Shown one piece after another: positions 1 through 64,000 of a stretch of 64,000 bases of DNA. Position 1 is the stretch's first letter; every line of letters begins with the position of its first letter. This stretch comes from Nereocystis luetkeana (taxonomy: Eukaryota; Sar; Phaeophyceae; Laminariales; Laminariaceae): positions 5,622,739 to 5,686,738 of the forward strand of contig JARUPZ010000013.1 of NCBI GenBank assembly GCA_031213475.1, written 5' to 3'. The position numbers and the translations under genes were made by a program. The notes beneath the pieces were generated by a model. It did not search any database, had not been told where the DNA came from, and worked only from the letters and a program-made list of their open reading frames with translations.

Positions 1-98
1 ATGAAAAAAAAAAAATACAAAACTTGACAGTAGCCGCTTCAAGAGGGAGGGGGGCTGTCTTCAGCAAGACTAGCGCGGCCAACCTCGACACGACGACA

Positions 99-167
99 TC
101 AACTACATACGTACAACCCGTCGGCGACATCGGTTCCTGTCTCTTCTACTGCTGCTTCTACTGCTGC

Positions 168-212
<45 letters not shown>

Positions 213-224
213 GGGTATTGCCGT
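99..224 (-). CDS. Candidate terminal exon, Ala-rich
   Basis: After CTTTTTGAGACTCCAG the minus strand reads TAIPP, an Ala run encoded by (GCA)n, EAAVEAAVEETGTDVADG, LYVCS and a stop. It could be an alternative 3' exon of gene A (phase 0) or belong to another gene that leaves the window. The Ala run is the CTG microsatellite on the plus strand. Confidence 0.35.
168..212 (+). repeat. (CTG)n microsatellite
   Basis: About fourteen near-perfect CTG units. On the minus strand they encode the Ala run of the candidate exon at 99-224. Confidence 0.9.
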
Positions 225-385
225 CTGGAGTCTCAAAAAGGAGACAGCTGTTCTGTCAAAAAAGCCGGCAGAAGTAACAACGAGCAAAATAGGCCACTTC
301 ACACGACCGAACATTCCCAATCGGACCACACCCCGATCCGACCAACCCCCTCGCCCCCCTCCGACAATGCCGCCATTTTCGTTTG

Positions 386-608
386 GTGATTGGGGTTGGG
401 GTTGGTGTTGGGGTAGGGGTAGGGGTAGGGGATGGCGTTAGGATGGGGGTTAGGATGGGGGTTAGGGTTGGGGTTGGGGCTGAGGTTTGGGCTGGGGCTG
501 GGGTCGGGGTTGGGGTTGGTGTTGGCGTAAGGGCTGGGATGGGGGTTGGCGTAGGGGTTGGGGCCGGGGTTGGGGTTGGGGTTGGGGTTGGGGTTGGAGG
601 TAGGGTAG
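386..608 (+). repeat. G-rich GGGGTT/GGGTTA-like array
   Basis: About 220 bp of irregular 6-mers (GGGGTT, GGGGTA, GGGGCT, with some TTAGGG-like units). One strand is nearly free of C. It could form G-quadruplexes. It is too irregular to be an active telomere. Confidence 0.85.
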
Positions 609-839
609 GGTGATCACAGGGTTGTACTTTAGTACGCGGCGTCGGTCACGGCTGACAGGGCGGGCGAAAAGTCCGTATTTTCGGTCGACCGTGCATGCCC
701 GTTGTACCGCGGCGCGTGGGCGGCCGAGGCCGGACACGTTCACTCAAACGAACTTGAAGGTGTTTTCAGACCATTGCCCGCAACAAAAAGAACCACCAGA
801 TCCCGTCCATATCGTCTCCTAAATAATAAAGCAATTAAA

Positions 840-1220
840 TAGTTAACACCTCGGATAGATAGATCAGACAGATCATGATCTATCTATCTATCTACACAGA
901 TCATGATCTATCTATCTATCTACACGTATCGTGATATATCTATCTACACAGGTCATGATCTATCTATTTATCTATCTACAGTAGATGATCTACTTCCTCA
1001 CCTTCCGTTGTGAGAGATTGGGCAGGATCTGTGTAGCAGTAATATTAGTATTAATAATACATATTATACGGCTCCCACCCGGCTACATGAGCTAGATCAT
1101 ACAGATCATGTAGATCATACAAATAATACCAGGTACATATCATGTATATGCTTTGAAACATCTAAATCATCATCAAGTGGGAATGATCTGTCAGATGACC
1201 TGTCCGAGATGTGACTTAAC
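840..1220 (-). repeat. GATC-rich dispersed repeat, near-full copy
   Basis: Minus-strand copy of the GATC family: runs of GATCATGATCTATCTATC, the middle block GGCAGGATCTGTG, then CCCACCCGGCTACATGAGC and GATCATACA repeats. A TACCAGGTA 9-mer sits at 1127-1135. Confidence 0.75.
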
Positions 1221-1354
1221 TAATACTGCTGCAGTGTACCACTAATAACTCAATACATTACGGAACCATTGTCACCCACCCATCCCCCCATACTCGTAGT
1301 CTCCACAGGTACCAGGAATGTACCGAAACATAGCAAGCACTCTTCCCCAGTAAA

Positions 1355-1537
1355 CTAAATCAGGGCTACGCTTGTGCTCTCTTCTTGGGGTCTTGCCTTT
1401 TGCCCCAAACGCCACCCCCGGTGCTCCACCAACACCACCGGCGCCGCCGTCGCCACCGCCGCCGCAGCAGCAGCAGCGGCAGGAGCAGTAGGAGCAGCAG
1501 CCTCCCTCCCGCCCCCATCCCGCCTGCCTCCTGCCTC
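1355..1537 (-). CDS. Gene A, last exon (candidate)
   Basis: A good acceptor (CCAACCGTTTCAG) opens a phase-0 frame: EAGGRRDGGGREAAAPTAP, an Ala run, VVLVEHRGWRLGQKARPQ, EESTSVALI and a TAG stop. All three minus frames here are open because of GC-rich triplets, so the frame is set by phase with the exon at 2147-2503. An upstream donor in AGC|GTAGCC would instead splice to the candidate exon at 99-224. Confidence 0.5.
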   Translation of the reverse strand, partial: EAGGRRDGGGREAAAPTAPAAAAAAAAVATAAPVVLVEHRGWRLGQKARPQEESTSVALI

Positions 1538-2146
1538 CTGAAACGGTTGGCTTGAGGGCGTGACGTGGTACTTGTGCGTCAGAAGAAGATTTCCGTGCTG
1601 CGCGTGGTACGCCTGACGGACGAATGGACGGCATCGACACAACACGTGAGGGAACAGCATATAGGCATGCGGGCGAGCACACGGAAAACAAAAAGGAAAA
1701 AAGTTACCGACTATGTACACTCCTTCCCAAAATTCGGAATGAGAAACAAACCAGAATGGCGACATTTCTGGACCCGGTCGGGTTTGAAAAAAAACGTACC
1801 TGGTTGTACGTTTTTATAATTATCTATACTTGCATTTCAGTACGTGAGTTTACTTGGTTTTAGTATAACCCCCTGGCCCGAAACTCCAGGTAGCCCGGAA
1901 GTACGTAGCAATAGCAAGAACAATTACATGCGTACGGAGGTAGCCACACGAACGACATACGGACGGACGACAAAGGATACGAAGTGCTGTAGATATGTAG
2001 AACCAACAAAAAAAAAGAAGACAACAAAGTCAAGGAGGTGCGGCGCCGAGTTTTACAATCAGGTACCAGGCAGCAACACCCTCGAGGCTGCCAGTATGGA
2101 TTGGTTTCCCCTCCCTCCCTCCCTCCCCCCCCCTCCCCTCCCCGAC

Positions 2147-2503
2147 CTTCAAGGCTCCCAAGATGGACTCGTACTCCGCCTCGTCCTCCGCCGATTCCAT
2201 CTGCAGGGGATGTCGCCCGGGGCCCCCCTCCCCCATCCCGACCCCGCTCAACCTCTCGCTACCGTCCCCCCAATCCAACAACGCCTCCTCCGCCTCCTCC
2301 TCCTCCTCCGCCTCCTCCTCCTCCCCCCCCTCCGCCTCCTCTTCCTCCTGTCCTAGTGTTGCATAAAACTGGTCCCTAACCGCGGCAGCATTGCCGTAAG
2401 CATTACTACTGGCGGCTGCCGCGGCGGCGGCGGCAACAGACGGGTCCTCGTTGTCGAAGAGACCGGGAGGGGCGGGGAGCTTGCTCCGGACTTTTCGCTC
2501 CGC
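2147..2503 (-). CDS. Gene A, acidic exon
   Basis: Exactly 119 codons with phase 0 at both ends, after CACACAG. Order: AERKVRSKLPAPPGLFDNED, an Ala run (GCC/GCG repeats), NAYGNAAAVRDQFYATLGQ, a Glu-rich tract with about 25 acidic residues, ALLDWGDGSERLSGVG, then ESAEDEAEYESILGALK. The Glu and Ala runs come from GAG and GCC repeats. The donor AAG|GTCGGG is weak. An intrinsically disordered, acidic region is likely; function unknown. Confidence 0.6.
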
Positions 2504-3215
2504 CTGTGTGTGGTATGGTCAGGCGTGTTTGAAAAGGGAGACCATCGAGGGGGAAAAGCGAGAAAGCGAGAAAGAGAGAGAGAGATCAGGAAATCGGGAG
2601 TTCAGGAGAATGATAAATGCAAGAGATCAGGAGATCGGAAGACCGGGAGATGAGGAGCGGAAGATCGGGAGATCAGCGGGTCAAAATATCGAGAGATGGA
2701 GAGATCGGGATATCAAGAAACCGAGAGGCCGAGCCACCGGGAGATCTGTAGGTAGAGAGATAGAGACAAGGGAAGATCCGAAGATCACGAGACGACGAGA
2801 TCGGTGAGCCGGGAGGCAACGGGAACGGGAGCCCTGATGACGGCAAACGCAGAGAAAAAAAAGCGTCGCCACTACTCTGTCCGTGCAAATACGACAACAC
2901 GAAACATTGCGTACTGGTATATCAGTATGTGCATACGACAAGCATTACGTAGCGTTATCGGTATGTGCGGTCGCACCAATAATCCCGAATAACGACGTGG
3001 CCGCCCGCACAGTGCAATCGGCGTTCGTCAACGGGGTGCCCGACGCAAAATAATACTCCGATCTAGCCAAAAATCCAACGGACAAACAAAAGCGGCAACC
3101 AACAGAAGGCCAACCGTTGAAAATATGTCTTAACAAAATGAATGGAACTGACAGAAAAAGCAACTGACGATACATCAACCGACAACGGAACAAGACTGAT
3201 AAGACAACAACTGAC

Positions 3216-3332
3216 CAGCTTGAGGATGCCATCGGCGGCTGCACCGGCCACCTCCGCGGCCTTGCGGTCAGTCATCGGACGGACTCGGCCTCTCTCGTCC
3301 AGTACACTGCGCTTGAATTGCTCCATCACAGC
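3216..3332 (-). CDS. Gene A, helical exon
   Basis: A 39-codon exon with phase 0 at both ends, between TTTCTTGCACCGCAG and GTCAGT. Reads AVMEQFKRSVLDERGRVRP, then MTDRKAAEVAGAAADGILKL. The composition is amphipathic and helix-like. It joins in phase to the exon at 2503, giving GILKLAERKVRSK. Confidence 0.62.
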
Positions 3333-3429
3333 CTGCGGTGCAAGAAAAAAAAGACATGGTGCAGGAGGAGACCGCGCGCGACCGCCCAAAGCACAGTGCA
3401 TGGTGGACAGTAGGTGGCCACAGTAGGTA

Positions 3430-3545
3430 GAAGATGTCGATAGTAGACGGTAACAGCAGGGGGTCACAGCAGGTGGCAACAACAGTAGGTGGCAACAACA
3501 GTAGGTGGCAACAGTAGGTGGCAACAACAGTAGGTGGTAACCGTA
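3430..3545 (+). repeat. Minisatellite, 13-16 bp unit
   Basis: Repeats of CAACAGTAGGTGG and the longer CAACAACAGTAGGTGG. Related looser units run on to about 3720. Confidence 0.8.
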
Positions 3546-3884
3546 GGTTGCGCCAGCAGGTCGTAGCAGGGAGTGGTGGCAGCAGTGGTAGCATGTAGCT
3601 GGTGACAACATTCACAGGTGCTACATTCCACTTCGATAGGTGGCGAGCGAGAGTACAGATGTAGGTGGTAAAAAAGCGGGTGGTGACTACCGCACCAGGT
3701 AGGTACAGCAGTAGCACCAGCAGCGGCAGCAGTGACAAACAACGACGGTCAGTAGGGCCTCTGCGTAAAACAACAAATCCACCCTCTCGCGGATTGTCGA
3801 TTCCCACACAACTCAGCCAGTAGGGCCTCTCCTGTGTTGTCCTACACCTCCACCCGCTGGGCGGATCATCGATCCCCACAGTTC

Positions 3885-4115
3885 ACGATCTAGATACATT
3901 TCAAGGAAGATAGACCCATTCCCGATCTTGTATGATCAGTATGATCGGTATGATCTAGCTCATGTTGCCGCGTGGGTGGGACCCGCACATAGTCCGCATG
4001 ATCTATAGTAGCACTTATTTCCGGGGTTGGACCTTTACTGTAGTATGCAGATCCTGCACAGCCTCGCACAATGGCAGGTGAGACAACGAGATAGATCCCC
4101 TAGATCATGACATGT
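3885..4115 (+). repeat. GATC-rich dispersed repeat
   Basis: Plus-strand copy: CAAGGAAGATAGACCC, TGTATGATCAGTATGATC, GTTGCCGCGTGGGTGGGACC, GCAGATCCTGCACAGCC, then TAGATCATGACATGTCCG. Confidence 0.75.
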
Positions 4116-5127
4116 CCGAAAGTGTTTATACTACGAAGTGACATGTCAGCGACAGCGGTGGTGGGGGGTTGGTCGACTGCATGGTGGCACTACAGTAGTA
4201 CACTCCAAACCTGCAACAGGCTTGATGGTATGATACATAGGTCACACACTTCTGGGCAAGGTAAGGAAAGGTGCCGGTCCGTGGCCCGAAGGAGACCGGC
4301 CATTAACTTGAACGGTCTTCGCCCGCTGTAGCATGGGCAGTAGCTCTACTTCCAACCACACTCTAGCAGCAGCACTGCTACGCTACGATGTCGGTGCTCG
4401 TCGTAGAGTCCGAGCAGTACTGGTGCGCACCACGTACCAGGTATTTCGTACTGCTGTAGAAGAAAGACTGCTCTTCGTGGCCGCTTCCGCCGCCCGCTAC
4501 TCTCGCTCAAACGGCAGCAGATATCACCAAAAGTTAGAGCAGACATAGGGTAGAGGACACTCGCGACTTGGCGCAATGAACGGGCGACTCGCAAATGGCA
4601 AGAGCTAAGCGGTGCAGGGAAACACGATGCCGGGCCTTCCCGTGTACCTTGGTTGAGGGTCTTGGAAAAATGGTGGCCTGTGCTTGCTGTGCTCTGTGCT
4701 GCTTGTTGGAATGTTGAAGATCGACTACTCCTATCAGTAGCGCTGCCTGTATCCCAGGTACCAGGTATACTAGCACTTCCACCTGCCGCAACCAGCTGCT
4801 TGTGGTAGACCGTCAAAATACGAAATTCAACGCGTATTGATAGCAATTTAACAGAAGGAAAAAAAAAGGGGCAAAAAAGGAGAAAATCCACGACCAATCC
4901 TGGAAAACAACCCTTCGAAAATCGGAATAAATAAAAGACCTCTCGAGGACCGACCCTGAAAAAGTAAGTTCACCGTGGGCAATCAAGGGATGATAGTGGC
5001 TGAGAGGTGGGAGAATACGCCGAGCGAGACAGCTCAGCCGGGGTAGCCAAAAGAGAGCAACTTCTACGGGTATGGTATGAAACTGCTGTGCTCTTGGGTA
5101 CGTCTATATCGTTACTGCTTGTGGAGC

Positions 5128-5227
5128 TTAACCCCTTTAGAACCGCAGTCCCGTTTTGGGGACAAACCACTCAATTTTCAAGTAGTTTGTCCCCAAAACG
5201 GGACTGCGGTTGTTCTAAAGGGGTTAA
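5128..5227. repeat. MITE-B, best-preserved copy
   Basis: A near-perfect palindrome of about 95 bp bounded on both sides by TTAA. Left end CCCCTTTAGAACCGCAG, right end its complement. The centre is ACTCAATTTTCAAGT. TTAA duplication plus CCCC...GGGG ends is the piggyBac pattern, so this is probably a non-autonomous piggyBac-like element. Confidence 0.85.
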
Positions 5228-5439
5228 AGCTCATCAAGAGGGCACTGCGAGTACTCCAGCAGGTATCTGGCTCTATCTGCGTAGAGCTATTCGTAGAGCT
5301 ACGTGCCTGGTACGAGTTTACAGCTACAGGTATGGTACCCATAGTGCATACCTCCTCGTGTGTGTTCATAATGATGTACTAATGACTACGAAGCTTCCTT
5401 ATATTTCGGGCCAGAGGGGTAGCGCATGAGCCTAGACCT

Positions 5440-5625
5440 TTAACCCCTTCAGAACCGTAGTCCCGTCTAGGGGACAAACCGTTTAAATTCTAAGTAATTT
5501 GTCCCCCAAAACGGAACTACTGCAGTCCTAAATGGGTTGAGGACCACAGTCCCCAGTTGGGAACAAACTACTGCACGTATAATTCGGTTTGGCCCCAAAC
5601 CGGGACTGCCCTAAAAAGGGTTGCC
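5440..5625. repeat. MITE-B, two adjoining degraded copies
   Basis: First copy 5440-5540 (TTAACCCCTTCAGAACC ... TCCTAAATGGGTTGA) runs directly into a shorter diverged copy at 5541-5625 (CAGTCCCCAGTTGGG ... AAAAAGGGTTG). Confidence 0.75.
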
Positions 5626-6648
5626 CCTTACGAGGACAACTTGCTGTTTTCGTACGTACGTAGACCATCGCCGTCACACCTTTCCCTCATGATGTTTACT
5701 GTAGGATATACGCTAGTGAGTAGTGCGATGATAGAGTCCTACTGCTGTTTGTGTAGTACCTGGTGCTACGTAGTACAGCAGCGGTACAGCAGACGTAGTG
5801 CACTGCCCTGCGCCTTGTATGATATGAATACGTATCAAAAGGGAAACGCACGATGTGCGGTGGGTCGCACGGTACAGCAAGAAGAACGCCCACTCAACCC
5901 ACGAAGCGGCAACCTGCTGACAAGATGAAAGGATGGTCACCACAGGTACCACCAGTACGTACCAGGTATGCTGCAAGCAGTGAACAGCATACACTCGTAC
6001 AGCAGCACGTATGATACATACTTCGTACAACAGCAGTATTACAGCAGTTAGTGCTCTGTGCTCGTACAGCGGCAATCCGCGCTGTGGTACACACCGAGCG
6101 TCGCATGTCGCCGGTTCGGCTTCGAGTCATGCCAGGCAGAGAGAAAGAATTGGTAGCGAAGTCTACAACGCAGCAGCAGCAGCAGCAACAACGACGGAAC
6201 AAGCACAACAACAATAACTGCCACCACACAAGTAACAGTCGTACTACTCTCTACATGCATGTACGGCAGAAAAAAGGCAACGGCGGTCACGTGCTGTAAA
6301 AAACCGCGGCACACGCTCGGAATCAAAGACGAAACTACTGCTGTACGAATGCTACACAGCAGCAGCGGCAGTCGTCTTCGACACGGACTCAATTTGAACA
6401 ATGGCCGCTTTCTTCGAGGCATATATATGGGCAGCCCATCGAGCTCGGCTCGCCCACTATTAATACCTACCCCCGCCAGAGTGCGCCTCTGGTTTCTGCT
6501 CAACGCTTGGCCAGCGGAACAATTGAGGCCTTCTGTTTCATGTCGCAGATGCGGTAGATGTACTTGTACGTACGTACGAAAGTACAAAGCAGGTTGCTGT
6601 CGATTGCCACGTATGCGAGTCTCTCTTGGATCGCGCTTAGGATCTTAC

Positions 6649-6861
6649 CCTCGTCTCAGCGTCTTCCCAGGGATCGGCCTGCTCTCCTCCCAGCGCTTCT
6701 CTCTCGTCCAGCGGCGTCGCTTGAAGGCAGCCCACCGCCCCCCCTTGTCGGCGACGTCGCTGGTGGCGAGCGAGGCATCCACGCTGATCCGGGTGCTTCG
6801 GATGATGCCGGTGCGAGTGCGTTTCTTGGCTTGCATCAGCACAGCAGGCCCAGCCGCCACT
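6649..6861 (-). CDS. Gene A, basic exon
   Basis: From GGCCTTCAG to a strong GTAAGATC donor, 213 nt, phase 2 at both ends. Reads VAAGPAVLMQAKKRTRTG, then IIRSTRISVDASLATSDVAD and KGGRWAAFKRRRWTREK. It is strongly basic and might bind nucleic acid, but no family was recognised. Exons linking it to 3332 were not found. Confidence 0.5.
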
Positions 6862-7178
6862 CTGAAGGCCGACGTAAGCACTAGCCTTCACCGACAGTGT
6901 CGAGGCGATCACGAAGCTGTGGTATGCCAGCAGGGAAGGCCTCCGCACGGATTTGCACGTATCCATACCTCCCGCTTAGCACTGCAGCACAGGCACTGCA
7001 CAGCACAGAGCTGGGCTGGCGCAGGGCGAGCAGCAGCAGAAAGCGTGGCGTACAGTTTGAGCACTCCCTGGACTAAACCGCCTACATACATACTCAAAAG
7101 AGTGTAAAAATCAAATTTTCCGAAAACCTGCTGCACACACTGCTTCTATTGCCACGACTCTGTGTACCTGATCCCAGC

Positions 7179-7279
7179 ATGAAGACGTCTATGGCTATCG
7201 CAGCGTGCTGTCTGGGAGTTTCCCAGGCTTTCGTAGTTCCCGGGGCCACCGTGCCGTCAACGCCAGCGGCGCGACAGGT
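7179..7279 (+). CDS. PsbP-like gene, exon 1 (plastid signal peptide)
   Basis: Encodes 33 residues plus two bases: a short basic start (MKTS), a hydrophobic core (MAIAACCLGV) and the cleavage region SQAFVVP, then a Pro/Ala/Thr-rich stretch ending AARQ. Two donors overlap here: after 7277 and after 7279. Only the second (GT|gtgtgggcc) keeps frame with exon 2 and gives the junction RQVVVMSAA. The link across 9.3 kb is inferred from targeting logic and phase. Confidence 0.72.
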
Positions 7280-10200
7280 GTGTGTGGGCCTCCTTGATCT
7301 AATGACCTAGAAGAACGAAACAGCAGGATTCCATCAAACAAAATCACACACTAATAAAACTACGATGGCAGCAGCAGCTCCAGCAGCAGCAGCAGCAGCA
7401 GCACGCATACGGGCATGTGCTGACATGTTTTACATGTTTAGAACTACAGGCGCTGCCCATCGCAGCCGCGCCCTCGGGTAGCGCAGCCACGCCCACGTTA
7501 GTAAGGCTTTTAGATCCACCCCCGCGTACGCGCTAAAGTCTCTCTCTCGCCGGTGCAAGCGGGCCCGTGACTCGGCTTCAAAATCCGGCAGTGCTCTTTC
7601 TGGGTCAGAAAAATAGTCAGGACACGTACTCACGCAGCTACTCATGCCTTGTACTTGTACCACGAACCACGCGTACACTTCCTGCTGTACCCAGCAGGGG
7701 TAGTGGAAGTAATCCTCGTCTGCTGCTGCCTCGTGCGTGCTCGTAGTCTGGTGCTGTACCTGGTATTCACTACAATGCCTGCACAGCCACTTGCAAGCGT
7801 CTGGTACAATAGCAGCATGGTCGTACTGCTCTATACACCTGGTACCTGCCATCATACGCATTTACATATATAACCGGTACCAGGTACCAGGTATTCAATA
7901 CCATGGTCTTCACTGCCTCAGCGGCCCTCTAAATCATAGTGCCGGTATAATGGGCGCCATAGTACCGGCATGATATGCGCCATAGTGCCGGTATGATATG
8001 CGCCATAGTGCCGGTATGATGTGCGCCATAGCGCCGGCATGATATGCGCCATAGTGCCGGCATGATATGCGCCGTAGTGCCGGCATGATGCGCGCCATAG
8101 TGCCGGTATGATACGCGCCAGTCAACAATGCCGGCATTATGGCGGCCACCGGCACTATCAATAGCACACTGACACACTGGTTAATCGTCCATCCCATCTA
8201 TGCCCAGCGGCTCCCCGGGCACGATGGCGGGCAACCGTCACTATTAATACGTGATCGGCACTACAAGACGTACAGAGGGGTCACTACGTACTACAGCAGA
8301 GTAGCTGTAAAAATAGTGCGATACCCCCTGATACCCGGTGATCCTTGATGTATGATATGCACGTACTTGAAACGGCGGTCGCGTGGTGTGCGGCGTGTTA
8401 ATTAACCCTTTTAGGACCGCAGCCCCATTTGGGGGATGAATTACTTGGAATTTGAGTGGTTTGTCCCGAAAACGGGACTGCAGTCCCAAAAGGGCTTGTC
8501 CCGAAAACGGGACTGCAGCCCTAAAAGATCCAAGTAGTTTGTCCTCAAAACGGGACTGCGGTCTGGAAGGGCTGAGAAAACCTTCGATCTGCAGATCATA
8601 TGGATAGGTTATACAAGGCGCTTCGCTCCGCGGGCGGCCTACGCCGCCCGCTACGCTCGCTCTGGAAGGGAAAAAGTACATCAATTTATGCGAAGTGACA
8701 GAGGTCCACGATTGAGTTTAGGTCGTAATTGCAAACCGGCGACTTGATAATGCCAAGAGTCCCGCCGCCATGCTTCAGGAAAAAACAGCTCCGACGCCAG
8801 CTCGAATGCCACATATGCGCTTCGCGTCGCGGATGTCGTACGTACGTACATACCCCAGGTAGGATACTGCTGTCTGTACTTATTTTCTTCTTTCGATATA
8901 CTCTTATGTCTGTACTCGTATGTAGGAAGAAGGCGAAAGCACAGCACGGCACAGCAGCAAAAAAAATGAAAATTAAACCGAAAACTCGGAAAGGAAAAAA
9001 AATCCCCGTCCCCTCTCGTGTAATAATTTTCTGCCTGATTGGAGCACCTTGCACCCGGTCGAAAAGAAGAAAATAAAAAAATCGCACAGAAGAGCTTCTC
9101 TCTCAGCCTCGTACGCTGCCCGCCCCTCTCGCGACCACCTCGCTACCGATTCGGCCCGGGTAAAGCTTTTATCACTCTCTGCCACAATCAGCCCCGTCGT
9201 CCGCCCCGCGTGAAGCCCGGTGCTCACCGTGGCCGTCGTTCGCCAGCTCGATAACGTTGGTGTTCAAACTGCACACCTTCTTCTTTCAACTTCAGCGTGG
9301 TCGCAAAAATAAGCACCGCTTGAATAGTATCTTGCCCTCCTGAACGACCTTTATAAACTCGTACATACTCTATCAACAATCATAAATCGAAGCCAGACAA
9401 AGCCCGTTCATGCATCCCTCGTGTCTCGAGGCACACGCGACGCCTAGGCACGAAAGCGGCGACCGCGCTCCTTGCAACCCCCCCTCTACCCGCCAGCACC
9501 CGCTGACACCCGCGACGGTGCCGGGTCCTCCCGCGATGCCGTGCTCGGAGAACACGCACGCACACGAAACGGAAGAAGAAAAAAGGAAGAAAGGACCGAG
9601 AAAACCAAGAACTGCTGGAAAGGTCCGGCAAGTAATGAAAGGAGGCGGTTTGGAAGTGGGAGCTCTGAGAGGCCAGGGATGCACCAACCGAGCACGCTCA
9701 GGGGTTGTGATCCAAATATGTAGTTCTATAATAGCAGATGAATTCCCGATATTGCATGGCCTTAGCTCACGTTACCGGGGGTGGCCCGTATCATCTGCAG
9801 GATCTATTAACAGTAGCACATATTCCTTTGGGCAGGATGATCTGTACTATGCACAGATCCTGCACAACCTCTTCACAACGGCAAGTCGGGGACTACATTA
9901 TCTACAGATAGGTCATGATCTTCCACATATCGGCAGGTCACCGATCCCACTTCGTGAACTGTATTTTCCAGGGCAGTCAGATCCCCTCTCTGTACGTCTC
10001 GGGCCATCTGGTGCTGTAAGTTCGTGTGCGGAAGCCGTCAAATTTGCATGATCTATCTTCACCCTTTTAGGGCTGCAGTCCCGTTTTGGGGACAAACTAC
10101 TTGGAATTTGAGTGATTTACCCCCAAACGGGAATGCAGTCCTACGAGGGTTAAATAACACGTATTTCCTTGGTTGGATCTGCACTTTACAGACCCTGCAT

Positions 10201-13200
10201 ATGTAGCGTCTCCTAACGGCAACTCAGGATGCAGATGATCTATGTCTGATATATCCCTTGTAGACCGGCATTTGTCTGATGCGTGAGACTTTCACAGACA
10301 GCCTCGGAGGCTGCTCGGTACGTGCGTACGCAGGGGATCTCGCCTGTTATTTGTCCACAAAGAAAAGCTGCAGTTCTGCTCCGTTCGCGAGTAAAAAGCA
10401 GCCTGCCCGCAAGTAGAGAGTAGAGGGCAGAGGAGGAGGAAGAGGCTAGCATCGGACTTTCGGGCGATGAATTTCGAGCGCTGCTTCCTCTTGGTGCTGT
10501 TTTTGTGTTCGTATACACCCGCTGCCAACGGAAGGTGGACACGACAGGAGTAACGCAAGTATATCGCCGTGCCCAAAAGTCTGAAGCTCTCGAACGTACA
10601 TATATCAGTGCCTCGGCGTATATACCAGCCAGAGAGTTTGCAGGCTGGTTCAAGTTAAATAGCGGAAGTATTAGTCCCCGGCCAAAGTCCACGCCGTTGT
10701 TTCGGGTCAGAGCATGAAGTTCTGCACACCTTTTCTTTCAGCCCGTGCGAAGACCTGACGTAACGGAGGGGGGAAAAGGGCTCCTCCTTTTTTCGCCTCG
10801 TTTTTTTTGGTTGTTTGTTTGTTTGTTTGTTTGGCAAATTTTAACCACCTTAGACCTATGCCAATGGTACAGCGAAGTTGCCACAAAAAGTTTGAATTTC
10901 AAAGATAACCGCCAAATTTTTTCAGAACACGCTTCCTATGGGCCACCTAAAAAAAAAAAAAGTTCCTAACTTTTGGAAAAGCCCAAAAAAAGCAAATCTG
11001 GGGCCGATGTTGGGCCAACATCGGCTTGAGAAAAACTCAGGCCGATCTTTGGTTCGAAGCGGCGAGATTCCGAGTCCTCGACAGACATCGATCAACAAAA
11101 CCAACGATTGCGTCATGAATTCTGAACGGAGTGCGCTCGTTAGGGGCTCCGACCCACCCTAGGGTCACCGTCTTCACACCATGGCCGGTGTCATGTGGCG
11201 GGAGCTGACCAGGCGTGTGATAAAAAAACATTTGGCCGCTGGTTTGCACAAAACAGAAGACAAAACTTCTCCATCCGTCTCGAATGGCAAAAAATAGACT
11301 TTTTTTCAGGTTTGGGAGGATACCGTACGACGCCGCCGGCAAGCTCTCGCCCCCTAGACCATGGATCCGCCTGATATCTTCGAGGCCGTCATCTATACTC
11401 GTTGGGCTTGCCAGATACCGAGTGGGTTGGCCGTGGGCTGAGTCTATGCCGAGATCGAGCGTCGATCGTCGCACGAGCTGGTTTCGATCACCGTGTTGAC
11501 AATTTTCGACCAGAAAAACACAAATTGCGCCGCCTGCAGCCGTTGGGGGGAAAAAAAAAGAAAAAACAAACATTTTTCTCTTTTTTTCCCACAGCGGCGG
11601 TACGAGAAAATTTTTCGGCTGTTTTTTGAAAGCCATATATTTGAAAAAAAACTTTTGAACTTCGCGTTTCCATTGGCATAGGTCTTACGAAGACCAAATA
11701 TTTTGGGCGAGAAAACCCCCCCCCCGGAAGTCAGTCCTCGGGGAAAAAGACGAATAACTCGTGTGCAGAGTTTTAGGGTCTTATTTGTGAAATACGGCGT
11801 GGACATCAGGCATTGCCTAGCAAGTACTTAGTTAGTTTGAGTATATGATCGTTTTTTGGCCAAGTATTTTGATCGATGCTAAATAAACGTACCCAGGTCA
11901 GATAGTCGACTTTTTGCGAGAAAAATGGTACGGACATGCCTTGGAGTACCTGAAACCGGACTGTTCGGAATCAAAAATTATTTTTCTCCTGTGGAGACAC
12001 CTACCTGTTTCTGGCTGTATTTAACCCTTTCAGTCCCGGTGGCTTGGTAGGTGGTCCGCGTGCCTATTATCAAGATCAATTTCGTGGGTTCAAGTCTCAC
12101 CGAGTGCATGCTCGTAGGGACTTTTTCTTGCATGAAGAAACTGATTAGCGGAAAGCGCGAGAGCGTGATTTAGCTACATTCGATGAAAATCGACGAGCAG
12201 TGGGAATGCTGAACCCTATGCACGACAAAAAATAAAAGGCACGTACCGGGGGGGGAGAAGGGACGACGCCTGTGACCATGGCTGGTCCAGAAGATCGCCG
12301 AGGGTAAAACCTCCTACGAGCTAGGCTGGAAAGGAAAAGTGATTTTGGGAAAAAAAAAAAAAGTACTGCAGTCCCGTTTTAGGGACATACTACTTGGAAA
12401 TTGAGTGGTTTGTCCCCAAAACGGGGACTGCAGCCCTAAACGGGTCAAGACCTGTGGTTGCTCGGGACACATTTTTCCCACTCGCGCCAGCCCTAGAACC
12501 TCAACAAAAAACGCGGCCATGTTACCCTTGTCCACTGTTCATGGCGGTCAGTACGATACCAAACCCGTCCCATTTGATCGGATGCTGCTGCCGGCGTTGG
12601 TGGGGGGGGGGGGGGGCGTACTCATTTGTTGCTTGCCTTAGTCATTTGACCATTGACCACGCATCCCTTTCGAGACGGAGCACCGTTCCTACTCCTAATA
12701 GAGACACCTCCAACAATTGGGCGCTCATTACGTTGTTTCCATATATTACATAGAAACTTGTTGCTAATCTTATCCCCTTCCTGTTTGGCCGCCTGTGGCC
12801 ACCATCTATCGCGTTGGTGGGGGGGGGAGAATTCCCGTTTTGATACTGGAACCAGCCCGTGCCCGGATTCAGCAGTCAGTACCCCGGCGTGTCCGCCAGA
12901 AGGTATACCCGTATACTGCCGTCGTAGTCAGCACGGACAAGGGGTGTGCCGCGTGTAGGCGGGTAGAAAGAACGGTTGTAATGCGAAGAGGACGCACGGG
13001 TACACAGATATACCCCACCTCTGGTACACTCAGGTTACAAAATATTTTTCGAAGTTCGAAAAAAAAACACGGCTTGTCCGGGAGGCCGCTGCGCGGGCAG
13101 AAGCGGGCGGGGGGTTGCCACGTAAGGGTGACGACTAAAAAAAAAAGCACACTGCTCACACGCAGCACAGAACAAGCACACAACTGGCCAGGCACCGCTG

Positions 13201-16200
13201 TCCTGAGCTGGGGGCAATAGTTGGGCGTGCCGCTTACCGTTACACCCAACCTCCCCCGTCCCCCGTCCCCGCCCCGTCTACGCATGCCTCGTCGGAATCG
13301 CTTGTCGCATATCGTGGCCGGTTCGTTGCTCGTTCCTCTGCAGGCCAGCAGCAGCAGCAGGTGAGGGACGGAGGCAGGGAGAGGGGGTGGGGGGGTGGGG
13401 AAGGGAGGGAGAAAGGAGGGGGGGAGAGAAGGGAGGGAGGGAGAGGAGGTGGGAGAGAGAGGGGGGGGGGGGGGGGAGGGATATATATATATATAAGGCG
13501 GGAGGGAGAGTGAGAGGGGAAGATAGGGGGAGGAAGCGTGCCGGACGGTGCACAAGAGATAAGAGATCGGTTGCCTTTCATTCACCACCGAGCGACGAGT
13601 CGCGTAGTAGTTAATGGGGTAGGGGGGCGGGAGCAAGGAGGGGATACAATGTGTGGGGGTGTTAGGGATGGAAAAGCGGAACGGGGTATAGGAAGGGGGA
13701 GGTAAGCGGCGGGGAAGAAAACCTAACCCTTTGCCAAGTCGTGAAACAGCAGCGGACGTATGCTGTCATCCTAGACGGGGGTACCGGGGGGGACGCCCCG
13801 CCCCTCCCCTCTCTTTTCGTGGTGGCTCCTCCATGTATATTTGTTTGTTTTCATATGCCTTGTTTTAGTCTGTTGTCGTTGTTGCTGTTGATGTCGGTGT
13901 TCTCAGCATTTTTTTTTTCTGATCGCTGAATGATCCTTTTGAACGATCCCTATTTACGGTCGTTGAACGATGGTTTTCAACAGTCTTTTTCTTCAATGAT
14001 CGTATTTTTACGACCCCTTTTTACGATCGTGGAACGATGTTTTACAACGATCCCTTTTGACGAACGTGGTGACGATCGGTTTTTTTTTTTCCGATCGTTG
14101 GGCGATCTTTCTTTTAAACGACCCCTGTTTCCGATCGTTGAACGGTCGCTTCCAACTTATCCATTTTTTCGATCGTCGGAAGATCGCATTCAACCGTTTT
14201 GTTGCACGATCGTGTTCCCTTCGTTGAACGCTTTTTTTTTTTCAACGATCCCTTTTTTTCTCTCGACGATCGTTGGACGATCCTGTTTAATGATCCCTTT
14301 TTCAGATTGTTGAAATATTGTACCTGGTATTTAACGCTCCTATTTTCCGATCGTGCAACGATCTTTTTGACCGACGCCTTTTGACCGATGGTATCTAACA
14401 ATCCCTTTTTCCGGCCGTTGAACGATCCTACGTGTGAATGACCATTCTTCCCTCTCGACAATCGTTGAACGATCCCTTTGTCCGATCGTTGAACGATCCT
14501 TTTTAACGATCTCATTTTCCCTTTTTATGATCGTTGAACGATCTCTTATTCCTAGGTTGAACGATCGTTGGATTTTTTTTTTTTACGATTCCTTTCTGAT
14601 CGATCGTATTTAACGATCCCTTTTTCCGGTCGTTGAACGATTGTTTCTAATTACCCCTTTTTACGACCGTTTTTTTACGACCCTTGATCGTTTTAACGAT
14701 CCCTTTTTGCGATCGTTGAACTATCATTTTCGGCGATAGTTTTTAACGATCCCTTTTGCCGCCTGCCGAACGATCCTTTCTGACATTTTTTTACGATCGT
14801 CGAACGACTGTTTTTAACGATCTTGCTTTTGTTGTATATACTCGTTCGTGAGAGGCAGTGCGCTCGTAAGCGAGGGTGATGGTGAGGCTGGACGTCGCGC
14901 CGGCTGATTGGCTGGCTGTACATATGCATTCTGATTTTGATAACTGTATGTGGCTTGTGGCGATCTCTATGGTCCAAGGAAATATCTATCCGCCCCCGTC
15001 CCCCCCCTGTAACCGTAAACGCCTGACTCCTTCTTTAGAAACCGGCAAAAGGACGTACTGGTTCTTACAACTTCGAGCGACGGCATGCCAGGGAGAAAAG
15101 AAAACACCTTTTGTTCTTGATGGTGGGGGGGGGGTGTTGTTGTTTGTAGTATAGTTTTATCGAGGTTGTTGTTGTCACGCGAGGAAGTGCTGCACGCGTC
15201 CTGCTGGTGCGGTAGCTGCTAGTGACGGTGTTGTGGTTGTTTGGTGTCCTCGCCGCTGCCCCTTGCCCCTGTCGTCGTACGGTTCCTTACCCGTACCATT
15301 GCGCACATTTCAGTGACCCCGACCGCAAGTGCAGATTGTATTGATTGCAATCGCACTCCCTTCCCCAAACCTTCGCGGGGTCTTGCACCCCCCCAATCCG
15401 CCCGCCCGCCCGCCCCGAAAGTCGCGCGGTCGAAGTACCAGAAGAACCTTGCAAAAAGCGTGAGTTTTCGACGAAACCCCCTCGCGCGCAGGTGAACGTC
15501 GTCTTTGAAACGATTCACGTCCTTGAGCAGATCAGCATCTACTGTCCGTAGCCTACTCTCTAGTTCCATCCCCTTCCGTTTGTTTCGAGGCCGTGTAGGA
15601 CTTGCACAGCGCAGATTCAACCAGTAGAAACACACCACCTGGTACAGATCACGCGGATTTTTTCGGGTCCCACCCGGCGACATGAGCTGGATCGTACAGA
15701 TCATACAAATCATACAGATATATGCATGACCTGAAAAATCTAGATCATCATCATACAGTGGGAATGATCTATCTGCTACAGTATGTCCGAGGTGTGATAC
15801 GTCCACGAGGTCTTGCACCCCCCCCTCTCCCCCCCAAAAACACGGCGCGGTGGAAGTATCACACGCAAGAGTAACAAATTCCCCCTTCTAGGGGTGGTGG
15901 CTTACTATCTGAAAATTCTCACTGGAGGAGGGAGCTCAAGTGTCTCTCTCGCCCGGAGTAGGCACTTCGAAAAGGCAGTTTTGTTTGCTCAACCCGGACC
16001 AATTTGTTTTTCTTCGCCCTACGAGGTAGATAGAGTTCCCAAGAATGAATGTTCTATTGATCGGAAAAAGTGCCACATTTGACCAGGGAGTTGTTTATCT
16101 TGGGATATCAACCGGTCAGACCGTTGCATACCTTGGACAGATGATAAAACAGGTCATCGATCGCCACTTCCTGATGATCTAGACCATCCAAGGCAGATAG

Positions 16201-19200
16201 ATATATCCATGATCTTGTATGATCTGTATGATCTAGCTCATATTGCCGGGTGTTGAACCCGATTAATAAGCCGCATTATCTAATAATAGCGCATGTTTTC
16301 TGAGATGAAGCTGTCATGTGCGGACCCTGTACAACCTCTCACGGCGGACGGCAGGTGGGGAACTGGCAGACGATCTACCTATCTGTAGATCAGATCATGA
16401 TTAATCTAAAGATGGTCTATCCGACATGTGGGGCATTGAGCCAATAGCGCCACCCTCACCGTGAGGTGGATCCCAAATGCAGACAAAAAAAAAAAACATG
16501 AGTTTCGACGACACCCTCCCTCCACCTCACCCCTGTCTTCAGTTCGTGTGTTTTTTATTGTGTTGAGAAGCCCTGTCCTGCCCTGATCTCGCTCGGTCAC
16601 AGGGTGGTCATGAGCGCAGCGCAAGACGGCGCGTGCTCGCGGGCCGAAGCCCTGAGCACCTTCGGGGCGGCCCTCCTCGGCGCGGCTGCCGTCGGCGGAG
16701 GTGTTCCGTCTGCGGCTCTGGCGGCGTCCACCTCCGAAGTCAACAAGAAGTTAACCGCGTAAGTGGCCCGCACCAAAATTTTGGATAGTCGTTGAGCAGC
16801 GCAGCTTGGGGTGGGGTGGCGTGGGGACCGTGCGGATAGTCCCACACCAATAGTATGTACCCGTTGAGTAGCGGACCGCGGGGTGGCGTGGGTTGGGTTG
16901 GGGACCGCGCAAGGACGCCCTCACCAAAGATATGTAGCCGTGGGGTAGCGCAGCGTGGGGTGGGGTGGGGTGGGGACCGCGTGAGTAGGCCCGCTCCAAG
17001 AAACATGCAGCCGTTGGCTAGCGGAGCGTGGGGTGTGGACCGAGTAGGGAGTCCCATTATCGTTCGATGGCGGAGCGGTAGGGTGGAGTGGAATGGGCTG
17101 GGAACGACGTATTTAGGCCCACACGGACCGAAACAATATCCGTTGGATAGCGGTGGGGTGGGGTAGGGGTAAGGTAGGGCAGGGTAGGGTAGGGTAGGGT
17201 AGGGTAGGGTAGGGTAGGGTAGGGTAGGGTAGGGTAGGGTAGGGTAGGATAGGGTAGGGTAGGGTAGGGCAGGGCAGGGTGGGGCAGGGTGGGGTAGAGT
17301 AGGGCAGGGTAGGGTAGGGGGCTCTATGTTCTTTTGCTGCCATGTGTGTGTTTTTGTTTTATGTTTCGTTTTTTTTTTTTTGGAGATTGGGTCACCGTCC
17401 CATTCTAGGACCTTGCCGTAAGAGGCGAGAGAGAGAGGTTGCGGGAGCAGAAGTGGAGATCTGACCATAGGAATTTTCTCCGGGTCAACCATGCCATGTA
17501 CGTGTAAAATGCTGAGTTTGTGTGCAGTCTTCAACAACCAGTGTCTGTATCGGCACCCGCTAAACCGTTTTGATCGTTTGTGTAACTTAACAACCAGTGT
17601 TGTTTTTTTTCCATGTGCAAGCCATCAACCTTTTTAGAGTACGTTTGCAAATCACCAGATGTTCTAGAGTTAGAGTATGTCAAAAGCAGCTTGGAGTCTG
17701 TATGAAGCCGCCCATCATTTTCTTCGTCATAGTTTGTGTACAATTCCATCCACCATTCTCAAGGTCTGTGTGGGTTCACCAAAAACCCGTGTCCGAGTTC
17801 TGTGTCAGCTTTGTACCAGGCTGCCGACGTTCCGCTATCACGTGGGAAGTGTAATGAATGACGCGTATATATGCATAGCCACGTCGTTCTACGTTGTGCC
17901 TCACTGCGAATACAATAGCAACTTGCCCCCCCCCCCCCCCCCCCCCCCCCCCTCCCCACTCCTTCCCGGCATTGTAGGGATGCGAGGGTCTATGGTCATA
18001 CGACTACGGCCATGCATGGTATTAAGTGCACCCCCCCCCCCCCCCCCACACACACACACCCGATGCGACTCGCCGGACATCTCACGGCGCTTCGCGCTTG
18101 TTGCAAGCAAGCAAATGTCTGCCGATGAATAGTCGGTGAAAACCCGACTTTGCTCCGTCCCGGCATTGCAGGGATGCGAGGGTTTATGGTCGTACGGCTA
18201 AGGCCATGCATGAGATCGAGTGCACCCCCACCCCCCGATGTGCTTCGTCCTGGCGTTTTCTTTTCCGGCGCCAGGTACGACCTACCCCCCGTGGTGGACG
18301 CGCCCGACGGGTTCAACACCATTCTAGAGGGGTACGGGAAGGACGGCGCCCTGAAGAACTCGCTCGGGTCTAGCAACCGAGACCCCATCTTGGTCACTTG
18401 GTAAGGAGAAGATGGTTTTTTTTTGGGGGGGATAATAAGGGAACAGTGATATTCTAAGAAACTGCCGAACATTTGACGTGACTTTTGTTTTTGTTTGTTT
18501 GTTTGTTTGTTTCTTCGAGAAAATGTCATGTAGTGAGTGGGGAGAAAGAGTGATGAAGAAGTTTGCCGCACAAGGTTTGTTGGTTTTGCTTTGTTTTTGT
18601 TGTTTCGTTTGTTTTGTTTTTGTTCGTTTGTTTTGTTTGTTTTGTTTTTCGTTGTTTGTTTAGTTTGTTCGTATGGTTGTTCGTTTGCTCTCTTTGTTTG
18701 TTTGTTTGTTTATTCGGCTGTTTGTTTTTATGTTTCACGAAGACATCAGAACTGTGATGTCGGCGGGCTGAGTTTGCGATTTGTCGGCTTTGCGACCCAT
18801 AGAAGTGATACCGTCGGCAGCGCGTAGTCTATCTTCTTCGTGATTAAAAAACACACATACGCACAATTTTACATTTTCACGTCAACCGTGGGTTCGAACG
18901 ATTTAAAAGTCGATACTGCTATGCTCATCTTTTCAAGCTGCTTGTCTTCGTAGAGGAACGAATGAAGAGGGGTGGAAGCAATAACGCACCAGATAATCTA
19001 TTACGGGGGACCAAACGTTGTCAGTAAAAATAGGGAGATGTATAGGTTTTTGTGTGTACCGTAGGTCCTGTTTACTGCGCCCCCCGTAATAGGAGAGAGT
19101 GAGATATCCAGGCGGGGGTGTTGTTTCCGTGCCTTGTTTTGTGGCTTGTCCGTGCTCTTTCTTTGCTTTGCCTGGGTTTTTTTTCGGCGGCGTTTTTCCC

Positions 19201-21971
19201 ACGTACGTACTGTTGCGACCCGACCGGTGCCGCGATATAGGTATGCCTTTTTAGTAGGACTGGCCACTGACACACTATGTACTGGCAGTAGTAATCTACT
19301 GATTGGCCAGGCCAGTATATTTACCAATAGTTCTCATCTCACGTACGCCCAAAAAACACGCCATGTTACCGTACGGACACCCGCTGAATGTGTTTCGGCA
19401 GGAGAGAGGAGAGACAGTATACTGATCCTTGATTTTGACGACAGTAGAACCACGACTGACTGAGTCAGCCAGTGCCCAGCCCCCCTTTTTAGCCAAACCT
19501 TTTGGTGACTGGTGGGACTACCTGTAAATTGAGGGACTACCCATTAAGGCACCTCTCACCACTGGAGAAGGCATGCCTTGTCGTTGGAACGCCTTTTCAT
19601 GTTTTTTCAACGCTATCATTTGCATACCCACGTAGCCCCTTGGCGTTGATCATTTTGTTTTGTTGGGTTTTGTTCAGCTTTTGGGCGAGCTATAAAATTC
19701 GAAGATGGCAGAAGAAGGAAGGACTGGAGATTTTTCTCGCGGTGAAAGAAAAAGAGCGAGAAAACCAACCGTAGAGGGAAGGGGGGAGGGAGGAGAGCGT
19801 GCTATAGGTTGTCCCCGAATCTGACGTGAGACCATGATAGGAGGGAGAGACAAGAGAAAAGGGTGAAATATGAGAGACGGGAAGCACAACAACTACCAAA
19901 AAAAACGGAAAAGACGAGCAAAAAAAAAGAGAGCTATTTATAGCTCTTCAGGCGAGGCAGCAACCGCCGAAAACTATCGGTGCACCCCTCTGCTGCCCCA
20001 GCAGTCCACTTGCGCATGTAATGTTTTACTGCGTACGGCAATTTGCTTGTTTTTTCCCGCGGCGCCAGGAACTACCCGAAGGGGTGGATTGTGGAGAGGC
20101 CCAACACGGACACCAACAAAGAGGCCGGGACCATCTCCACGGGTGACTATGGCCGAGGCGACTCGGCGGCCCTCTTCGTTGCGCCCAAGTCTCTCCTCGG
20201 GGGCTCCAACCTGGCCAACAAGGAGACCATGGAGGGAGTCGTGAAGAAAGCCCTGTCGCAGAAGGTGCCCCCTCTCCCCCCCTTCCCGCCCGTGTACCGC
20301 CTAACTAATACTTACCGCCGCCACCCCGTGGCGTCCCCGACCGCCCCCCCCCCCCCCCCCCCCCCCCCAAATAGTTTGACGCTGTCATCCATGGGCACGA
20401 AAATCCGCCTCACAAGCGGTTCTTGTGGTTGTGGTAAGATGTAGGTCACCCTTCGTGCGACGCTGTAGACGCTGTCGTTCGTGTGCTGGAAAAGACCGCC
20501 CCGCAAGCGGTGCTTGGCAGGATGCGGGTTATCTCTTCATGCGGCTCTCGCCTAACGCCTCACGGCGCTTCACGCTTGGTGCAATAAGCAATGCATGTCT
20601 GGTCGGTGGAAACCGCCGACGTGCTCCGCCCCGGCATTGTAGGGATGCGAGGCTCTATGGTCATACGACTACGGCCATGCATGGCATAAGCACATACAAT
20701 ACACACCCCGCCTCGTCTTGGTTATCCCTCCTACCCCGTTTCTCCGTTGTCCCATCTTCTCTCTCTGGCCTACTGCCTCTCTCAACCCCTCCCATCTCCC
20801 GGCCCCCCCCCCCCCCCCCCCCCCCACCGCCTACCGCATTTTCTTTGGTGTGCCTCCCGCTCCCAACCCCGCCTCCCGCTTCCCGTCCCCTTCCGTCGGG
20901 GCAGTGTTAGACTGTGCAGACGCGCATACACTGAGGGCACACGTTGTTGTGGTGATGCTTAGCTTGACAACCCGTCCTCCTCTACGTACCGTGTGGTTTT
21001 GTCGCTCTCGACGTTGTGGCCAGCCGCGCGCGGCGGGGAGGGTACTCATTAGTCGCTTGCCTTGTAAGGCATTTCACCATTGACCGCTCTCCCCTTCCGA
21101 GACTGAGCACGGTTCCTTCTCCTAATAGAAACGCCTCCAGCGTTAGGACGCTCGTCACGTTGTTTCCCTATACTACATAAATACCTGGTACGTTTTTTGC
21201 GAATCCCGTCCCCTCACTGTTTGGCCGCCTGTGGCCACCCTCTATCTCCTAGGATAGCGACCGTTTTCTCGCTGCTATCTAGTGCCCCAAATGGAAGCCC
21301 TCCGCTTCGCATTCGGGGTATGATGACCACCCACACACAAGGTGTTTTCTACGTTAAAAAAAAAATCGGTGCTTGACGCTGTAACCAGGCGGGGCTGGGC
21401 CGGGGGGGGGGGGGGGAGGGGGGCGTCCACGCTTGTAAGGAGGAAAGGTTGGCTTGACTGTTTTCCGTACATCAGTTTCCGACCTGCCGGCTGACACAAC
21501 CCGCCGCTTTGGTTGCAGTGGTGTTATCTATCTATCTATCTCTCTATATATACATATACCTTGTGTAGAGTATATATACGAAGTCTGTTCTACATGGCCC
21601 GGCTTCGACATCAAAAGGGTTGATAGTTCACAATAACGCCTCATTCCATATTCGTTTCCGAGAAAATTCCAAGGCGATCGGGCTTGGTTTAGGGTTATAG
21701 GGTGGGGGTAAATCATGTACCAGGTACGGTTCAATTAATCTATATTCTTATTGTTTTTTCGGGGGGGCGGGGGGGGGGGGGGGGGGGGGGTGGAGCATTT
21801 TCGTATTTTCCTTTCCCCTTGGACTCTTCATAGGTCAGTGTCTATGCAGGAACCCTCCTTTTTTGTCTGGGCGGGGGGAGGTGGAGGGGTTGTCCCACCC
21901 GCCGTGCGTCGCGAAGGAGAAGGAAGGAGCGGAACCAAAGGCAGCGACGAAACGTGGGCACAAGAGAGAGA

Positions 21972-22038
<67 letters not shown>

Positions 22039-25000
22039 GCGCACACGATTTCCGAGCTGGGGGGGCGGCGGCACAACATTTGACGTGTTCGTTCTGCCTA
22101 CCGTTCGAGGATGTAGTACGTAGCCGGGCGATATATTAATTCACACTCTCCCCCCCCCCCCCCCCCCCCTCCGCCGCCCCGGCATTGTAGGGATGCGAAG
22201 GTCTATGGTCATACGACTACGCCCATGCATGAGATCGAGTACATAGCCCCTGTCGAGTACACCCCCCCCTCCCCCCCTTCCCACGCTTTTCCCTGGCTTG
22301 CTTTTCCCCTGATGAAATTTGTTTTGCTCTCGGATCGAGCATGCTTTATATATGTTAACCCTATTACGAGGGACCATACTTACAAATATTGTTAGTAAAA
22401 ATGGTTAAATATATACCTGGTAGGTTTTTATGTATACCATAGGTCCTATTAACTATGGTCCCCCGTAATAGCAATATTTGTTGTTCTGTCTAACCTAATT
22501 TTTTCATGTTCGTCTCGTGGAACGCTTGATTCGATTTGATATGTTTTTGTTTTTCGACGTACAGGGTGACAACCAGTACCAAAGCTTCAAGTTGAAGAGC
22601 GTCAAGGAGGGAACGACCGAGTAAGTGCAAGGAGGCGGGCGGCGGCGGGGGGGGGGGGGGGATCCCGTATTTCTGTCTGACTATCCGATTTTGAAGGGGG
22701 GGGGGGGGGGGTCTCCTATCTGACTGCCTGGTTTCAGAGGGGGTAGGGGGGATCCCGTATTTCTATAGTACGACCTCGGTATCCATCCGCCCCGACATTC
22801 ATACTGCAGTAGGAGGGGTATTGTACTTTTTTGTGATTTCCCAGGTTTTGCTATCAGGGGGCTTTGTAGACCCTATGTACTCACCCTAAACTGTTATTTT
22901 TATTGAAGAAAAAATGTACGCGTAACTCGCTGAGCAATCCCATGGGCTACTCCTATGTATGTATATGTATGCTTGGCGAGCGTACAACAAAGATAGTTTT
23001 TTGCAGTCTGACTATGGCGTTCTGCGAACGTAATGACAGCTCGAAGCAGGACAGATGGTTGATTCCCACTGTTGATTATCTAGATATTTTGAGGCAGATA
23101 GATCCCTGATCTGTATGATCTGTATGATCTGTGTGATCTGTATGATCTAGCTCTCAAGGCGTCGGGTGGGAGTGCGCGGTGTGCGAGCTGGGCCAGCCAA
23201 GGCGCCGCTGGAAACGGGTGTTTGGCTATTCCCCGCTCAGTTAATGTGTGTTGTGCTTTCACGTGATTTTCTGACACGGTGTTGTTTATGACCCAACCAA
23301 TGTTTGAGATTCCTTCCCTCCCTTTCTTATATTTTTTGTTTCCCCCCCTCCTCAGGATGTATGATCGATTATACAAAACTCCGAAAATATGAAAAGCGGC
23401 CTTAACTGGTGTGAACAAACGGAAATTCAAGAGGGATGGCTGGTGCGGAATACATTTGCGCGTACGGTCCAACTACGAGGCTAAAAACTTTGGTCGGAAG
23501 TTTGGAAAATTGAGCGGGGCATCGAATAGATAACGCCATTCTCGTGATTGGTTGTTTTTTATATGCAATCGTTTTTTTTTTCATATATTGATGGGTGGCG
23601 AATTGGGCGACGAGATTTTCTTCTATCTTCTCCTTGTGTCTTCAGCGCTGCTGTCTCCACCAAATTTCACCTTGTCGGAAGTGACAAATTCGATACCAAT
23701 TTTGTGTAAAAAAAATGGTGTTGGGTTTGTTTTCGCGGATATCTCGGCGAACTCGAGTCAGAAAAAAAATGCAACGTTAGGATTTTTCAGTCCCTTTTTT
23801 TTTTTGCACAAGCAGTGGCGTGTCGGGGTCAGAACTTCCAATTCGTGTAGCCTGATTTGCAGTGGGTATGCGAGATACGACTCGAGGAAGCTTTCTCCGT
23901 TTTTTTGGGCTGGCCCGGCTCGTAGCATACGTTTTCTCGGTTGGATACGTAACATTAATACGAGTATAGTATAGAGATCCTGCACGGCGCCTCGTAACGG
24001 CAGGTTAGGATCTAGATGATATGTAGATGATCTATCTGTAGATAGATAGATCGTGATATGTCCGAGGTGTGAATGAAGCCTATCGATGAACACACTTCCT
24101 GTGCGGGAATATAATGCCCTCTCAACGTTTGCACCAGACGGCAGGTTAGGATCTAGATGATCTGTAGATATATATCTGTAGATAGATAGGTCGTGATATG
24201 TCCGAGGTTTAAAGCGTCGTGAGGAGTATTGTCTGTGCGGGAATATGATACCCACTCAGGTTAGGATCTACTGCTGTCGCTGATCTATCGGTAGATAGAT
24301 ATGTCGTGATCTGTCCGAGGTGTAAATCGTATTGAGGAACACTTTCTGTCCGGGAATATACAACTCTCGTTCAATGTTTGCACCAGACGGCAGGTCAGGA
24401 TCTAGATTATCTGTAGATGATATATCTGTAGATGATCTGTAGATATATCGTGATCTGTTCGAGGTGCGGGGATCGTATTCCCGACCAGAGTTGTGTGCAG
24501 TGGTGGCTTCTCAGTTGAGGAGCTCCGCCAATGAGAACGCTTTGGGGCCCACTAGGCACCCTCGTCTACCGCACTGTAGGGGTATGCTACCGCACTGTAG
24601 GGGCATGATACCGCACTGTAGGGACATGATGCCGCACTGTAGGGGCATGCTACCGCACTGTAGGGGCATGATGCCCCACTGTAGGGGGGTGATACCGCAC
24701 TGTAGGGGGCATGCTACCGCACTGTAGGGGCATGAAACCGCACTGTAGGGGGTGATACTACACTGCAGAGGCATGCTGCCGCACTATAGAGACATGCTAC
24801 CGCACTGCAGGGGCATGGTATCGCACTGCAGGGGCATGGTATCGCACTGTAGAGGCATGACACCGCACTGTAGAGGCGTGGCTCGGAACTGCTATCCTCC
24901 CGCAATAGGCAACACCTTTCAGGGAGCACATCGTAACTGCGCCCGAGTCAGTACCCATTGCTCAGTACACTATGACATATTCGTAGAGTAGCGAGTTCGC

Positions 25001-28000
25001 TGCGTACAACAAAAAAACAGATTTTGGAGAACCACTATAGAACTGCACGCCCGATGTATTAACTCGCGCGATCGAAGTATTACACTATCACACAAGCAGA
25101 TTGCTAATATGAGTTTCGACGATATCCTCGATTTCACACAGCTGGTGTTTTTTTTTCAAGACAAGAATATCAACGTTTAAGTTTCGATCGCGCTCTTGGC
25201 TCTATTTGCGCATATCATATAAATACACCCGTTCTTTCTCTTTTTTTCATGTTTTTTTCAAATTATTTTGTCTTACGTACCGTACGTGTACGTATTTTTG
25301 TTTGTTTGTTTTTGTTTTATAATTTGTTACGTGCGTGATGTCTATTTTTTTTTTCAGGATGCCCATTCGTTTGTCCCTCATTCGTATTTTTTGTCTCTTG
25401 TTTGGCGCACGGTATCTGCAGCTTCGCCGGAAGCAAGTACTACATCGCCGACTTCCAGTACGAGCTGCTGACCGGCGCAGGTTTCACGGTCGAGAGGAAG
25501 GGGATGGCGTCCGTCGCCCAGGTGCGTTGGTTCGACGGCATCATACCACATAGGATACCACTTCTATATATACATGCTAAAACTCCCGCGCGCCCACATA
25601 CTGAAACACGCCACCTACGGAGGCGAGTGTATAGATGTCCCTGCACCGGGAACCCAAGAGTGTTCGCGTGCCGTGCCGATCGTGAATGGTTAGTGGTCCA
25701 AAGCATGTAGCAAAGAACATCAGTACCGAAAAAAAAAAGAAGACAATATGATTTCACACATCATACCCATCCGCTACTAGTACTAGCTCATGCCATCGAC
25801 AAATTCCAGCCATGGTTTTTTCGTCAAGGCCTGTATTAACCATTTTTTTTTTTTTGTTATTAAAAAAAACAGAGTTTTCGTTCGGTTCAATTTGCATCTG
25901 ATTACTCCAAAGGTGAAATCACAAATCAGGCATTCTCGAGGGAAAGTCGAAGACACCAAGTTCTACAAGAATTGTTTTGGGGACTTGTCTTGCTCTTCTC
26001 GTTCAGGTGCATCATCCCATTTGGAGAGTTTGTTCAACTCGACGTGGCACGTTCCATGAAACAAAAACGAGTCACGCAAACTTGACCCTTGTCGTCGACG
26101 TTTTCAGAGACGAGACCCATCAAGCCCTAGAGGCAGGGGCACCGGAGCAGCCGCAGCGCGAGGTCCGACGGTCCCAAGGACAGAGTAGACCTAGACCTCC
26201 CGCGGCGCCTAAAAAAAAAATCGCTGCCGCAAACCCCAGCTTTTCATCCGTCGTTGCTTCCCAAACCACACGAGCACCGACTAGGTCACGACTTCGCTCA
26301 GAAGTTTGATCGCTGTATCCACGTCGCTGCTGCCCGCGTGGAGCTTCGGCGCTGCGCCAGCCACCCAAGACATGTCGAGAATGATGGCCTCTTAGCCGGT
26401 GCGCTCCGGAGAGGACGCGTGCCGTCGCTCGACTGGTTGGTTGCCCACCGGTGTTCGGTGGCCGCTTTGCGTTTTTTTTTCGGATTTTACAACACACTAC
26501 ACCGTTCCTAGATACACGCAGAGAACGCGAAATCGTTTTTTTACGGAATATTCTTCAAATACGATTTCAAGGTATTACATTACGAAAGTTTATGTTCCTC
26601 GTACAGGCCCTTATTAGGATACGATAGATACATACCAGGCACGTAAAGCTATTACTAGCATACTTTTTTTTGTTCGAAGACGAGATACTCTACGTACGGG
26701 CAGACAAGATAGATCGTTCCCACTTGATGATCTAGATATTTCAAGGCAGATACATATATTCCCAATCTTGTATGATCTGTGTGATCTGTATGATCTACTG
26801 TAGCTCATGTTGCCGGGTGGGACCCGTGTAGTCTGCGCGATCTAGCGTATGTTTCCTGGGTTGGATCTGGTTTGTGCAGATTTTGCCCAACCTCTCACAA
26901 CATGGCAGGTGAGGAACTACATGCTCTATCTGTGGACAGATCATATAGATAGATCATGATCTGTCCGGGGTACGCAAGGCTATTTGTTTATCAGCGAGAG
27001 TTCCCACGTACGCCAGGCTACGTAGCAACCCCGTTTCATTTAGTTTTTCGTGACGGTGACTTAGATGTGGAGTTCTCCCAAAAACGGCATGAATGTCACG
27101 ATTTTAGGACCCCCGAAAGCGTGGTGAAAACTTGTCTTTTTGCGAATTCTCCCAAAAACGGAGTGAATGTCACGATTTTATGACCCCCGAAAGCGTGGTG
27201 AAAACTCGTCTTTTTGCGAAAAAATCCTTTTGAACCCAACAATACCGTTTGACACTATCACCCTGGGGTGATGAGACAATACACCCCCTCGGACGATTTT
27301 CAAAGCGGGGTTTTTCGACAACGGGGAGGGCGTACTGAGTACGACGAGCGATGCATGCGTCTATGCAAACCTTCTCGACCCCACCATTTCGTTGTGTGTA
27401 TGTGTGTGCCCCCCCCCCCATGTTTTGGAGGAAACCGGGTCTGAAATTCCTTTCAGGGGGGGTGTTATCTTGTCACCCTATTACGGGGGGCCATGTTAAA
27501 TGGGACCAAATATTGTTATTTCGGGGGACCATAGTTAATAGGACCAAATGTTGTTGGTAAAAATGGTTCAAATATATAGGTTTTTATGGATACCACAGGT
27601 CCTTTTAACTATGGCCCCCCGTAATAGTAAAAATAGCAATATATACATGTATAGGTTTTGTGTGTGCCGTAGGTCCTGTTTAATATGGCCCCCCGTAGTG
27701 TGATACGGTACCACTCTGACCGGGAATATGTTCTACGTTTGATCCTCACGTCAGATTCCAAACGGGTGCTATATTTGCGGTGAGAGAGATGCGTGGCGTC
27801 AAGACTCGGTTCATTATTTTTGCAGAAGCGGAAGGATTAACATCGGCCGGCACAGCAGTACCTGATTGGAGCCTACAGATACAAAAAAAGTAGTTTGTAC
27901 GTACCTGGTATGTATTTACTTACCTGGTGACCTTTTATTTTCGCGACATTGCGTCGCGGAAAAATGGCTCTTTTGTGTCCGCTAACAATGTTCCTAAAAA

Positions 28001-28377
28001 CCCAGCCCCGACGTTCCCTTTCATCATTCTGATAACCCCCCCCTCCCCCCCGTCCAACACCTCACGGCGCTTCGCGCTTGGTGCGAGCAGTCAATGTCTG
28101 CCTGGTCGGTGAAAACCTGACGTGCTCCGTCCCGGCATTGTAGGGATGCGAGGGTCTATGGTCATACGACTGCGGCGATGCATGATAATAAATACCCTCC
28201 AACCTGTCCCCCCCTCTCACCCACCCTACCCTCCCCTCCTTCGGGTCTCCGGGACAGATCGGGAACAACGTGAACGCGGTGGTGGGAGCAACAACGGCGA
28301 ACCGCGCCAAAACGGTCAAGCCGCAGCTGCAGGAGATCGCCAACAGTTTCCGCGTTTACGAAGGAAAATTCGAATAG
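7179..28377 (+). CDS. PsbP-family thylakoid lumen protein (spliced, 7 exons)
   Basis: Spliced model: 7179-7279, 16603-16758, 18275-18400, 20069-20264, 22565-22620, 25422-25521 and 28258-28377. It totals 855 nt, or 284 residues plus a TAG stop, and every intron is GT-AG with matching phase. Residues 1-21 are a signal peptide ending SQAFVVP, which resembles the ASAFAP-type motif of complex plastids. Residues 34-36 (VVM) lead into the stromal part. A hydrophobic segment, LSTFGAALLGAAAVGG, ending in ALAA is a thylakoid transfer signal. The mature part has PsbP family marks: YPKGW, a GFTVERKG strand and the C-terminal ANSFRVYE. PsbP proteins bind the lumenal side of photosystem II and stabilise the Mn/Ca cluster; PsbP-like paralogues act in assembly. 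I cannot tell PsbP itself from a PsbP-like or PPD protein. The first intron, about 9.3 kb, is the least certain join. Confidence 0.85.
7430..7861 (-). CDS. Candidate gene A exon or separate ORF (antisense, in PsbP-like intron 1)
   Basis: An open frame of 143 codons with a mixed composition rather than repeat bias. The stretch CPDYFSDPERALPDFEAE followed by RARLHRRERDFSAYAG looks most like protein. Inside it lies a 34-nt segment with perfect intron signals (GTGAGTAC to TCTGACCCAG), so it may be two exons or one exon with chance signals. Downstream, the donor position that would fit the next gene A exon is weak (AC|GTGGGC). Unrecognised. Confidence 0.35.
   Translation of the reverse strand: MRMMAGTRCIEQYDHAAIVPDACKWLCRHCSEYQVQHQTTSTHEAAADEDYFHYPCWVQQEVYAWFVVQVQGMSSCVSTCPDYFSDPERALPDFEAESRARLHRRERDFSAYAGVDLKALLTWAWLRYPRARLRWAAPVVLNM
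7934..8130 (+). repeat. 23-bp minisatellite
   Basis: Eight or nine units of CATAGTGCCGGCATGATATG CGC (23 bp) with few changes, in intron 1 of the PsbP-like gene. Some units read TGATGTGCGC or GTAGTGCC. Confidence 0.9.
8402..8574. repeat. MITE-B, compound copy
   Basis: TTAACCCTTTTAGGACC starts a normal copy. The right arm is then present three times (CCCGAAAACGGGACTGCAG and variants), as if the right half had been duplicated. Confidence 0.75.
9088..9178 (-). CDS. Gene A, third exon (3' edge approximate)
   Basis: After GATTGTGGCAG it reads ESDKSFTRAESVARW, then SREGRAAYEAEREALL, a charged and probably helical stretch. A GTGCGA donor after 9088 leaves phase 2, and a possible continuation (CSNQAENYYTRGDGDFF) follows 40 nt on. 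The coding character is clear but the end is uncertain. Confidence 0.48.
9228..9268 (-). CDS. Gene A, small second exon
   Basis: A 41-nt exon between GTGTGCAG and GTGAGC, encoding LNTNVIELANDGH. Its phases (1 nt to complete Arg, 1 nt left over) fit both neighbours. The following intron is 49 nt. Function unknown. Confidence 0.48.
9317..9366 (-). CDS. Gene A, possible first exon
   Basis: Gene A is a minus-strand gene I do not recognise. This piece reads MYEFIKVVQEGKILFK and ends two bases into an Arg codon at GTGCTT. A 48-nt intron follows, then the next exon in phase. The ATG at 9366 may be the true start or may follow an acceptor (GTTGATAG) just upstream. Another frame here is also open on this strand, so the frame choice rests on the phase match over two short introns. 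Confidence 0.5.
9714..9925 (+). repeat. GATC-rich dispersed repeat, partial
   Basis: Contains CACAGATCCTGCACAACC, GCAAGTCGGGGACTAC and TAGGTCATGATCTTCC, matching the right half of the GATC family. Confidence 0.6.
10060..10153. repeat. MITE-B copy
   Basis: ACCCTTTTAGGGCTGCAG to CAGTCCTACGAGGGTTAA, with the internal ACTTGGAATTTGAGTG typical of the family. Confidence 0.8.
10160..12030. other. PsbP-like intron 1, no gene supported
   Basis: Holds a (GTTT)n run at 10808-10832 and A/T-rich tracts. A 199-codon minus frame at 11037-11636 is open but starts and ends in homopolymer-rich sequence and has no splice support, so it is not called. Confidence 0.5.
12032..12127 (+). ncRNA. tRNA-like, Pol III-type element
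   Basis: An A-box-like TGGCTTGGTAGG lies about 45 bp before a B-box-like GGGTTCAAGTCTC. The latter forms a perfect T-arm (GTGGG, loop TTCAAGT, CTCAC). AGTCCC at the start can pair with GGGACT at the end, and TTTTT follows at once. There is no clean anticodon arm, and an extra hairpin (CGAGTGCATGCTCG) sits before the end, so this is not a normal tRNA. It may be a tRNA-derived SINE or a Pol III RNA. Confidence 0.35.
12364..12447. repeat. MITE-B copy, 5' end missing
   Basis: Starts at ACTGCAGTCCCGTTTTAG and runs to CTGCAGCCCTAAACGGGTC. An A13 run replaces the left end. Confidence 0.75.
12598..12826 (-). repeat. Repeat C2 (shares GAGTAC-poly(C) end)
   Basis: On the minus strand it runs GGTGGCCACAGGCGGCC ... 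GGTGTCTCTATTAGG ... CGTGGTCAATGGTC ... CAAATGAGTACGCC and then a 13-bp poly(C). A close copy lies at 20990-21255; a plus-strand copy is at 41160-41370 and partial copies are at 37222-37300 and 45255-45335. Confidence 0.75.
13375..13520 (+). repeat. Purine-rich low-complexity tract
   Basis: About 130 bp of G/A sequence with GGGAGAG and GGAGG units, a G14 run and (TA)n at 13480-13494. The open Pro/Ser/Leu frames on the other strand are caused by this bias. Confidence 0.85.
13920..14830 (+). repeat. CGATCGTTGAACGATC array
   Basis: About 900 bp of degenerate 35-45 bp units: a palindromic core near CGATCGTTGAACGATC, then CTTTTTAACGATCCC and a T run. Over twenty cores can be counted. Each core can fold into a small hairpin. 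Lies in intron 1 of the PsbP-like gene. Confidence 0.9.
15655..15805 (-). repeat. GATC-rich dispersed repeat, partial
   Basis: TCCCACCCGGCGACATGAGC, CAGATCATACAAATCATAC and AGTGGGAATGATCTATC match the left half of the family on the minus strand. Confidence 0.7.
16115..16445 (+). repeat. GATC-rich dispersed repeat, full copy
   Basis: Runs from CACTTCCTGATGATCTAG through TTGTATGATCTGTATGATC, GCTCATATTGCCGGGTG and GCGGACCCTGTACAACC to TAGATCAGATCATGATTAA. Ends about 160 bp before exon 2 of the PsbP-like gene. Confidence 0.75.
16603..16758 (+). CDS. PsbP-like gene, exon 2 (lumen transfer signal)
   Basis: Follows a CACAG acceptor. Encodes the end of the transit region, a hydrophobic transfer signal and the first mature residues (STSEVNKKLTA). 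The residues before the hydrophobic core are SRAEALS, so the twin arginine expected of a Tat substrate is replaced by Ser-Arg. Ends two bases into an Ala codon at a GTAAGT donor, which is itself the start of a minisatellite. Confidence 0.85.
16754..17160 (+). repeat. Minisatellite that begins at the exon 2 splice donor
   Basis: Five or six units of about 65-80 bp. Each starts with ACCGCGTAAGTGG or a variant (ACCGTGCGGATAG, ACCGCGCAAGGAC, ACCGCGTGAGTAGG, ACCGAGTAGGGAG), then CCAC/CTCACCAA, a TAGC core and GTGGGGTGGGG. The first unit includes the last bases of exon 2 and its donor, so donor-like sites recur along the array. Confidence 0.85.
17160..17327 (+). repeat. (GGGTA)n microsatellite
   Basis: About 30 units of AGGGT with occasional AGGGC and GGGGT. 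It follows directly on the donor minisatellite and shares its G-rich tail, so it may have grown from it. Confidence 0.95.
17965..18050 (+). repeat. SINE-C 3' fragment
   Basis: CATTGTAGGGATGCGAGGG, CATACGACTACGGCCATGC, then AAGTGCA and poly(C). It is flanked upstream by a C27 run. Confidence 0.8.
18055..18238 (+). repeat. SINE-C copy
   Basis: From ATGCGACTCGCCGGACATC through CACGGCGCTTCGCGCTTG, GTCGGTGAAAACCCGAC and GCATTGCAGGGATGCGAGG to CATGAGATCGAGTGCA and C-rich sequence. It lies just upstream of PsbP-like exon 3, on the same strand. Confidence 0.85.
18275..18400 (+). CDS. PsbP-like gene, exon 3
   Basis: Opens after TTTTCCGGCGCCAG, completes the Ala codon and encodes the start of the PsbP fold: YDLPPVVDAPDGF, then NTILEGYGK and NRDPILVTW. 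Ends two bases into the Trp codon at GTAAGG. A poly(C)-tailed repeat lies 40-200 bp upstream in the same orientation. Confidence 0.85.
18485..18735 (+). repeat. (GTTT)n-rich tract
   Basis: TTTG/GTTT tetramers broken by TTCG and TTTTG, in PsbP-like intron 3. Confidence 0.85.
18999..19091. repeat. MITE-A copy
   Basis: TATTACGGGGGACCA to GCGCCCCCCGTAATA, with the family's internal AGTAAAAATAGGG and ATAGGTTTTTGTGTGTACCG. The outer TA is the expected target duplication. Confidence 0.8.
20069..20264 (+). CDS. PsbP-like gene, exon 4
   Basis: Starts after GGCGCCAG and completes Trp, giving WNYPKGWIVERP, the conserved aromatic-Pro-Trp strand of PsbP. Continues through a flexible segment and ALFVAPKSLLGG to VKKALSQK. 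The donor is AAG|GTGCCC, phase 0. Confidence 0.85.
20385..20705 (+). repeat. SINE-C copy with duplicated middle
   Basis: GACGCTGTCATCCATGGGC, CCGCCTCACAAGCGGTTC, a second CCGCAAGCGGTGCTTGG block, CACGGCGCTTCACGCTTGG, GCATTGTAGGGATGCGAGG and CATGCATGGCATAAGCACA. It lacks the usual poly(C) end but is preceded by a C24 run. Confidence 0.75.
20990..21255 (-). repeat. Repeat C2 copy
   Basis: Matches 12598-12826 over most of its length (GGTACTCATTAGTCGCTTGCC ends it in plus-strand reading order; GTTTGGCCGCCTGTGGCC is the far end). The tract ATACCTGGTAC at 21182 is absent from the 12.7 kb copy. Confidence 0.75.
21965..22036 (+). repeat. (GA)n microsatellite
   Basis: About 35 GA units with one GGGA break. 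The Arg-Glu and Ser-Leu frames over it are artefacts. Confidence 0.95.
22170..22280 (+). repeat. SINE-C 3' fragment
   Basis: GGCATTGTAGGGATGCGAAGG to CATGAGATCGAGTACA, a short duplication of CGAGTACACC and a C-rich tail. A C20 run lies upstream. Confidence 0.8.
22362..22470. repeat. MITE-A copy carrying a TACCTGGTA insertion
   Basis: TATTACGAGGGACCAT to GGTCCCCCGTAATA. The internal AAATATATAGGTTTTTATG of sister copies reads AAATATATACCTGGTAGG here: a 7-bp addition at 22416-22422 that duplicates TA. Confidence 0.88.
22565..22620 (+). CDS. PsbP-like gene, exon 5
   Basis: A 56-nt exon between TTCGACGTACAG and GTAAGTGC, encoding GDNQYQSFKLKSVKEGTT plus two bases of Asp. It is too short to stand out as an ORF and is found by continuity of frame and by its two good splice sites. 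Confidence 0.82.
22640..22760 (+). repeat. G-run tandem, two to three units
   Basis: Poly(G) of 15-18 followed by ATCCCGTATTTCTGTCTGAC, GTCTCCTATCTGACTGCC and ATCCCGTATTTCTATAG. These start 20 bp inside PsbP-like intron 5. Confidence 0.75.
23070..23165 (+). repeat. GATC-rich dispersed repeat, partial
   Basis: GATTATCTAGATATTTTGAGG, four TGATCTGTA units and TCTCAAGGCGTCGGGTGGG. Confidence 0.65.
23940..24475 (+). repeat. GATC-family tandem array
   Basis: Four units of roughly 110-160 bp, each with GGCAGGTTAGGATCTAGATG, a TCTGTAGATAGATAG run, CGTGATATGTCCGAGG and GTGCGGGAATAT. They are derived from the right half of the GATC element. Confidence 0.8.
24567..24890 (+). repeat. 21-bp minisatellite
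   Basis: Fifteen units close to TACCGCACTGTAGGGGCATG A (21 bp). Length changes are one or two bases in the G run. Both strands are open across it (HCRGMLP and LQCGIMP repeats), a result of the period being a multiple of three. Confidence 0.95.
25422..25521 (+). CDS. PsbP-like gene, exon 6
   Basis: Begins after GTATCTGCAG, completes Asp and encodes FAGSKYYIADFQYELL, TGAGFTVERKG and MASVAQ. This is the central beta strand pair of the PsbP fold. The donor is CAG|GTGCGT, phase 0. Confidence 0.88.
26695..26968 (+). repeat. GATC-rich dispersed repeat, full copy
   Basis: The clearest full unit: AGATAGATCGTTCCCACTTG, GATATTTCAAGGCAGATAC, TGTATGATCTGTGTGATC, CATGTTGCCGGGTGGGACCC, TTGGATCTGGTTTGTGC, CAACCTCTCACAACATGGC and AGATCATGATCTGTCCG. 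Confidence 0.8.
27073..27222 (+). repeat. 74-bp tandem duplication
   Basis: Two units starting TTCTCCCAAAAACGG at 27073 and 27147, each ending in CTTGTCTTTTTGCGAA or a one-base variant. Confidence 0.9.
27479..27697. repeat. MITE-A, nested or tandem compound
   Basis: An outer left end TATTACGGGGGGCCATG, a second left end (TTTCGGGGGACCATAG) 40 bp on, a complete right end at 27626 and a further right half ending CCCCCGTAGT at 27697. At least two elements are involved. Confidence 0.8.
28045..28196 (+). repeat. SINE-C copy next to the last PsbP-like exon
   Basis: ACCTCACGGCGCTTCGCGC to CATACGACTGCGGCGATGC and ATGATAATAAATACCC. C-rich sequence then leads to the acceptor at 28257. Confidence 0.82.
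28258..28377 (+). CDS. PsbP-like gene, last exon
   Basis: Begins after TCTCCGGGACAG and encodes IGNNVNAVVGATTANRAK, then the terminal helix and ANSFRVYEGKFE with a TAG stop at 28375-28377. The acceptor sits about 60 bp downstream of a same-strand poly(C)-tailed repeat, whose C-rich tail leads into the pyrimidine tract. Confidence 0.88.
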   Translation: MGNNVNAVVGATTANRAKTVKPQLQEIANSFRVYEGKFE

Positions 28378-28930
28378 ATCTGAGAGTGCTGCTGGCTGTG
28401 ACTATCAACGCTGCTATTAATACTACAACTATATAGGCATTATTATAGTAATTGTAGTCTTGATTTTCGCTTTTTTTGTGTCTAGCCGGGCGGGGTATCG
28501 CTACTATTAATAGTATTAATTTTTAATGTAGTCTCGATTTTCGCTTCTTTTTGTTTTTAGCCCGGGCCTTACGGTTGTTGGAGGAGCGGGGGCGGGGGCG
28601 GGGGACGGATTTTTTCCGCCGGGGTGTCACGGCTTGGAGGCGCAGGGAGGGGGCGGGGGAGAGGCAGAGGAATGTTGTGGTTTTCGACATTGGCGACACA
28701 CGGAGAATGGTGTTTAGAGACGTTATAGTTTAAGTTCTTTTTGGAATTGAACGTGTGTCGTTTCCGGATAGAATGCGGCGATGGCATTGGATGCAGAGAG
28801 CGGCAAAACTGCGGGTCCGGTCCGGTCCGGTCCGTATGCTCAACACGAAAAAAATATCAACTTCGAGAGTCTCCCCCGCTCTAATTTTGTTCCCACCTGA
28901 TCCCCTTTTTATATTTTGTTTATGTTTCCC
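28378..28930. other. 3' flank of the PsbP-like gene
   Basis: Contains a short local duplication (CTATTAATA followed by GTAGTC(T)TGATTTTCGCTT at about 28407-28475 and 28500-28550) and GC-rich sequence at 28575-28680. No gene supported. No AATAAA signal was seen near the stop. Confidence 0.45.
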
Positions 28931-28932
28931 AC

Positions 28933-29041
28933 TACTACGGGGGACCATAGTTAATAGGACCTACGGTACACACAAAACCCTATATGTTTCGCAATGTATG
29001 CTAACAATATTTGGTCCTATTAACTATGGCCCCCCGTAATA
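28933..29041. repeat. MITE-A copy
   Basis: TACTACGGGGGACCATAG to CTATGGCCCCCCGTAATA; the interior is the opposite orientation to the copy at 22362. Confidence 0.85.
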
Positions 29042-29109
29042 GTGTGCCTGGTTGTCATGCCCGCTGAGGCTAGAGGTCGTAGAATACATAACTGGTACTA
29101 TGTATATTG

Positions 29110-29395
29110 AGCCCAAGGTCGGGACACATGGTATCCCTAGACAGGTTTGGCCTACGAAGCCGGTACTCGTCGGTACTCACGTGCGTTGTTTGGTTAGAGA
29201 GATAGAAGAAGAGCAGCTTTATTCCTTTCGTGCACGAGGAGTCTGAGCGGAAGGCTCGTGCCTCGCTGGGAAAACCCCTGGTTTTCTGTCCCACACACGC
29301 CTCCCAAGTACCACAAATACGATCCCAATTCGTACCTGAGCCCAGGTAATGACTACCAGGTACGCTTTCAGCCTTTTTCAAAGCAGCACCATAGC
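29110..29395 (+). repeat. Repeat M, copy 1
   Basis: AAGGTCGGGACACATGG, TCGGTACTCACGTGCGTTG, TCCTTTCGTGCACGAGGAG, AAACCCCTGGTTTTC and CTTTCAGCC. It carries TACCAGGTA at 29354-29362, absent at the same point in copy 2. Confidence 0.82.
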
Positions 29396-29580
29396 ACTAG
29401 CCCGCTCTGATGAGTCGTATATATATATATATGCAGAATTATGGGGTATTCATGGAAAACACAATTTCCAAGAAGAGCTAGAACACGACGAGTCGAACGT
29501 GCGGCTCCTCAAAACCCACTCCCACACCCCCGAACGGCAAGGTGCGTCAAAAAAGAGAAATAAAGGAAGGCCTAGCCTTG

Positions 29581-29675
29581 ACCCCTTTAGCACCGCACTC
29601 CCATATGTGGGGACAATTCACTCTAGTTATAAATAGTTTGTCCCCAAAACGGGACTGGGGTCCTAAAAGGGTTAA
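29581..29675. repeat. MITE-B copy
   Basis: ACCCCTTTAGCACCGCAC to GGGGTCCTAAAAGGGTTAA. Confidence 0.8.
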
Positions 29676-30002
29676 TTAAGGGACTGGAATAAATCGTCTA
29701 CGAAAGCCATCGCCATGCCACACCCGCAACAACGGTGGCGTCACCTGGAGACGGCCGAAGTGGTCGAGAATATGGGCCTACGTGCTCCCTCGCTGTCTGG
29801 GCCCGCGTGGTCCACCCCTCAAGTGACGCTGGGACGCGACAGCTGGGTGCACTTTAATAGCGTCATCCTATTACCGCTCTCTGCCACCTCTGCCGTCCGA
29901 CCAACCAACGCGTTTTTGGTCAGCTGGAGTTAGTTCACCACGCTCCGACAGGCATGTCCGTTTGTGCCATCGACCCCCGCAGCCGACGACGCCACTTGTT
30001 AA

Positions 30003-30290
30003 GACCAAGGTCGGGACACTTTGTGTCCCTGGAGAGGTTGGCCTCTCTGTTAAGTCGGTACTCGTTGGTACTCACGTGTGTTGTTTGCTTAGATATAGAA
30101 GAAGAGCAGCTTTTTTCCTTTCGTGCACGAGGAGACTGAGAGCAAAAGGCTCGTGCCTCGCTGGGGAAACCCCTGGTTTTCCATCTAAGATACGCCTCCC
30201 AAATACTACAAGTACGGCCCCAATAATACCTGAACCCACGTAATCACCGGGCTTTCAGCCTTATTCAAAGCAGTACCAGAAGGTATACAC
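30003..30290 (+). repeat. Repeat M, copy 2
   Basis: AAGGTCGGGACACTTTGTG, GTACTCACGTGTGTTG, TCCTTTCGTGCACGAGGAG, AAACCCCTGGTTTTCC and GGGCTTTCAGCC. It is about 85% like copy 1 by eye. Confidence 0.82.
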
Positions 30291-30478
30291 CTAGGCACGT
30301 TTCATGAAAACGTATATACCAGGTATCACGTTGGTCGCGAATCAGAATGTGCTTCGTGTATTCGCAGAGGACGAAACTGGCTGCAAACCTGCTCTACCCC
30401 TACCCGAACAGCTAACTGCTGCTGCAAAAGAGCTACCGTACGTATGATGCGAACTCATATATAGGACATATATATTTG

Positions 30479-30601
30479 TATTACGGGGGACTAGAGTAAA
30501 TAGGACCTAATGTTGTTAGTTAGTAAAAAAAGTAAAATGTATAGGTTTTTGTGTTTACCGTATAGATCCTACCAGGTATTTATTATGTTTCCCCCTAGTA
30601 G
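30479..30601. repeat. MITE-A copy, diverged, with TACCAGGTA insertion
   Basis: TATTACGGGGGACTAGAG to TATGTTTCCCCCTAGTAG. GATCCTACCAGGTATTTA replaces the family's GGTCCTATTTA, a 7-bp addition at 30572-30578. Confidence 0.78.
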
Positions 30602-30741
30602 CGTAGGCATAAACAACTACTCTCTCGTTTTTAGTTCTTCATTTTTTGTATCATATAGTGTTATTATTAATAATAGTAAGCACCATAACACAGGGGTTGC
30701 TTCGCTTATTTCGTACTGGTATTTATTTTTTTCTTTACTTA

Positions 30742-30836
30742 GCCATTTTAGGACTCCAGTCAGTCCCGTTTGGGGCACACAATACCTGGAATTTGACTGG
30801 TTCGTCCCCAGAATGGGGCTGCAGTCCTAAAAGGGT
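30742..30836. repeat. MITE-B copy, diverged
   Basis: CCATTTTAGGACTCCAGTC to GGGGCTGCAGTCCTAAAAGGG. Confidence 0.75.
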
Positions 30837-31145
30837 AAAAAGTTAGAACATGTCTCTTTGCTTTGTTGGTTTTCATGGCGTTTAGAATACCATACTCGTA
30901 CTAAAACCCGTCTATATATAATGATGTGGCCTCTGAGTGTTGTTTATACTAAAGCCCATGCGATTATGTGTACCCTAAAACACATGCCTGATACATTTTT
31001 TTCGTATTGACTTGTAAAACCCATATATATCTGGTCCCCTTCATTTGTATGGCGTTTAGTATACCTTACTAAACTGCACACGGCAAAAATGAGCAAATAA
31101 GCAAGGGCTACAGTTACTAGTAGTATTGTACAGTATTGATATTAA

Positions 31146-31275
31146 TATTACGGGGGGCCACAGTTAATAGGACCTATGGTATATACATATATATATATAA
31201 AAATCTATATATTTGAACCTTTTTACTACCAATATTTGGTCCTATTAACTACCTGGTATATGGTTCCCCGTAATA
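31146..31275. repeat. MITE-A copy with TACCTGGTA insertion
   Basis: TATTACGGGGGGCCACAG to GGTTCCCCGTAATA. TTAACTACCTGGTATATGG replaces TTAACTATGG near the right end. Confidence 0.85.
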
Positions 31276-31420
31276 GTACGAGACGTACGTCCCGGTAGTT
31301 GCTTTGACTATGATTCCAGTTAATAAGCAACCCAAACAAGCCACAGCGGGAAGCACGCTCATTTTTGTTGATCCTCAACACAATTATCACGAAGGAAGCA
31401 TCGCATCATCAGCCGTCGAC

Positions 31421-31519
31421 GCTTTAGAACCGCAGTCTGACTGTCCCGTTTTGGGGACAAATTACTTAGAATTTGAGTGGGTTGCCCCCAAAACGGGACT
31501 GCGGTTCTAAAGGGGTTAA
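31421..31519. repeat. MITE-B copy
   Basis: GCTTTAGAACCGCAGTC to GGGACTGCGGTTCTAAAGG, ending in TTAA. A small CTGACTG duplication lies in the left arm. Confidence 0.82.
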
Positions 31520-32204
31520 CAACAACCTGAGGGGTTTTCTTTCCAGACCACATACAAGCAATAAAGACACCACACACAATAAAATCCGTCCGTATGTCCC
31601 ATTTTCCCTCCTCATTATTAATAATATTAATAGCATTCTGATTTGTCGTTGGATACTGCCGCGCTTTTGTTCTGGAGAGTTCTTCACTTACTTTCTGTTG
31701 GTCGTTTATGAGAACAACTGTTACACTACACATTGTCGGATGGCAAGCATAATAATAATAATATTAATACTCGTAGCACTGTCGGATGGCAAGGGAAATA
31801 ATAACAAGAGTATACCTGGTACCTCCTATAGGCTTCCCTTGACAATAAAAAACCCTCGATGATGACCGTAAAAGTACGTACTACCTGGTATATACCAGGT
31901 ATATACGTGCAATTTTGTCGTAAACGTTCCACCCTCACAAGCCATCATTGTCAGCAGCTTGCAGCACAATTACTCTGGTTTCTCGCCTGCTTCCCCTAGC
32001 CGCCTGGCAGTCGATATCTCTCAGTCAGTGCAGTTTTTACACGCCGGGCAGATCACGATCTAATTCAATTTACGAAAATTTCGTTCAAAATTTTTTCAAG
32101 TTACATCATCAATAAATAATAGAGTAGATAATCTGCTTATACTGGTATCCTGTATACCACAGACAGGTAGAACCCAGCCTGCCGTTCTGTCGTACTAAGA
32201 ACTG

Positions 32205-32450
32205 TGCGGATGATGTCTACTGTACGGCACATATCCAACCCAGGAGCCGGCACATATCCAACCCAGGAGCCGTGCCCTGTTCGTAGATCACGCAGGTTAT
32301 ATGCCTCCCTCCTGGTGCTATACGTTGATCAAGATCGTACAGATCAGAGATCTATCTTACCTGAAGCATCTATATCTATAGGCCATCAGGTCAGCGGGGA
32401 TCGATTATTATCTGTCCCGGCTTGGTCCCGAGGTTGTGCAGGATGAGATT
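32205..32450. repeat. GATC-family remnant
   Basis: ACACATATCCAACCCAGGAGCC twice in tandem, then GATCAAGATCGTACAGATC and AGAGATCTATCTTACC. Strongly decayed. Confidence 0.5.
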
Positions 32451-33089
32451 GTACCGGTCGGTGCGCTGGAAAAGAAATGTCGACCTGGGGTGGCCAATGG
32501 GTCACTGACATGATTTTTAATTTAAGGAAGGATATTCGGTTTACATACCATCATCTACGATATATATATTGTCAGAAGGCAAGCATAATAAAAACACAAT
32601 ACACACACCGACCGATACACCACGCATCTTCCAGAGTTGAATATCGCGGGAGAACACTGGCAGCGAGGAAACAAGAGATAGATGATGGATGATCATCCAT
32701 GATCCATGATCAATCAAGCTTTTTATTTTTGGCCGTTGATCGTTGATCGGGCCGGCGGGATCGACGAACAGGAACATAAAACGCGGAGTAACCGTCAAAA
32801 CGACTGACAAAAAAACAGCAGAGCAAAAAAACAAACGTCCACCTATCTATGCGCTATACGCAGGAACCATTCGTACTCGTATTTTATACGCCGAGTGTAT
32901 GAATGCGAGTAACCGAACGAGCGAGGTATATCGAGGAGTAAAGCACGAACTACTCGTGGTATGAATTTGCGAATAGGAGCGTTCGTACCCGTACGACTAC
33001 CAGTACGAGTACACCACACAACAACAACAACAACAGCCAGCAGCAGCAGCAGTGGTTCGTACGTATGCTACTCGTACGTGTGACGCGTA

Positions 33090-33225
33090 TCATACAGCAG
33101 CCGTAGCAAAAACTGCAAGTAAATAAAGTGGTGCGTATCGTACAGCTATTAATAGCTGTCGTAATATCGCTGCGATTTTCTTTCTGACAAAAAATAAAGT
33201 CTCCAACATGTAGCACATACAACTC
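33090..33225 (-). CDS. Gene C, last exon
   Basis: After TTTTTACACACCAG, one base completes Arg, then SCMCYMLETLFFVRKKIAA, ILRQLLIAVRYAPLYLLAV and FATAAV with a TGA stop. The last 20 residues are hydrophobic enough for a C-terminal membrane anchor. The 170-nt intron before it holds a (CTA)n run and a TACCAGGTA motif. Confidence 0.52.
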
Positions 33226-33395
33226 CTGGTGTGTAAAAAGGCGTACGAGACACCCCGGGTACAAAAAATCAACACTCTTCGAAACTAGGCGTGCTTTCCT
33301 TCAAGAAGACTACCACTACTACTACTACTACAGTAATACATACCAGGTACATACATACCAGTAGTAGCACAACACCCCGGCGGCGACAGATATAC

Positions 33396-33628
33396 CTCGT
33401 GGCATGGTGCGTGTTGTCGAGTCGCCGCTGCCTGCCCTCCTCGGACACCAAGTAGAACAGTACGGCCCCTGCAGGCGACGCCGGCGGCTGGGCGAAGCTA
33501 TCATCGGCGGGTTCGACTCCCTGCTCCGACGAAGTAGAAGTATAAGCAATAGCAGCGGGGCATCGCAAGGCCGAGCGATCGACAGGCGAGGTGCGGGATA
33601 CGTTGTTTGGGTCCCGCGGCGAGAGCAA
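33396..33628 (-). CDS. Gene C, penultimate exon
   Basis: After CTGCTCCTGCCGCAG the minus strand reads LLSPRDPNNVSRTSPVDRSA, then AIAYTSTSSEQGVEPADDSF and GAVLFYLVSEEGRQRRLD, ending NTHHAT plus two bases at a GTATATC donor. The composition is protein-like and the exit phase (2) fits the next exon. The Leu-rich stretch just upstream is a CTC/CTT repeat in the pyrimidine tract, not coding. Function unknown; earlier exons not found. Confidence 0.6.
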
Positions 33629-33910
33629 CTGCGGCAGGAGCAGCAGGAGGAGGTAGGGGGGGGGAGGGAGGGCGTATGGGACGAGCGCGTGGACGGAGAG
33701 GAGGAGGAGGAAGAGGAAGAGGAAGAGGAGCAGGAGAGTGGAGGGTGTACGCCGGTGGTGCTGTACGGAGGTGGTCACGGGGGTCTGTTCACGGTAAGAA
33801 GAAAATGAGTACGTTCGTCCGTAGAGTACGAGATACACTATTTTTGCTGCAAATTTTCGTCCTCACTACGTACAGAACTATGTACTGAACGAGTAAAAGA
33901 AAGCAACAAC

Positions 33911-34020
33911 TATTACGGAGGACCTATAGTAAATAGGACCTACGGTGCACACAAAAACCTATATACTTACCTTTTTTTACCAACAATATTTGGTCCTATT
34001 TACTATGGACCCCCGTAATA
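33911..34020. repeat. MITE-A copy
   Basis: TATTACGGAGGACCTATAG to CTATGGACCCCCGTAATA. Confidence 0.85.
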
Positions 34021-34640
34021 CCAACACAGCAGCAGTAGTAGGAGTGATGGCTTGGTTCAGACGCATGGTCGGACACAGCAGGGTGCCGTAGGTTTGTTCG
34101 TGTCCGTGTGAGGTATCGTCGCGTCGTCACGCATCGCCCAACCCGTCGCCAGCGTCTCTACATATGCTCGTGGACAGCCTGCGAAGAAGGTTGGACCACA
34201 GGTAGGTACAACCATGTTTCACGCCTTGGTCTGACAAATCGCGTACAAGTATGGGCCCGCCATCAAGACCACCAAATCAACAGTATATATACGTAGGCAA
34301 TACTGATATTCTTATTGGGGCACCATCTTCAAACAACCTCGAGCATCGGCTATAATATAGAATTTAGTGTAGATTTCACACCGCTGAGCTGATTTTCTTA
34401 ACCCAATTTTCTTATTAGAGTTCTTAAAAAAGTGAGCAGTGTGTTCATTATCGGGCACTTTCCTGCTGGCGGGCCTATACTGTATGACCGTGTACGTCAG
34501 GAAGACATGCCTCCGATACCGGTCGAGCTGCTGCACAGATTGAATGCACAACGAGTTCGCCCTCCTCGTACCTGGTAGGTTTTTTGCTCACCCCTTGCGT
34601 GCGTTATCTTCGCCCTTGTTTGCTCCCTCCCCCCTATTAG

Positions 34641-34750
34641 TATTTACGGGGGGCCATAGTAAACAGGACCACATATTGTTAGTAAAAATATCGAAATACA
34701 TAGGTTTTTGTGTGTGCCGTAGGTCTCATATAATATGGGCCCCTGTAGTA
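34641..34750. repeat. MITE-A copy
   Basis: TATTTACGGGGGGCCATAG to ATATGGGCCCCTGTAGTA. Confidence 0.8.
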
Positions 34751-34857
34751 GTCGTCGCTCAGATCCGGGGTCACATGACAAGCTCTCCTCCCCCCTCCAC
34801 ACTCCGGTTTTGCGCCTTGCCTTTCTAGCACGACAAGACTTTCACCCCTTTCTTCCC

Positions 34858-34965
34858 TATTACGAGGGACCATATTAAATAGGACCTACGGTACACACAA
34901 AAACCTATATATTTCGCTATTTTAATAGCAATATTTGGTCCTGTTTACTGTGGTTCCCCGTAATA
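34858..34965. repeat. MITE-A copy
   Basis: TATTACGAGGGACCATAT to TGTGGTTCCCCGTAATA. Confidence 0.85.
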
Positions 34966-34997
34966 GTCAACTCGCCTCGCATTTTACTCTTCGTTGT

Positions 34998-35108
34998 ATT
35001 ATCACGGGGGGGAACAGTAAGTAGGTCCAAATATTGTCTGTAAAAATAGGTAAATACATAGGTCTTCGTGTTTACCGCAGGTCCTATTTACTGTGGTCCC
35101 CCAGAATA
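34998..35108. repeat. MITE-A copy
   Basis: TTATCACGGGGGGGAACAG to TGTGGTCCCCCAGAATA; both ends slightly changed. Confidence 0.78.
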
Positions 35109-35551
35109 AACTGTACCGGTACTGGTTTTGTTTCTGTTTCGCGCTTTACGCTTTCAGTCCGTGGCCTCGACGAACACTGCAATCTTTACCAGGTTCCTGG
35201 TATGATACTCCTAGTATTAACAGCTGCTCGCAGGAGTTTGATGTGATTTTGCGAATGAACAAAAATGCGCTGATATTTGATGTACGAGCACGAGTGCCGG
35301 GAAGGAACGAGCAGATTTTGGGCGGTGGGCCGATTGTTGCTGCGGGCTTACGTATACGGCAGTATAGGTCCTCGGACAAAGGAAGCACCTGCTGTTGCAC
35401 TATTAACAGTAGAGCAAGAAGAACATGCTGCTCTGACCGGGGATGCAAGCTCCCTTGCCAGCCATACCATAGTCCGAACGGGGCATAAATTCCCGGTCGG
35501 AGAGCCAGGGCTCTTGCCTCGCGGGGGGGGGATGCTTCACCCTTTTTCAGC

Positions 35552-35659
35552 ACTACGGGGGACCATAGTAAACAGGACCTACTATTTTCAGTAAAAATAG
35601 GGGAAATATTTAGGTTTTTGTGTGTACCGTAGGTCCTGTTTACTACGGTGTCCCCCGTC
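35552..35659. repeat. MITE-A copy
   Basis: ACTACGGGGGACCATAG to TACGGTGTCCCCCGTC; the right TA is lost. Confidence 0.78.
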
Positions 35660-35670
35660 GACGAAGGAGT

Positions 35671-35773
35671 ACTGCAGTCCCGAGTTGGGCATAATAGACT
35701 ACTACTTACGAAATTTTGAGGGGCTTTTCCCCCCAACTGGACTGCCGTATTGCTGTCACCGTCAAAGGGTTAA
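35671..35773. repeat. MITE-B copy, diverged
   Basis: ACTGCAGTCCCGAGTTGGG to CAACTGGACTGCCG and AAAGGGTTAA. Confidence 0.65.
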
Positions 35774-35821
35774 GAAAATTGGACTAAGAAATCGTGCTCG
35801 GCGGCAAGCGCTACACCACAC

Positions 35822-35935
35822 TACTACGGGGGACCATGGTTAATGGGACCAAATATTGTTAGTAAAAATGGTTAATTAAATAGATAGGTTTTCAGGTATA
35901 CCATAGGTCCTGTTAACTATGGTCCCCCCGTAATA
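35822..35935. repeat. MITE-A copy
   Basis: TACTACGGGGGACCATGG to ATGGTCCCCCCGTAATA. Confidence 0.85.
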
Positions 35936-36189
35936 TTATATCCTACCGAGTACCATCATGTCCCGTTGTGTCCCGTATTCTATGTCACCAGATGTGTGTT
36001 GACATTAAATCCACACGTTTCACATGTTATGGGACAAGGTCGAATATGATAGACCGTCCATGCTCAAGGTTGCTTAAGGATGGTGTCTGAATAAAGTCCT
36101 GAGCCTTGCTCGTACTGATTTGGTGGTAAGTGTTTGTTGTTGGCGGGCCTATACTGTATTCAAGTAGTCAAGTATACGAGTACTCGTAG

Positions 36190-36600
36190 GGGAGGGGGGG
36201 GGGCGGGGGGGGGGGGGGGTACTCGATAGGAGATATGCACTCGATCTCATGCATGGGCGTAGTCGTATGATCATAGACACTCGCATCCCTACAATGCCGG
36301 GACGGAGCATGTCGGGTTTTCACCGACCAGACAGGCACTACTTGCACGAAGCGCGAAGCGCCGTGAGGTGCCCGGCGTGTCGTATGAAGGGTGAACTGCA
36401 TCCTACTAAAAACCGCTTGCGAGGCGGACTTGCATATGGGAGATAGCTTCAATGAGTTAATTCAAATTCCGGTGTATCCACTTCCAGAGACAGCAATGGG
36501 AGTACTATGCAACTGCTTTTTGGGTGCCCTACCATCAAAACTGCGTGATACGACCATTCCCACTTGTGCGGAGTAAAGGTTGTTCACCTCGCACATATGA
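36190..36600 (-). repeat. SINE-C copy, minus strand
   Basis: In minus orientation: CACTTCCAGAGACAGC counterpart, CACGGCGCTTCGCGCTTCG, GCATTGTAGGGATGCGAG, CATGAGATCGAGTGC, ATATCTCCTATCGAGTACC and a C18 run. Confidence 0.82.
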
Positions 36601-36639
36601 TACAACTCGGCAATCAGCTGTGACCGACCGCCCCCCCCG

Positions 36640-37166
36640 AAAAAAAAGGCGGGGGTGGTGTACTCATTATCATGCATGGCCGTAGACGTATGACCATAGG
36701 CCCTCGCATCCCTACAGTGCCGGGACGGAGCACGTCGGGTTTTCACCGAACAGGCAGGCATCGCTTGAACCAAGCGCGAAGCGCCGTGAGGTGTTGGGCT
36801 GGTCGCATGAAGGGTGAGCTGCATCCTACTAAGAACCGCTTTAGAGGCGATTTTTCTTGCTTATGGATGACAGCATCTATGAATTGATATAATTTCTGGT
36901 GTGGGCACTTCCAGAGACAGACAGCAATGGGTTCTCTATGTAACTGCTTCGTGGGTGCCTCATCACATACACTCTTCGTGATACGACCATCAATCTTGTG
37001 CGGAGTAAAGGTTCCCCCCCGCACAAAAAGGATCTAACTCGACCGCCAGCCGTGGTAACCGCCAAAAAAGATGGGAAAAAAGAAAACGGCACTCTGGATT
37101 TCTAGCTCACGCAGTGAGAGGCGTGTTTTACGGCGTCGTCGCCAACCAACGCCAACCCAACCTATA
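36640..37166 (-). repeat. SINE-C, near full-length copy
   Basis: Starts in minus orientation at TAGGTTGGGTTGGCGTTGGC and ends at ATAATGAGTACACC. This gives a unit of about 520 bp, with the GCGGTTCTTAGTAGGATGC and GGTGAAAACCCGACGTGC blocks in the second half. Confidence 0.82.
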
Positions 37167-37221
37167 TATATATATATATATATATATGCCAGGTAGATAA
37201 TATAGGGAGGGGGGGAGGGGG

Positions 37222-37300
37222 GGGGGGGGGGGGGCGTACTCATTTGTTGCTTGCCTTAGCCATTTGACCATTGACCACGCACCCCTTTCGAGACGGATGG
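37222..37300 (-). repeat. Repeat C2, truncated
   Basis: A G19 run, then CGTACTCATTTGTTGC, GACCATTGACCACGC and CGAGACGG: the poly(C) end of repeat C2 in minus orientation. Confidence 0.75.
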
Positions 37301-38003
37301 GGGGGGGGGTAGTTTTGGGTATGATGTTGGACAGAAGAGACAACAGCAGTAGTCTCGCCTGAAATACGGGGAGAGACCCGGTTGCGGACACGGACGGTGG
37401 GGCGCAATTTATGCATGTATCCATCGTATTTCCATGCTCTCCTATGTACCGAAGCTGAACTATGTCCCTGGGGGGTTTGCTCGTGTGCTGCGATGTACTC
37501 GTACGTGCAAGTTTAAAAATATCGTCTACCGTGCATCGGCATCTACTCGTGAAAAACCGTGTTTTTGGCGCGGGAGGGAGGCGGAACTCCCTTCAATTAG
37601 TGTTACTACAGCAATATTCTACAGCGAGGTAGCCGCTTTAAGAATACCCGGTGACAGCGCCATTTACGTGGTCTTACTCCTACTCGTGGTCTTCATGTTG
37701 TTTCTATTGCAAAAGTTATCCCTGAACAAATTACAAGCAGCTTATTTCTCGTGACAACCCGATTTTCCTGGTCTTCACCCCCGTGAAATTCCTAAACCGG
37801 ATGGCCTTAAATGTGGCTCCTCCACGGCAGTCGTTAACCCTTTTGGTACATGCAAAGGGGATAAGAACTACTGTATGTCAGCTGAGGTATTGTCAGCCGT
37901 CTAGGCGGAAGCACGCAGCAGCCCGACTACATGAGTATATATCGTGATGCGCGCGTCTCGTGGACCTTATTTTGTTGTGGCTCACGCGCACCTTCCCCCC
38001 CCT

Positions 38004-38562
38004 CCTCTATTACTTGTAGGTTGGGTGCGTCGGTTGGCAACGACACTGTAAAAAATACCGCTTACTACATGAGTTAGACAACTAGGGTATATTTTTATTT
38101 TATTTTTTGTCGGCAGTCGGTCACAGCTGGTTGTCGAGTTAGACCATTTGTGCGAGGTGAACAATCTTCACTCCGCACAAGTGGGAGTGATCGTATCACG
38201 TACCAGGTAGTGTTTATGGTGAGTCACCCAAGGAGCAGTTATATAGTACTCTCATTGTTGTCTCTGGAAGTTGCTACACCGGAAATTAAACCAACTCATT
38301 GAAGTTGTCACCCATTTGCACGTCCGCCTCGCAAGCGGTTCTCAATAGGATGCAGCTCACCCTTCATGCGACTCGACGGGCAGCTCACGGCGCTTCGCGC
38401 TTCGTGCGAGCGATGTCTGCCTAGTCGGTGAAAACCTGACATGCTCCGTCCTGGCACTGTAGGGATGCGAGGGTCTATGGTCATACGACTTAGGCCATGC
38501 ATGAGATCGAGTACATCTCTCCTATAGGGTACACCCCCCCCCTCCTGGACCGATGTTTCGAG
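38004..38562 (+). repeat. SINE-C, full-length copy with TACCAGGTA insertion
   Basis: TAGGTTGGGTGCGTCGGTTGG, CATGAGTTAGACAACTAGGG, GGTCACAGCTGGTTGTCG, AACCAACTCATTGAAG, CACGGCGCTTCGCGCTTCG, CATGAGATCGAGTACA, TCTCTCCTATAGGGTACACC and poly(C). TATCACGTACCAGGTAGTG at 38196 reads TATCACGTAGTG in the copy at 55235. Confidence 0.88.
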
Positions 38563-38960
38563 CTCGATATCTCCACGACAGATCGGGTACATCTCTCCTA
38601 TCGAGTACACCCCCCCCCTATGGAGCAGTGCGTTGCGTGGACCCTGTCTGCCGCAGCACGAAACCTGTTGGGGTTCTGAATTACTGCGAACACGACAACG
38701 TAAGTCTGTGGAACCTCACACTGCTGTAGTGCGCGTCACGCCCCGACCCCGTGATATTTTCGAGCTTTGAACGGTCTCCTCGACACCTTGCTGTTGCCGT
38801 GCCTGTGCTTTGCGCCGACTATTGTTTCACTCCCTCTCTCTCCCCGCCTCTCTCTCCCTCCCTCTCTCTCCTTCCCTCTCCCTTCCCCCCCCCTCTCTTC
38901 CTCCCTCCCTCCCTCCCCCCCCCCCCCCCCCCCCCGCCTGCTCCCTCCCTCCCACAAAAG

Positions 38961-39017
38961 GGCGGGCTCGAACAAGCCCTCAACTCTATCGACTGCTTCT
39001 CTCCCCCGCTTCGATGG
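38961..39017 (+). CDS. Gene B, candidate early exon
   Basis: Follows a C19 run and TCCCTCCCACAAAAG. Reads GGLEQALNSIDCFSPPLRW, phase 0 at both ends, donor TGG|GTCCGA. A 97-nt intron leads to the exon at 39115. The acceptor is AAAAG and the donor is weak, so this is tentative. Confidence 0.38.
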
Positions 39018-39114
39018 GTCCGACTTCCCCTAGAGCTGCTACCCCCGCCGGCGCCCGCCCCGAACCCTACCCGGCGCAGCAGCAGCGCCGACCCTCTTGA
39101 CACCGCTACTGCAG

Positions 39115-39781
39115 GAAGCGCCTATCAGCGCTCCCGCGGGTATGGCAGCGGCAGCAGCGCCACCACAGATATATCCAAACCCCTCGAAGAAGAACAAACG
39201 GAAGGGTGCAGGAAATCGCATCTGCGTGGTTCGGCCCCGCGACCGAAAAAAGCTACAGCAGCGGAAGCGGTGGGGGCGGGGGTGGGGGCGAGGGCTGGGG
39301 CGGAGCCGGGGGGGGGGGGGGTCGCGGGCATCAGCGGCAAAGGCAGAAGCATGTACCGCTGGGCTGAGGAGCCCATGCGGCGGAGCCCGTCCGACCGATG
39401 AGTATTCGGCCTTTCCTGCGTCTTTTCCCCCACCTCAACAACAACGGTGGCACTCTACTGGAAACGTCGCGGAAAAATCTGCAGGGGGGTCGGGTGCTGC
39501 GGAAAATGTAGGGCGCGGGACTTGCTCTAACGATTTCAAAAGCGCCCACCATGCGGTCAGCGAGCCGGGGACAAGAGGAGAACCAGCGGCGACCAATTCG
39601 GGAAAAGCCCACCCCAGGGGCGGAAAAGGTGTTTTCATGGGTTCCACAGAGGGAGGCGTCTTTGTGGCGGGGGAAGAGGACGAGGACAAGAGAAACGCAA
39701 GAGTCGAAGAAGTAGATGGGGGGCGCGATATGGGCGGACGGATTCGGCAGCGAGAGGTCGCCGACTTGTGGTGGCTGACGG
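39115..39781 (+). CDS. Gene B, long basic/Gly-rich exon
   Basis: After CACCGCTACTGCAG: EAPISAPAGMAAAAAPPQIY, then a very basic stretch (PSKKNKRKGAGNRICVV, RPRDRKKLQQRKRW), Gly/Arg repeats, YSAFPASFPPPQQQRWHSTG, GSTEGGVFVAGEEDEDKRN and REVADLWWLTG. Ends one base into a codon at GTGAGC. A second plus frame is open to 39401 but stops there, while this one runs to the donor. Probably disordered; function unknown. Confidence 0.5.
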
Positions 39782-40612
39782 GTGAGCAATGATGAATGTC
39801 ATAGCGACTGAGCTGGAGGTCAGGGTTGTGCCTTATAAAGCGTTGGACGCCTAATGTGAAGAAACAGAAAAAAACAGGCTGAGTTTCTCTTTTGACAGTG
39901 GGTGCGTTCTACACTACTGTAGTTTTAATATGCTGGCTGCCGACTGTGGCGGAGTTGAGCGATATCGGAATGAATCTCGACAAGTGAATCGAGACGATTG
40001 CTACTTACCGGGTGAACTGGACGGGGGGGGGTGCCAACGTGCGGTATTAGAGCAATGGCCTAACAATTGTCGGGCATTGGTCAGCTGATCATTGCGGGGA
40101 TAGGCAGTATTCAAAACCAAACACGGTGTGTAAAAATATCAGGATAGATTATTTCATGCCCATCGTGGCTTCTGATCGTTGTAGCCTATAGCCCCTCGGA
40201 CCAGAAGAATCGAAACGGTTCTACTCCGAGCACGTCAACATGTTTACTTCTGCAGTAATTTAGCACTCAAATTCCAAGTGATTTGGATTCTAGGACGGTC
40301 ATGACCCGAGCCATGTGTGTTGTGCGTGTTCTTCACATAGAACCATTATGTCTACCCGTCGACACCCGGCATATCCAGTGTCCGTGCCGATTCTTCAACC
40401 CTATATATATATAAACAAAACTATAAATTCGTTTTCTCTGGTCGGTCGCCGTGGGTGCGTTTCGGTGGCCTTCCGCAAGATTGTCAACCCTGATTCGCGA
40501 GAGCTTTGTACTTTTTCGCGAGTGGAGGGATTTTTCGGGAACAGAATCAACAGGACTGCCGTTGATCTCAGCTGCTTTGGCCCGAAGAGACCGGCTATAA
40601 GACGGCATACAT

Positions 40613-41056
40613 ACGATAGTAGACCGATTTTTTTTCTATTTTGTTCCGGAGTAGTTTCAACAGGACTACGACGCGGGTCATTGGATTATTTGCGCGCGTG
40701 GACACATAAGGTACATGTAGACAGCATACGACGCGCGTCACGCTGGTGCTGCCTCTTCGTATACCGCTTGGCCAGTTGGCCTCCTGCTGGCGTTGCTCCT
40801 GCTCGTGCCGCTCCTGCTCGTGCCGCTCGTGCTCGTGCCGCTCCTTCTGGTGCCGCTCCTGCTGGTACTGTTTTTGCTTTCGCTGCTTCTGTTGGTACCG
40901 GGTGCTCCTCCCGCTAAGAGGCAGCACCAGCGTGACGCGCGTCGTATGCTGTCTACATGTGTCCACGCACGCAAATAATCCAATGACCCGCGTCTTAGTC
41001 CTGTTGAAACTATTCCGGAACAAAAATAATAGAAAAAAAATCGGTCTACTATCGTC
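40613..41056. repeat. Long inverted repeat with minisatellite loop
   Basis: Left arm 40613-40755 (ACGATAGTAGACCGATT ... GGTGCTGCCTCTT) pairs with right arm 40916-41056, differing by a 9-bp indel and a few bases. The loop of about 160 bp is mostly a 15-bp repeat, GCTCCTGCTCGTGCC. The shape fits a foldback element or a source of double-stranded RNA. Confidence 0.88.
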
Positions 41057-41159
41057 ATTCTGCCCAGGCGTTTTGTTTTTGCCTGTTTTGCGGCCACGGG
41101 CGTAGCTTTTAAGGAAAGGAGCTTTAGGTGTGAGAACATCATCCTCGTCATCGTCGTCA

Positions 41160-41372
41160 TCATGGTCACTGCCCCCCCCCCCCCCCCCTCCGCCGAAACA
41201 AGGAGAGGATACGTTATGCAAAACGTTTGCATCTGAATTATATGGAAAACAGGTATTGAGCGCCCTAATGTTGGGGGATGTTTCTATTGGGAGTAGGAGC
41301 CGTGGCCTATCTAGCGAGGGAGGCGTGGTCAATGGTCTAATGACTGAGGCAAGCACCACATGAGTACGTCCT
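41160..41372 (+). repeat. Repeat C2 copy, plus strand
   Basis: From a C16 run through GCCCTAATGTTGGGGGATG, TATTGGGAGTAGGAGCCG and GGCGTGGTCAATGGTC to CACCACATGAGTACG, where it joins a SINE-C fragment. Confidence 0.75.
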
Positions 41373-41432
41373 CCTCTATGGTCATACGACTACGGCCATG
41401 CATGATAATGAGTCCCCTCCCCCCCCCCCCCC
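41372..41432 (+). repeat. SINE-C 3' end
   Basis: CTATGGTCATACGACTACGG, CATGCATGATAATGAGTCC and a C17 tract. Gene B coding frame opens just downstream. Confidence 0.78.
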
Positions 41433-41500
41433 CTCGCTGCATCCCCTCGCGCGCGCCCTTTCATATACATCAAAACTCCTCGACACGTTTGGCGCGGAAG

Positions 41501-41598
41501 AACCGCCACCTCCAAGCGTTTATGCGGACACGTTTCGCCTGCGGGTGGCGACGGAGGCGGTGCAGCTCCCGCCAACGGACGAAGGCGAAGCCCCCGAC
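41501..41598 (+). CDS. Gene B exon
   Basis: Reads PPPPSVYADTFRLRVATEA, VQLPPTDEGEAPD, phase 1 in and 0 out, if it starts after GCGCGGAAG and ends at GTGATA. The frame is open and coding-like upstream as well (ALSYTSKLLDTFGAEE), so the true 5' edge may be nearer 41440. It may also extend downstream through VICTIEARRREAPREQ. Unrecognised. Confidence 0.5.
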
Positions 41599-41910
41599 GT
41601 GATATGCACTATCGAGGCAAGACGGCGAGAGGCACCACGCGAACAAACGATGACAACGTTATCGCAGCAACCATACATCGTACGACCCCGACCACAAAAC
41701 TTATATTCAACGCTTTCTATTGCGAACAGGAGCGGCGACAAAAACCAGAGCCCACGGTGGATGAGCCCCAAAGTAACAATATATGTCTCCGTTGGGTTGA
41801 GACATCAAGGTTTTGATCATGATTCATGCCGCGATAGGTCTGGCGCCTACTTTTTCTGGAGAAGATCCTCACTTGAGCAGCTCTATACTGTTGTTATTGA
41901 TAGTAGGTCC

Positions 41911-42026
41911 ATATCGCAGAGGGCCATATTAATTAGGACCTATCATACACGCGGAAACCTATATATTCCAGTATTTTTTACTGAGCACGTTTGGTCCTGA
42001 TTACTACTGAATGTTCCCCCGTAATA
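41911..42026. repeat. MITE-A copy
   Basis: ATATCGCAGAGGGCCATAT to GTTCCCCCGTAATA; left end decayed. Confidence 0.75.
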
Positions 42027-42050
42027 GTACCCTTAGAAAGTCGTGAGTCC

Positions 42051-42161
42051 TATTACGGGGGAACATAGTACATAGGACCAGATATTGTTCATAAAACAGG
42101 GAAATATAAAGGTTTTGTGTGCACCGTAGGTCCTATTTACTATGCCCCCCCCCCCGTAATA
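42051..42161. repeat. MITE-A copy
   Basis: TATTACGGGGGAACATAG to TATGCCCCCC and CCCCGTAATA, with the C run lengthened to 13. Confidence 0.82.
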
Positions 42162-42169
42162 GTTCCTCA

Positions 42170-45100
42170 GTTTGACGAGCTCGCTCCGGGTCAGCCAGAA
42201 CTACTATAGTTCGGCCCAAAGTGAACTATATTCCCTCGTCGTCGCTCGCGTCCCGATATACATGAGTAGCCAACATTTGTCGCTCATGTCGTAGTATTCC
42301 CGTGCGCATTTTCCTCTGTTTGCACCTGCTACCCTATGAATGGATCGCGAGCACAGGAAAGGTGAGGCCCTTTGTTTATTTATGATTGGCGGGGCTCCTC
42401 AAACCGAGCAGCTACCCGATAAGGATATTCGTTATCACCAAATGAGGTGTACCTTATCGTTGGAAGACCGACCGGTAGCCACAACCAACGCACTCTTCGA
42501 TCGGTCCTGACTAGCGTTGTGGGCGAAGCTGGACCCCCCAACCAATTGGACGGCTTCATGAACACAAAAAATTGTGAACATCCTCCCATGACATCGCCTC
42601 CGGCGGCGGCGGGATTGTTTTTTCGTTGTTCGTTCATATAGTGTCAGCAGATGAAACTCCGATCGATTACCTATGTGACACCCACGCACATGCGCTCGAG
42701 GTTGATTCATGCCGCCGAGATAAGAGGGGGAATAAACATCAGTTGACACCAACATCGCCACTCCCACGGTATCTCCTTCCTCCCTCCCTCCCTCCCTCCC
42801 TCCCTCCCTCCCTCCCTCCCTCCCTCCCTCCCTCCCTCCCGCCCGCCTGCTGAAGGTCTGCCAAGGGCGGCCATACGCCCCGGGGCGGCTCCAACGCTAC
42901 CCTAACGGAGCCACCTCTTCTGGGCCTTACCGTGCGGTCTGCTCGTATCGAGGTGGGTTACCTGCCTGCCTACCTGCGTGATTCCTATAAGTGGAGAAAA
43001 TACTGTGCGTGGAGGGCATGCGACGCGTTTATTTGTACCGGTTGTTCGCCTTTACAATACAACGCCCCGGAGTAATTTTGGGAGCCGAGTGCCTTCCCAA
43101 CGAGGAGGATGGGAAGCACACCAAATATCCGTGACTTTAGGAAATATTTCGTCGACACCTTTCCGTAGACGCATCACTCGCCGTTTCCACCCTCCCCGTT
43201 ATCGAGGCAATCAGCTCGGAAAATTCATCCCGGGATGTGTTATCTTGTCACCAGTGTAATGCGGTACCAGGTGTACGACATTGAGCGTACCGAGTAGCGG
43301 GTACGGTCAGTTTCGTTTCGTGGCGCGCTCGTGCATTAGCGGCGTGCAGCCGCGTCTGGCATGGAGTAGTCAGAGCAGCGCGTGCTTGCATGCAGGCTTT
43401 CCTTCGTCCGTGGGGCGCCATCAATACTACTTCTCTCGGGCGCAAGAGACAACGCATCCTCTCGGGGAGAGAGTACGTACAGACGCCGAGCGGTGCGTGT
43501 ACGGAAAGGCATCGACGATATATTTCCAAGGCACTCACACATGATTCTGGTGGTTGTCTGCCCTCCCTTCGGTTTGGAGAAAACTGTCCCGAAAACGCCG
43601 TCTCAGGGCGTGACGTATCTCGCGTCTCATGCTGTATAGTAGCCCTTCTGGGGCTTCAGAGGCTCATAGGACCGGGAAAAAACGACGAAACATATATACC
43701 TATACTTTAGATTCCGTAAGCGTATATAACAGGTACCTGGTACGGTATAGATAATGAGGGGTGCTGCGATACGGGTATGATCACTGTTCAGGGCCCACTG
43801 TTCCTGCTGTCGGCCCCCCTCTACTGGGGAAACACTATATACTCAATATCGTTGGGACTCAAATTGCAGTAGAACTCTTCACAACATCACTCGTTCCTGC
43901 TTTTTTTTTAACCTGTATATGTAGACAGTGGTGTGTGTCTTTTTATCGGGTACTAAAAAAGCGCACACACGCATGATTGTTTCATCAAAACGTAGGGTCA
44001 GTTGTTGTTGTTTGTGGGTGCGAGGGATATGGAGCTTCTTCTTCCTCTCGCAAGCGAGGAACGTCATAAGGCGTTTTCTTGCACCCCCCCCCCTCCCCCT
44101 ACCTCGGCAATAGTCGATGGCATACGTATATATAGCGGTCCAGCGCTGCCGCGTGCGGGGATAATACGTTTGAGGCTCTCTACGATAGAGGTACTGTATC
44201 ACATTTGGGGAAAAAACGTTTCTGAGTCACCACCGCAATCTCACCGGGCACCACCATTTTAGGTCTCAATAGACCCTCGCCGCATATGAGTATGTACCCT
44301 GGGCCCTTCCTTTGTTGGGCTGAATGCGTACGTACACGTACGAGATGCGTGTAGCATCAGTCGTGTTCATGTGCTTTGCTGTGCCCGTTGAATACCTTGG
44401 GGGGGCATAGAAGCCTCAGAATGTTTAGGGTGAACCTCTATCGTAGAACGCTTATTTTGGCACCGATTATTCACTGCTAGGAGTTATGCAATACGCTATT
44501 CTCGCAGCACGGTACTACTGCTGCCCAGTACGCTAAACAACATGCTCCCCTGGAACGAATTTTCGCGGAACGATTCTCTGAATACTAGTGGGAGGCACGC
44601 ACGCGACGCGTTCTACGATAGAGGTAGCACATTTCCGCTGAACTCTTTTATGAATGACGGGGTTCCTTAAACCCAAAATCGTCGGAATGCCAATCTTGCT
44701 TCGAAATATGACGTGTTTGCATACTTAAGCCATGGGGTTATCCATCGGGATGCAATTTGATTTTTGCCGAAGAAAGTTTCAGGGGTGAGGTATGGAGCTC
44801 CTTAAGGGAGGAGCCTCAGAACCTTTAGGGTGAACCTCTGTCGTGGAACGCCTCACTCACAACAACGAAAAAAATTGCGTTACGTGGGCACATCGCTTGG
44901 CGTTTTCACCCTCCCCGCCGTCGTGCAAACCCGGTTGGGATGTTTTTCCAAGGGGATACTCTCCGTACTGCAGATCATCCGCCCAGACGGTTGATGACGC
45001 CGCGACGCTTCACATTTGTTTGCTCGCCGAATCTGGGTCACAAAAATGCTTCACTATCAGCAAGTGAGCGGAGAGGGGAAGGTTTTTTACTAGGGCGTTT

Positions 45101-45250
45101 GATTGGGCAAACTTAGGGGACACGGCAGCAGCCGTTTCGGGTACATTAGGTTTGGAAAAAAGGTGAGAAGCCGGCCCATCTACATCTCCTCTCGGGAAAA
45201 AACTCCAAAGTTGACTGCGCCCCACGCATCACGCAGCATACAAAAAGGCA
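42170..45250. other. Gene B intron, no exon supported
   Basis: Holds several copies of a decayed motif, TTCTACGATAGAGGT (near 44180, 44450, 44610, 44835), with TTTAGGGTGAACCTCT in two of them, and TACCTGGTA at 43734. The same motif recurs near 54970. Confidence 0.55.
42776..42842 (+). repeat. (CCCT)n microsatellite
   Basis: About 16 units of TCCC. Confidence 0.95.
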
Positions 45251-45254
45251 TGAT

Positions 45255-45486
45255 ATCGATGCCCCCCCCGCCTGCTCCATCTCAAACGGGAAGCGTGGTC
45301 AATGGCCAAATGACTGAGTCGAGCAACAAACGACCAACCCCCTCGCCCCCCCATCTCGCTCGGTGCAAGCAATGCCTGATTGGTCGGTGAAAGCCCGACG
45401 TGCTCCGTCCCGGCGTGCAGGGATCCAAAGGGACTATGGTTGCACGACGTCGGCCATACATTATATGAGTACAACACCCCCCGCCC
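45255..45486 (+). repeat. Repeat C2 fragment joined to SINE-C
   Basis: AGCGTGGTCAATGGCC and GACTGAGTCGAGCAAC (C2), then CTCGGTGCAAGCAATGCC, GGTGAAAGCCCGACGTGC and ATTATATGAGTACAACACC with a C-rich end. Gene B coding sequence follows. Confidence 0.75.
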
Positions 45487-45564
45487 CCCTGTCCGGTGTC
45501 CACGCCCGCCCCCCTTCTCTCTCGACAACCCGGCGCAACGTCGATGACAGTCCCGGTGGTCCAG

Positions 45565-45972
45565 TCTCCACCCCCCGGGGATCGCCATCCCCATCACACC
45601 TCCCAGCACGGTTCCCCACTCCCCGCCGATCCCGCTGCCAACAAAACTGCCTCTGGTCGGGCAAAGTGGGGCCCTGGTCAGATGGAAGGGGGACTGTCTG
45701 GGGATGGCCCTCTCTTCTCCTCGATGGTCTCCTCCTCCCCGCCGACAGCGGCGGGAGGGTTTCCACGGCCGACACCGGATGCTCCTTATTCTTCATCTTC
45801 TTCTTCTTGTTCGCTGTCGCGGGGGGGGGGGAGGCAACGGGATGAAGCGAAAAAAGCGGTGGGCGAGGTGTCGGTGATGGACGTCAGGCCGAGCCACTGG
45901 TACAACGTGCGGCACCGTTTCTCCTGGAGAGCGATAAGCGAGGGCTTTGAAGAAGAGGGCGTCGTCGAAGAG
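45565..45972 (+). CDS. Gene B exon with a conserved-looking C-terminus
   Basis: After GGTGGTCCAG: a Ser/Pro-rich start, then RQRDEAKKAVGEVSVMDVRP, SHWYNVRHRFSWRAISEGF and EEEGVVEE, ending in phase 0 at GTAGGT. The last 45 residues have the mixed aromatic and charged composition of a folded domain. A minus frame over the same DNA is also open, but the plus-strand donor and the neighbouring plus exons favour this reading. Family not recognised. Confidence 0.52.
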
Positions 45973-46924
45973 GTAGGTGTGCGGGGTCGGACGGGGCGAC
46001 GCGGCCGAGGACTGAGCCAACCGAGTAATAGAGTTCGATCGCTTGGCTTGTACCTGGTATCGTCAGTTATGCTTGCTTCCTTTGAAACCGAATCAGTATT
46101 TCTCTTTCCGTGGATAAGTCGGGCAGATGGGTTGACGGGGAGAAAAATAAGCAAAGCCTGCTTGCGAAGTTGAACTGATGTGGAAGTTGTGCTGGGAGAT
46201 TGATCCAGTAGTGTTCGTGTGTGTGCCGAATTATTGCCGGATAACGTCTCGAGTTTCACAACTTCTCGTTTCCAGGCGTCGGTGTAGAGCTGTTCCTGGG
46301 TTTTCGTGTTCTGCCGTGCCGTCACACTTCAAAAAAAATAATGCCGGGAACAGATTAGGTGTCACACGGGGTTTGTCGGGCCATGCATTTTCTCCCCGTC
46401 GCAACACTTTATCAAGGCGAAGTTTAACGCAATCGGTTGCACAGGAGTGAGTGATGCGTGACAACACGACGAAACAGCAACAGAAGGCACCAGATAAAGC
46501 TATAACCCCCCGTGTTTCCTTGGTTACAGGCGGGCGTTGCGTCCCGGGCTCGGACACAGTGACAGTTACACCGAGGCGGAGTAAAAGGTCGTCGTTTTCG
46601 TCGTTTTCCTCCTTCTCGTCCCTTCGCCCCCGCTCCCCGAAGCACCGCAAACAATGCAGCCACACACCCCACTCCCGCCTGGTCCGTCACTATTTGCTGA
46701 ACTCGACACCGCTTCCTTTAGTGTACGTATACGATGCTTTAGTCCATATATATTTGTTTATCATTCCCATTCTGTCCCTCTCCCACCACTTTGTCGTATT
46801 TTATCCAGATGGTGACACCAGCGCGGCACGTGCACACCCACGCCTACACACCTCCCGTGACTCCCCCCTCGAGACCCCGCGCGACGCTGGTGTGCGTCCG
46901 GCAGCACCGGGAGCAGCAGCACGG

Positions 46925-47140
46925 CGATGGAAACGCGGCAAGACGAACTGGAGGGCGGCAAGGAGGGGGGCGTGGAAGTGGGGGGCGTGGACGAGGAAGA
47001 GGAGTAGGGGGGGGGCGGTGGGGAGGAGCAGGAGTGGGAAGACGAGGAGGAAGAGCAGGAGGAGGAGTGGGGCGAGAAGGAGGAGGGAGAGGAGGAGGAG
47101 GAGGAGGAGGAGGAGGAGGAGGAGGAGGAGGAGGCCTGGT
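46925..47140 (+). CDS. Gene B, candidate poly-Glu exon (contains one in-frame TAG)
   Basis: Reads METRQDELEGGKEGGVEV, GGVDEEEE, a TAG at 47002-47004, then GGGGEEQEWEDEEEEQEEEW and a long Glu run from (GAG)n. It ends in GCCTG at GTGTTC, whose phase 2 fits the exon at 47232. The TAG means the first part may be spliced out, may be noncoding, or the frame may be wrong. The other strand is a poly-Ser frame. Confidence 0.3.
47093..47132 (+). repeat. (GAG)n microsatellite
   Basis: About 13 perfect GAG/GGA units; all six frames are open over it. Confidence 0.95.
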
Positions 47141-47231
47141 GTTCCACCTGAGAGTGCGGTGGAGGGGAGGGGCAGGGGTGACGGGGCGAAACGAAGGACG
47201 CCTTTTTTTCGCTCGAGGGGGAACACCCCAG

Positions 47232-47314
47232 GTACGACGCCTCGCTCGAAAAAAGCGAGATGCGCTTCCGTCTCTGTCACGACGTGTCCCCCCATAAGCG
47301 CTTCAAAGAGCAGG
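47232..47314 (+). CDS. Gene B exon (3' edge uncertain)
   Basis: After GGGAACACCCCAG, one base completes a codon, then YDASLEKSEMRFRLCHDV, SPHKRFKEQAHIMHF. The charged, His/Phe-rich sequence is clearly protein-like and joins the Glu tract as EEEAWYDASLEK. The frame stays open to 47389 but no strong donor is seen. Confidence 0.5.
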
Positions 47315-48004
47315 CACATATCATGCATTTTTTAGGGTCTTTCCGTGGGAACCCCTTCAGGGGGAGTGCTCCACCCACAGCGCTTTGAAAGGCCTGGGGC
47401 AACACTTCCAAGGCGGCTGAGACTCCCCAACCCTCTCGTGTACTATGCGCTTGCCTCTCGAAATGGTCCTCTCATCGTAGCGACCGTACGAAATCAGCAC
47501 CAGTTACCGGTGTTTGCCGTCTGTTGTTTTTTGTTTTATCCCAGTCTTTCAAAAGTTGATATTTCGTACGTGCACGTGCGGTCTCCGAAGTTCAAGCAAG
47601 CGGGTCCTGGACCGACCGGGCCTTTCCCCCTAAAACAAAGGACTGACCGCTGAAGATAGTCATGGCATGTGCGGACCATCGAGGCGTGCTACTGTTTATA
47701 TACTGTAAGGGTACGTACGTAGCACGTTTTGTCCTAAAATATATTTCTGACTAGTGGGACTTTTCAACTGAGATGTCGTTTTTCTCATTGTTTTCCGAAA
47801 ATAGACCCCTCGTACGAGGTACGCCATGGGATTGGGTTGATTGGTTTGCTCGTCGGGTTAAACGGACGCGTTGTTTCGAAGTAAAACCCCGTGATCGTTT
47901 TTGGAGGGATGGTGAAGTATGGAGAGATCCTCGCGCGAGGAGTCTCGGACATTTTTTTTATAAGGTGTGCCCGACCCTGTCGTAAGTATGTGTCCTACCA
48001 AGTG

Positions 48005-48110
48005 AGGGTGTGTGTTCTTCACATTCAGCCGTTACTTCTACCCGTCGACATGCGGCACAGCCAATGCCCGTGCCGACTCTTCAGTGCTAGAGACAGATTC
48101 GAGCTCTGTG
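48005..48110 (+). repeat. Repeat L
   Basis: GTGTTCTTCACATTCAGCC, TTCTACCCGTCGACATGC and CCCGTGCCGACTCTTCAG. Related copies at 40322-40410 (TCTACCCGTCGACACCC) and 57290-57385 (TTCTACCCAGCTTCATC). Confidence 0.65.
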
Positions 48111-48625
48111 GTACCAAAACTACTAATAATATTAGTACACAGAAATTCAACATTTGTATGCAGTGAGCAGAGTAGACAATGCAATGAATGCCATGTCGTC
48201 GTACTGGATACGACAGGCACAAGATACACACGCGGAGAAGCCGAGCCCACACAAAAACAAAACAACGGAAGCCTCGATGCTCAGGTTTCTTTGTGCTTCC
48301 GCTCAGCTGCGTTCGAAAATGCCGGCAACAACATGCGCTAAAATATTCCTGGTATAATACAAGATCTGGAAAATTTACATTCCCAGACTGATCTAGAGAC
48401 TAGAAAGTGGGAGTCGATGATCTGTTGCGAGGTGCGTTTTTTTTCAAGCTGTACTCCTAATAACCTGCCGCTAGATTTGTACCAACATGCGTACCGTCCT
48501 CAAACGCAGTCCCACACTGCTTGCTGCGTCACCGACGGCACGCCAACCGCGAGTGCCCCCCCCCCCCCCCGCCCACTCCCCTCACCCTGTTCTGTTCACG
48601 ACGGTGCGGTCCTCGTCCCACGCAG

Positions 48626-49359
48626 GAAAACGAGTACCTCCTGCAAGAAAGTACCTTCGAACTTCCTTCTCCCGGCGCGACCCACGACCTCCGCAGCAAC
48701 GGGGGAGACAACAGCGGAGGCACCGCGCGGGCGAAAAACGCTAGGCCTTCCTCGTTATCACCGTCGCGACTCTCGGCCACGTGCAAGGGGCCGAGATGGA
48801 ACGGCAGGGGTGGTAGTGAGGGGGTGCGCATCTCTGCTGCAGGAAAATTGGGCAAGAGCCGTTCGTTCGGCGCAAACAGCACCATCCACCTCGGAGGCAG
48901 CTACGCCGGAAAAAGCGTCGCCATTGGCAGCAGCCGCGGTAGCGCTAGTCCCTTCTTCGCCGCCACCGACCGTGCGCCCGTCGAGTGGGAGGAAAGCGAA
49001 GGCTTTGGTGGTGGCGGTGGCAGTGGTGGCGGTGGCGGTGGTGGCGGTGGCGGTGGCTGCGGCAGCGGCGTAAGCCGCCGTGACGACGGTGACAGCACCA
49101 GTGTCGACCGCAGCAATGGAGTCGCCCTCGGCCAAGCCCATAGCTCTGGGGGCAGCAGCAGCAGCGAGTTTCTCTGTGGCAGCAGCGACGAGTGTAGCGC
49201 GGGAAGGTGGGGCGAGTGGACAACGGTTTGCAAGACCAGGAAGACCGCCGAAACAGTCGAGCTTCCGCGCGCCGTCGATCGAGAGAGTGCGCCACCCCTG
49301 GGCCTACGGTATCGGGTGGGCGCGAGGCGACGGGAAGGCGGGGCCAGGGCGGTATTTAG
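48626..49359 (+). CDS. Gene B, long Gly/Ser-rich exon
   Basis: A 734-nt exon after TCGTCCCACGCAG, phase 0 in and 2 out at GTGAGTCG. Begins ENEYLLQESTFELPSPGA. It passes through HLGGSYAGKSVAIGSSRG and PFFAATDRAPVEWEESEGF, then a Gly run encoded by (GGT)n, VDRSNGVALGQAHSSGG, SSDECSAGRWGEWTTVCKTR and PRAVDRESAPPLGLRYRV. Likely largely disordered. A C16 tract and C-rich DNA lead up to its acceptor. Confidence 0.68.
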
Positions 49360-49675
49360 GTGAGTCGGGAGGGGCGCGAGCGGGAATCGAGGAGCGTAAA
49401 CGCTCGTGGGATAGGCTTGGCGATTGATATGAGCCCACCGGACCGAAAATAGTCAATGTTTCATTTCCACCCACGGAGATTTACCGTGGGCATTGAGGAA
49501 TATGGCGACGATCGCCCGACCTCACTGTCGAGCGTGGCTTGCCTCACCGTTGGCACGGACACTGAGTTGCGGATGAACGCATCCACAATCCATCCCGTGC
49601 ACTGTTTTGTTTTGGCAACAACGGCGCCCCGCGTAACAAAACCCTTCTCTCTTGACATCTCCCGCGGCGAAGCAG

Positions 49676-49967
49676 CGAGGTACTCGGAGTTCCCAGCGTG
49701 CTCCTGCAGCGTCTGTACCACATCGAAGAGCTGTCATCCACCGCGGCGCAGACTACACCGCCAAACCCAGACGTGAAAAGGGCGACAGCGAGAGACGCCC
49801 CTCCAGCTTTAACCGGGTCTGACTGGGGAGCCCGGAGAGATGGGTTGGGCCGAGAGGAGGCCATGAACTTTGTCGAGGCGTTCTCATTGTCGGGGGACAG
49901 GGACGATTTTCCAGCGCGTGTGGCGTGGGAGCTGCAAAACAAGCTCTGGCGACAACGCCATCGCGAG
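49676..49967 (+). CDS. Gene B exon
   Basis: A 316-nt intron with TTCTCTCTTGACATC and an AAGCAG acceptor precedes it. The two bases left by the last exon plus C make Ser, then EVLGVPSVLLQRLYHIEEL, a Thr/Pro/Ala linker, DGLGREEAMNFVEAFSLSG, DRDDFPARVAWELQNKLWRQ and RHRE at GTGACT, phase 0. The last 45 residues look like an amphipathic helical domain. Unrecognised. Confidence 0.7.
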
Positions 49968-51671
49968 GTGACTGCTGCCCCCCCCCCCCCCTGGGCGACA
50001 CGCTGGCTTCAACGTCACATATTAACGAAACCAGAGTGATTGGTAGAAGAGTGCTTGCCCCATGTCCTCTCCCCCTCTGCTGACGTGGCCACAGTGTCCT
50101 GCCACCGAGAATTCCTGTGTGGCTCATGATGCACAGATGGCCGGGACCCCCCCCCCCCCCTGCCTCCTCCCCCCATGCATAATGTAGGCGTAAAAAACAT
50201 CATTGTGGAGACATTGAGCAATGTATCACACCGTCAGGAGTGCCTAATTAAGAGGTTGTCGACACATTTTGGGGTTTACCATATCGCTCAATGCCCCCAC
50301 AAGGTTGGTCTATACCGCCCCTATTATGAACGGGGGGTGAGGCTGGGGGTGCAGTGTCAAAATGCTGCAAAGGTCGCTTCTCGTACGTACCGATACAGGG
50401 CAGCGGGTCCTTTTTTGCGCTCAAGCGTTCTGAGTCGGGTCCGTGCTGTTTTGTCTGTTTCCGTTGGACAGCGCAGCAGCAACGATTACTTTAACATCGG
50501 GCGATCTCCTACGTATTGACGAGGGAGTGAACGCCTGCCCTTGGAACCCTTGAACCGCACCAGCACAACGCTACGCTACGTACGAACACCATTCTACTTA
50601 GCAATTTGGGCAAACAGTTTTGAGTGAACTACTTGTTATTATAGCTGGTGTGCGGCAAGAAGTGAGCTTGAACGTTGATCCCTCATAAAACGTTTCCTGA
50701 GATGAAAACACCACCGGAAACTTGCCTCTGTATTTTCTGTCGGGCGGGTAGATCTCCGGCTGCACCCAGGTCAAAAGTAAGGCATGCCCCTATACTTGTA
50801 GTATTTTTAGGCGAGCGGGTATACAATCATTAATGGTCGATGGGGGGGGGGGGGGATAGTGATCGGAACCAAGTATGTTGGCATTCAAAACTTAGGGAAA
50901 CACGTGTTTTGTTTTTTTCCGTCGTGGTTTCTTCTTAGAGCCGTTGTTATCCGAGAGCGTTTTTTACCAGAACATCCATCTTTATGAAATAATTCCCAAA
51001 GTATGTGCAGTTTAACAGAGGGCAAAATATCAGGAACGTCAAATTTCACAAATTAAACAAACTGATTCATGAATAAGGAATTAAAAAAAGCTCCCTGATG
51101 ACACCCCCCCCCCCCCCCCCCCCCCCCTCCCGTAATAGCTGGAACATTGTTTCTAGCGTTGAACTCCTTCGAACGCGCGAGACAACGCGTGCGTGGTACA
51201 AAAGAGCTTTCGCTTTCTGGCCATTTGTTTTTCTGCCTGCAGGGGGAGGGGCTCCTCAGTCCTCAGCCGAGGAACTACCACCCAACATGATTGGAGGAAA
51301 TCACGCTCGAGTTGTTTTTGTCTGCGAAACTATCTATCGGGATTCTTCAGTTGGTCGGGTCAACAAGAGCAGCCATTTAAATATATATATCACCATAAAG
51401 TCAGTTTTTGTCTCTGGGGTGAGGTATGTCAAGCTACTTAGCTATTCGAGGAGCGTCAGAAACGTTTAGGTGCGCCGCTACCAACGCGACACAAACCGAT
51501 AGCCGAAACCCACGCGGCAGAGCAGTTGCTTCAAGCCCTCTTCCGCCCAAACTGGCGCCCCGTGCGTGACGCACCGAACGGAACTTATGTATATACGTCA
51601 ACTATCTCCGCCCAGCGGATGAATGACCCTGTGTGTGTCTATCCTGCTTCGCCTGCCGCTGCGCAAAACAG

Positions 51672-51774
51672 AACGTGAAGACGCCACTGGCTGAAGGGGA
51701 GTCCAGGGTGGCTGTCGAGGCCGAGAGCATCCAGAACGCCTTCAGCTTCCCCATGAACACCCGGTTCATAGCAG
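51672..51774 (+). CDS. Gene B exon
   Basis: After CGCTGCGCAAAACAG: NVKTPLAEGESRVAVEAES, IQNAFSFPMNTRFIA plus one base, donor GTGTCC. The entry phase (0) and exit phase (1) match the neighbours. It was not apparent from ORF length, only from coding character and splice sites. Confidence 0.68.
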
Positions 51775-52239
51775 GTGTCCAAGTGTTTCGAAAGGTTACG
51801 CTTAGGTAGAATAGAGAATGTGTTGGGAAAACTCTATGGAAATATCTCTGGTATCACATACAGCTTGCAAAGAATGTGTTTCGGCGAAAACTCTCGATCT
51901 ACTACTTATGTACCAGGTATGTTGGTATCATCTTTGCGACCTGTCTATAGTGAATAATGAACTTCTACGTTGATCACTCATAAACGCTCCCCCCAAAAAC
52001 AAGATTGAACAAAGATGAACGCAACAAATGAAATGAGGGTGTCATACCCTGGTACCTCCGAACCCACCCGAGTATGACCAAATGTATTATAATTGGTACC
52101 CCTGTTGTCCTGGAGTATGTACCACACTACACTATACCAAGCGCGCAAGTTTTCTAACGTATCAAAGCCTATGGAGGTATTTTCGTGCGCGGCGCATATT
52201 ATTCCACATGACGTTCGTACCTCATATTGTTGGGTTGTT

Positions 52240-52350
52240 TATTACGGGGGACCATAGCAAATAGGACCTGCGTTGTAAACAAAAAAAATATATATTTAGC
52301 TATTGTTTTCCAACAATATTTGGTCCTATATACTACGGTCCCCCGTAACA
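52240..52350. repeat. MITE-A copy in gene B
   Basis: TATTACGGGGGACCATAG to CGGTCCCCCGTAACA, in the intron between the exons at 51672 and 53412. Confidence 0.85.
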
Positions 52351-52616
52351 GTGCTCGTAAGCAGTGAAATCTGGGAACCCCTCCTTGCTGCATGGTTGCC
52401 TGCGCCCACGGCTAGAAATCCTGTTCGCTTTCCCCCCCCCCAGGGTTACCCTGTCCTTTCTCGTGTTTACCCGATGCGACACACCCCATCCCATGCTGCC
52501 TTCTTGTGTCTACCCGCTACGACACGCCCCATCCCATGCATACCTTCCCTCTAACTAGCCCACCCTCGAATCCACCCACCCACCCACTCATAGCACACCT
52601 CCCTCCCCGTTTTATG

Positions 52617-53165
52617 TATAGGTTGGGTTGGCGTCGGTTGGTATCGACACTGTAAAAACATGCCGCTCACTACATGAGCTAGACAAACAGGTTACCGTTT
52701 CTTGCTTTTTTAGTAATCTTTGGCGGTCGGTCACAGCTGGCGATCGAGTCATAGATCACTTGTGCCGGGTGGAGAACCTTTACTCCGCAGAAGGGGAATG
52801 ATCGCATCACTTAGTGTCCATGGTAAAGCACCCACGAGGTAGTTACATACCTCGTAGCAATTACTTTGTTGTTCCTAGAAGGGGCTGCACCGGAACGTAA
52901 GTCAACTCATTGAAGCTGTCATCCATGTGCGAGAAAAAAATCCGCCTCACAAGCGGTTCTCGGTAGGATGCAGATGACCCTTCATGCGACTTACCCAACA
53001 CCTCACGGCGTTTCGCGCTTGGTGCAAGCAATCAACCTATGTCTACCTGGTCGATGAAAACTGGACGTGCTCCGTTCCGGCATTGTAGGGATACGAGGGT
53101 CTATGGTCATACGACTACGGCCATGCATGATATCGAGTACCCCCCCCAAACGCCCCCCCCACCGC
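52617..53165 (+). repeat. SINE-C, full-length copy
   Basis: TAGGTTGGGTTGGCGTCGG, CACTACATGAGCTAGAC, GGTCACAGCTGGCGATCG, CCGCCTCACAAGCGGTTC, CACGGCGTTTCGCGCTTGG, GCATTGTAGGGATACGAGG, CATGATATCGAGTACC and a C-rich tail. The site equivalent to the 38201 insertion reads CATCACTTAGTGTCC, that is, empty. Confidence 0.88.
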
Positions 53166-53411
53166 CCCCCCCCCCGCTTCCGCCCGTTTCCCGCCGCCTG
53201 TCCACCAACCCACCCACCCACCCACCCTTTCCCCCCCACCCCCCACCCATCCACCCACCCCTGGTCGACACTACTCTCCGACTTTGGTCAGGCATAATTC
53301 GTGAGATCGATGCCACTGCTGGAGGTTGAGATCGATGTCCCCTGTCGGATGCTTTGCTCGGTGTCGACGGCCCCGCCCCGCTGGATGCACTAATTGCCCA
53401 TGATGACGTCA

Positions 53412-53498
53412 GGGGGGCAGGTCTTGGGGGAGAACGCCGACAGCGTTTCTGCTTTGCAGCAGACTGACGCACCGATCTCGGCTGATTTACTTTGGAGT
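53412..53498 (+). CDS. Gene B exon
   Basis: After CATGATGACGTCAG: two bases complete Gly, then GQVLGENADSVSALQQ, TDAPISADLLWS. Joined to the previous exon this reads RFIAGGQVLGENADS. The donor (AGT|GTCTGC) is weak and was chosen to keep phase with 53743. Confidence 0.58.
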
Positions 53499-53742
53499 GT
53501 CTGCCTTGTTTTTTTTTTGTTTCGCTGGAGGGGGGGGGGGAAGGGGGGAGTTCTGCTCTTTGTACACCACCGCTCTACGAATGTACTGCAATACGCTGCT
53601 GTACGTTTTGTAAAGCTAGAGAGAGGCGTACTGCAGCAGATTACATGTGCTGCTGGATCGAGCAGGCGGCCTGCCGTCCCCGGCACGGCAATTGGAAAGT
53701 TCAACTAACTCGAGCTACTACAAATTACTCGTACTACCGCAG

Positions 53743-53850
53743 GTTATGGAGGAGTTGGTTACAGAGCAAGATAGAGCTGCAGCAAGAAGGCATGATATAG
53801 AGACGATTCGCGCTGCCACCTTTCGTTTCATTTGGAATGCTACGCAGTAG
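53743..53850 (+). CDS. Gene B, last exon (candidate)
   Basis: After ACTCGTACTACCGCAG: VMEELVTEQDRAAARRHDI, ETIRAATFRFIWNATQ and TAG. The sequence beyond the TAG stays open and coding-like in the same frame to 53989 (EALRQHLQADRTDLCTHT). It may therefore be a further exon entered at the TAG (CAGTAG as acceptor), or the stop may be real. Confidence 0.6.
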   Translation, partial: VMEELVTEQDRAAARRHDIETIRAATFRFIWNATQ

Positions 53851-55234
53851 GAGGCTCTTCGGCAACATCTTCAGGCCGATCGGACCGATTTATGTACGCA
53901 CACCGCCAGCGGTTTATGGCTTTATGGCAGTGTATACCAGCGACGAGAAAGTGTAGCGCTTGCACGACGTGCCAAGCCAGGTTCATGTTAAATCAGTGCT
54001 TCCCAGCCCAAATACTTCGCACACCCTCGGTCCCTTAAGTCATGGCGCTTGTGCGCTCCGAAGTCATGGCGCTTGTGCGCTCCGGGTGCCTCTTCTCCCT
54101 GCATGACACCGATTCAACCAAATATATATTTTTTGCGAATTCTGTGTTCGGCCGACAACATTGTTTGCGACTGATACTCGTGTAGGCAGCAGAACTATAC
54201 GTTCGAGTATCGCGGCTCACTGGCATGGGCCACGGCAGCGTCTGTCAGAGCCTCCTCTGGTGTATTTGTCGTCCCCCGTTGATGGCGAGTGGCACTTGTT
54301 GCGTTTTTTTCCACTATCTAATAGCTCCAGACAGGTGCCGATATGGTGGTGCAGGCAAATGAAGCACGCAACATCCCCCGTGGTGGGTCGCATCCCTTGC
54401 CTCAGAAGGCGAAGCTGGTCCACTTGACGATACCTGATTACAGTATGTACCCGGAGACAAAAACGCCTACTATTAATACGTGATATGAACAAGCAACCCT
54501 TGAAACCTCATGGTGACAACCATACTTTAAACAACCTTGCGCATACGCTATGACGTCGGACTATCTAGCGAATCGCCGCGCTCGCCCCTGAACACGATTT
54601 TCTCGGCCTAGTTTTCGTAGGAGTTCCTCCCAAAACGTGAAGCTTCCTCTCTTATGTTGGGCTGTTTCTTATTCGTGGAGCCTGCGCTACTGTGCTCCTT
54701 AGTAACACTCTCGACGCTTTCGTAGGTCGTGATAAAATGCTACCTCTTCGCCTAACGTCACGGGGAATCATACAGTAGTAATTAGAACTAAACATGGTGT
54801 GAACACACAGGGAGATACATGGTTTTAGAGTCCATCGTTCGGTCCATCGTGGGTTCTGATTGCTATTTCCCCCTCCGGAATAACGCCTTCTGGATCTATA
54901 CTACGAAACCCCCACGGGAATCATTATTAGTGTTAACCTCGTTGGAGGGGTGACTGGGGAAACGTGACGCGTTCTACGATAAGGGTATCTCGCATATGAC
55001 GAAATTTCAATTTTTCCAATAACGTTCGAGGGCGTTTTATGTCAGGGGTTTTTTATCAGGGTTGGAGGGGGGCGGGCGGGAGGGGGTGGTGCCAAGCGCC
55101 TAAGACGCCTGGCTACTCCATTGAAACCCCGCTCCAAGTCAGCTTTGCCCACCCGGCCCCGCAGAATCCTGGATGTCGTCCTCGTTTTCGTCTACAAGAC
55201 ACCCCCCCCCACCCCCGCCGTTTTTCATATTTAA

Positions 55235-55760
55235 TATAGGTTGGGTTGGCGTCGGTTGGCAACGACATTGTAAAACATGCCACTTACTACGTGAGCTAGA
55301 CAACCAGGGTACCGTTTTGTTACTTTTATTTTTTGGCGGTCGCCCACAGCTGGTTGTCGAGTTAGCTCATTTGTGCGAGGTAAAGAACCTTTACTCCGTA
55401 CAAGGAAATTGATCGTATCACGTAGTGTTCAAGGTAAGGCACCCAAGAGGTAGTTACAGAGTACTCCCATTGCTGTCTTTGGAAGTGCCTACACCAGAAA
55501 TTAAATTAACTCATTGAAGCTGGCATCCATATGCAAGCACGCCCCACTAGCGGTTCTTCGTAGGACGCAGCTCATCCTTCATGCGACTCGCCGGACACCT
55601 AACGGCGCTTCGCGCTTGGTGTAAGCAATGTCTGCCCGGTCGGTGAAAACCCGACATGCTCCGTCCCGGCATTGTAGGGGTGCGAGGGTCGATGGTCTTA
55701 TGACTACGGCCATGCATGAGATCGAGTACATCTCTCCTATTGAGTACACCCCCCCCCGCC
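55235..55760 (+). repeat. SINE-C, full-length copy
   Basis: TAGGTTGGGTTGGCGTCGG to ATTGAGTACACC and poly(C), about 525 bp. It is the empty-site comparison for the 38201 insertion (TATCACGTAGTGTTC). Confidence 0.88.
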
Positions 55761-56392
55761 CCCACACCCCGTCGCCGGGTCGTCGGCACTTTTGGCCGAA
55801 ATATACATTCTGACTGATGGAGCCCATCAACCGAGGAACTGCACACGATTCGTTCTGTGCAATCACTACATTTCGTCAGCACCTATTACTACTAGACCAT
55901 GGGATTGCTCATGACATTATCGAGTCGAGCCTGCGCATTGGCTCAAAAGTCATTTTTGGGGTGGTACACTATTAATGGTGCAGTGCAGGTATGGAGGTAT
56001 GTGGGGAGCTCCTCCGGTGACAGAGGCGCCCCAGAAACAGTCAGGGCTCGTGCTCTATGGATATGTACGACGAGTATAAAAATACAGGTAACATCGGGCA
56101 CACGCATCATTCCGCCCGGGTGTTTCTGGGGTCAGAGCTGATGCGCCCGAAACGGAACGTAAAGAGAGCTGTGATGCGAACCTCACAAAAAGAGGAGCAG
56201 TGTGATACCGTCTAGCGAGGAGCTGATGCACACTCTTCGTGTTTGTGTGGTTGGCAATATTCCACACATCGGACAGGCCATCCACAGATAGGAAATCTAC
56301 AGATAAATGATACACAGATAGATCATCTCAAGATAGATCAACTGCAGGTATCATCATCTACAGATATATCTTCTAGATCACATAGCCTATGT

Positions 56393-56612
56393 TAAGATCA
56401 AGGTTGGGAAATTTTGTATCCCTCGACACAGGCCCTTTTAGAACCGCAGTCCCGTTTTGGGAACAAACCACTCAAGTAGTTTGCCCCCAAAACGGGACTA
56501 CGGCTCTAAAGGGGTTAAGCAGGTACTCGTTGGTACTCAATTGTGTTGGTTACTTCGAGGTATAAGCAGAGCAGATTTCTTCCTTTCGTGCACGTACGTG
56601 GAGACTGATGGT
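56393..56612 (+). repeat. Repeat M copy 3, split by a MITE-B
   Basis: AAGATCAAGGTTGGG and CCCTCGACACAG, then MITE-B (56432-56518), then GGTACTCGTTGGTACTC and TCCTTTCGTGCACG. The MITE sits where the two other copies have GTTTGGCC. Confidence 0.8.
56432..56518. repeat. MITE-B copy inside repeat M
   Basis: CCCTTTTAGAACCGCAG to CTACGGCTCTAAAGGGG and TTAA; the spacer is reduced to ACTCAAGTAG. Confidence 0.85.
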
Positions 56613-57253
56613 CTTCCCTTCTCCTTCCCGGTACTTGCCTTCATTTGCATCGCGTAGAGGGCATCTCCACTGCTGCGGATAATTTGCGGACGAGGTCTTC
56701 GTAGAATGAGCTGAGATTACTAACAAGTGAAACAGCCTACGCAGATAGCTTTCTGCTGCAAGGGATACATTCAACATATACACCACAACGCAGATGTTGC
56801 GTGAGTCACTTTCTCGCACCAGGTTGGCAAACATGAAAAACGGGGCCTCTACGAGTATAGACGACCGGTAGTCTGAACTGTACGTATATCATACGAGCAG
56901 GATACATGTGCGCATGTACATACTACGTGCAGGACAGTCAGTCGCCGTTTTTTCGATAACAACAATTTGACATTTGTTTGAGTCTCACAATGAATAACGC
57001 CTGCGCACATGAATCGCGAGGAGTGGAATCATGACAGCATGTAGTAAACGTTTAACGAATATGTACTACCAGGTATGCACGATTTTGTCGCTGTGTACCT
57101 GACCAAGGCACACACTGCGCATATATATCGCACATACACGTGCTTTTACTATGCCATGTACCGGTATCTGGTAATGGACAGAGGCACGACAAAAGTTACC
57201 GATTACGGTATGTTTAGATTTCAACGGTACAAGACTACAGAACACCGGCGGTC

Positions 57254-57289
<36 letters not shown>

Positions 57290-57737
57290 CTTCACATTAA
57301 ATCGTCCTTTCTACCCAGCTTCATCAGCACACCCAGTGTCCGTCCTGATTCCCTATCCTAGAGAGATACTGATTCTGTGGTCACACACTGTGAGACAGAG
57401 GAAGACCAAAAATAAAACTAAATCGCAAATTCAAGTGTCAAGCAAGTGAAGTGTCAGCGTACCGCGTACGAGAACACAACAAAACAAGCAAGACCGGAAA
57501 AATAAGAGCAAAAGACAATAATAATAAAAAAATTCTGAAATGAAAAAAAGAAGAATGAGAAAGAGAAAAAACAGAATGCAAACGACGTAAGGACTTCAGA
57601 AAGCCTGCTAGACGGACAACATACATGCTCAGGAAGGGCAGGTATCTGCTGTACGGACGAAGCAGCACGAAAGAGAGGGAGATACAGGCAAAAGTCTGTA
57701 AAGAGCTAGTCGAACCGGTACTTAGCCACCCGGTCTA

Positions 57738-59362
57738 TCATTTCGTTTCTGCATTCGTCGACAGCTGTATCTTAACAGCTGCCCCTCCACCCCCCCCCCT
57801 CCCCTTGTCGCCATTTTTGGCGTCCTCTGCTGCGTGGCGCAGCCGGCTCTTCTGTGCTTCGTCCCTGTGCCACCTCGCCATGAAGCAGTCCGCCGCTTCG
57901 ACGACCCCCCGGTACCACTTCCCGCTCTTCTTAGCCGCCCTCGGCCATAACAACGTCTCTATTCCGAACAGCAGGGGGGAGCTTTCCGAGGACCCCTCGG
58001 TGGCTTGAAAAACCCTGAGGTCGTCTGCTAGGCATTGGGCCCAGTTCTTTTCCGGTCGGCCTCGTCCCGGGTTTTCCCCACCAGCCATCGTCCCAAACAT
58101 CACCCGGTGGGTCAGCCGCTCATTGGTCGTCCGCTGTACGGCCCCCGCAAAGAGGAGGCGTCGTTTGCGGATGGTCGCCTCAACGCTCTCGCATTGTGCC
58201 TTTTTGAGGGCCTTGGCGTACGACATGAGGTGGTCAGTGCGTTGCCGGCGCTGGAAGCCAATGATCCGTAGGAGGAGTTTGTGGTGTGCCGTTCTGAGCT
58301 CAGCGAAGTGCTCCTGACCAAGAGTCCACGTCACGCACCAGTACAGTAGGGTCTCCATCACCTCGGCCTTTAGCATGCGCGCTTGTAGAGTGAACGGGGC
58401 ATCCTCCATATCGTACAGCTCCCGTTTAAACCGATTGTAGCATGCCCATGGGAGTCGGATCCGTCGCATGATCTCTGGCATAATGTCAGCGCTTGCGACG
58501 ACAAGGCCGCCCAGGTACAGAAACTGCATCGTCTGCCTATACATCTGTCCCGCTGCTTCGATGACGAGCGGGGAGGTCCGGGGTGCCTGATTCGGTGTCC
58601 GCAGCAGCATGGTCTCCGTCTTCTTTTCGGATACGGTGAGACCTGCTGCTTCGAAAACGGTCACAATCACGGTCATCATCTTCGCAAGGCCTTCCGCCGA
58701 CTTGGACACAATGCCTGCATCGTCCGCGTACAGCATACCCCACACTGCCCTCCGTACGTAAGTTAGTGGGTCAACCTTCACCCCGTCCTCGCCGAGGTCC
58801 TCCTCGAGGTGAACCAAGTCCCTCAAAATATCTGGGTCTTCACTGAAGCGTATCAGCACGGCGTGTATCACAGCAGCGAAGAAGATATTGAGCAGTGGTG
58901 GTGACTAGACACATCCTTGCCGCAATCCCTGAGTGACGTCGAACCGTTCCGAGTGCTCGCCGTCATCCGTACGCACGTGGGCTCGCATGCCTTCGTGGAA
59001 CTGGCGAATAACGGTAAGCATCTTCTCTGGTACGCCGAAGCGTGCGAGCACCACCCACAGTAGCTCACGGTCGACGGAGTCGTATGCTTTCTGCAGATCG
59101 ATGAAGCACATGTACAGGGGGATTTTTCTAGCTCGTCCGAGTTCTTGCAGTCGGCGCACAACGAACAGCATGTCGACCGTTGATCGTGCTGGGCGAAAGC
59201 CGCACTGTTCCTCGGGGAGTATCCCTTTGGCCTCGCAGTAGTTACTGAGGCGGGACGCGACCATTTTCAGCAAAACTTTGCCTGAATGGGCAACAAGCGA
59301 AATCCCTCGGTAATTGTTGCAATCAGAGCGATCCTTCTTTTTATGAAGGTCTGCACGGCAAC
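57738..59362 (-). mobile_element. LINE (non-LTR) reverse transcriptase, 5'-truncated, one in-frame stop
   Basis: Minus-strand frame with the ordered motifs of a non-LTR reverse transcriptase: [64 protein letters not shown] and FLYLGGLVV. It ends with the RRLLFAGAVQR and GRGRPEKNW region common in the endonuclease/RT group related to RTE or Jockey. The frame is interrupted once, by TAG at 58905-58907, where relatives have Leu (GCVLSP). There is no endonuclease domain: the 5' side ends at a MITE-A at 59363. The element is a dead copy unless the stop is an error. Confidence 0.93.
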
Positions 59363-59479
59363 TATTACGGGGGACCATAGCAAATGGGACCAAACATAGT
59401 TTGTGAAAAAAAGCGAAATATATACGTTCCCTTGTCTGTATCGTAGGTCCTATGATATATGATATGGTCCCCCGTAATA
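59363..59479. repeat. MITE-A copy abutting the LINE
   Basis: TATTACGGGGGACCATAG to ATGGTCCCCCGTAATA. No LINE-like sequence resumes on its far side. Confidence 0.85.
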
Positions 59480-60528
59480 CCAAAAAATGTATACCTGATA
59501 CCTGGTCAAATGATGTCACGTAATTTCAGCACACGCGAGGGTATAGGGATGATGATGAGGCTTCGATTCCCCGGTAGGGCAGCGCGACGTCAGTATGCCG
59601 GTATATACATCGTCACGTCCGTCCTTCGACCATCCATCTCGCGAGGGATTTATTTCGAGTCCCAGTAAGCGTGAGCGTTCGAGCGGACAGGGCCTGTGTC
59701 ATCTACCACGTTGGTCGGGAATATAGTACCAGGTAACCGTTATAATTATGATTAAACGTCGATTATTTCTCCGGCCAAGGGGGCGCTTACCAGGGTAGTA
59801 CGAGTATAGGATATCGGGAACGAATCGGGAGAAGTGTGATCAGTCAAATCGAAATTATGGAGATTCAGCCCGTGCGGATTGCGCACGAGTACAACAACAC
59901 AACACGTCGTGGCTGCTGTCCTATGCGACAAAAATAGGAAAGAGCAAGTCGACAAGCCATGAGCGACGGCGTTTGTCGACGACAGTCGACAGCAAAGCAA
60001 CTCTTCTTGTGAGTAAAAAGGGAAAGGGGGTATGTACGGAAGTCGACGAGATCATGGTATCATGATCTGATCTAACGAAATCTATGAAAAAACATGTACA
60101 CTCGTACAGTAGTACGGGGAAACCGAGAAGCTGCTGCGCTACTGCTATTCTGCGCGTACTACAACTATCAGCAGCCATCGATGTCACGCATTAGCGTCGA
60201 GGTCGGATAATTACTGCTGCTGCTACAGTCCGATAGTGGAGGCGCTGCCCACAGCAGAGGCGGGGAGGGAAAGACGTCTCAACAGCGTAGACCAACAACA
60301 GCAGAACACAGAAAACAGCAGCGCAGCAGCCGCAGCAGGATCGTTTTTACGAAGTTACAATCGACATATGCCAGCTGCGAGTTCGGCCGATTTGTGAGTC
60401 GATGACGGTAACTAGATTTGCAAGCTGCAAGCTGCGTCTAACGTCTTGCACGTCACGTCGGCCGCGCCTCGCGTCGTGCCTCGTACCACATTGGGTCATT
60501 TCTGATTTCGCCGCATTTTCATATTTTC
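59480..60528. other. Intergenic, no gene supported
   Basis: Probable promoter side of the WHEP-domain gene. Contains TACCAGGTA at 59727, several CAGCAG runs near 60290-60340 and no clear repeat copies. Confidence 0.45.
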
Positions 60529-61176
60529 ATGATAGGCTTTACAAGATATGCATGGCGTTCTCCATTCGGGGAAGCCATGGCTTGGTCTTGTCGGCCGCGG
60601 CCAGGCTGCCGCCTGCCGTGCGTATTTGCTGCCGTTCGTGCTCGGCTGGGGTACGCAAACTCTCCTTCTATGCTTTTGTCCTCTCGGTACGGTTGCCGAG
60701 CCAGGCGGCGGTCGTTGGCGGCGGGGATGGCGCTGGCTTTGGCTGGCCGTGCGGCGGGTCTCATCCCAGCACTCCATCCTACAACAACCACGGCAGCAGC
60801 CGTGCGGTCGTCGTCTCGTCAACTGATGAAAGCTACTGCTGCCACCACCACCCCCTCCACCACCACCGCGCCTTTGCAAGCATCGCTTAGAAGGAGGCGT
60901 TGGGGTGCTGCCACCAAGGAGTTGCGTGCCTCGCTCTTGAGCGGTACTAGTGGTGGTTGTGGTGGTGGTAGAGCTAGCGTGAGTTGGCCAGCTAGCGGTG
61001 GGGCAAGAATCATGAGCCCCTCTAGGCCCGGCGCCGCTCTGTGCTCTGCCAAGAGCACGTACGAGATGTCGGCAGGAGACCTCGCGCTGGAAGCACAGAT
61101 CAAGACAAAGGGGGACGCTATCAGAGACCTGAAGGCTGGCGGAGCTTCTAAGGACGACCTTAAGCCGCACATCGAG
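60529..61176 (+). CDS. First exon of a WHEP-domain protein, probably an aminoacyl-tRNA synthetase (partial)
   Basis: The frame from ATG 60529 reaches a GAG|GTGTGT donor at 61176, phase 0. Its last 35 residues, LALEAQIKTKGDAIRDLKAG then GASKDDLKPHIE, match the helix-turn-helix of WHEP-TRS domains (pattern LxxxIxxQGdxVRxLKaxKA). These domains are appended to eukaryotic Glu/Pro, Met, Trp, Gly or His tRNA synthetases and bind RNA or partner proteins. Before it lie about 100-170 residues rich in Arg, Ser, Ala and Thr with few acids, which could be a mitochondrial or plastid presequence. Possible starts are 60529, 60670 (MLLSSRYGCRARRRS) and 60727. The catalytic exons must lie beyond 61177, probably outside the window. 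Confidence 0.72.
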
Positions 61177-61527
61177 GTGTGTTTTGAATGCTGCAAGACA
61201 TTTGCTGTTGCTATGCAAGTAGTCTACTCTGCTTCGGGGTTGTCTACCCTGCTGCTACTCCCCTCGTAATAAAGGATGTAACTGGTACCAGGTACGGCTT
61301 AAAACGTACACGCTCACGAGTCCCCATCCATCGGGGTGTGTCGTTGACTTGAAGTGCCGGAGGTGTTGCAAGTTGAAAAGGGGGAATACAGACGTCCCTA
61401 GCATCATGCATAGGATGGGCCTCTGTGAGGTTCGCTGGTGATTTACCGATCGATGCCGCTGCTAATGGTGTTGTACCGCTGCTGTATGTACTGCGCGGGT
61501 GCTTTGAAAATTCAGAGGAAGTGCGGG

Positions 61528-61625
61528 TTAACCCCTTTAGAACCGCAGTCCCGGTTTTGGGGACAGACCAGTCAAATTCCAAGTACTTTGGCCCCAAAAC
61601 GGGACTGCGGTCCTAAAAGGGTTAA
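61528..61625. repeat. MITE-B copy with both TTAA ends
   Basis: TTAACCCCTTTAGAACCGC to GCGGTCCTAAAAGGGTTAA, in the first intron of the WHEP-domain gene. Confidence 0.88.
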
Positions 61626-63297
61626 TTGGAATGGGATCGTCGTTGTGTTTAGGATGGCACGCCCACAAAAGCACACACGCGCACAAACACAAACAATAGC
61701 ACTACAGCAGTGCCCGTACGTAGTATTGATAGCTGTGTCACGAAAAAAAGAGTCTGCGACGTACGGTTAACAACTGCTGCCTGTACCATGGATGCTACAA
61801 CGTCAAAAAGTAAAACCTTACAGCAGCAGTGTGATGCCTGCACAGGTACACGCACAACAGAAGCAGATATCATGATAGCAGAAACGGCAAAGCTGGAGTT
61901 GCACCTCTCCTCTCGGTTCCAAGTGCTGTAGGATACACGCACGCACACGCACGCTCACACATACACACACGAAACAGCACCGTTCGTGGCTGTAACAAAT
62001 GAGAAACTTTGAAGCGCTACTGTTGCTGTAACGTGGCTGCCTCGCCTTCGAGGGCTGCTGCGGTACTTGAAAAAAGCAGCAAGCAGCAGCGTGGTGACAG
62101 TATCGGAAAAATGACAGTTCGGGGTTTCCATGGACCTGCTTGGCTCTAACTGAGCAGGAACCCTGCCCTCGGTTACTTGCCAGATTTCTCGACTTTGAGC
62201 GCACTGAGCACGCGCCACGGAGCCCGGCCGGGACCCAGACTTGAACCGTGGTGTACACGCGCCCCCACTGCGAGCCCCGCAGCCGGTGGAGCGAGAAAAG
62301 ACCCGCGGCCAGAAGAGTAATCGTGGCCGATGTGCGAAAAGGGTCCACTTATTAATAGTAAAATGCAAGATGTGTCTCACAGAGGCGATATAGCCCTCCC
62401 TCCCCCTCTCCATCCCTCTCGGTAAGCAGTGAGTACAGCAGCAGGCGCTGCTGCTGCTGCTGCGCAGCGTACGGGAGACTGGTATTGTCTTCGTGCCGAA
62501 CCACCCACCTGTACGTAGCCTGTCGGCCGCAGACCCCTTCTTTTCACGACCGCGAGCCTAGATTTGTGCTAAAGAACCACGTTAACGTGTTCACAACAAC
62601 AGCACCAACAACAACTGCAACCACAATTGCGCGTGTGTTTGCGTTGGTACGAGCACCAGGTATCGGAAAAAAAACGGGAGGTTGCCAGGTTAGGTGTTTC
62701 GTGTCATCGCGGGTCCACTGCACCGATATGAATACAGCAGCATCTGGTAGATGCTAATGTGAAAACAACAACGGCGACAACATCAGGCCAGTTTACGTAC
62801 GTGCGAGTACCAAACACCGGAAAGAAGCGGTAGGGTGGTCGGTTTTTGTTTCTTGTGTCATGGCGGGCCGAGTCTACCGACGTGACGGATACTACAGCTT
62901 AGTACTTTCGTGTAGCAGTAGTACGGTAACGACACCATGCTGCCAGCCCTCGCTGTTTGCATGGAAGCGCAGGTTGCTCGGCATCGAGCGCACATCGTAT
63001 ACAGTATACGCACTTCGACGTCGTATATATTACGTGTCGGAGCATCATTGCACTGAGCGCGTCAAGATGGCGCGCCTCTGTAGTTCTGCTGTACGGAGAT
63101 ACACTGCTGTACAGCAGTACTGGACTCCAACACATGATGCATTACCGGGGGGGCTAATGTTATAGTCAGAACCCACGATGGACCCAAACACACACATACT
63201 ATATTCCCGTATGTTTACCTGCCATATTTGGCTCTGTTTTTTACATGGCATGTTCCTTCGTAGTACCAAAACGAGCACATACTCGTAGATAGACAGG

Positions 63298-63622
63298 CTA
63301 AGATTCGCAAGGGAAGGAGAAATTCGGGAGCCGTTGAACTGAAATTGGTGTAGGAACCCCTTTCCCAAATAATAAATCGACCAATCCAGCCGGTGCCAGT
63401 GTTCGTGCTTCTTACTTTTGACACGTATGTACTGTCTCCTGAGCACACAGAAAGTCATGCTGAGATTCGCAAGGAACTAAGAAATTACTGTGGAGCCGTT
63501 GTACTGAAATTAGTGTAGGATGCCCTTTCCCGAATAAGAAATCGACCAATCCGGCCTGAGCCAGTGTTCCTGCTCCTTACTTTTTACACGTACGATATGT
63601 ACTGTGTAGGTGTCTCCTGTTG
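63298..63622 (+). repeat. Direct duplication of about 160 bp
   Basis: Two adjacent units: GCTAAGATTCGCAAGGG ... CCCTTTCCCAAATAATAAATC ... GCCAGTGTTCGTGC, then GCTGAGATTCGCAAGG ... CCCTTTCCCGAATAAGAAATC ... GCCAGTGTTCCTGC. About 85% alike by eye. Confidence 0.85.
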
Positions 63623-64000
63623 AGTGTACTATGATGTAGGACATGGACATGAGCCTTGAGCCCACCGTTCACAACCTTTCAGCGTTCTCCCTTCTTGCTT
63701 GTTGCCTATTGGCTCACTCATTGGCAGCCGTTTCAGATTGGCTCTTCGGTGTTCGAGTGCATGGAAGCATCATCTCGCGCCTGCGAGAAAGAACATGTGC
63801 TCGTGCACAAACTATTCTTAAGAGGTCAGCTTACCGTGCGTTGCGACAGCCCTCCACCATGTGCTTCCTGACATGACACGACGGCACGGCTACGGCTATT
63901 TTTACCCGTATCCTACTCATCAAACACCCCGTGATCGACCTCCTCCTATGCGCGAGTACGTGCTTGCCTCGACGCGCAACTATCTTGCATAGTTCTTGTT

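Follow-up and report, generated by a model that had tools for sequence, protein, structure and literature searches.

The nine-letter word TACCWGGTA, scattered through this stretch of DNA and through the genome from which it comes, is most probably an excision footprint, left after repair by a cut-and-paste DNA transposon whose insertion site is TA and whose insertion doubles that TA. What is new here is the number of scars, their uniformity and the missing parent. A literature search that included both nine-letter words found no description of a TACCWGGTA scar.

Overrepresentation of TACCWGGTA

An exact search of the window (the whole stretch analysed, 64,000 nucleotides) gives 28 copies, 17 of TACCAGGTA and 11 of TACCTGGTA, counting the words of both strands (Table 1), against 0.43 expected under an order-3 Markov model. 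The middle base is A or T in 28 of 28 TACCNGGTA of the window. The initial annotation had counted at least 28 copies by hand against about 0.5 expected by chance, and both figures hold; the 22 coordinates that it listed and the one at 30570 named in its text are all correct, and five further copies lie at 21718, 29354, 31813, 33341 and 34569. It had also proposed a genome-wide count against background: the 465-Mb genome holds 182,395 copies, far above the 1,744 of a reversed-pattern control. The overrepresentation is real. A 200-kb sample drawn from 20 contigs contains 77 copies, so the window is not special. Genome-wide, the scars occupy roughly 0.7% of all TA sites and, at 7 bp each, have added about 1.3 Mb.

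Table 1. Copies of TACCWGGTA in the window, read as putative excision footprints
Feature	Position	Strand	Evidence
TACCAGGTA footprint	1127..1135	+	exact match; diverged sisters, four alignments fit empty site better
TACCAGGTA footprint	4435..4443	+	exact match
TACCAGGTA footprint, CCCAGG just before (possible decayed tandem)	4759..4767	+	exact match
TACCAGGTA footprint	5960..5968	+	exact match
TACCTGGTA footprint	7757..7765	-	exact match
Tandem pair TACCAGGTACCAGGTA (starts 7878, 7885)	7878..7893	+	exact match
TACCTGGTA footprint within diverged local repeat array	14321..14329	-	exact match; weak sister alignments
TACCTGGTA; junction AA, not TA, in sisters (12640-12810 and L014)	21182..21190	-	match and alignment
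TACCAGGTA footprint	21718..21726	+	exact match
TACCTGGTA in MITE-A at AAATATA-TA	22414..22422	-	3/31 aligned copies (this one included) filled
TACCTGGTA footprint	27902..27910	-	exact match
TACCAGGTA; CACCGG here in sister 30127-30278, no simple 7-bp gain	29354..29362	+	match and alignment
TACCAGGTA footprint	30317..30325	+	exact match
TACCAGGTA in MITE-A, 7-bp gain against sisters	30570..30578	+	alignment
TACCTGGTA in MITE-A; sisters 9 bp shorter (7 plus TA)	31250..31258	-	alignment
TACCTGGTA footprint	31813..31821	-	exact match
Two footprints 11 bp apart: 31882 TACCTGGTA, 31893 TACCAGGTA	31882..31901	.	exact match
TACCAGGTA footprint	33341..33349	+	exact match; one weak sister alignment fits empty site
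TACCTGGTA footprint	34569..34577	-	exact match
TACCAGGTA in SINE-C (CACG-TA-GTG)	38201..38209	+	9/9 alignments favour empty site, 7 with exact 7-base gap
TACCTGGTA footprint	43734..43742	-	exact match
TACCTGGTA footprint	46051..46059	-	exact match
TACCAGGTA footprint	51911..51919	+	exact match
TACCAGGTA footprint	57067..57075	+	exact match
TACCAGGTA footprint	59727..59735	+	exact match
TACCAGGTA footprint	61286..61294	+	exact match

Gain of seven base pairs at TA

Four comparisons with sister repeats had been read in the initial annotation as CCWGG entering at TA with TA doubled. Three of them (22414, 30570 and 38201) are exact 7-bp gains at TA; the one at 31250 is not, because its sisters lack 9 bp (the 7 bp and one further TA). 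The gain at one TA of MITE-A, found in both W orientations, is absent from 28 of 31 aligned copies, and this majority empty state speaks against the alternative that the motif is ancestral and was lost from the copies without it. More widely, 122 of 131 alignments, which come from 15 of 105 sites and are mostly MITE-A against MITE-A, some of them poor, prefer the empty site. In the window, 19 of the 28 copies lack a usable sister alignment, so insertion is seen directly for some copies and extended to the rest from the flank logo; no simple 7-bp difference from sisters appears at 21182 and 29354, and the repeats holding 1127 and 14321 are too diverged for a gain to be judged. A short insert between duplicated target bases, with the site empty in homologues, is what an excision footprint should look like, and it was found where sisters could be aligned, which is the case for a minority of copies. 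The TA target-site duplication of Tc1/mariner elements is likewise present, as judged from the scars and not from an element.

Palindromic target and rarer scars

The scars lie in a palindromic, AT-rich target, WANTAYR-TA-YRTANTW. The symmetric half-site W-A-.-T-A-Y-R gives chi2 values (3 df) of 66, 56, 53 and 38 at its four strongest positions and is near background from -9 outward, with 34 tandem-like halves dropped of 210. When this logo is compared with ZB, a Tc1-like element whose preferred target is the palindromic ATATATAT, the palindromic AT-rich target of Tc1/mariner elements is found here too.

We tested the flanks of words not used to build the flank matrix in a 264-kb sample. Flank-positive copies made up 6/12 of CCGG (p 0.002), 10/27 of CCAG (p 0.001) and 2/2 of CCATGG (p 0.02), with 1/11 of CCSGG, 0/12 of CCAC and 0/12 of CCCG as comparison words. 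CCAGGG was weak in this sample (3/10, p 0.15) and draws its support from a genome search, in which CCWGG followed a strong left half-site without a following TA 1,047 times, against 132 for the reversed control. By eye, 100 such junctions listed include 68 CCAGGGT and 3 CCTGGGT, and this majority is what CCAG+GG predicts; seven of eight places fetched read CCAGGGTA, with no common sequence further out. One site reads CCAGTGG (CCACTGG on the other strand). On their letters, the rarer scars CCGG, CCAG, CCAGGG and CCATGG can be expressed as a few bases of a putative 5'-CCAG left end plus a CTGG-3' right end, and some longer junctions (L067, L068) are no simple sum of two ends. TACCSGGTA exceeds its genome control (10,882 versus 1,899) although the flanks of CCSGG look like background. 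Three-base scars of the mariner type (CCA/TGG) were considered and set aside, since their 40 copies have background flanks (4/40 flank-positive).

About 45 scars carry a single substitution and 105 are intact, so that roughly 30% of recognisable scars are substituted; the mean scar age is about 4% substitutions per site, and the scars decay like neutral insertions.

A proposed excision mechanism

One reading offered in the initial annotation was that a transposon with CC...GG ends and a TA target had left the motif on excision; the TA gain against empty sisters, the palindromic flanks and the variant scars that fit CCAG ends support it well. The variants suggest that both ends of the element would begin CCAG (5'-CCAG...CTGG-3'). 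Cleavage by the transposase would fall a few bases inward of each terminus, so that both donor flanks would keep 3' overhangs of 4 or 5 nt; the variants determine the end bases only as far as CCAG, which leaves room for either length. These overhangs would pair with each other except at a central A.A mismatch (C:G, A.A, G:C), as the CAG/CTG overhangs of Sleeping Beauty do, and gap filling with mismatch repair would yield CC(A/T)GG between two TAs; other resections would yield CCGG, CCAG/CTGG, CCAGGG/CCCTGG and CCATGG. If each jump leaves a scar and the element count stays low, scars accumulate.

Sleeping Beauty has ends that begin CAG, makes CAG/CTG overhangs and leaves the mismatch-centred scar TAC(A/T)GTA. 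According to a review of that element, the scar is made from the bases of a 3-nt overhang. The Tc1-like elements Sleeping Beauty (SB) and ZB resemble the present case in the TA target and its duplication, the palindromic AT-rich target and the overhang-derived scar; their footprints, like that of the pogo element Passer, measure 0-4 bp, whereas the scar here is 5 bp plus TA. Sleeping Beauty further differs in its CAG ends from the CCAG proposed here, and a six-frame search of this genome gave no DDE_3 match. The plant mariner-like elements Osmar5 and Ppmar2 and the Stowaway MITEs keep 1-4 nt of their ends between TAs, and the Triticeae Stowaway scars of 2-4 plus 1-2 bp form a range that includes 5 bp plus TA. 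Their end sequence is different (scars such as TACTCC...AGTA), and their scars are diverse, in contrast to one dominant form in 182,395 copies. Among pogo elements, Passer resembles the present case in its TA target within a short palindrome and in leaving short scars, and DDE_1 is present here. The Passer palindrome, AAGTACTT, differs from the scar flanks, and the termini read for pogo elements in this genome start with CAGTACCGG or CAGTGGGGG.

The published footprint studies compared here each deal with small numbers of scars, from reporter assays or a single intron. About 180,000 stereotyped scars would amount to a readable record of a transposon family's past jumps, covering jump frequency, target preference, break repair and scar decay. 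Each 7-bp scar in a coding exon would be a frameshift. With its parent missing, the case puts to the test the idea that a transposon may disappear after producing scars in numbers far beyond its copies.

Search for the parent

The scar variants point to ends beginning CCAG, and the 264-kb sample showed no complete element with CCWGG or CCAG...CTGG as its termini. Six-frame searches that did not model introns gave no match to the Tc1 transposase domain DDE_3 (PF13358) among 30 candidates, with 3/14 controls detected, and none to the mariner domain Transposase_1 (PF01359) among 3 candidates, but there 0/14 controls were detected. The genome does hold 28 matches to pogo-type DDE_1 transposases and 57 to DDE_Tnp_4 (PIF/Harbinger-ISL2EU), the top seven of the latter equal in score.

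Pogo ends could be read for L039, L042 and L045 and at one end of L029/L031. They are TA-CAGTACCGGCC and TA-CAGTGGGGGGCCC, which cannot yield CCWGG, and these loci were rejected as parents for their wrong ends. Three TA-flanked inverted-repeat pairs (L012, L017, L018) have CCG or CCC ends that cannot give CCWGG either. L025:1164-2536 was a candidate at first, but its two ends have little in common; L004:2589-2688 has CCAGTGC ends, but it is part of a simple repeat similar to GTACCGTTGCC and its flanks score far below background. Orphan TACCWGG words, tried as element ends, share no sequence beyond the word in this sample, and several resemble decayed scars.

A DDE_Tnp_4 family, or a pogo subfamily other than those with ends read, could be named as the parent, and we regard either attribution as unlikely. 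Equal-scoring full-length DDE_Tnp_4 copies, C13:273115 and C10:1013897 among them, suggest recent activity; the ends of the DDE_Tnp_4 element L069 were not located, and the sample had no informative copies of it. Pogo elements also use TA, but the ends read here are not CCAG.

Alternatives to a transposon footprint

It is rather improbable that TA-specific machinery has the 5-7-bp piece as its normal product, through bodiless insertion or programmed removal in each generation, prefers its own scar and lengthens the genome in 7-bp units. The first form, in which a transposase-like enzyme places a 5-7-bp piece, or two joined processed ends, at TA with no full element at most sites, we consider very unlikely. 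An intact parent is absent from 264 kb, the product is very uniform and exact tandems are in excess, all of which would suit such micro-insertion; but CCGG, CCAG, CCAGGG and CCATGG fit imprecise joining of resected ends and not the copying of one fixed 5-mer, and one-for-one cut-and-paste already accounts for few elements and many scars. We know of no micro-insertion system of this kind. The "minimal insertion system" raised in the initial annotation is thus not needed, and it keeps its slim chance because no intact parent element has been found.

Programmed excision would place many parents in the germline or another life stage and remove them from the sequenced cells, as happens to the internal eliminated sequences (IESs) of ciliates. 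Those of Paramecium undergo massive TA-bounded programmed excision that is precise and leaves one TA. The likeness lies in genome-wide excision at TA on a massive scale, and the very many scars of one dominant form and a parent not seen in the 264-kb sample would follow. Yet known TA-bounded excision of this kind is precise, whereas the scars here look inherited and decayed: the substituted share fits inherited scars of many ages and not scars made fresh each generation, and they are found in single members of dispersed repeat families (3/31 at one MITE-A site). Such an origin is highly improbable.

That a protein-binding, recombination or methylation motif (CCWGG is the bacterial Dcm target) owes its spread to selection or to gene conversion, or is ancestral and lost in some copies, is barely credible, for despite the strong overrepresentation and near-palindromic shape the difference is a 7-bp presence or absence at TA with empty as the majority state, the flank preference covers 7 bp to either side and looks like that of a transposition target, and CCSGG flanks are at background. 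Nothing observed favours the modification link that the initial annotation had mentioned as speculative.

Tandem scars

Exact tandem scars number 15,917 genome-wide, about 6 times more than random re-insertion predicts, and 40 of the 59 tandems listed are in the same orientation (p 0.004). Together these excesses call for a second process, for example slippage or immediate re-insertion. Re-insertion of the motif at its own TA, as first suggested from the tandem at 7878-7893, is consistent with the excess without accounting for the whole of it. The 6-fold excess is a separate clue to re-insertion at a freshly repaired site. In Triticeae, later elements lie within older scars, which is what the tandems here would need. 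Viral contigs contain nine stretches with the double scar form and none with the triple form, which we take as chance.

A 7-bp insertion at TA dinucleotides across the genome

An exact-match scan of the window found 28 copies of TACCWGGTA (0.43 expected under an order-3 Markov model), in agreement with every coordinate in the initial annotation. The whole assembly (465,085,209 bases, 1,987 contigs) is eukaryotic judging by its size and repeats. In it the motif occurs 182,395 times vs. 1,744 for a reversed control (the same pattern read backwards), which bears out the proposed excess over background; the S-centred form occurs 10,882 times vs. 1,899. A 200-kb sample (20 contigs, 10 kb each) holds 77 copies (0–9 per 10 kb), and these counts together make TACCWGGTA a genome-wide feature. 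Among TA-X-TA words with five bases between the TAs, CCWGG is the most enriched in the 264 kb of window plus sample (105 vs. 2.3 expected), followed by the GGACC pair (TAGGTCCTA, 15 vs. 0.7), which possibly derives from the dispersed repeat MITE-A.

We aligned the 105 copies to other repeat copies twice, intact and with 7 bp removed. Sister alignments were usable at 15 of the 105 sites, and the empty form was favoured in 122 of 131 alignments and the full form in nine, these alignments being non-independent (mostly MITE-A against MITE-A) and some of them poor. TACCWGGTA is thus an insertion of CCWGG at TA with the TA doubled, as had been proposed from sister comparisons at individual sites. 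Those at 22414 (MITE-A) and 38201 (SINE-C, a second repeat family; empty form in 9 of 9 alignments) hold, with the empty form prevailing among sisters; at 31250 sisters differ by 9 bp, which counts against the claim. Sites 21182 and 29354 show no simple gain relative to sisters, and comparison at 1127 and 14321 gives no judgeable result. At the 22414 site, 28 of 31 aligned MITE-A copies (22414 itself included; two adjoining hits in the fetched stretch L014 are perhaps one tandem copy) are without the insert and three carry 7 extra bases at the same TA. Because the W of the L014 insert is in the opposite orientation, AAATATA-TA is probably a hot spot that has been hit independently by at least two of the three inserts.

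Insertion sites resemble transposition targets

After removal of 34 tandem-like half-sites from 210, the sequence preceding the TA reads W(-7) A(-6). T(-4) A(-3) Y(-2) R(-1), with composition near background from -9 outward, and the two sides combine into the palindrome WANTAYR-TA-YRTANTW. Such flanks look like a transposition target; we know of no reason why a binding or methylation motif would have them. Target preferences around TA are reported for the Tc1-like element ZB (ATATATAT; PMC7913693) and the pogo element Passer (AAGTACTT; PMC9976928).

Scar variants and a proposed model of excision

A matrix scoring the bases around scar TAs was tested on words not used to build it (background flank-positive 0.12–0.18). 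CCGG (6 of 12 flank-positive, p 0.002), CCAG (10 of 27, p 0.001) and CCATGG (2 of 2, p 0.02) are supported scar forms. The only CCAGTGG site is flank-positive, and CCAGGG is weak in the 264 kb (3 of 10, p 0.15). Flanks are background-like for CCSGG (1 of 11), CCAC and CCCG (0 of 12 each), CCA (4 of 40) and CC (7 of 75).

Genome-wide, CCWGG that comes after a strong left half-site but lacks the next TA occurs 1,047 times vs. 132 for the reversed pattern; among 100 matches listed, 68 read CCAGGGT and three CCTGGGT. Twenty of these places were read out, and 7 of 8 CCAGGGT places run on as CCAGGGTA with nothing common beyond, so they look like 8-bp scars rather than element ends.

Each supported form can be split into a piece of a left end, 5'-CCAG, and a piece of a right end, CTGG-3', with (left, right) contributions in bases of (2,2) for CCGG, (3,2) and (2,3) for CCWGG, (3,3) for CCATGG, (4,2) for CCAGGG, (4,3) for CCAGTGG and (4,0) or (3,1) for CCAG. 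The variants would fix the first four bases of the ends, CCAG, and leave the fifth free. If both ends begin CCAG, CCAGGG should favour A over T, as it does; ends beginning CCTG would not predict this bias. Some junctions match no simple sum of two ends (e.g., L067 and L068), perhaps through added filler bases. At L067, L068 and L050 the junctions are longer (TACCAGGCGCCAGGTA is an example) and look like scars with filler.

In the mechanism we propose, each donor flank would carry a 4-nt 3' overhang, CCAG; the two overhangs would pair as C:G, A.A and G:C, and repair of the central A.A mismatch to A or T would yield CCWGG; a 5-nt overhang, CCAGG, would give the same pairing plus two more pairs. 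This mechanism extends a rule given in a Sleeping Beauty review, by which scar and overhang are equal (PMC7827188). The scar described here is longer than those of the animal elements but falls in the range for plants; plant mariner excision is reported to keep 1–4 nt of the ends (PMC1925063, PMC9632168). In its workings the parent resembles a Tc1/mariner element.

Tandem scars, age and numbers

The tandem form TACCWGGTACCWGGTA occurs 15,917 times genome-wide vs. 2 in the control, at 4.4% of outer TAs or 6.1 times the average-TA rate, and the scar as a target is near neutral in the flank matrix (0.48 and -0.41). The first 100 places give 99 gaps, of which 8 have the exact 7-bp spacing (0.0 expected); other short spacings show only a mild excess. 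Among the tandems listed, 59 plus-strand matches comprise 40 of same orientation, 14 A-then-T and five T-then-A. Target preference would favour A-then-T over T-then-A, as seen. A further process, perhaps slippage or immediate re-insertion, is required for the surplus of same-orientation pairs (p 0.004). In Triticeae, later elements are reported within older scars (PMC1925063, PMC9632168).

TAs are estimated at 25 million, of which ~0.7% hold a scar. In the 264 kb, ~45 single-substitution scars (neighbours corrected by flanks) stand against 105 intact ones; mean divergence is ~4.4% substitutions per site, and ages are mixed. No intact parent element was recognised in the 264 kb, which by a Poisson bound allows up to ~5,300 genome-wide. 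This figure is rough, since it assumes that the ends would be recognised as inverted repeats and that an element would fit entirely within a sampled stretch. A high ratio of scars to elements is unsurprising because each jump leaves one scar. We read the scars as products of excision repair, an ordinary kind of event that is here extraordinary in scale and uniformity, with the source element yet to be seen.

Candidate parents

Profile searches covered the genome in six frames with introns ignored, so absence of a transposase argues only weakly. DDE_3 (Tc1) gave no match in this search (its control matched in 3 of 14 genomes); Transposase_1 (mariner) likewise gave none, but with 0 of 14 controls matching this is uninformative. 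We do not claim Tc1/mariner membership: target and duplication fit, and a transposase of that kind was not found.

DDE_1 (pogo) gave 28 matches. One pogo family (L036, L039, L040, L041, L042, L043, L045; copies ~78–94% identical, four of seven with internal stops) has TA-CAGTACCGGCC inverted ends, read ~2.2 kb apart in L039 and L042; L045 shows a related end. Two other pogo-type elements, L029 and L031, are 99.7–100% identical over shared stretches and apparently recent; ~1.3 kb of L029 is missing from L031. Their apparent start, TA-CAGTGGGGGGCCC, is one end, placed at the point from which L029 and L031 match each other. TACAGTA/TACTGTA (101 in 264 kb, background flanks) might include scars of CAG-ended pogo elements.

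DDE_Tnp_4 gave 57 matches, the best seven of equal score and probably a recently active element. The ends of L069, the one copy read, could not be placed; a TACCAGGTA scar lies at L069:2156.

Coordinates of repeats, junctions and transposase-related loci (L0xx, fetched genome stretches; C, contigs of the same assembly)
Feature	Location	Description
MITE-A copies with 7-bp insert at the 22414-type TA	window 22414; L026 7095-7006; L014 180-93	first TA is AA in L014
MITE-A copies	window 22391-22472, 27517-27630, 28932-29045, 33910-34020, 34857-34966 and others	
LINE-type reverse transcriptase	window 57738-59519 (-)	two adjoining open frames, RVT_1 matches; probably a broken copy
Inverted pair	window 40628-41036	80-nt arms, 90% complementary, 249 nt between
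165-bp stretch	L017:3781-3945	near-perfect inverted ends CCCCGACTTAAGAGAG, TA-flanked; possible separate MITE
Longer junctions L067, L068, L050	C1:14721934, C2:2048756, C1:2118600	
Pogo-type DDE_1 pair L029/L031	C1:8320630, C1:12363930	
Equal-score DDE_Tnp_4 copies (n=7; L069 is one)	C10:1013897, C12:5719694, C13:273115 and four more	294-aa open frame, six contigs
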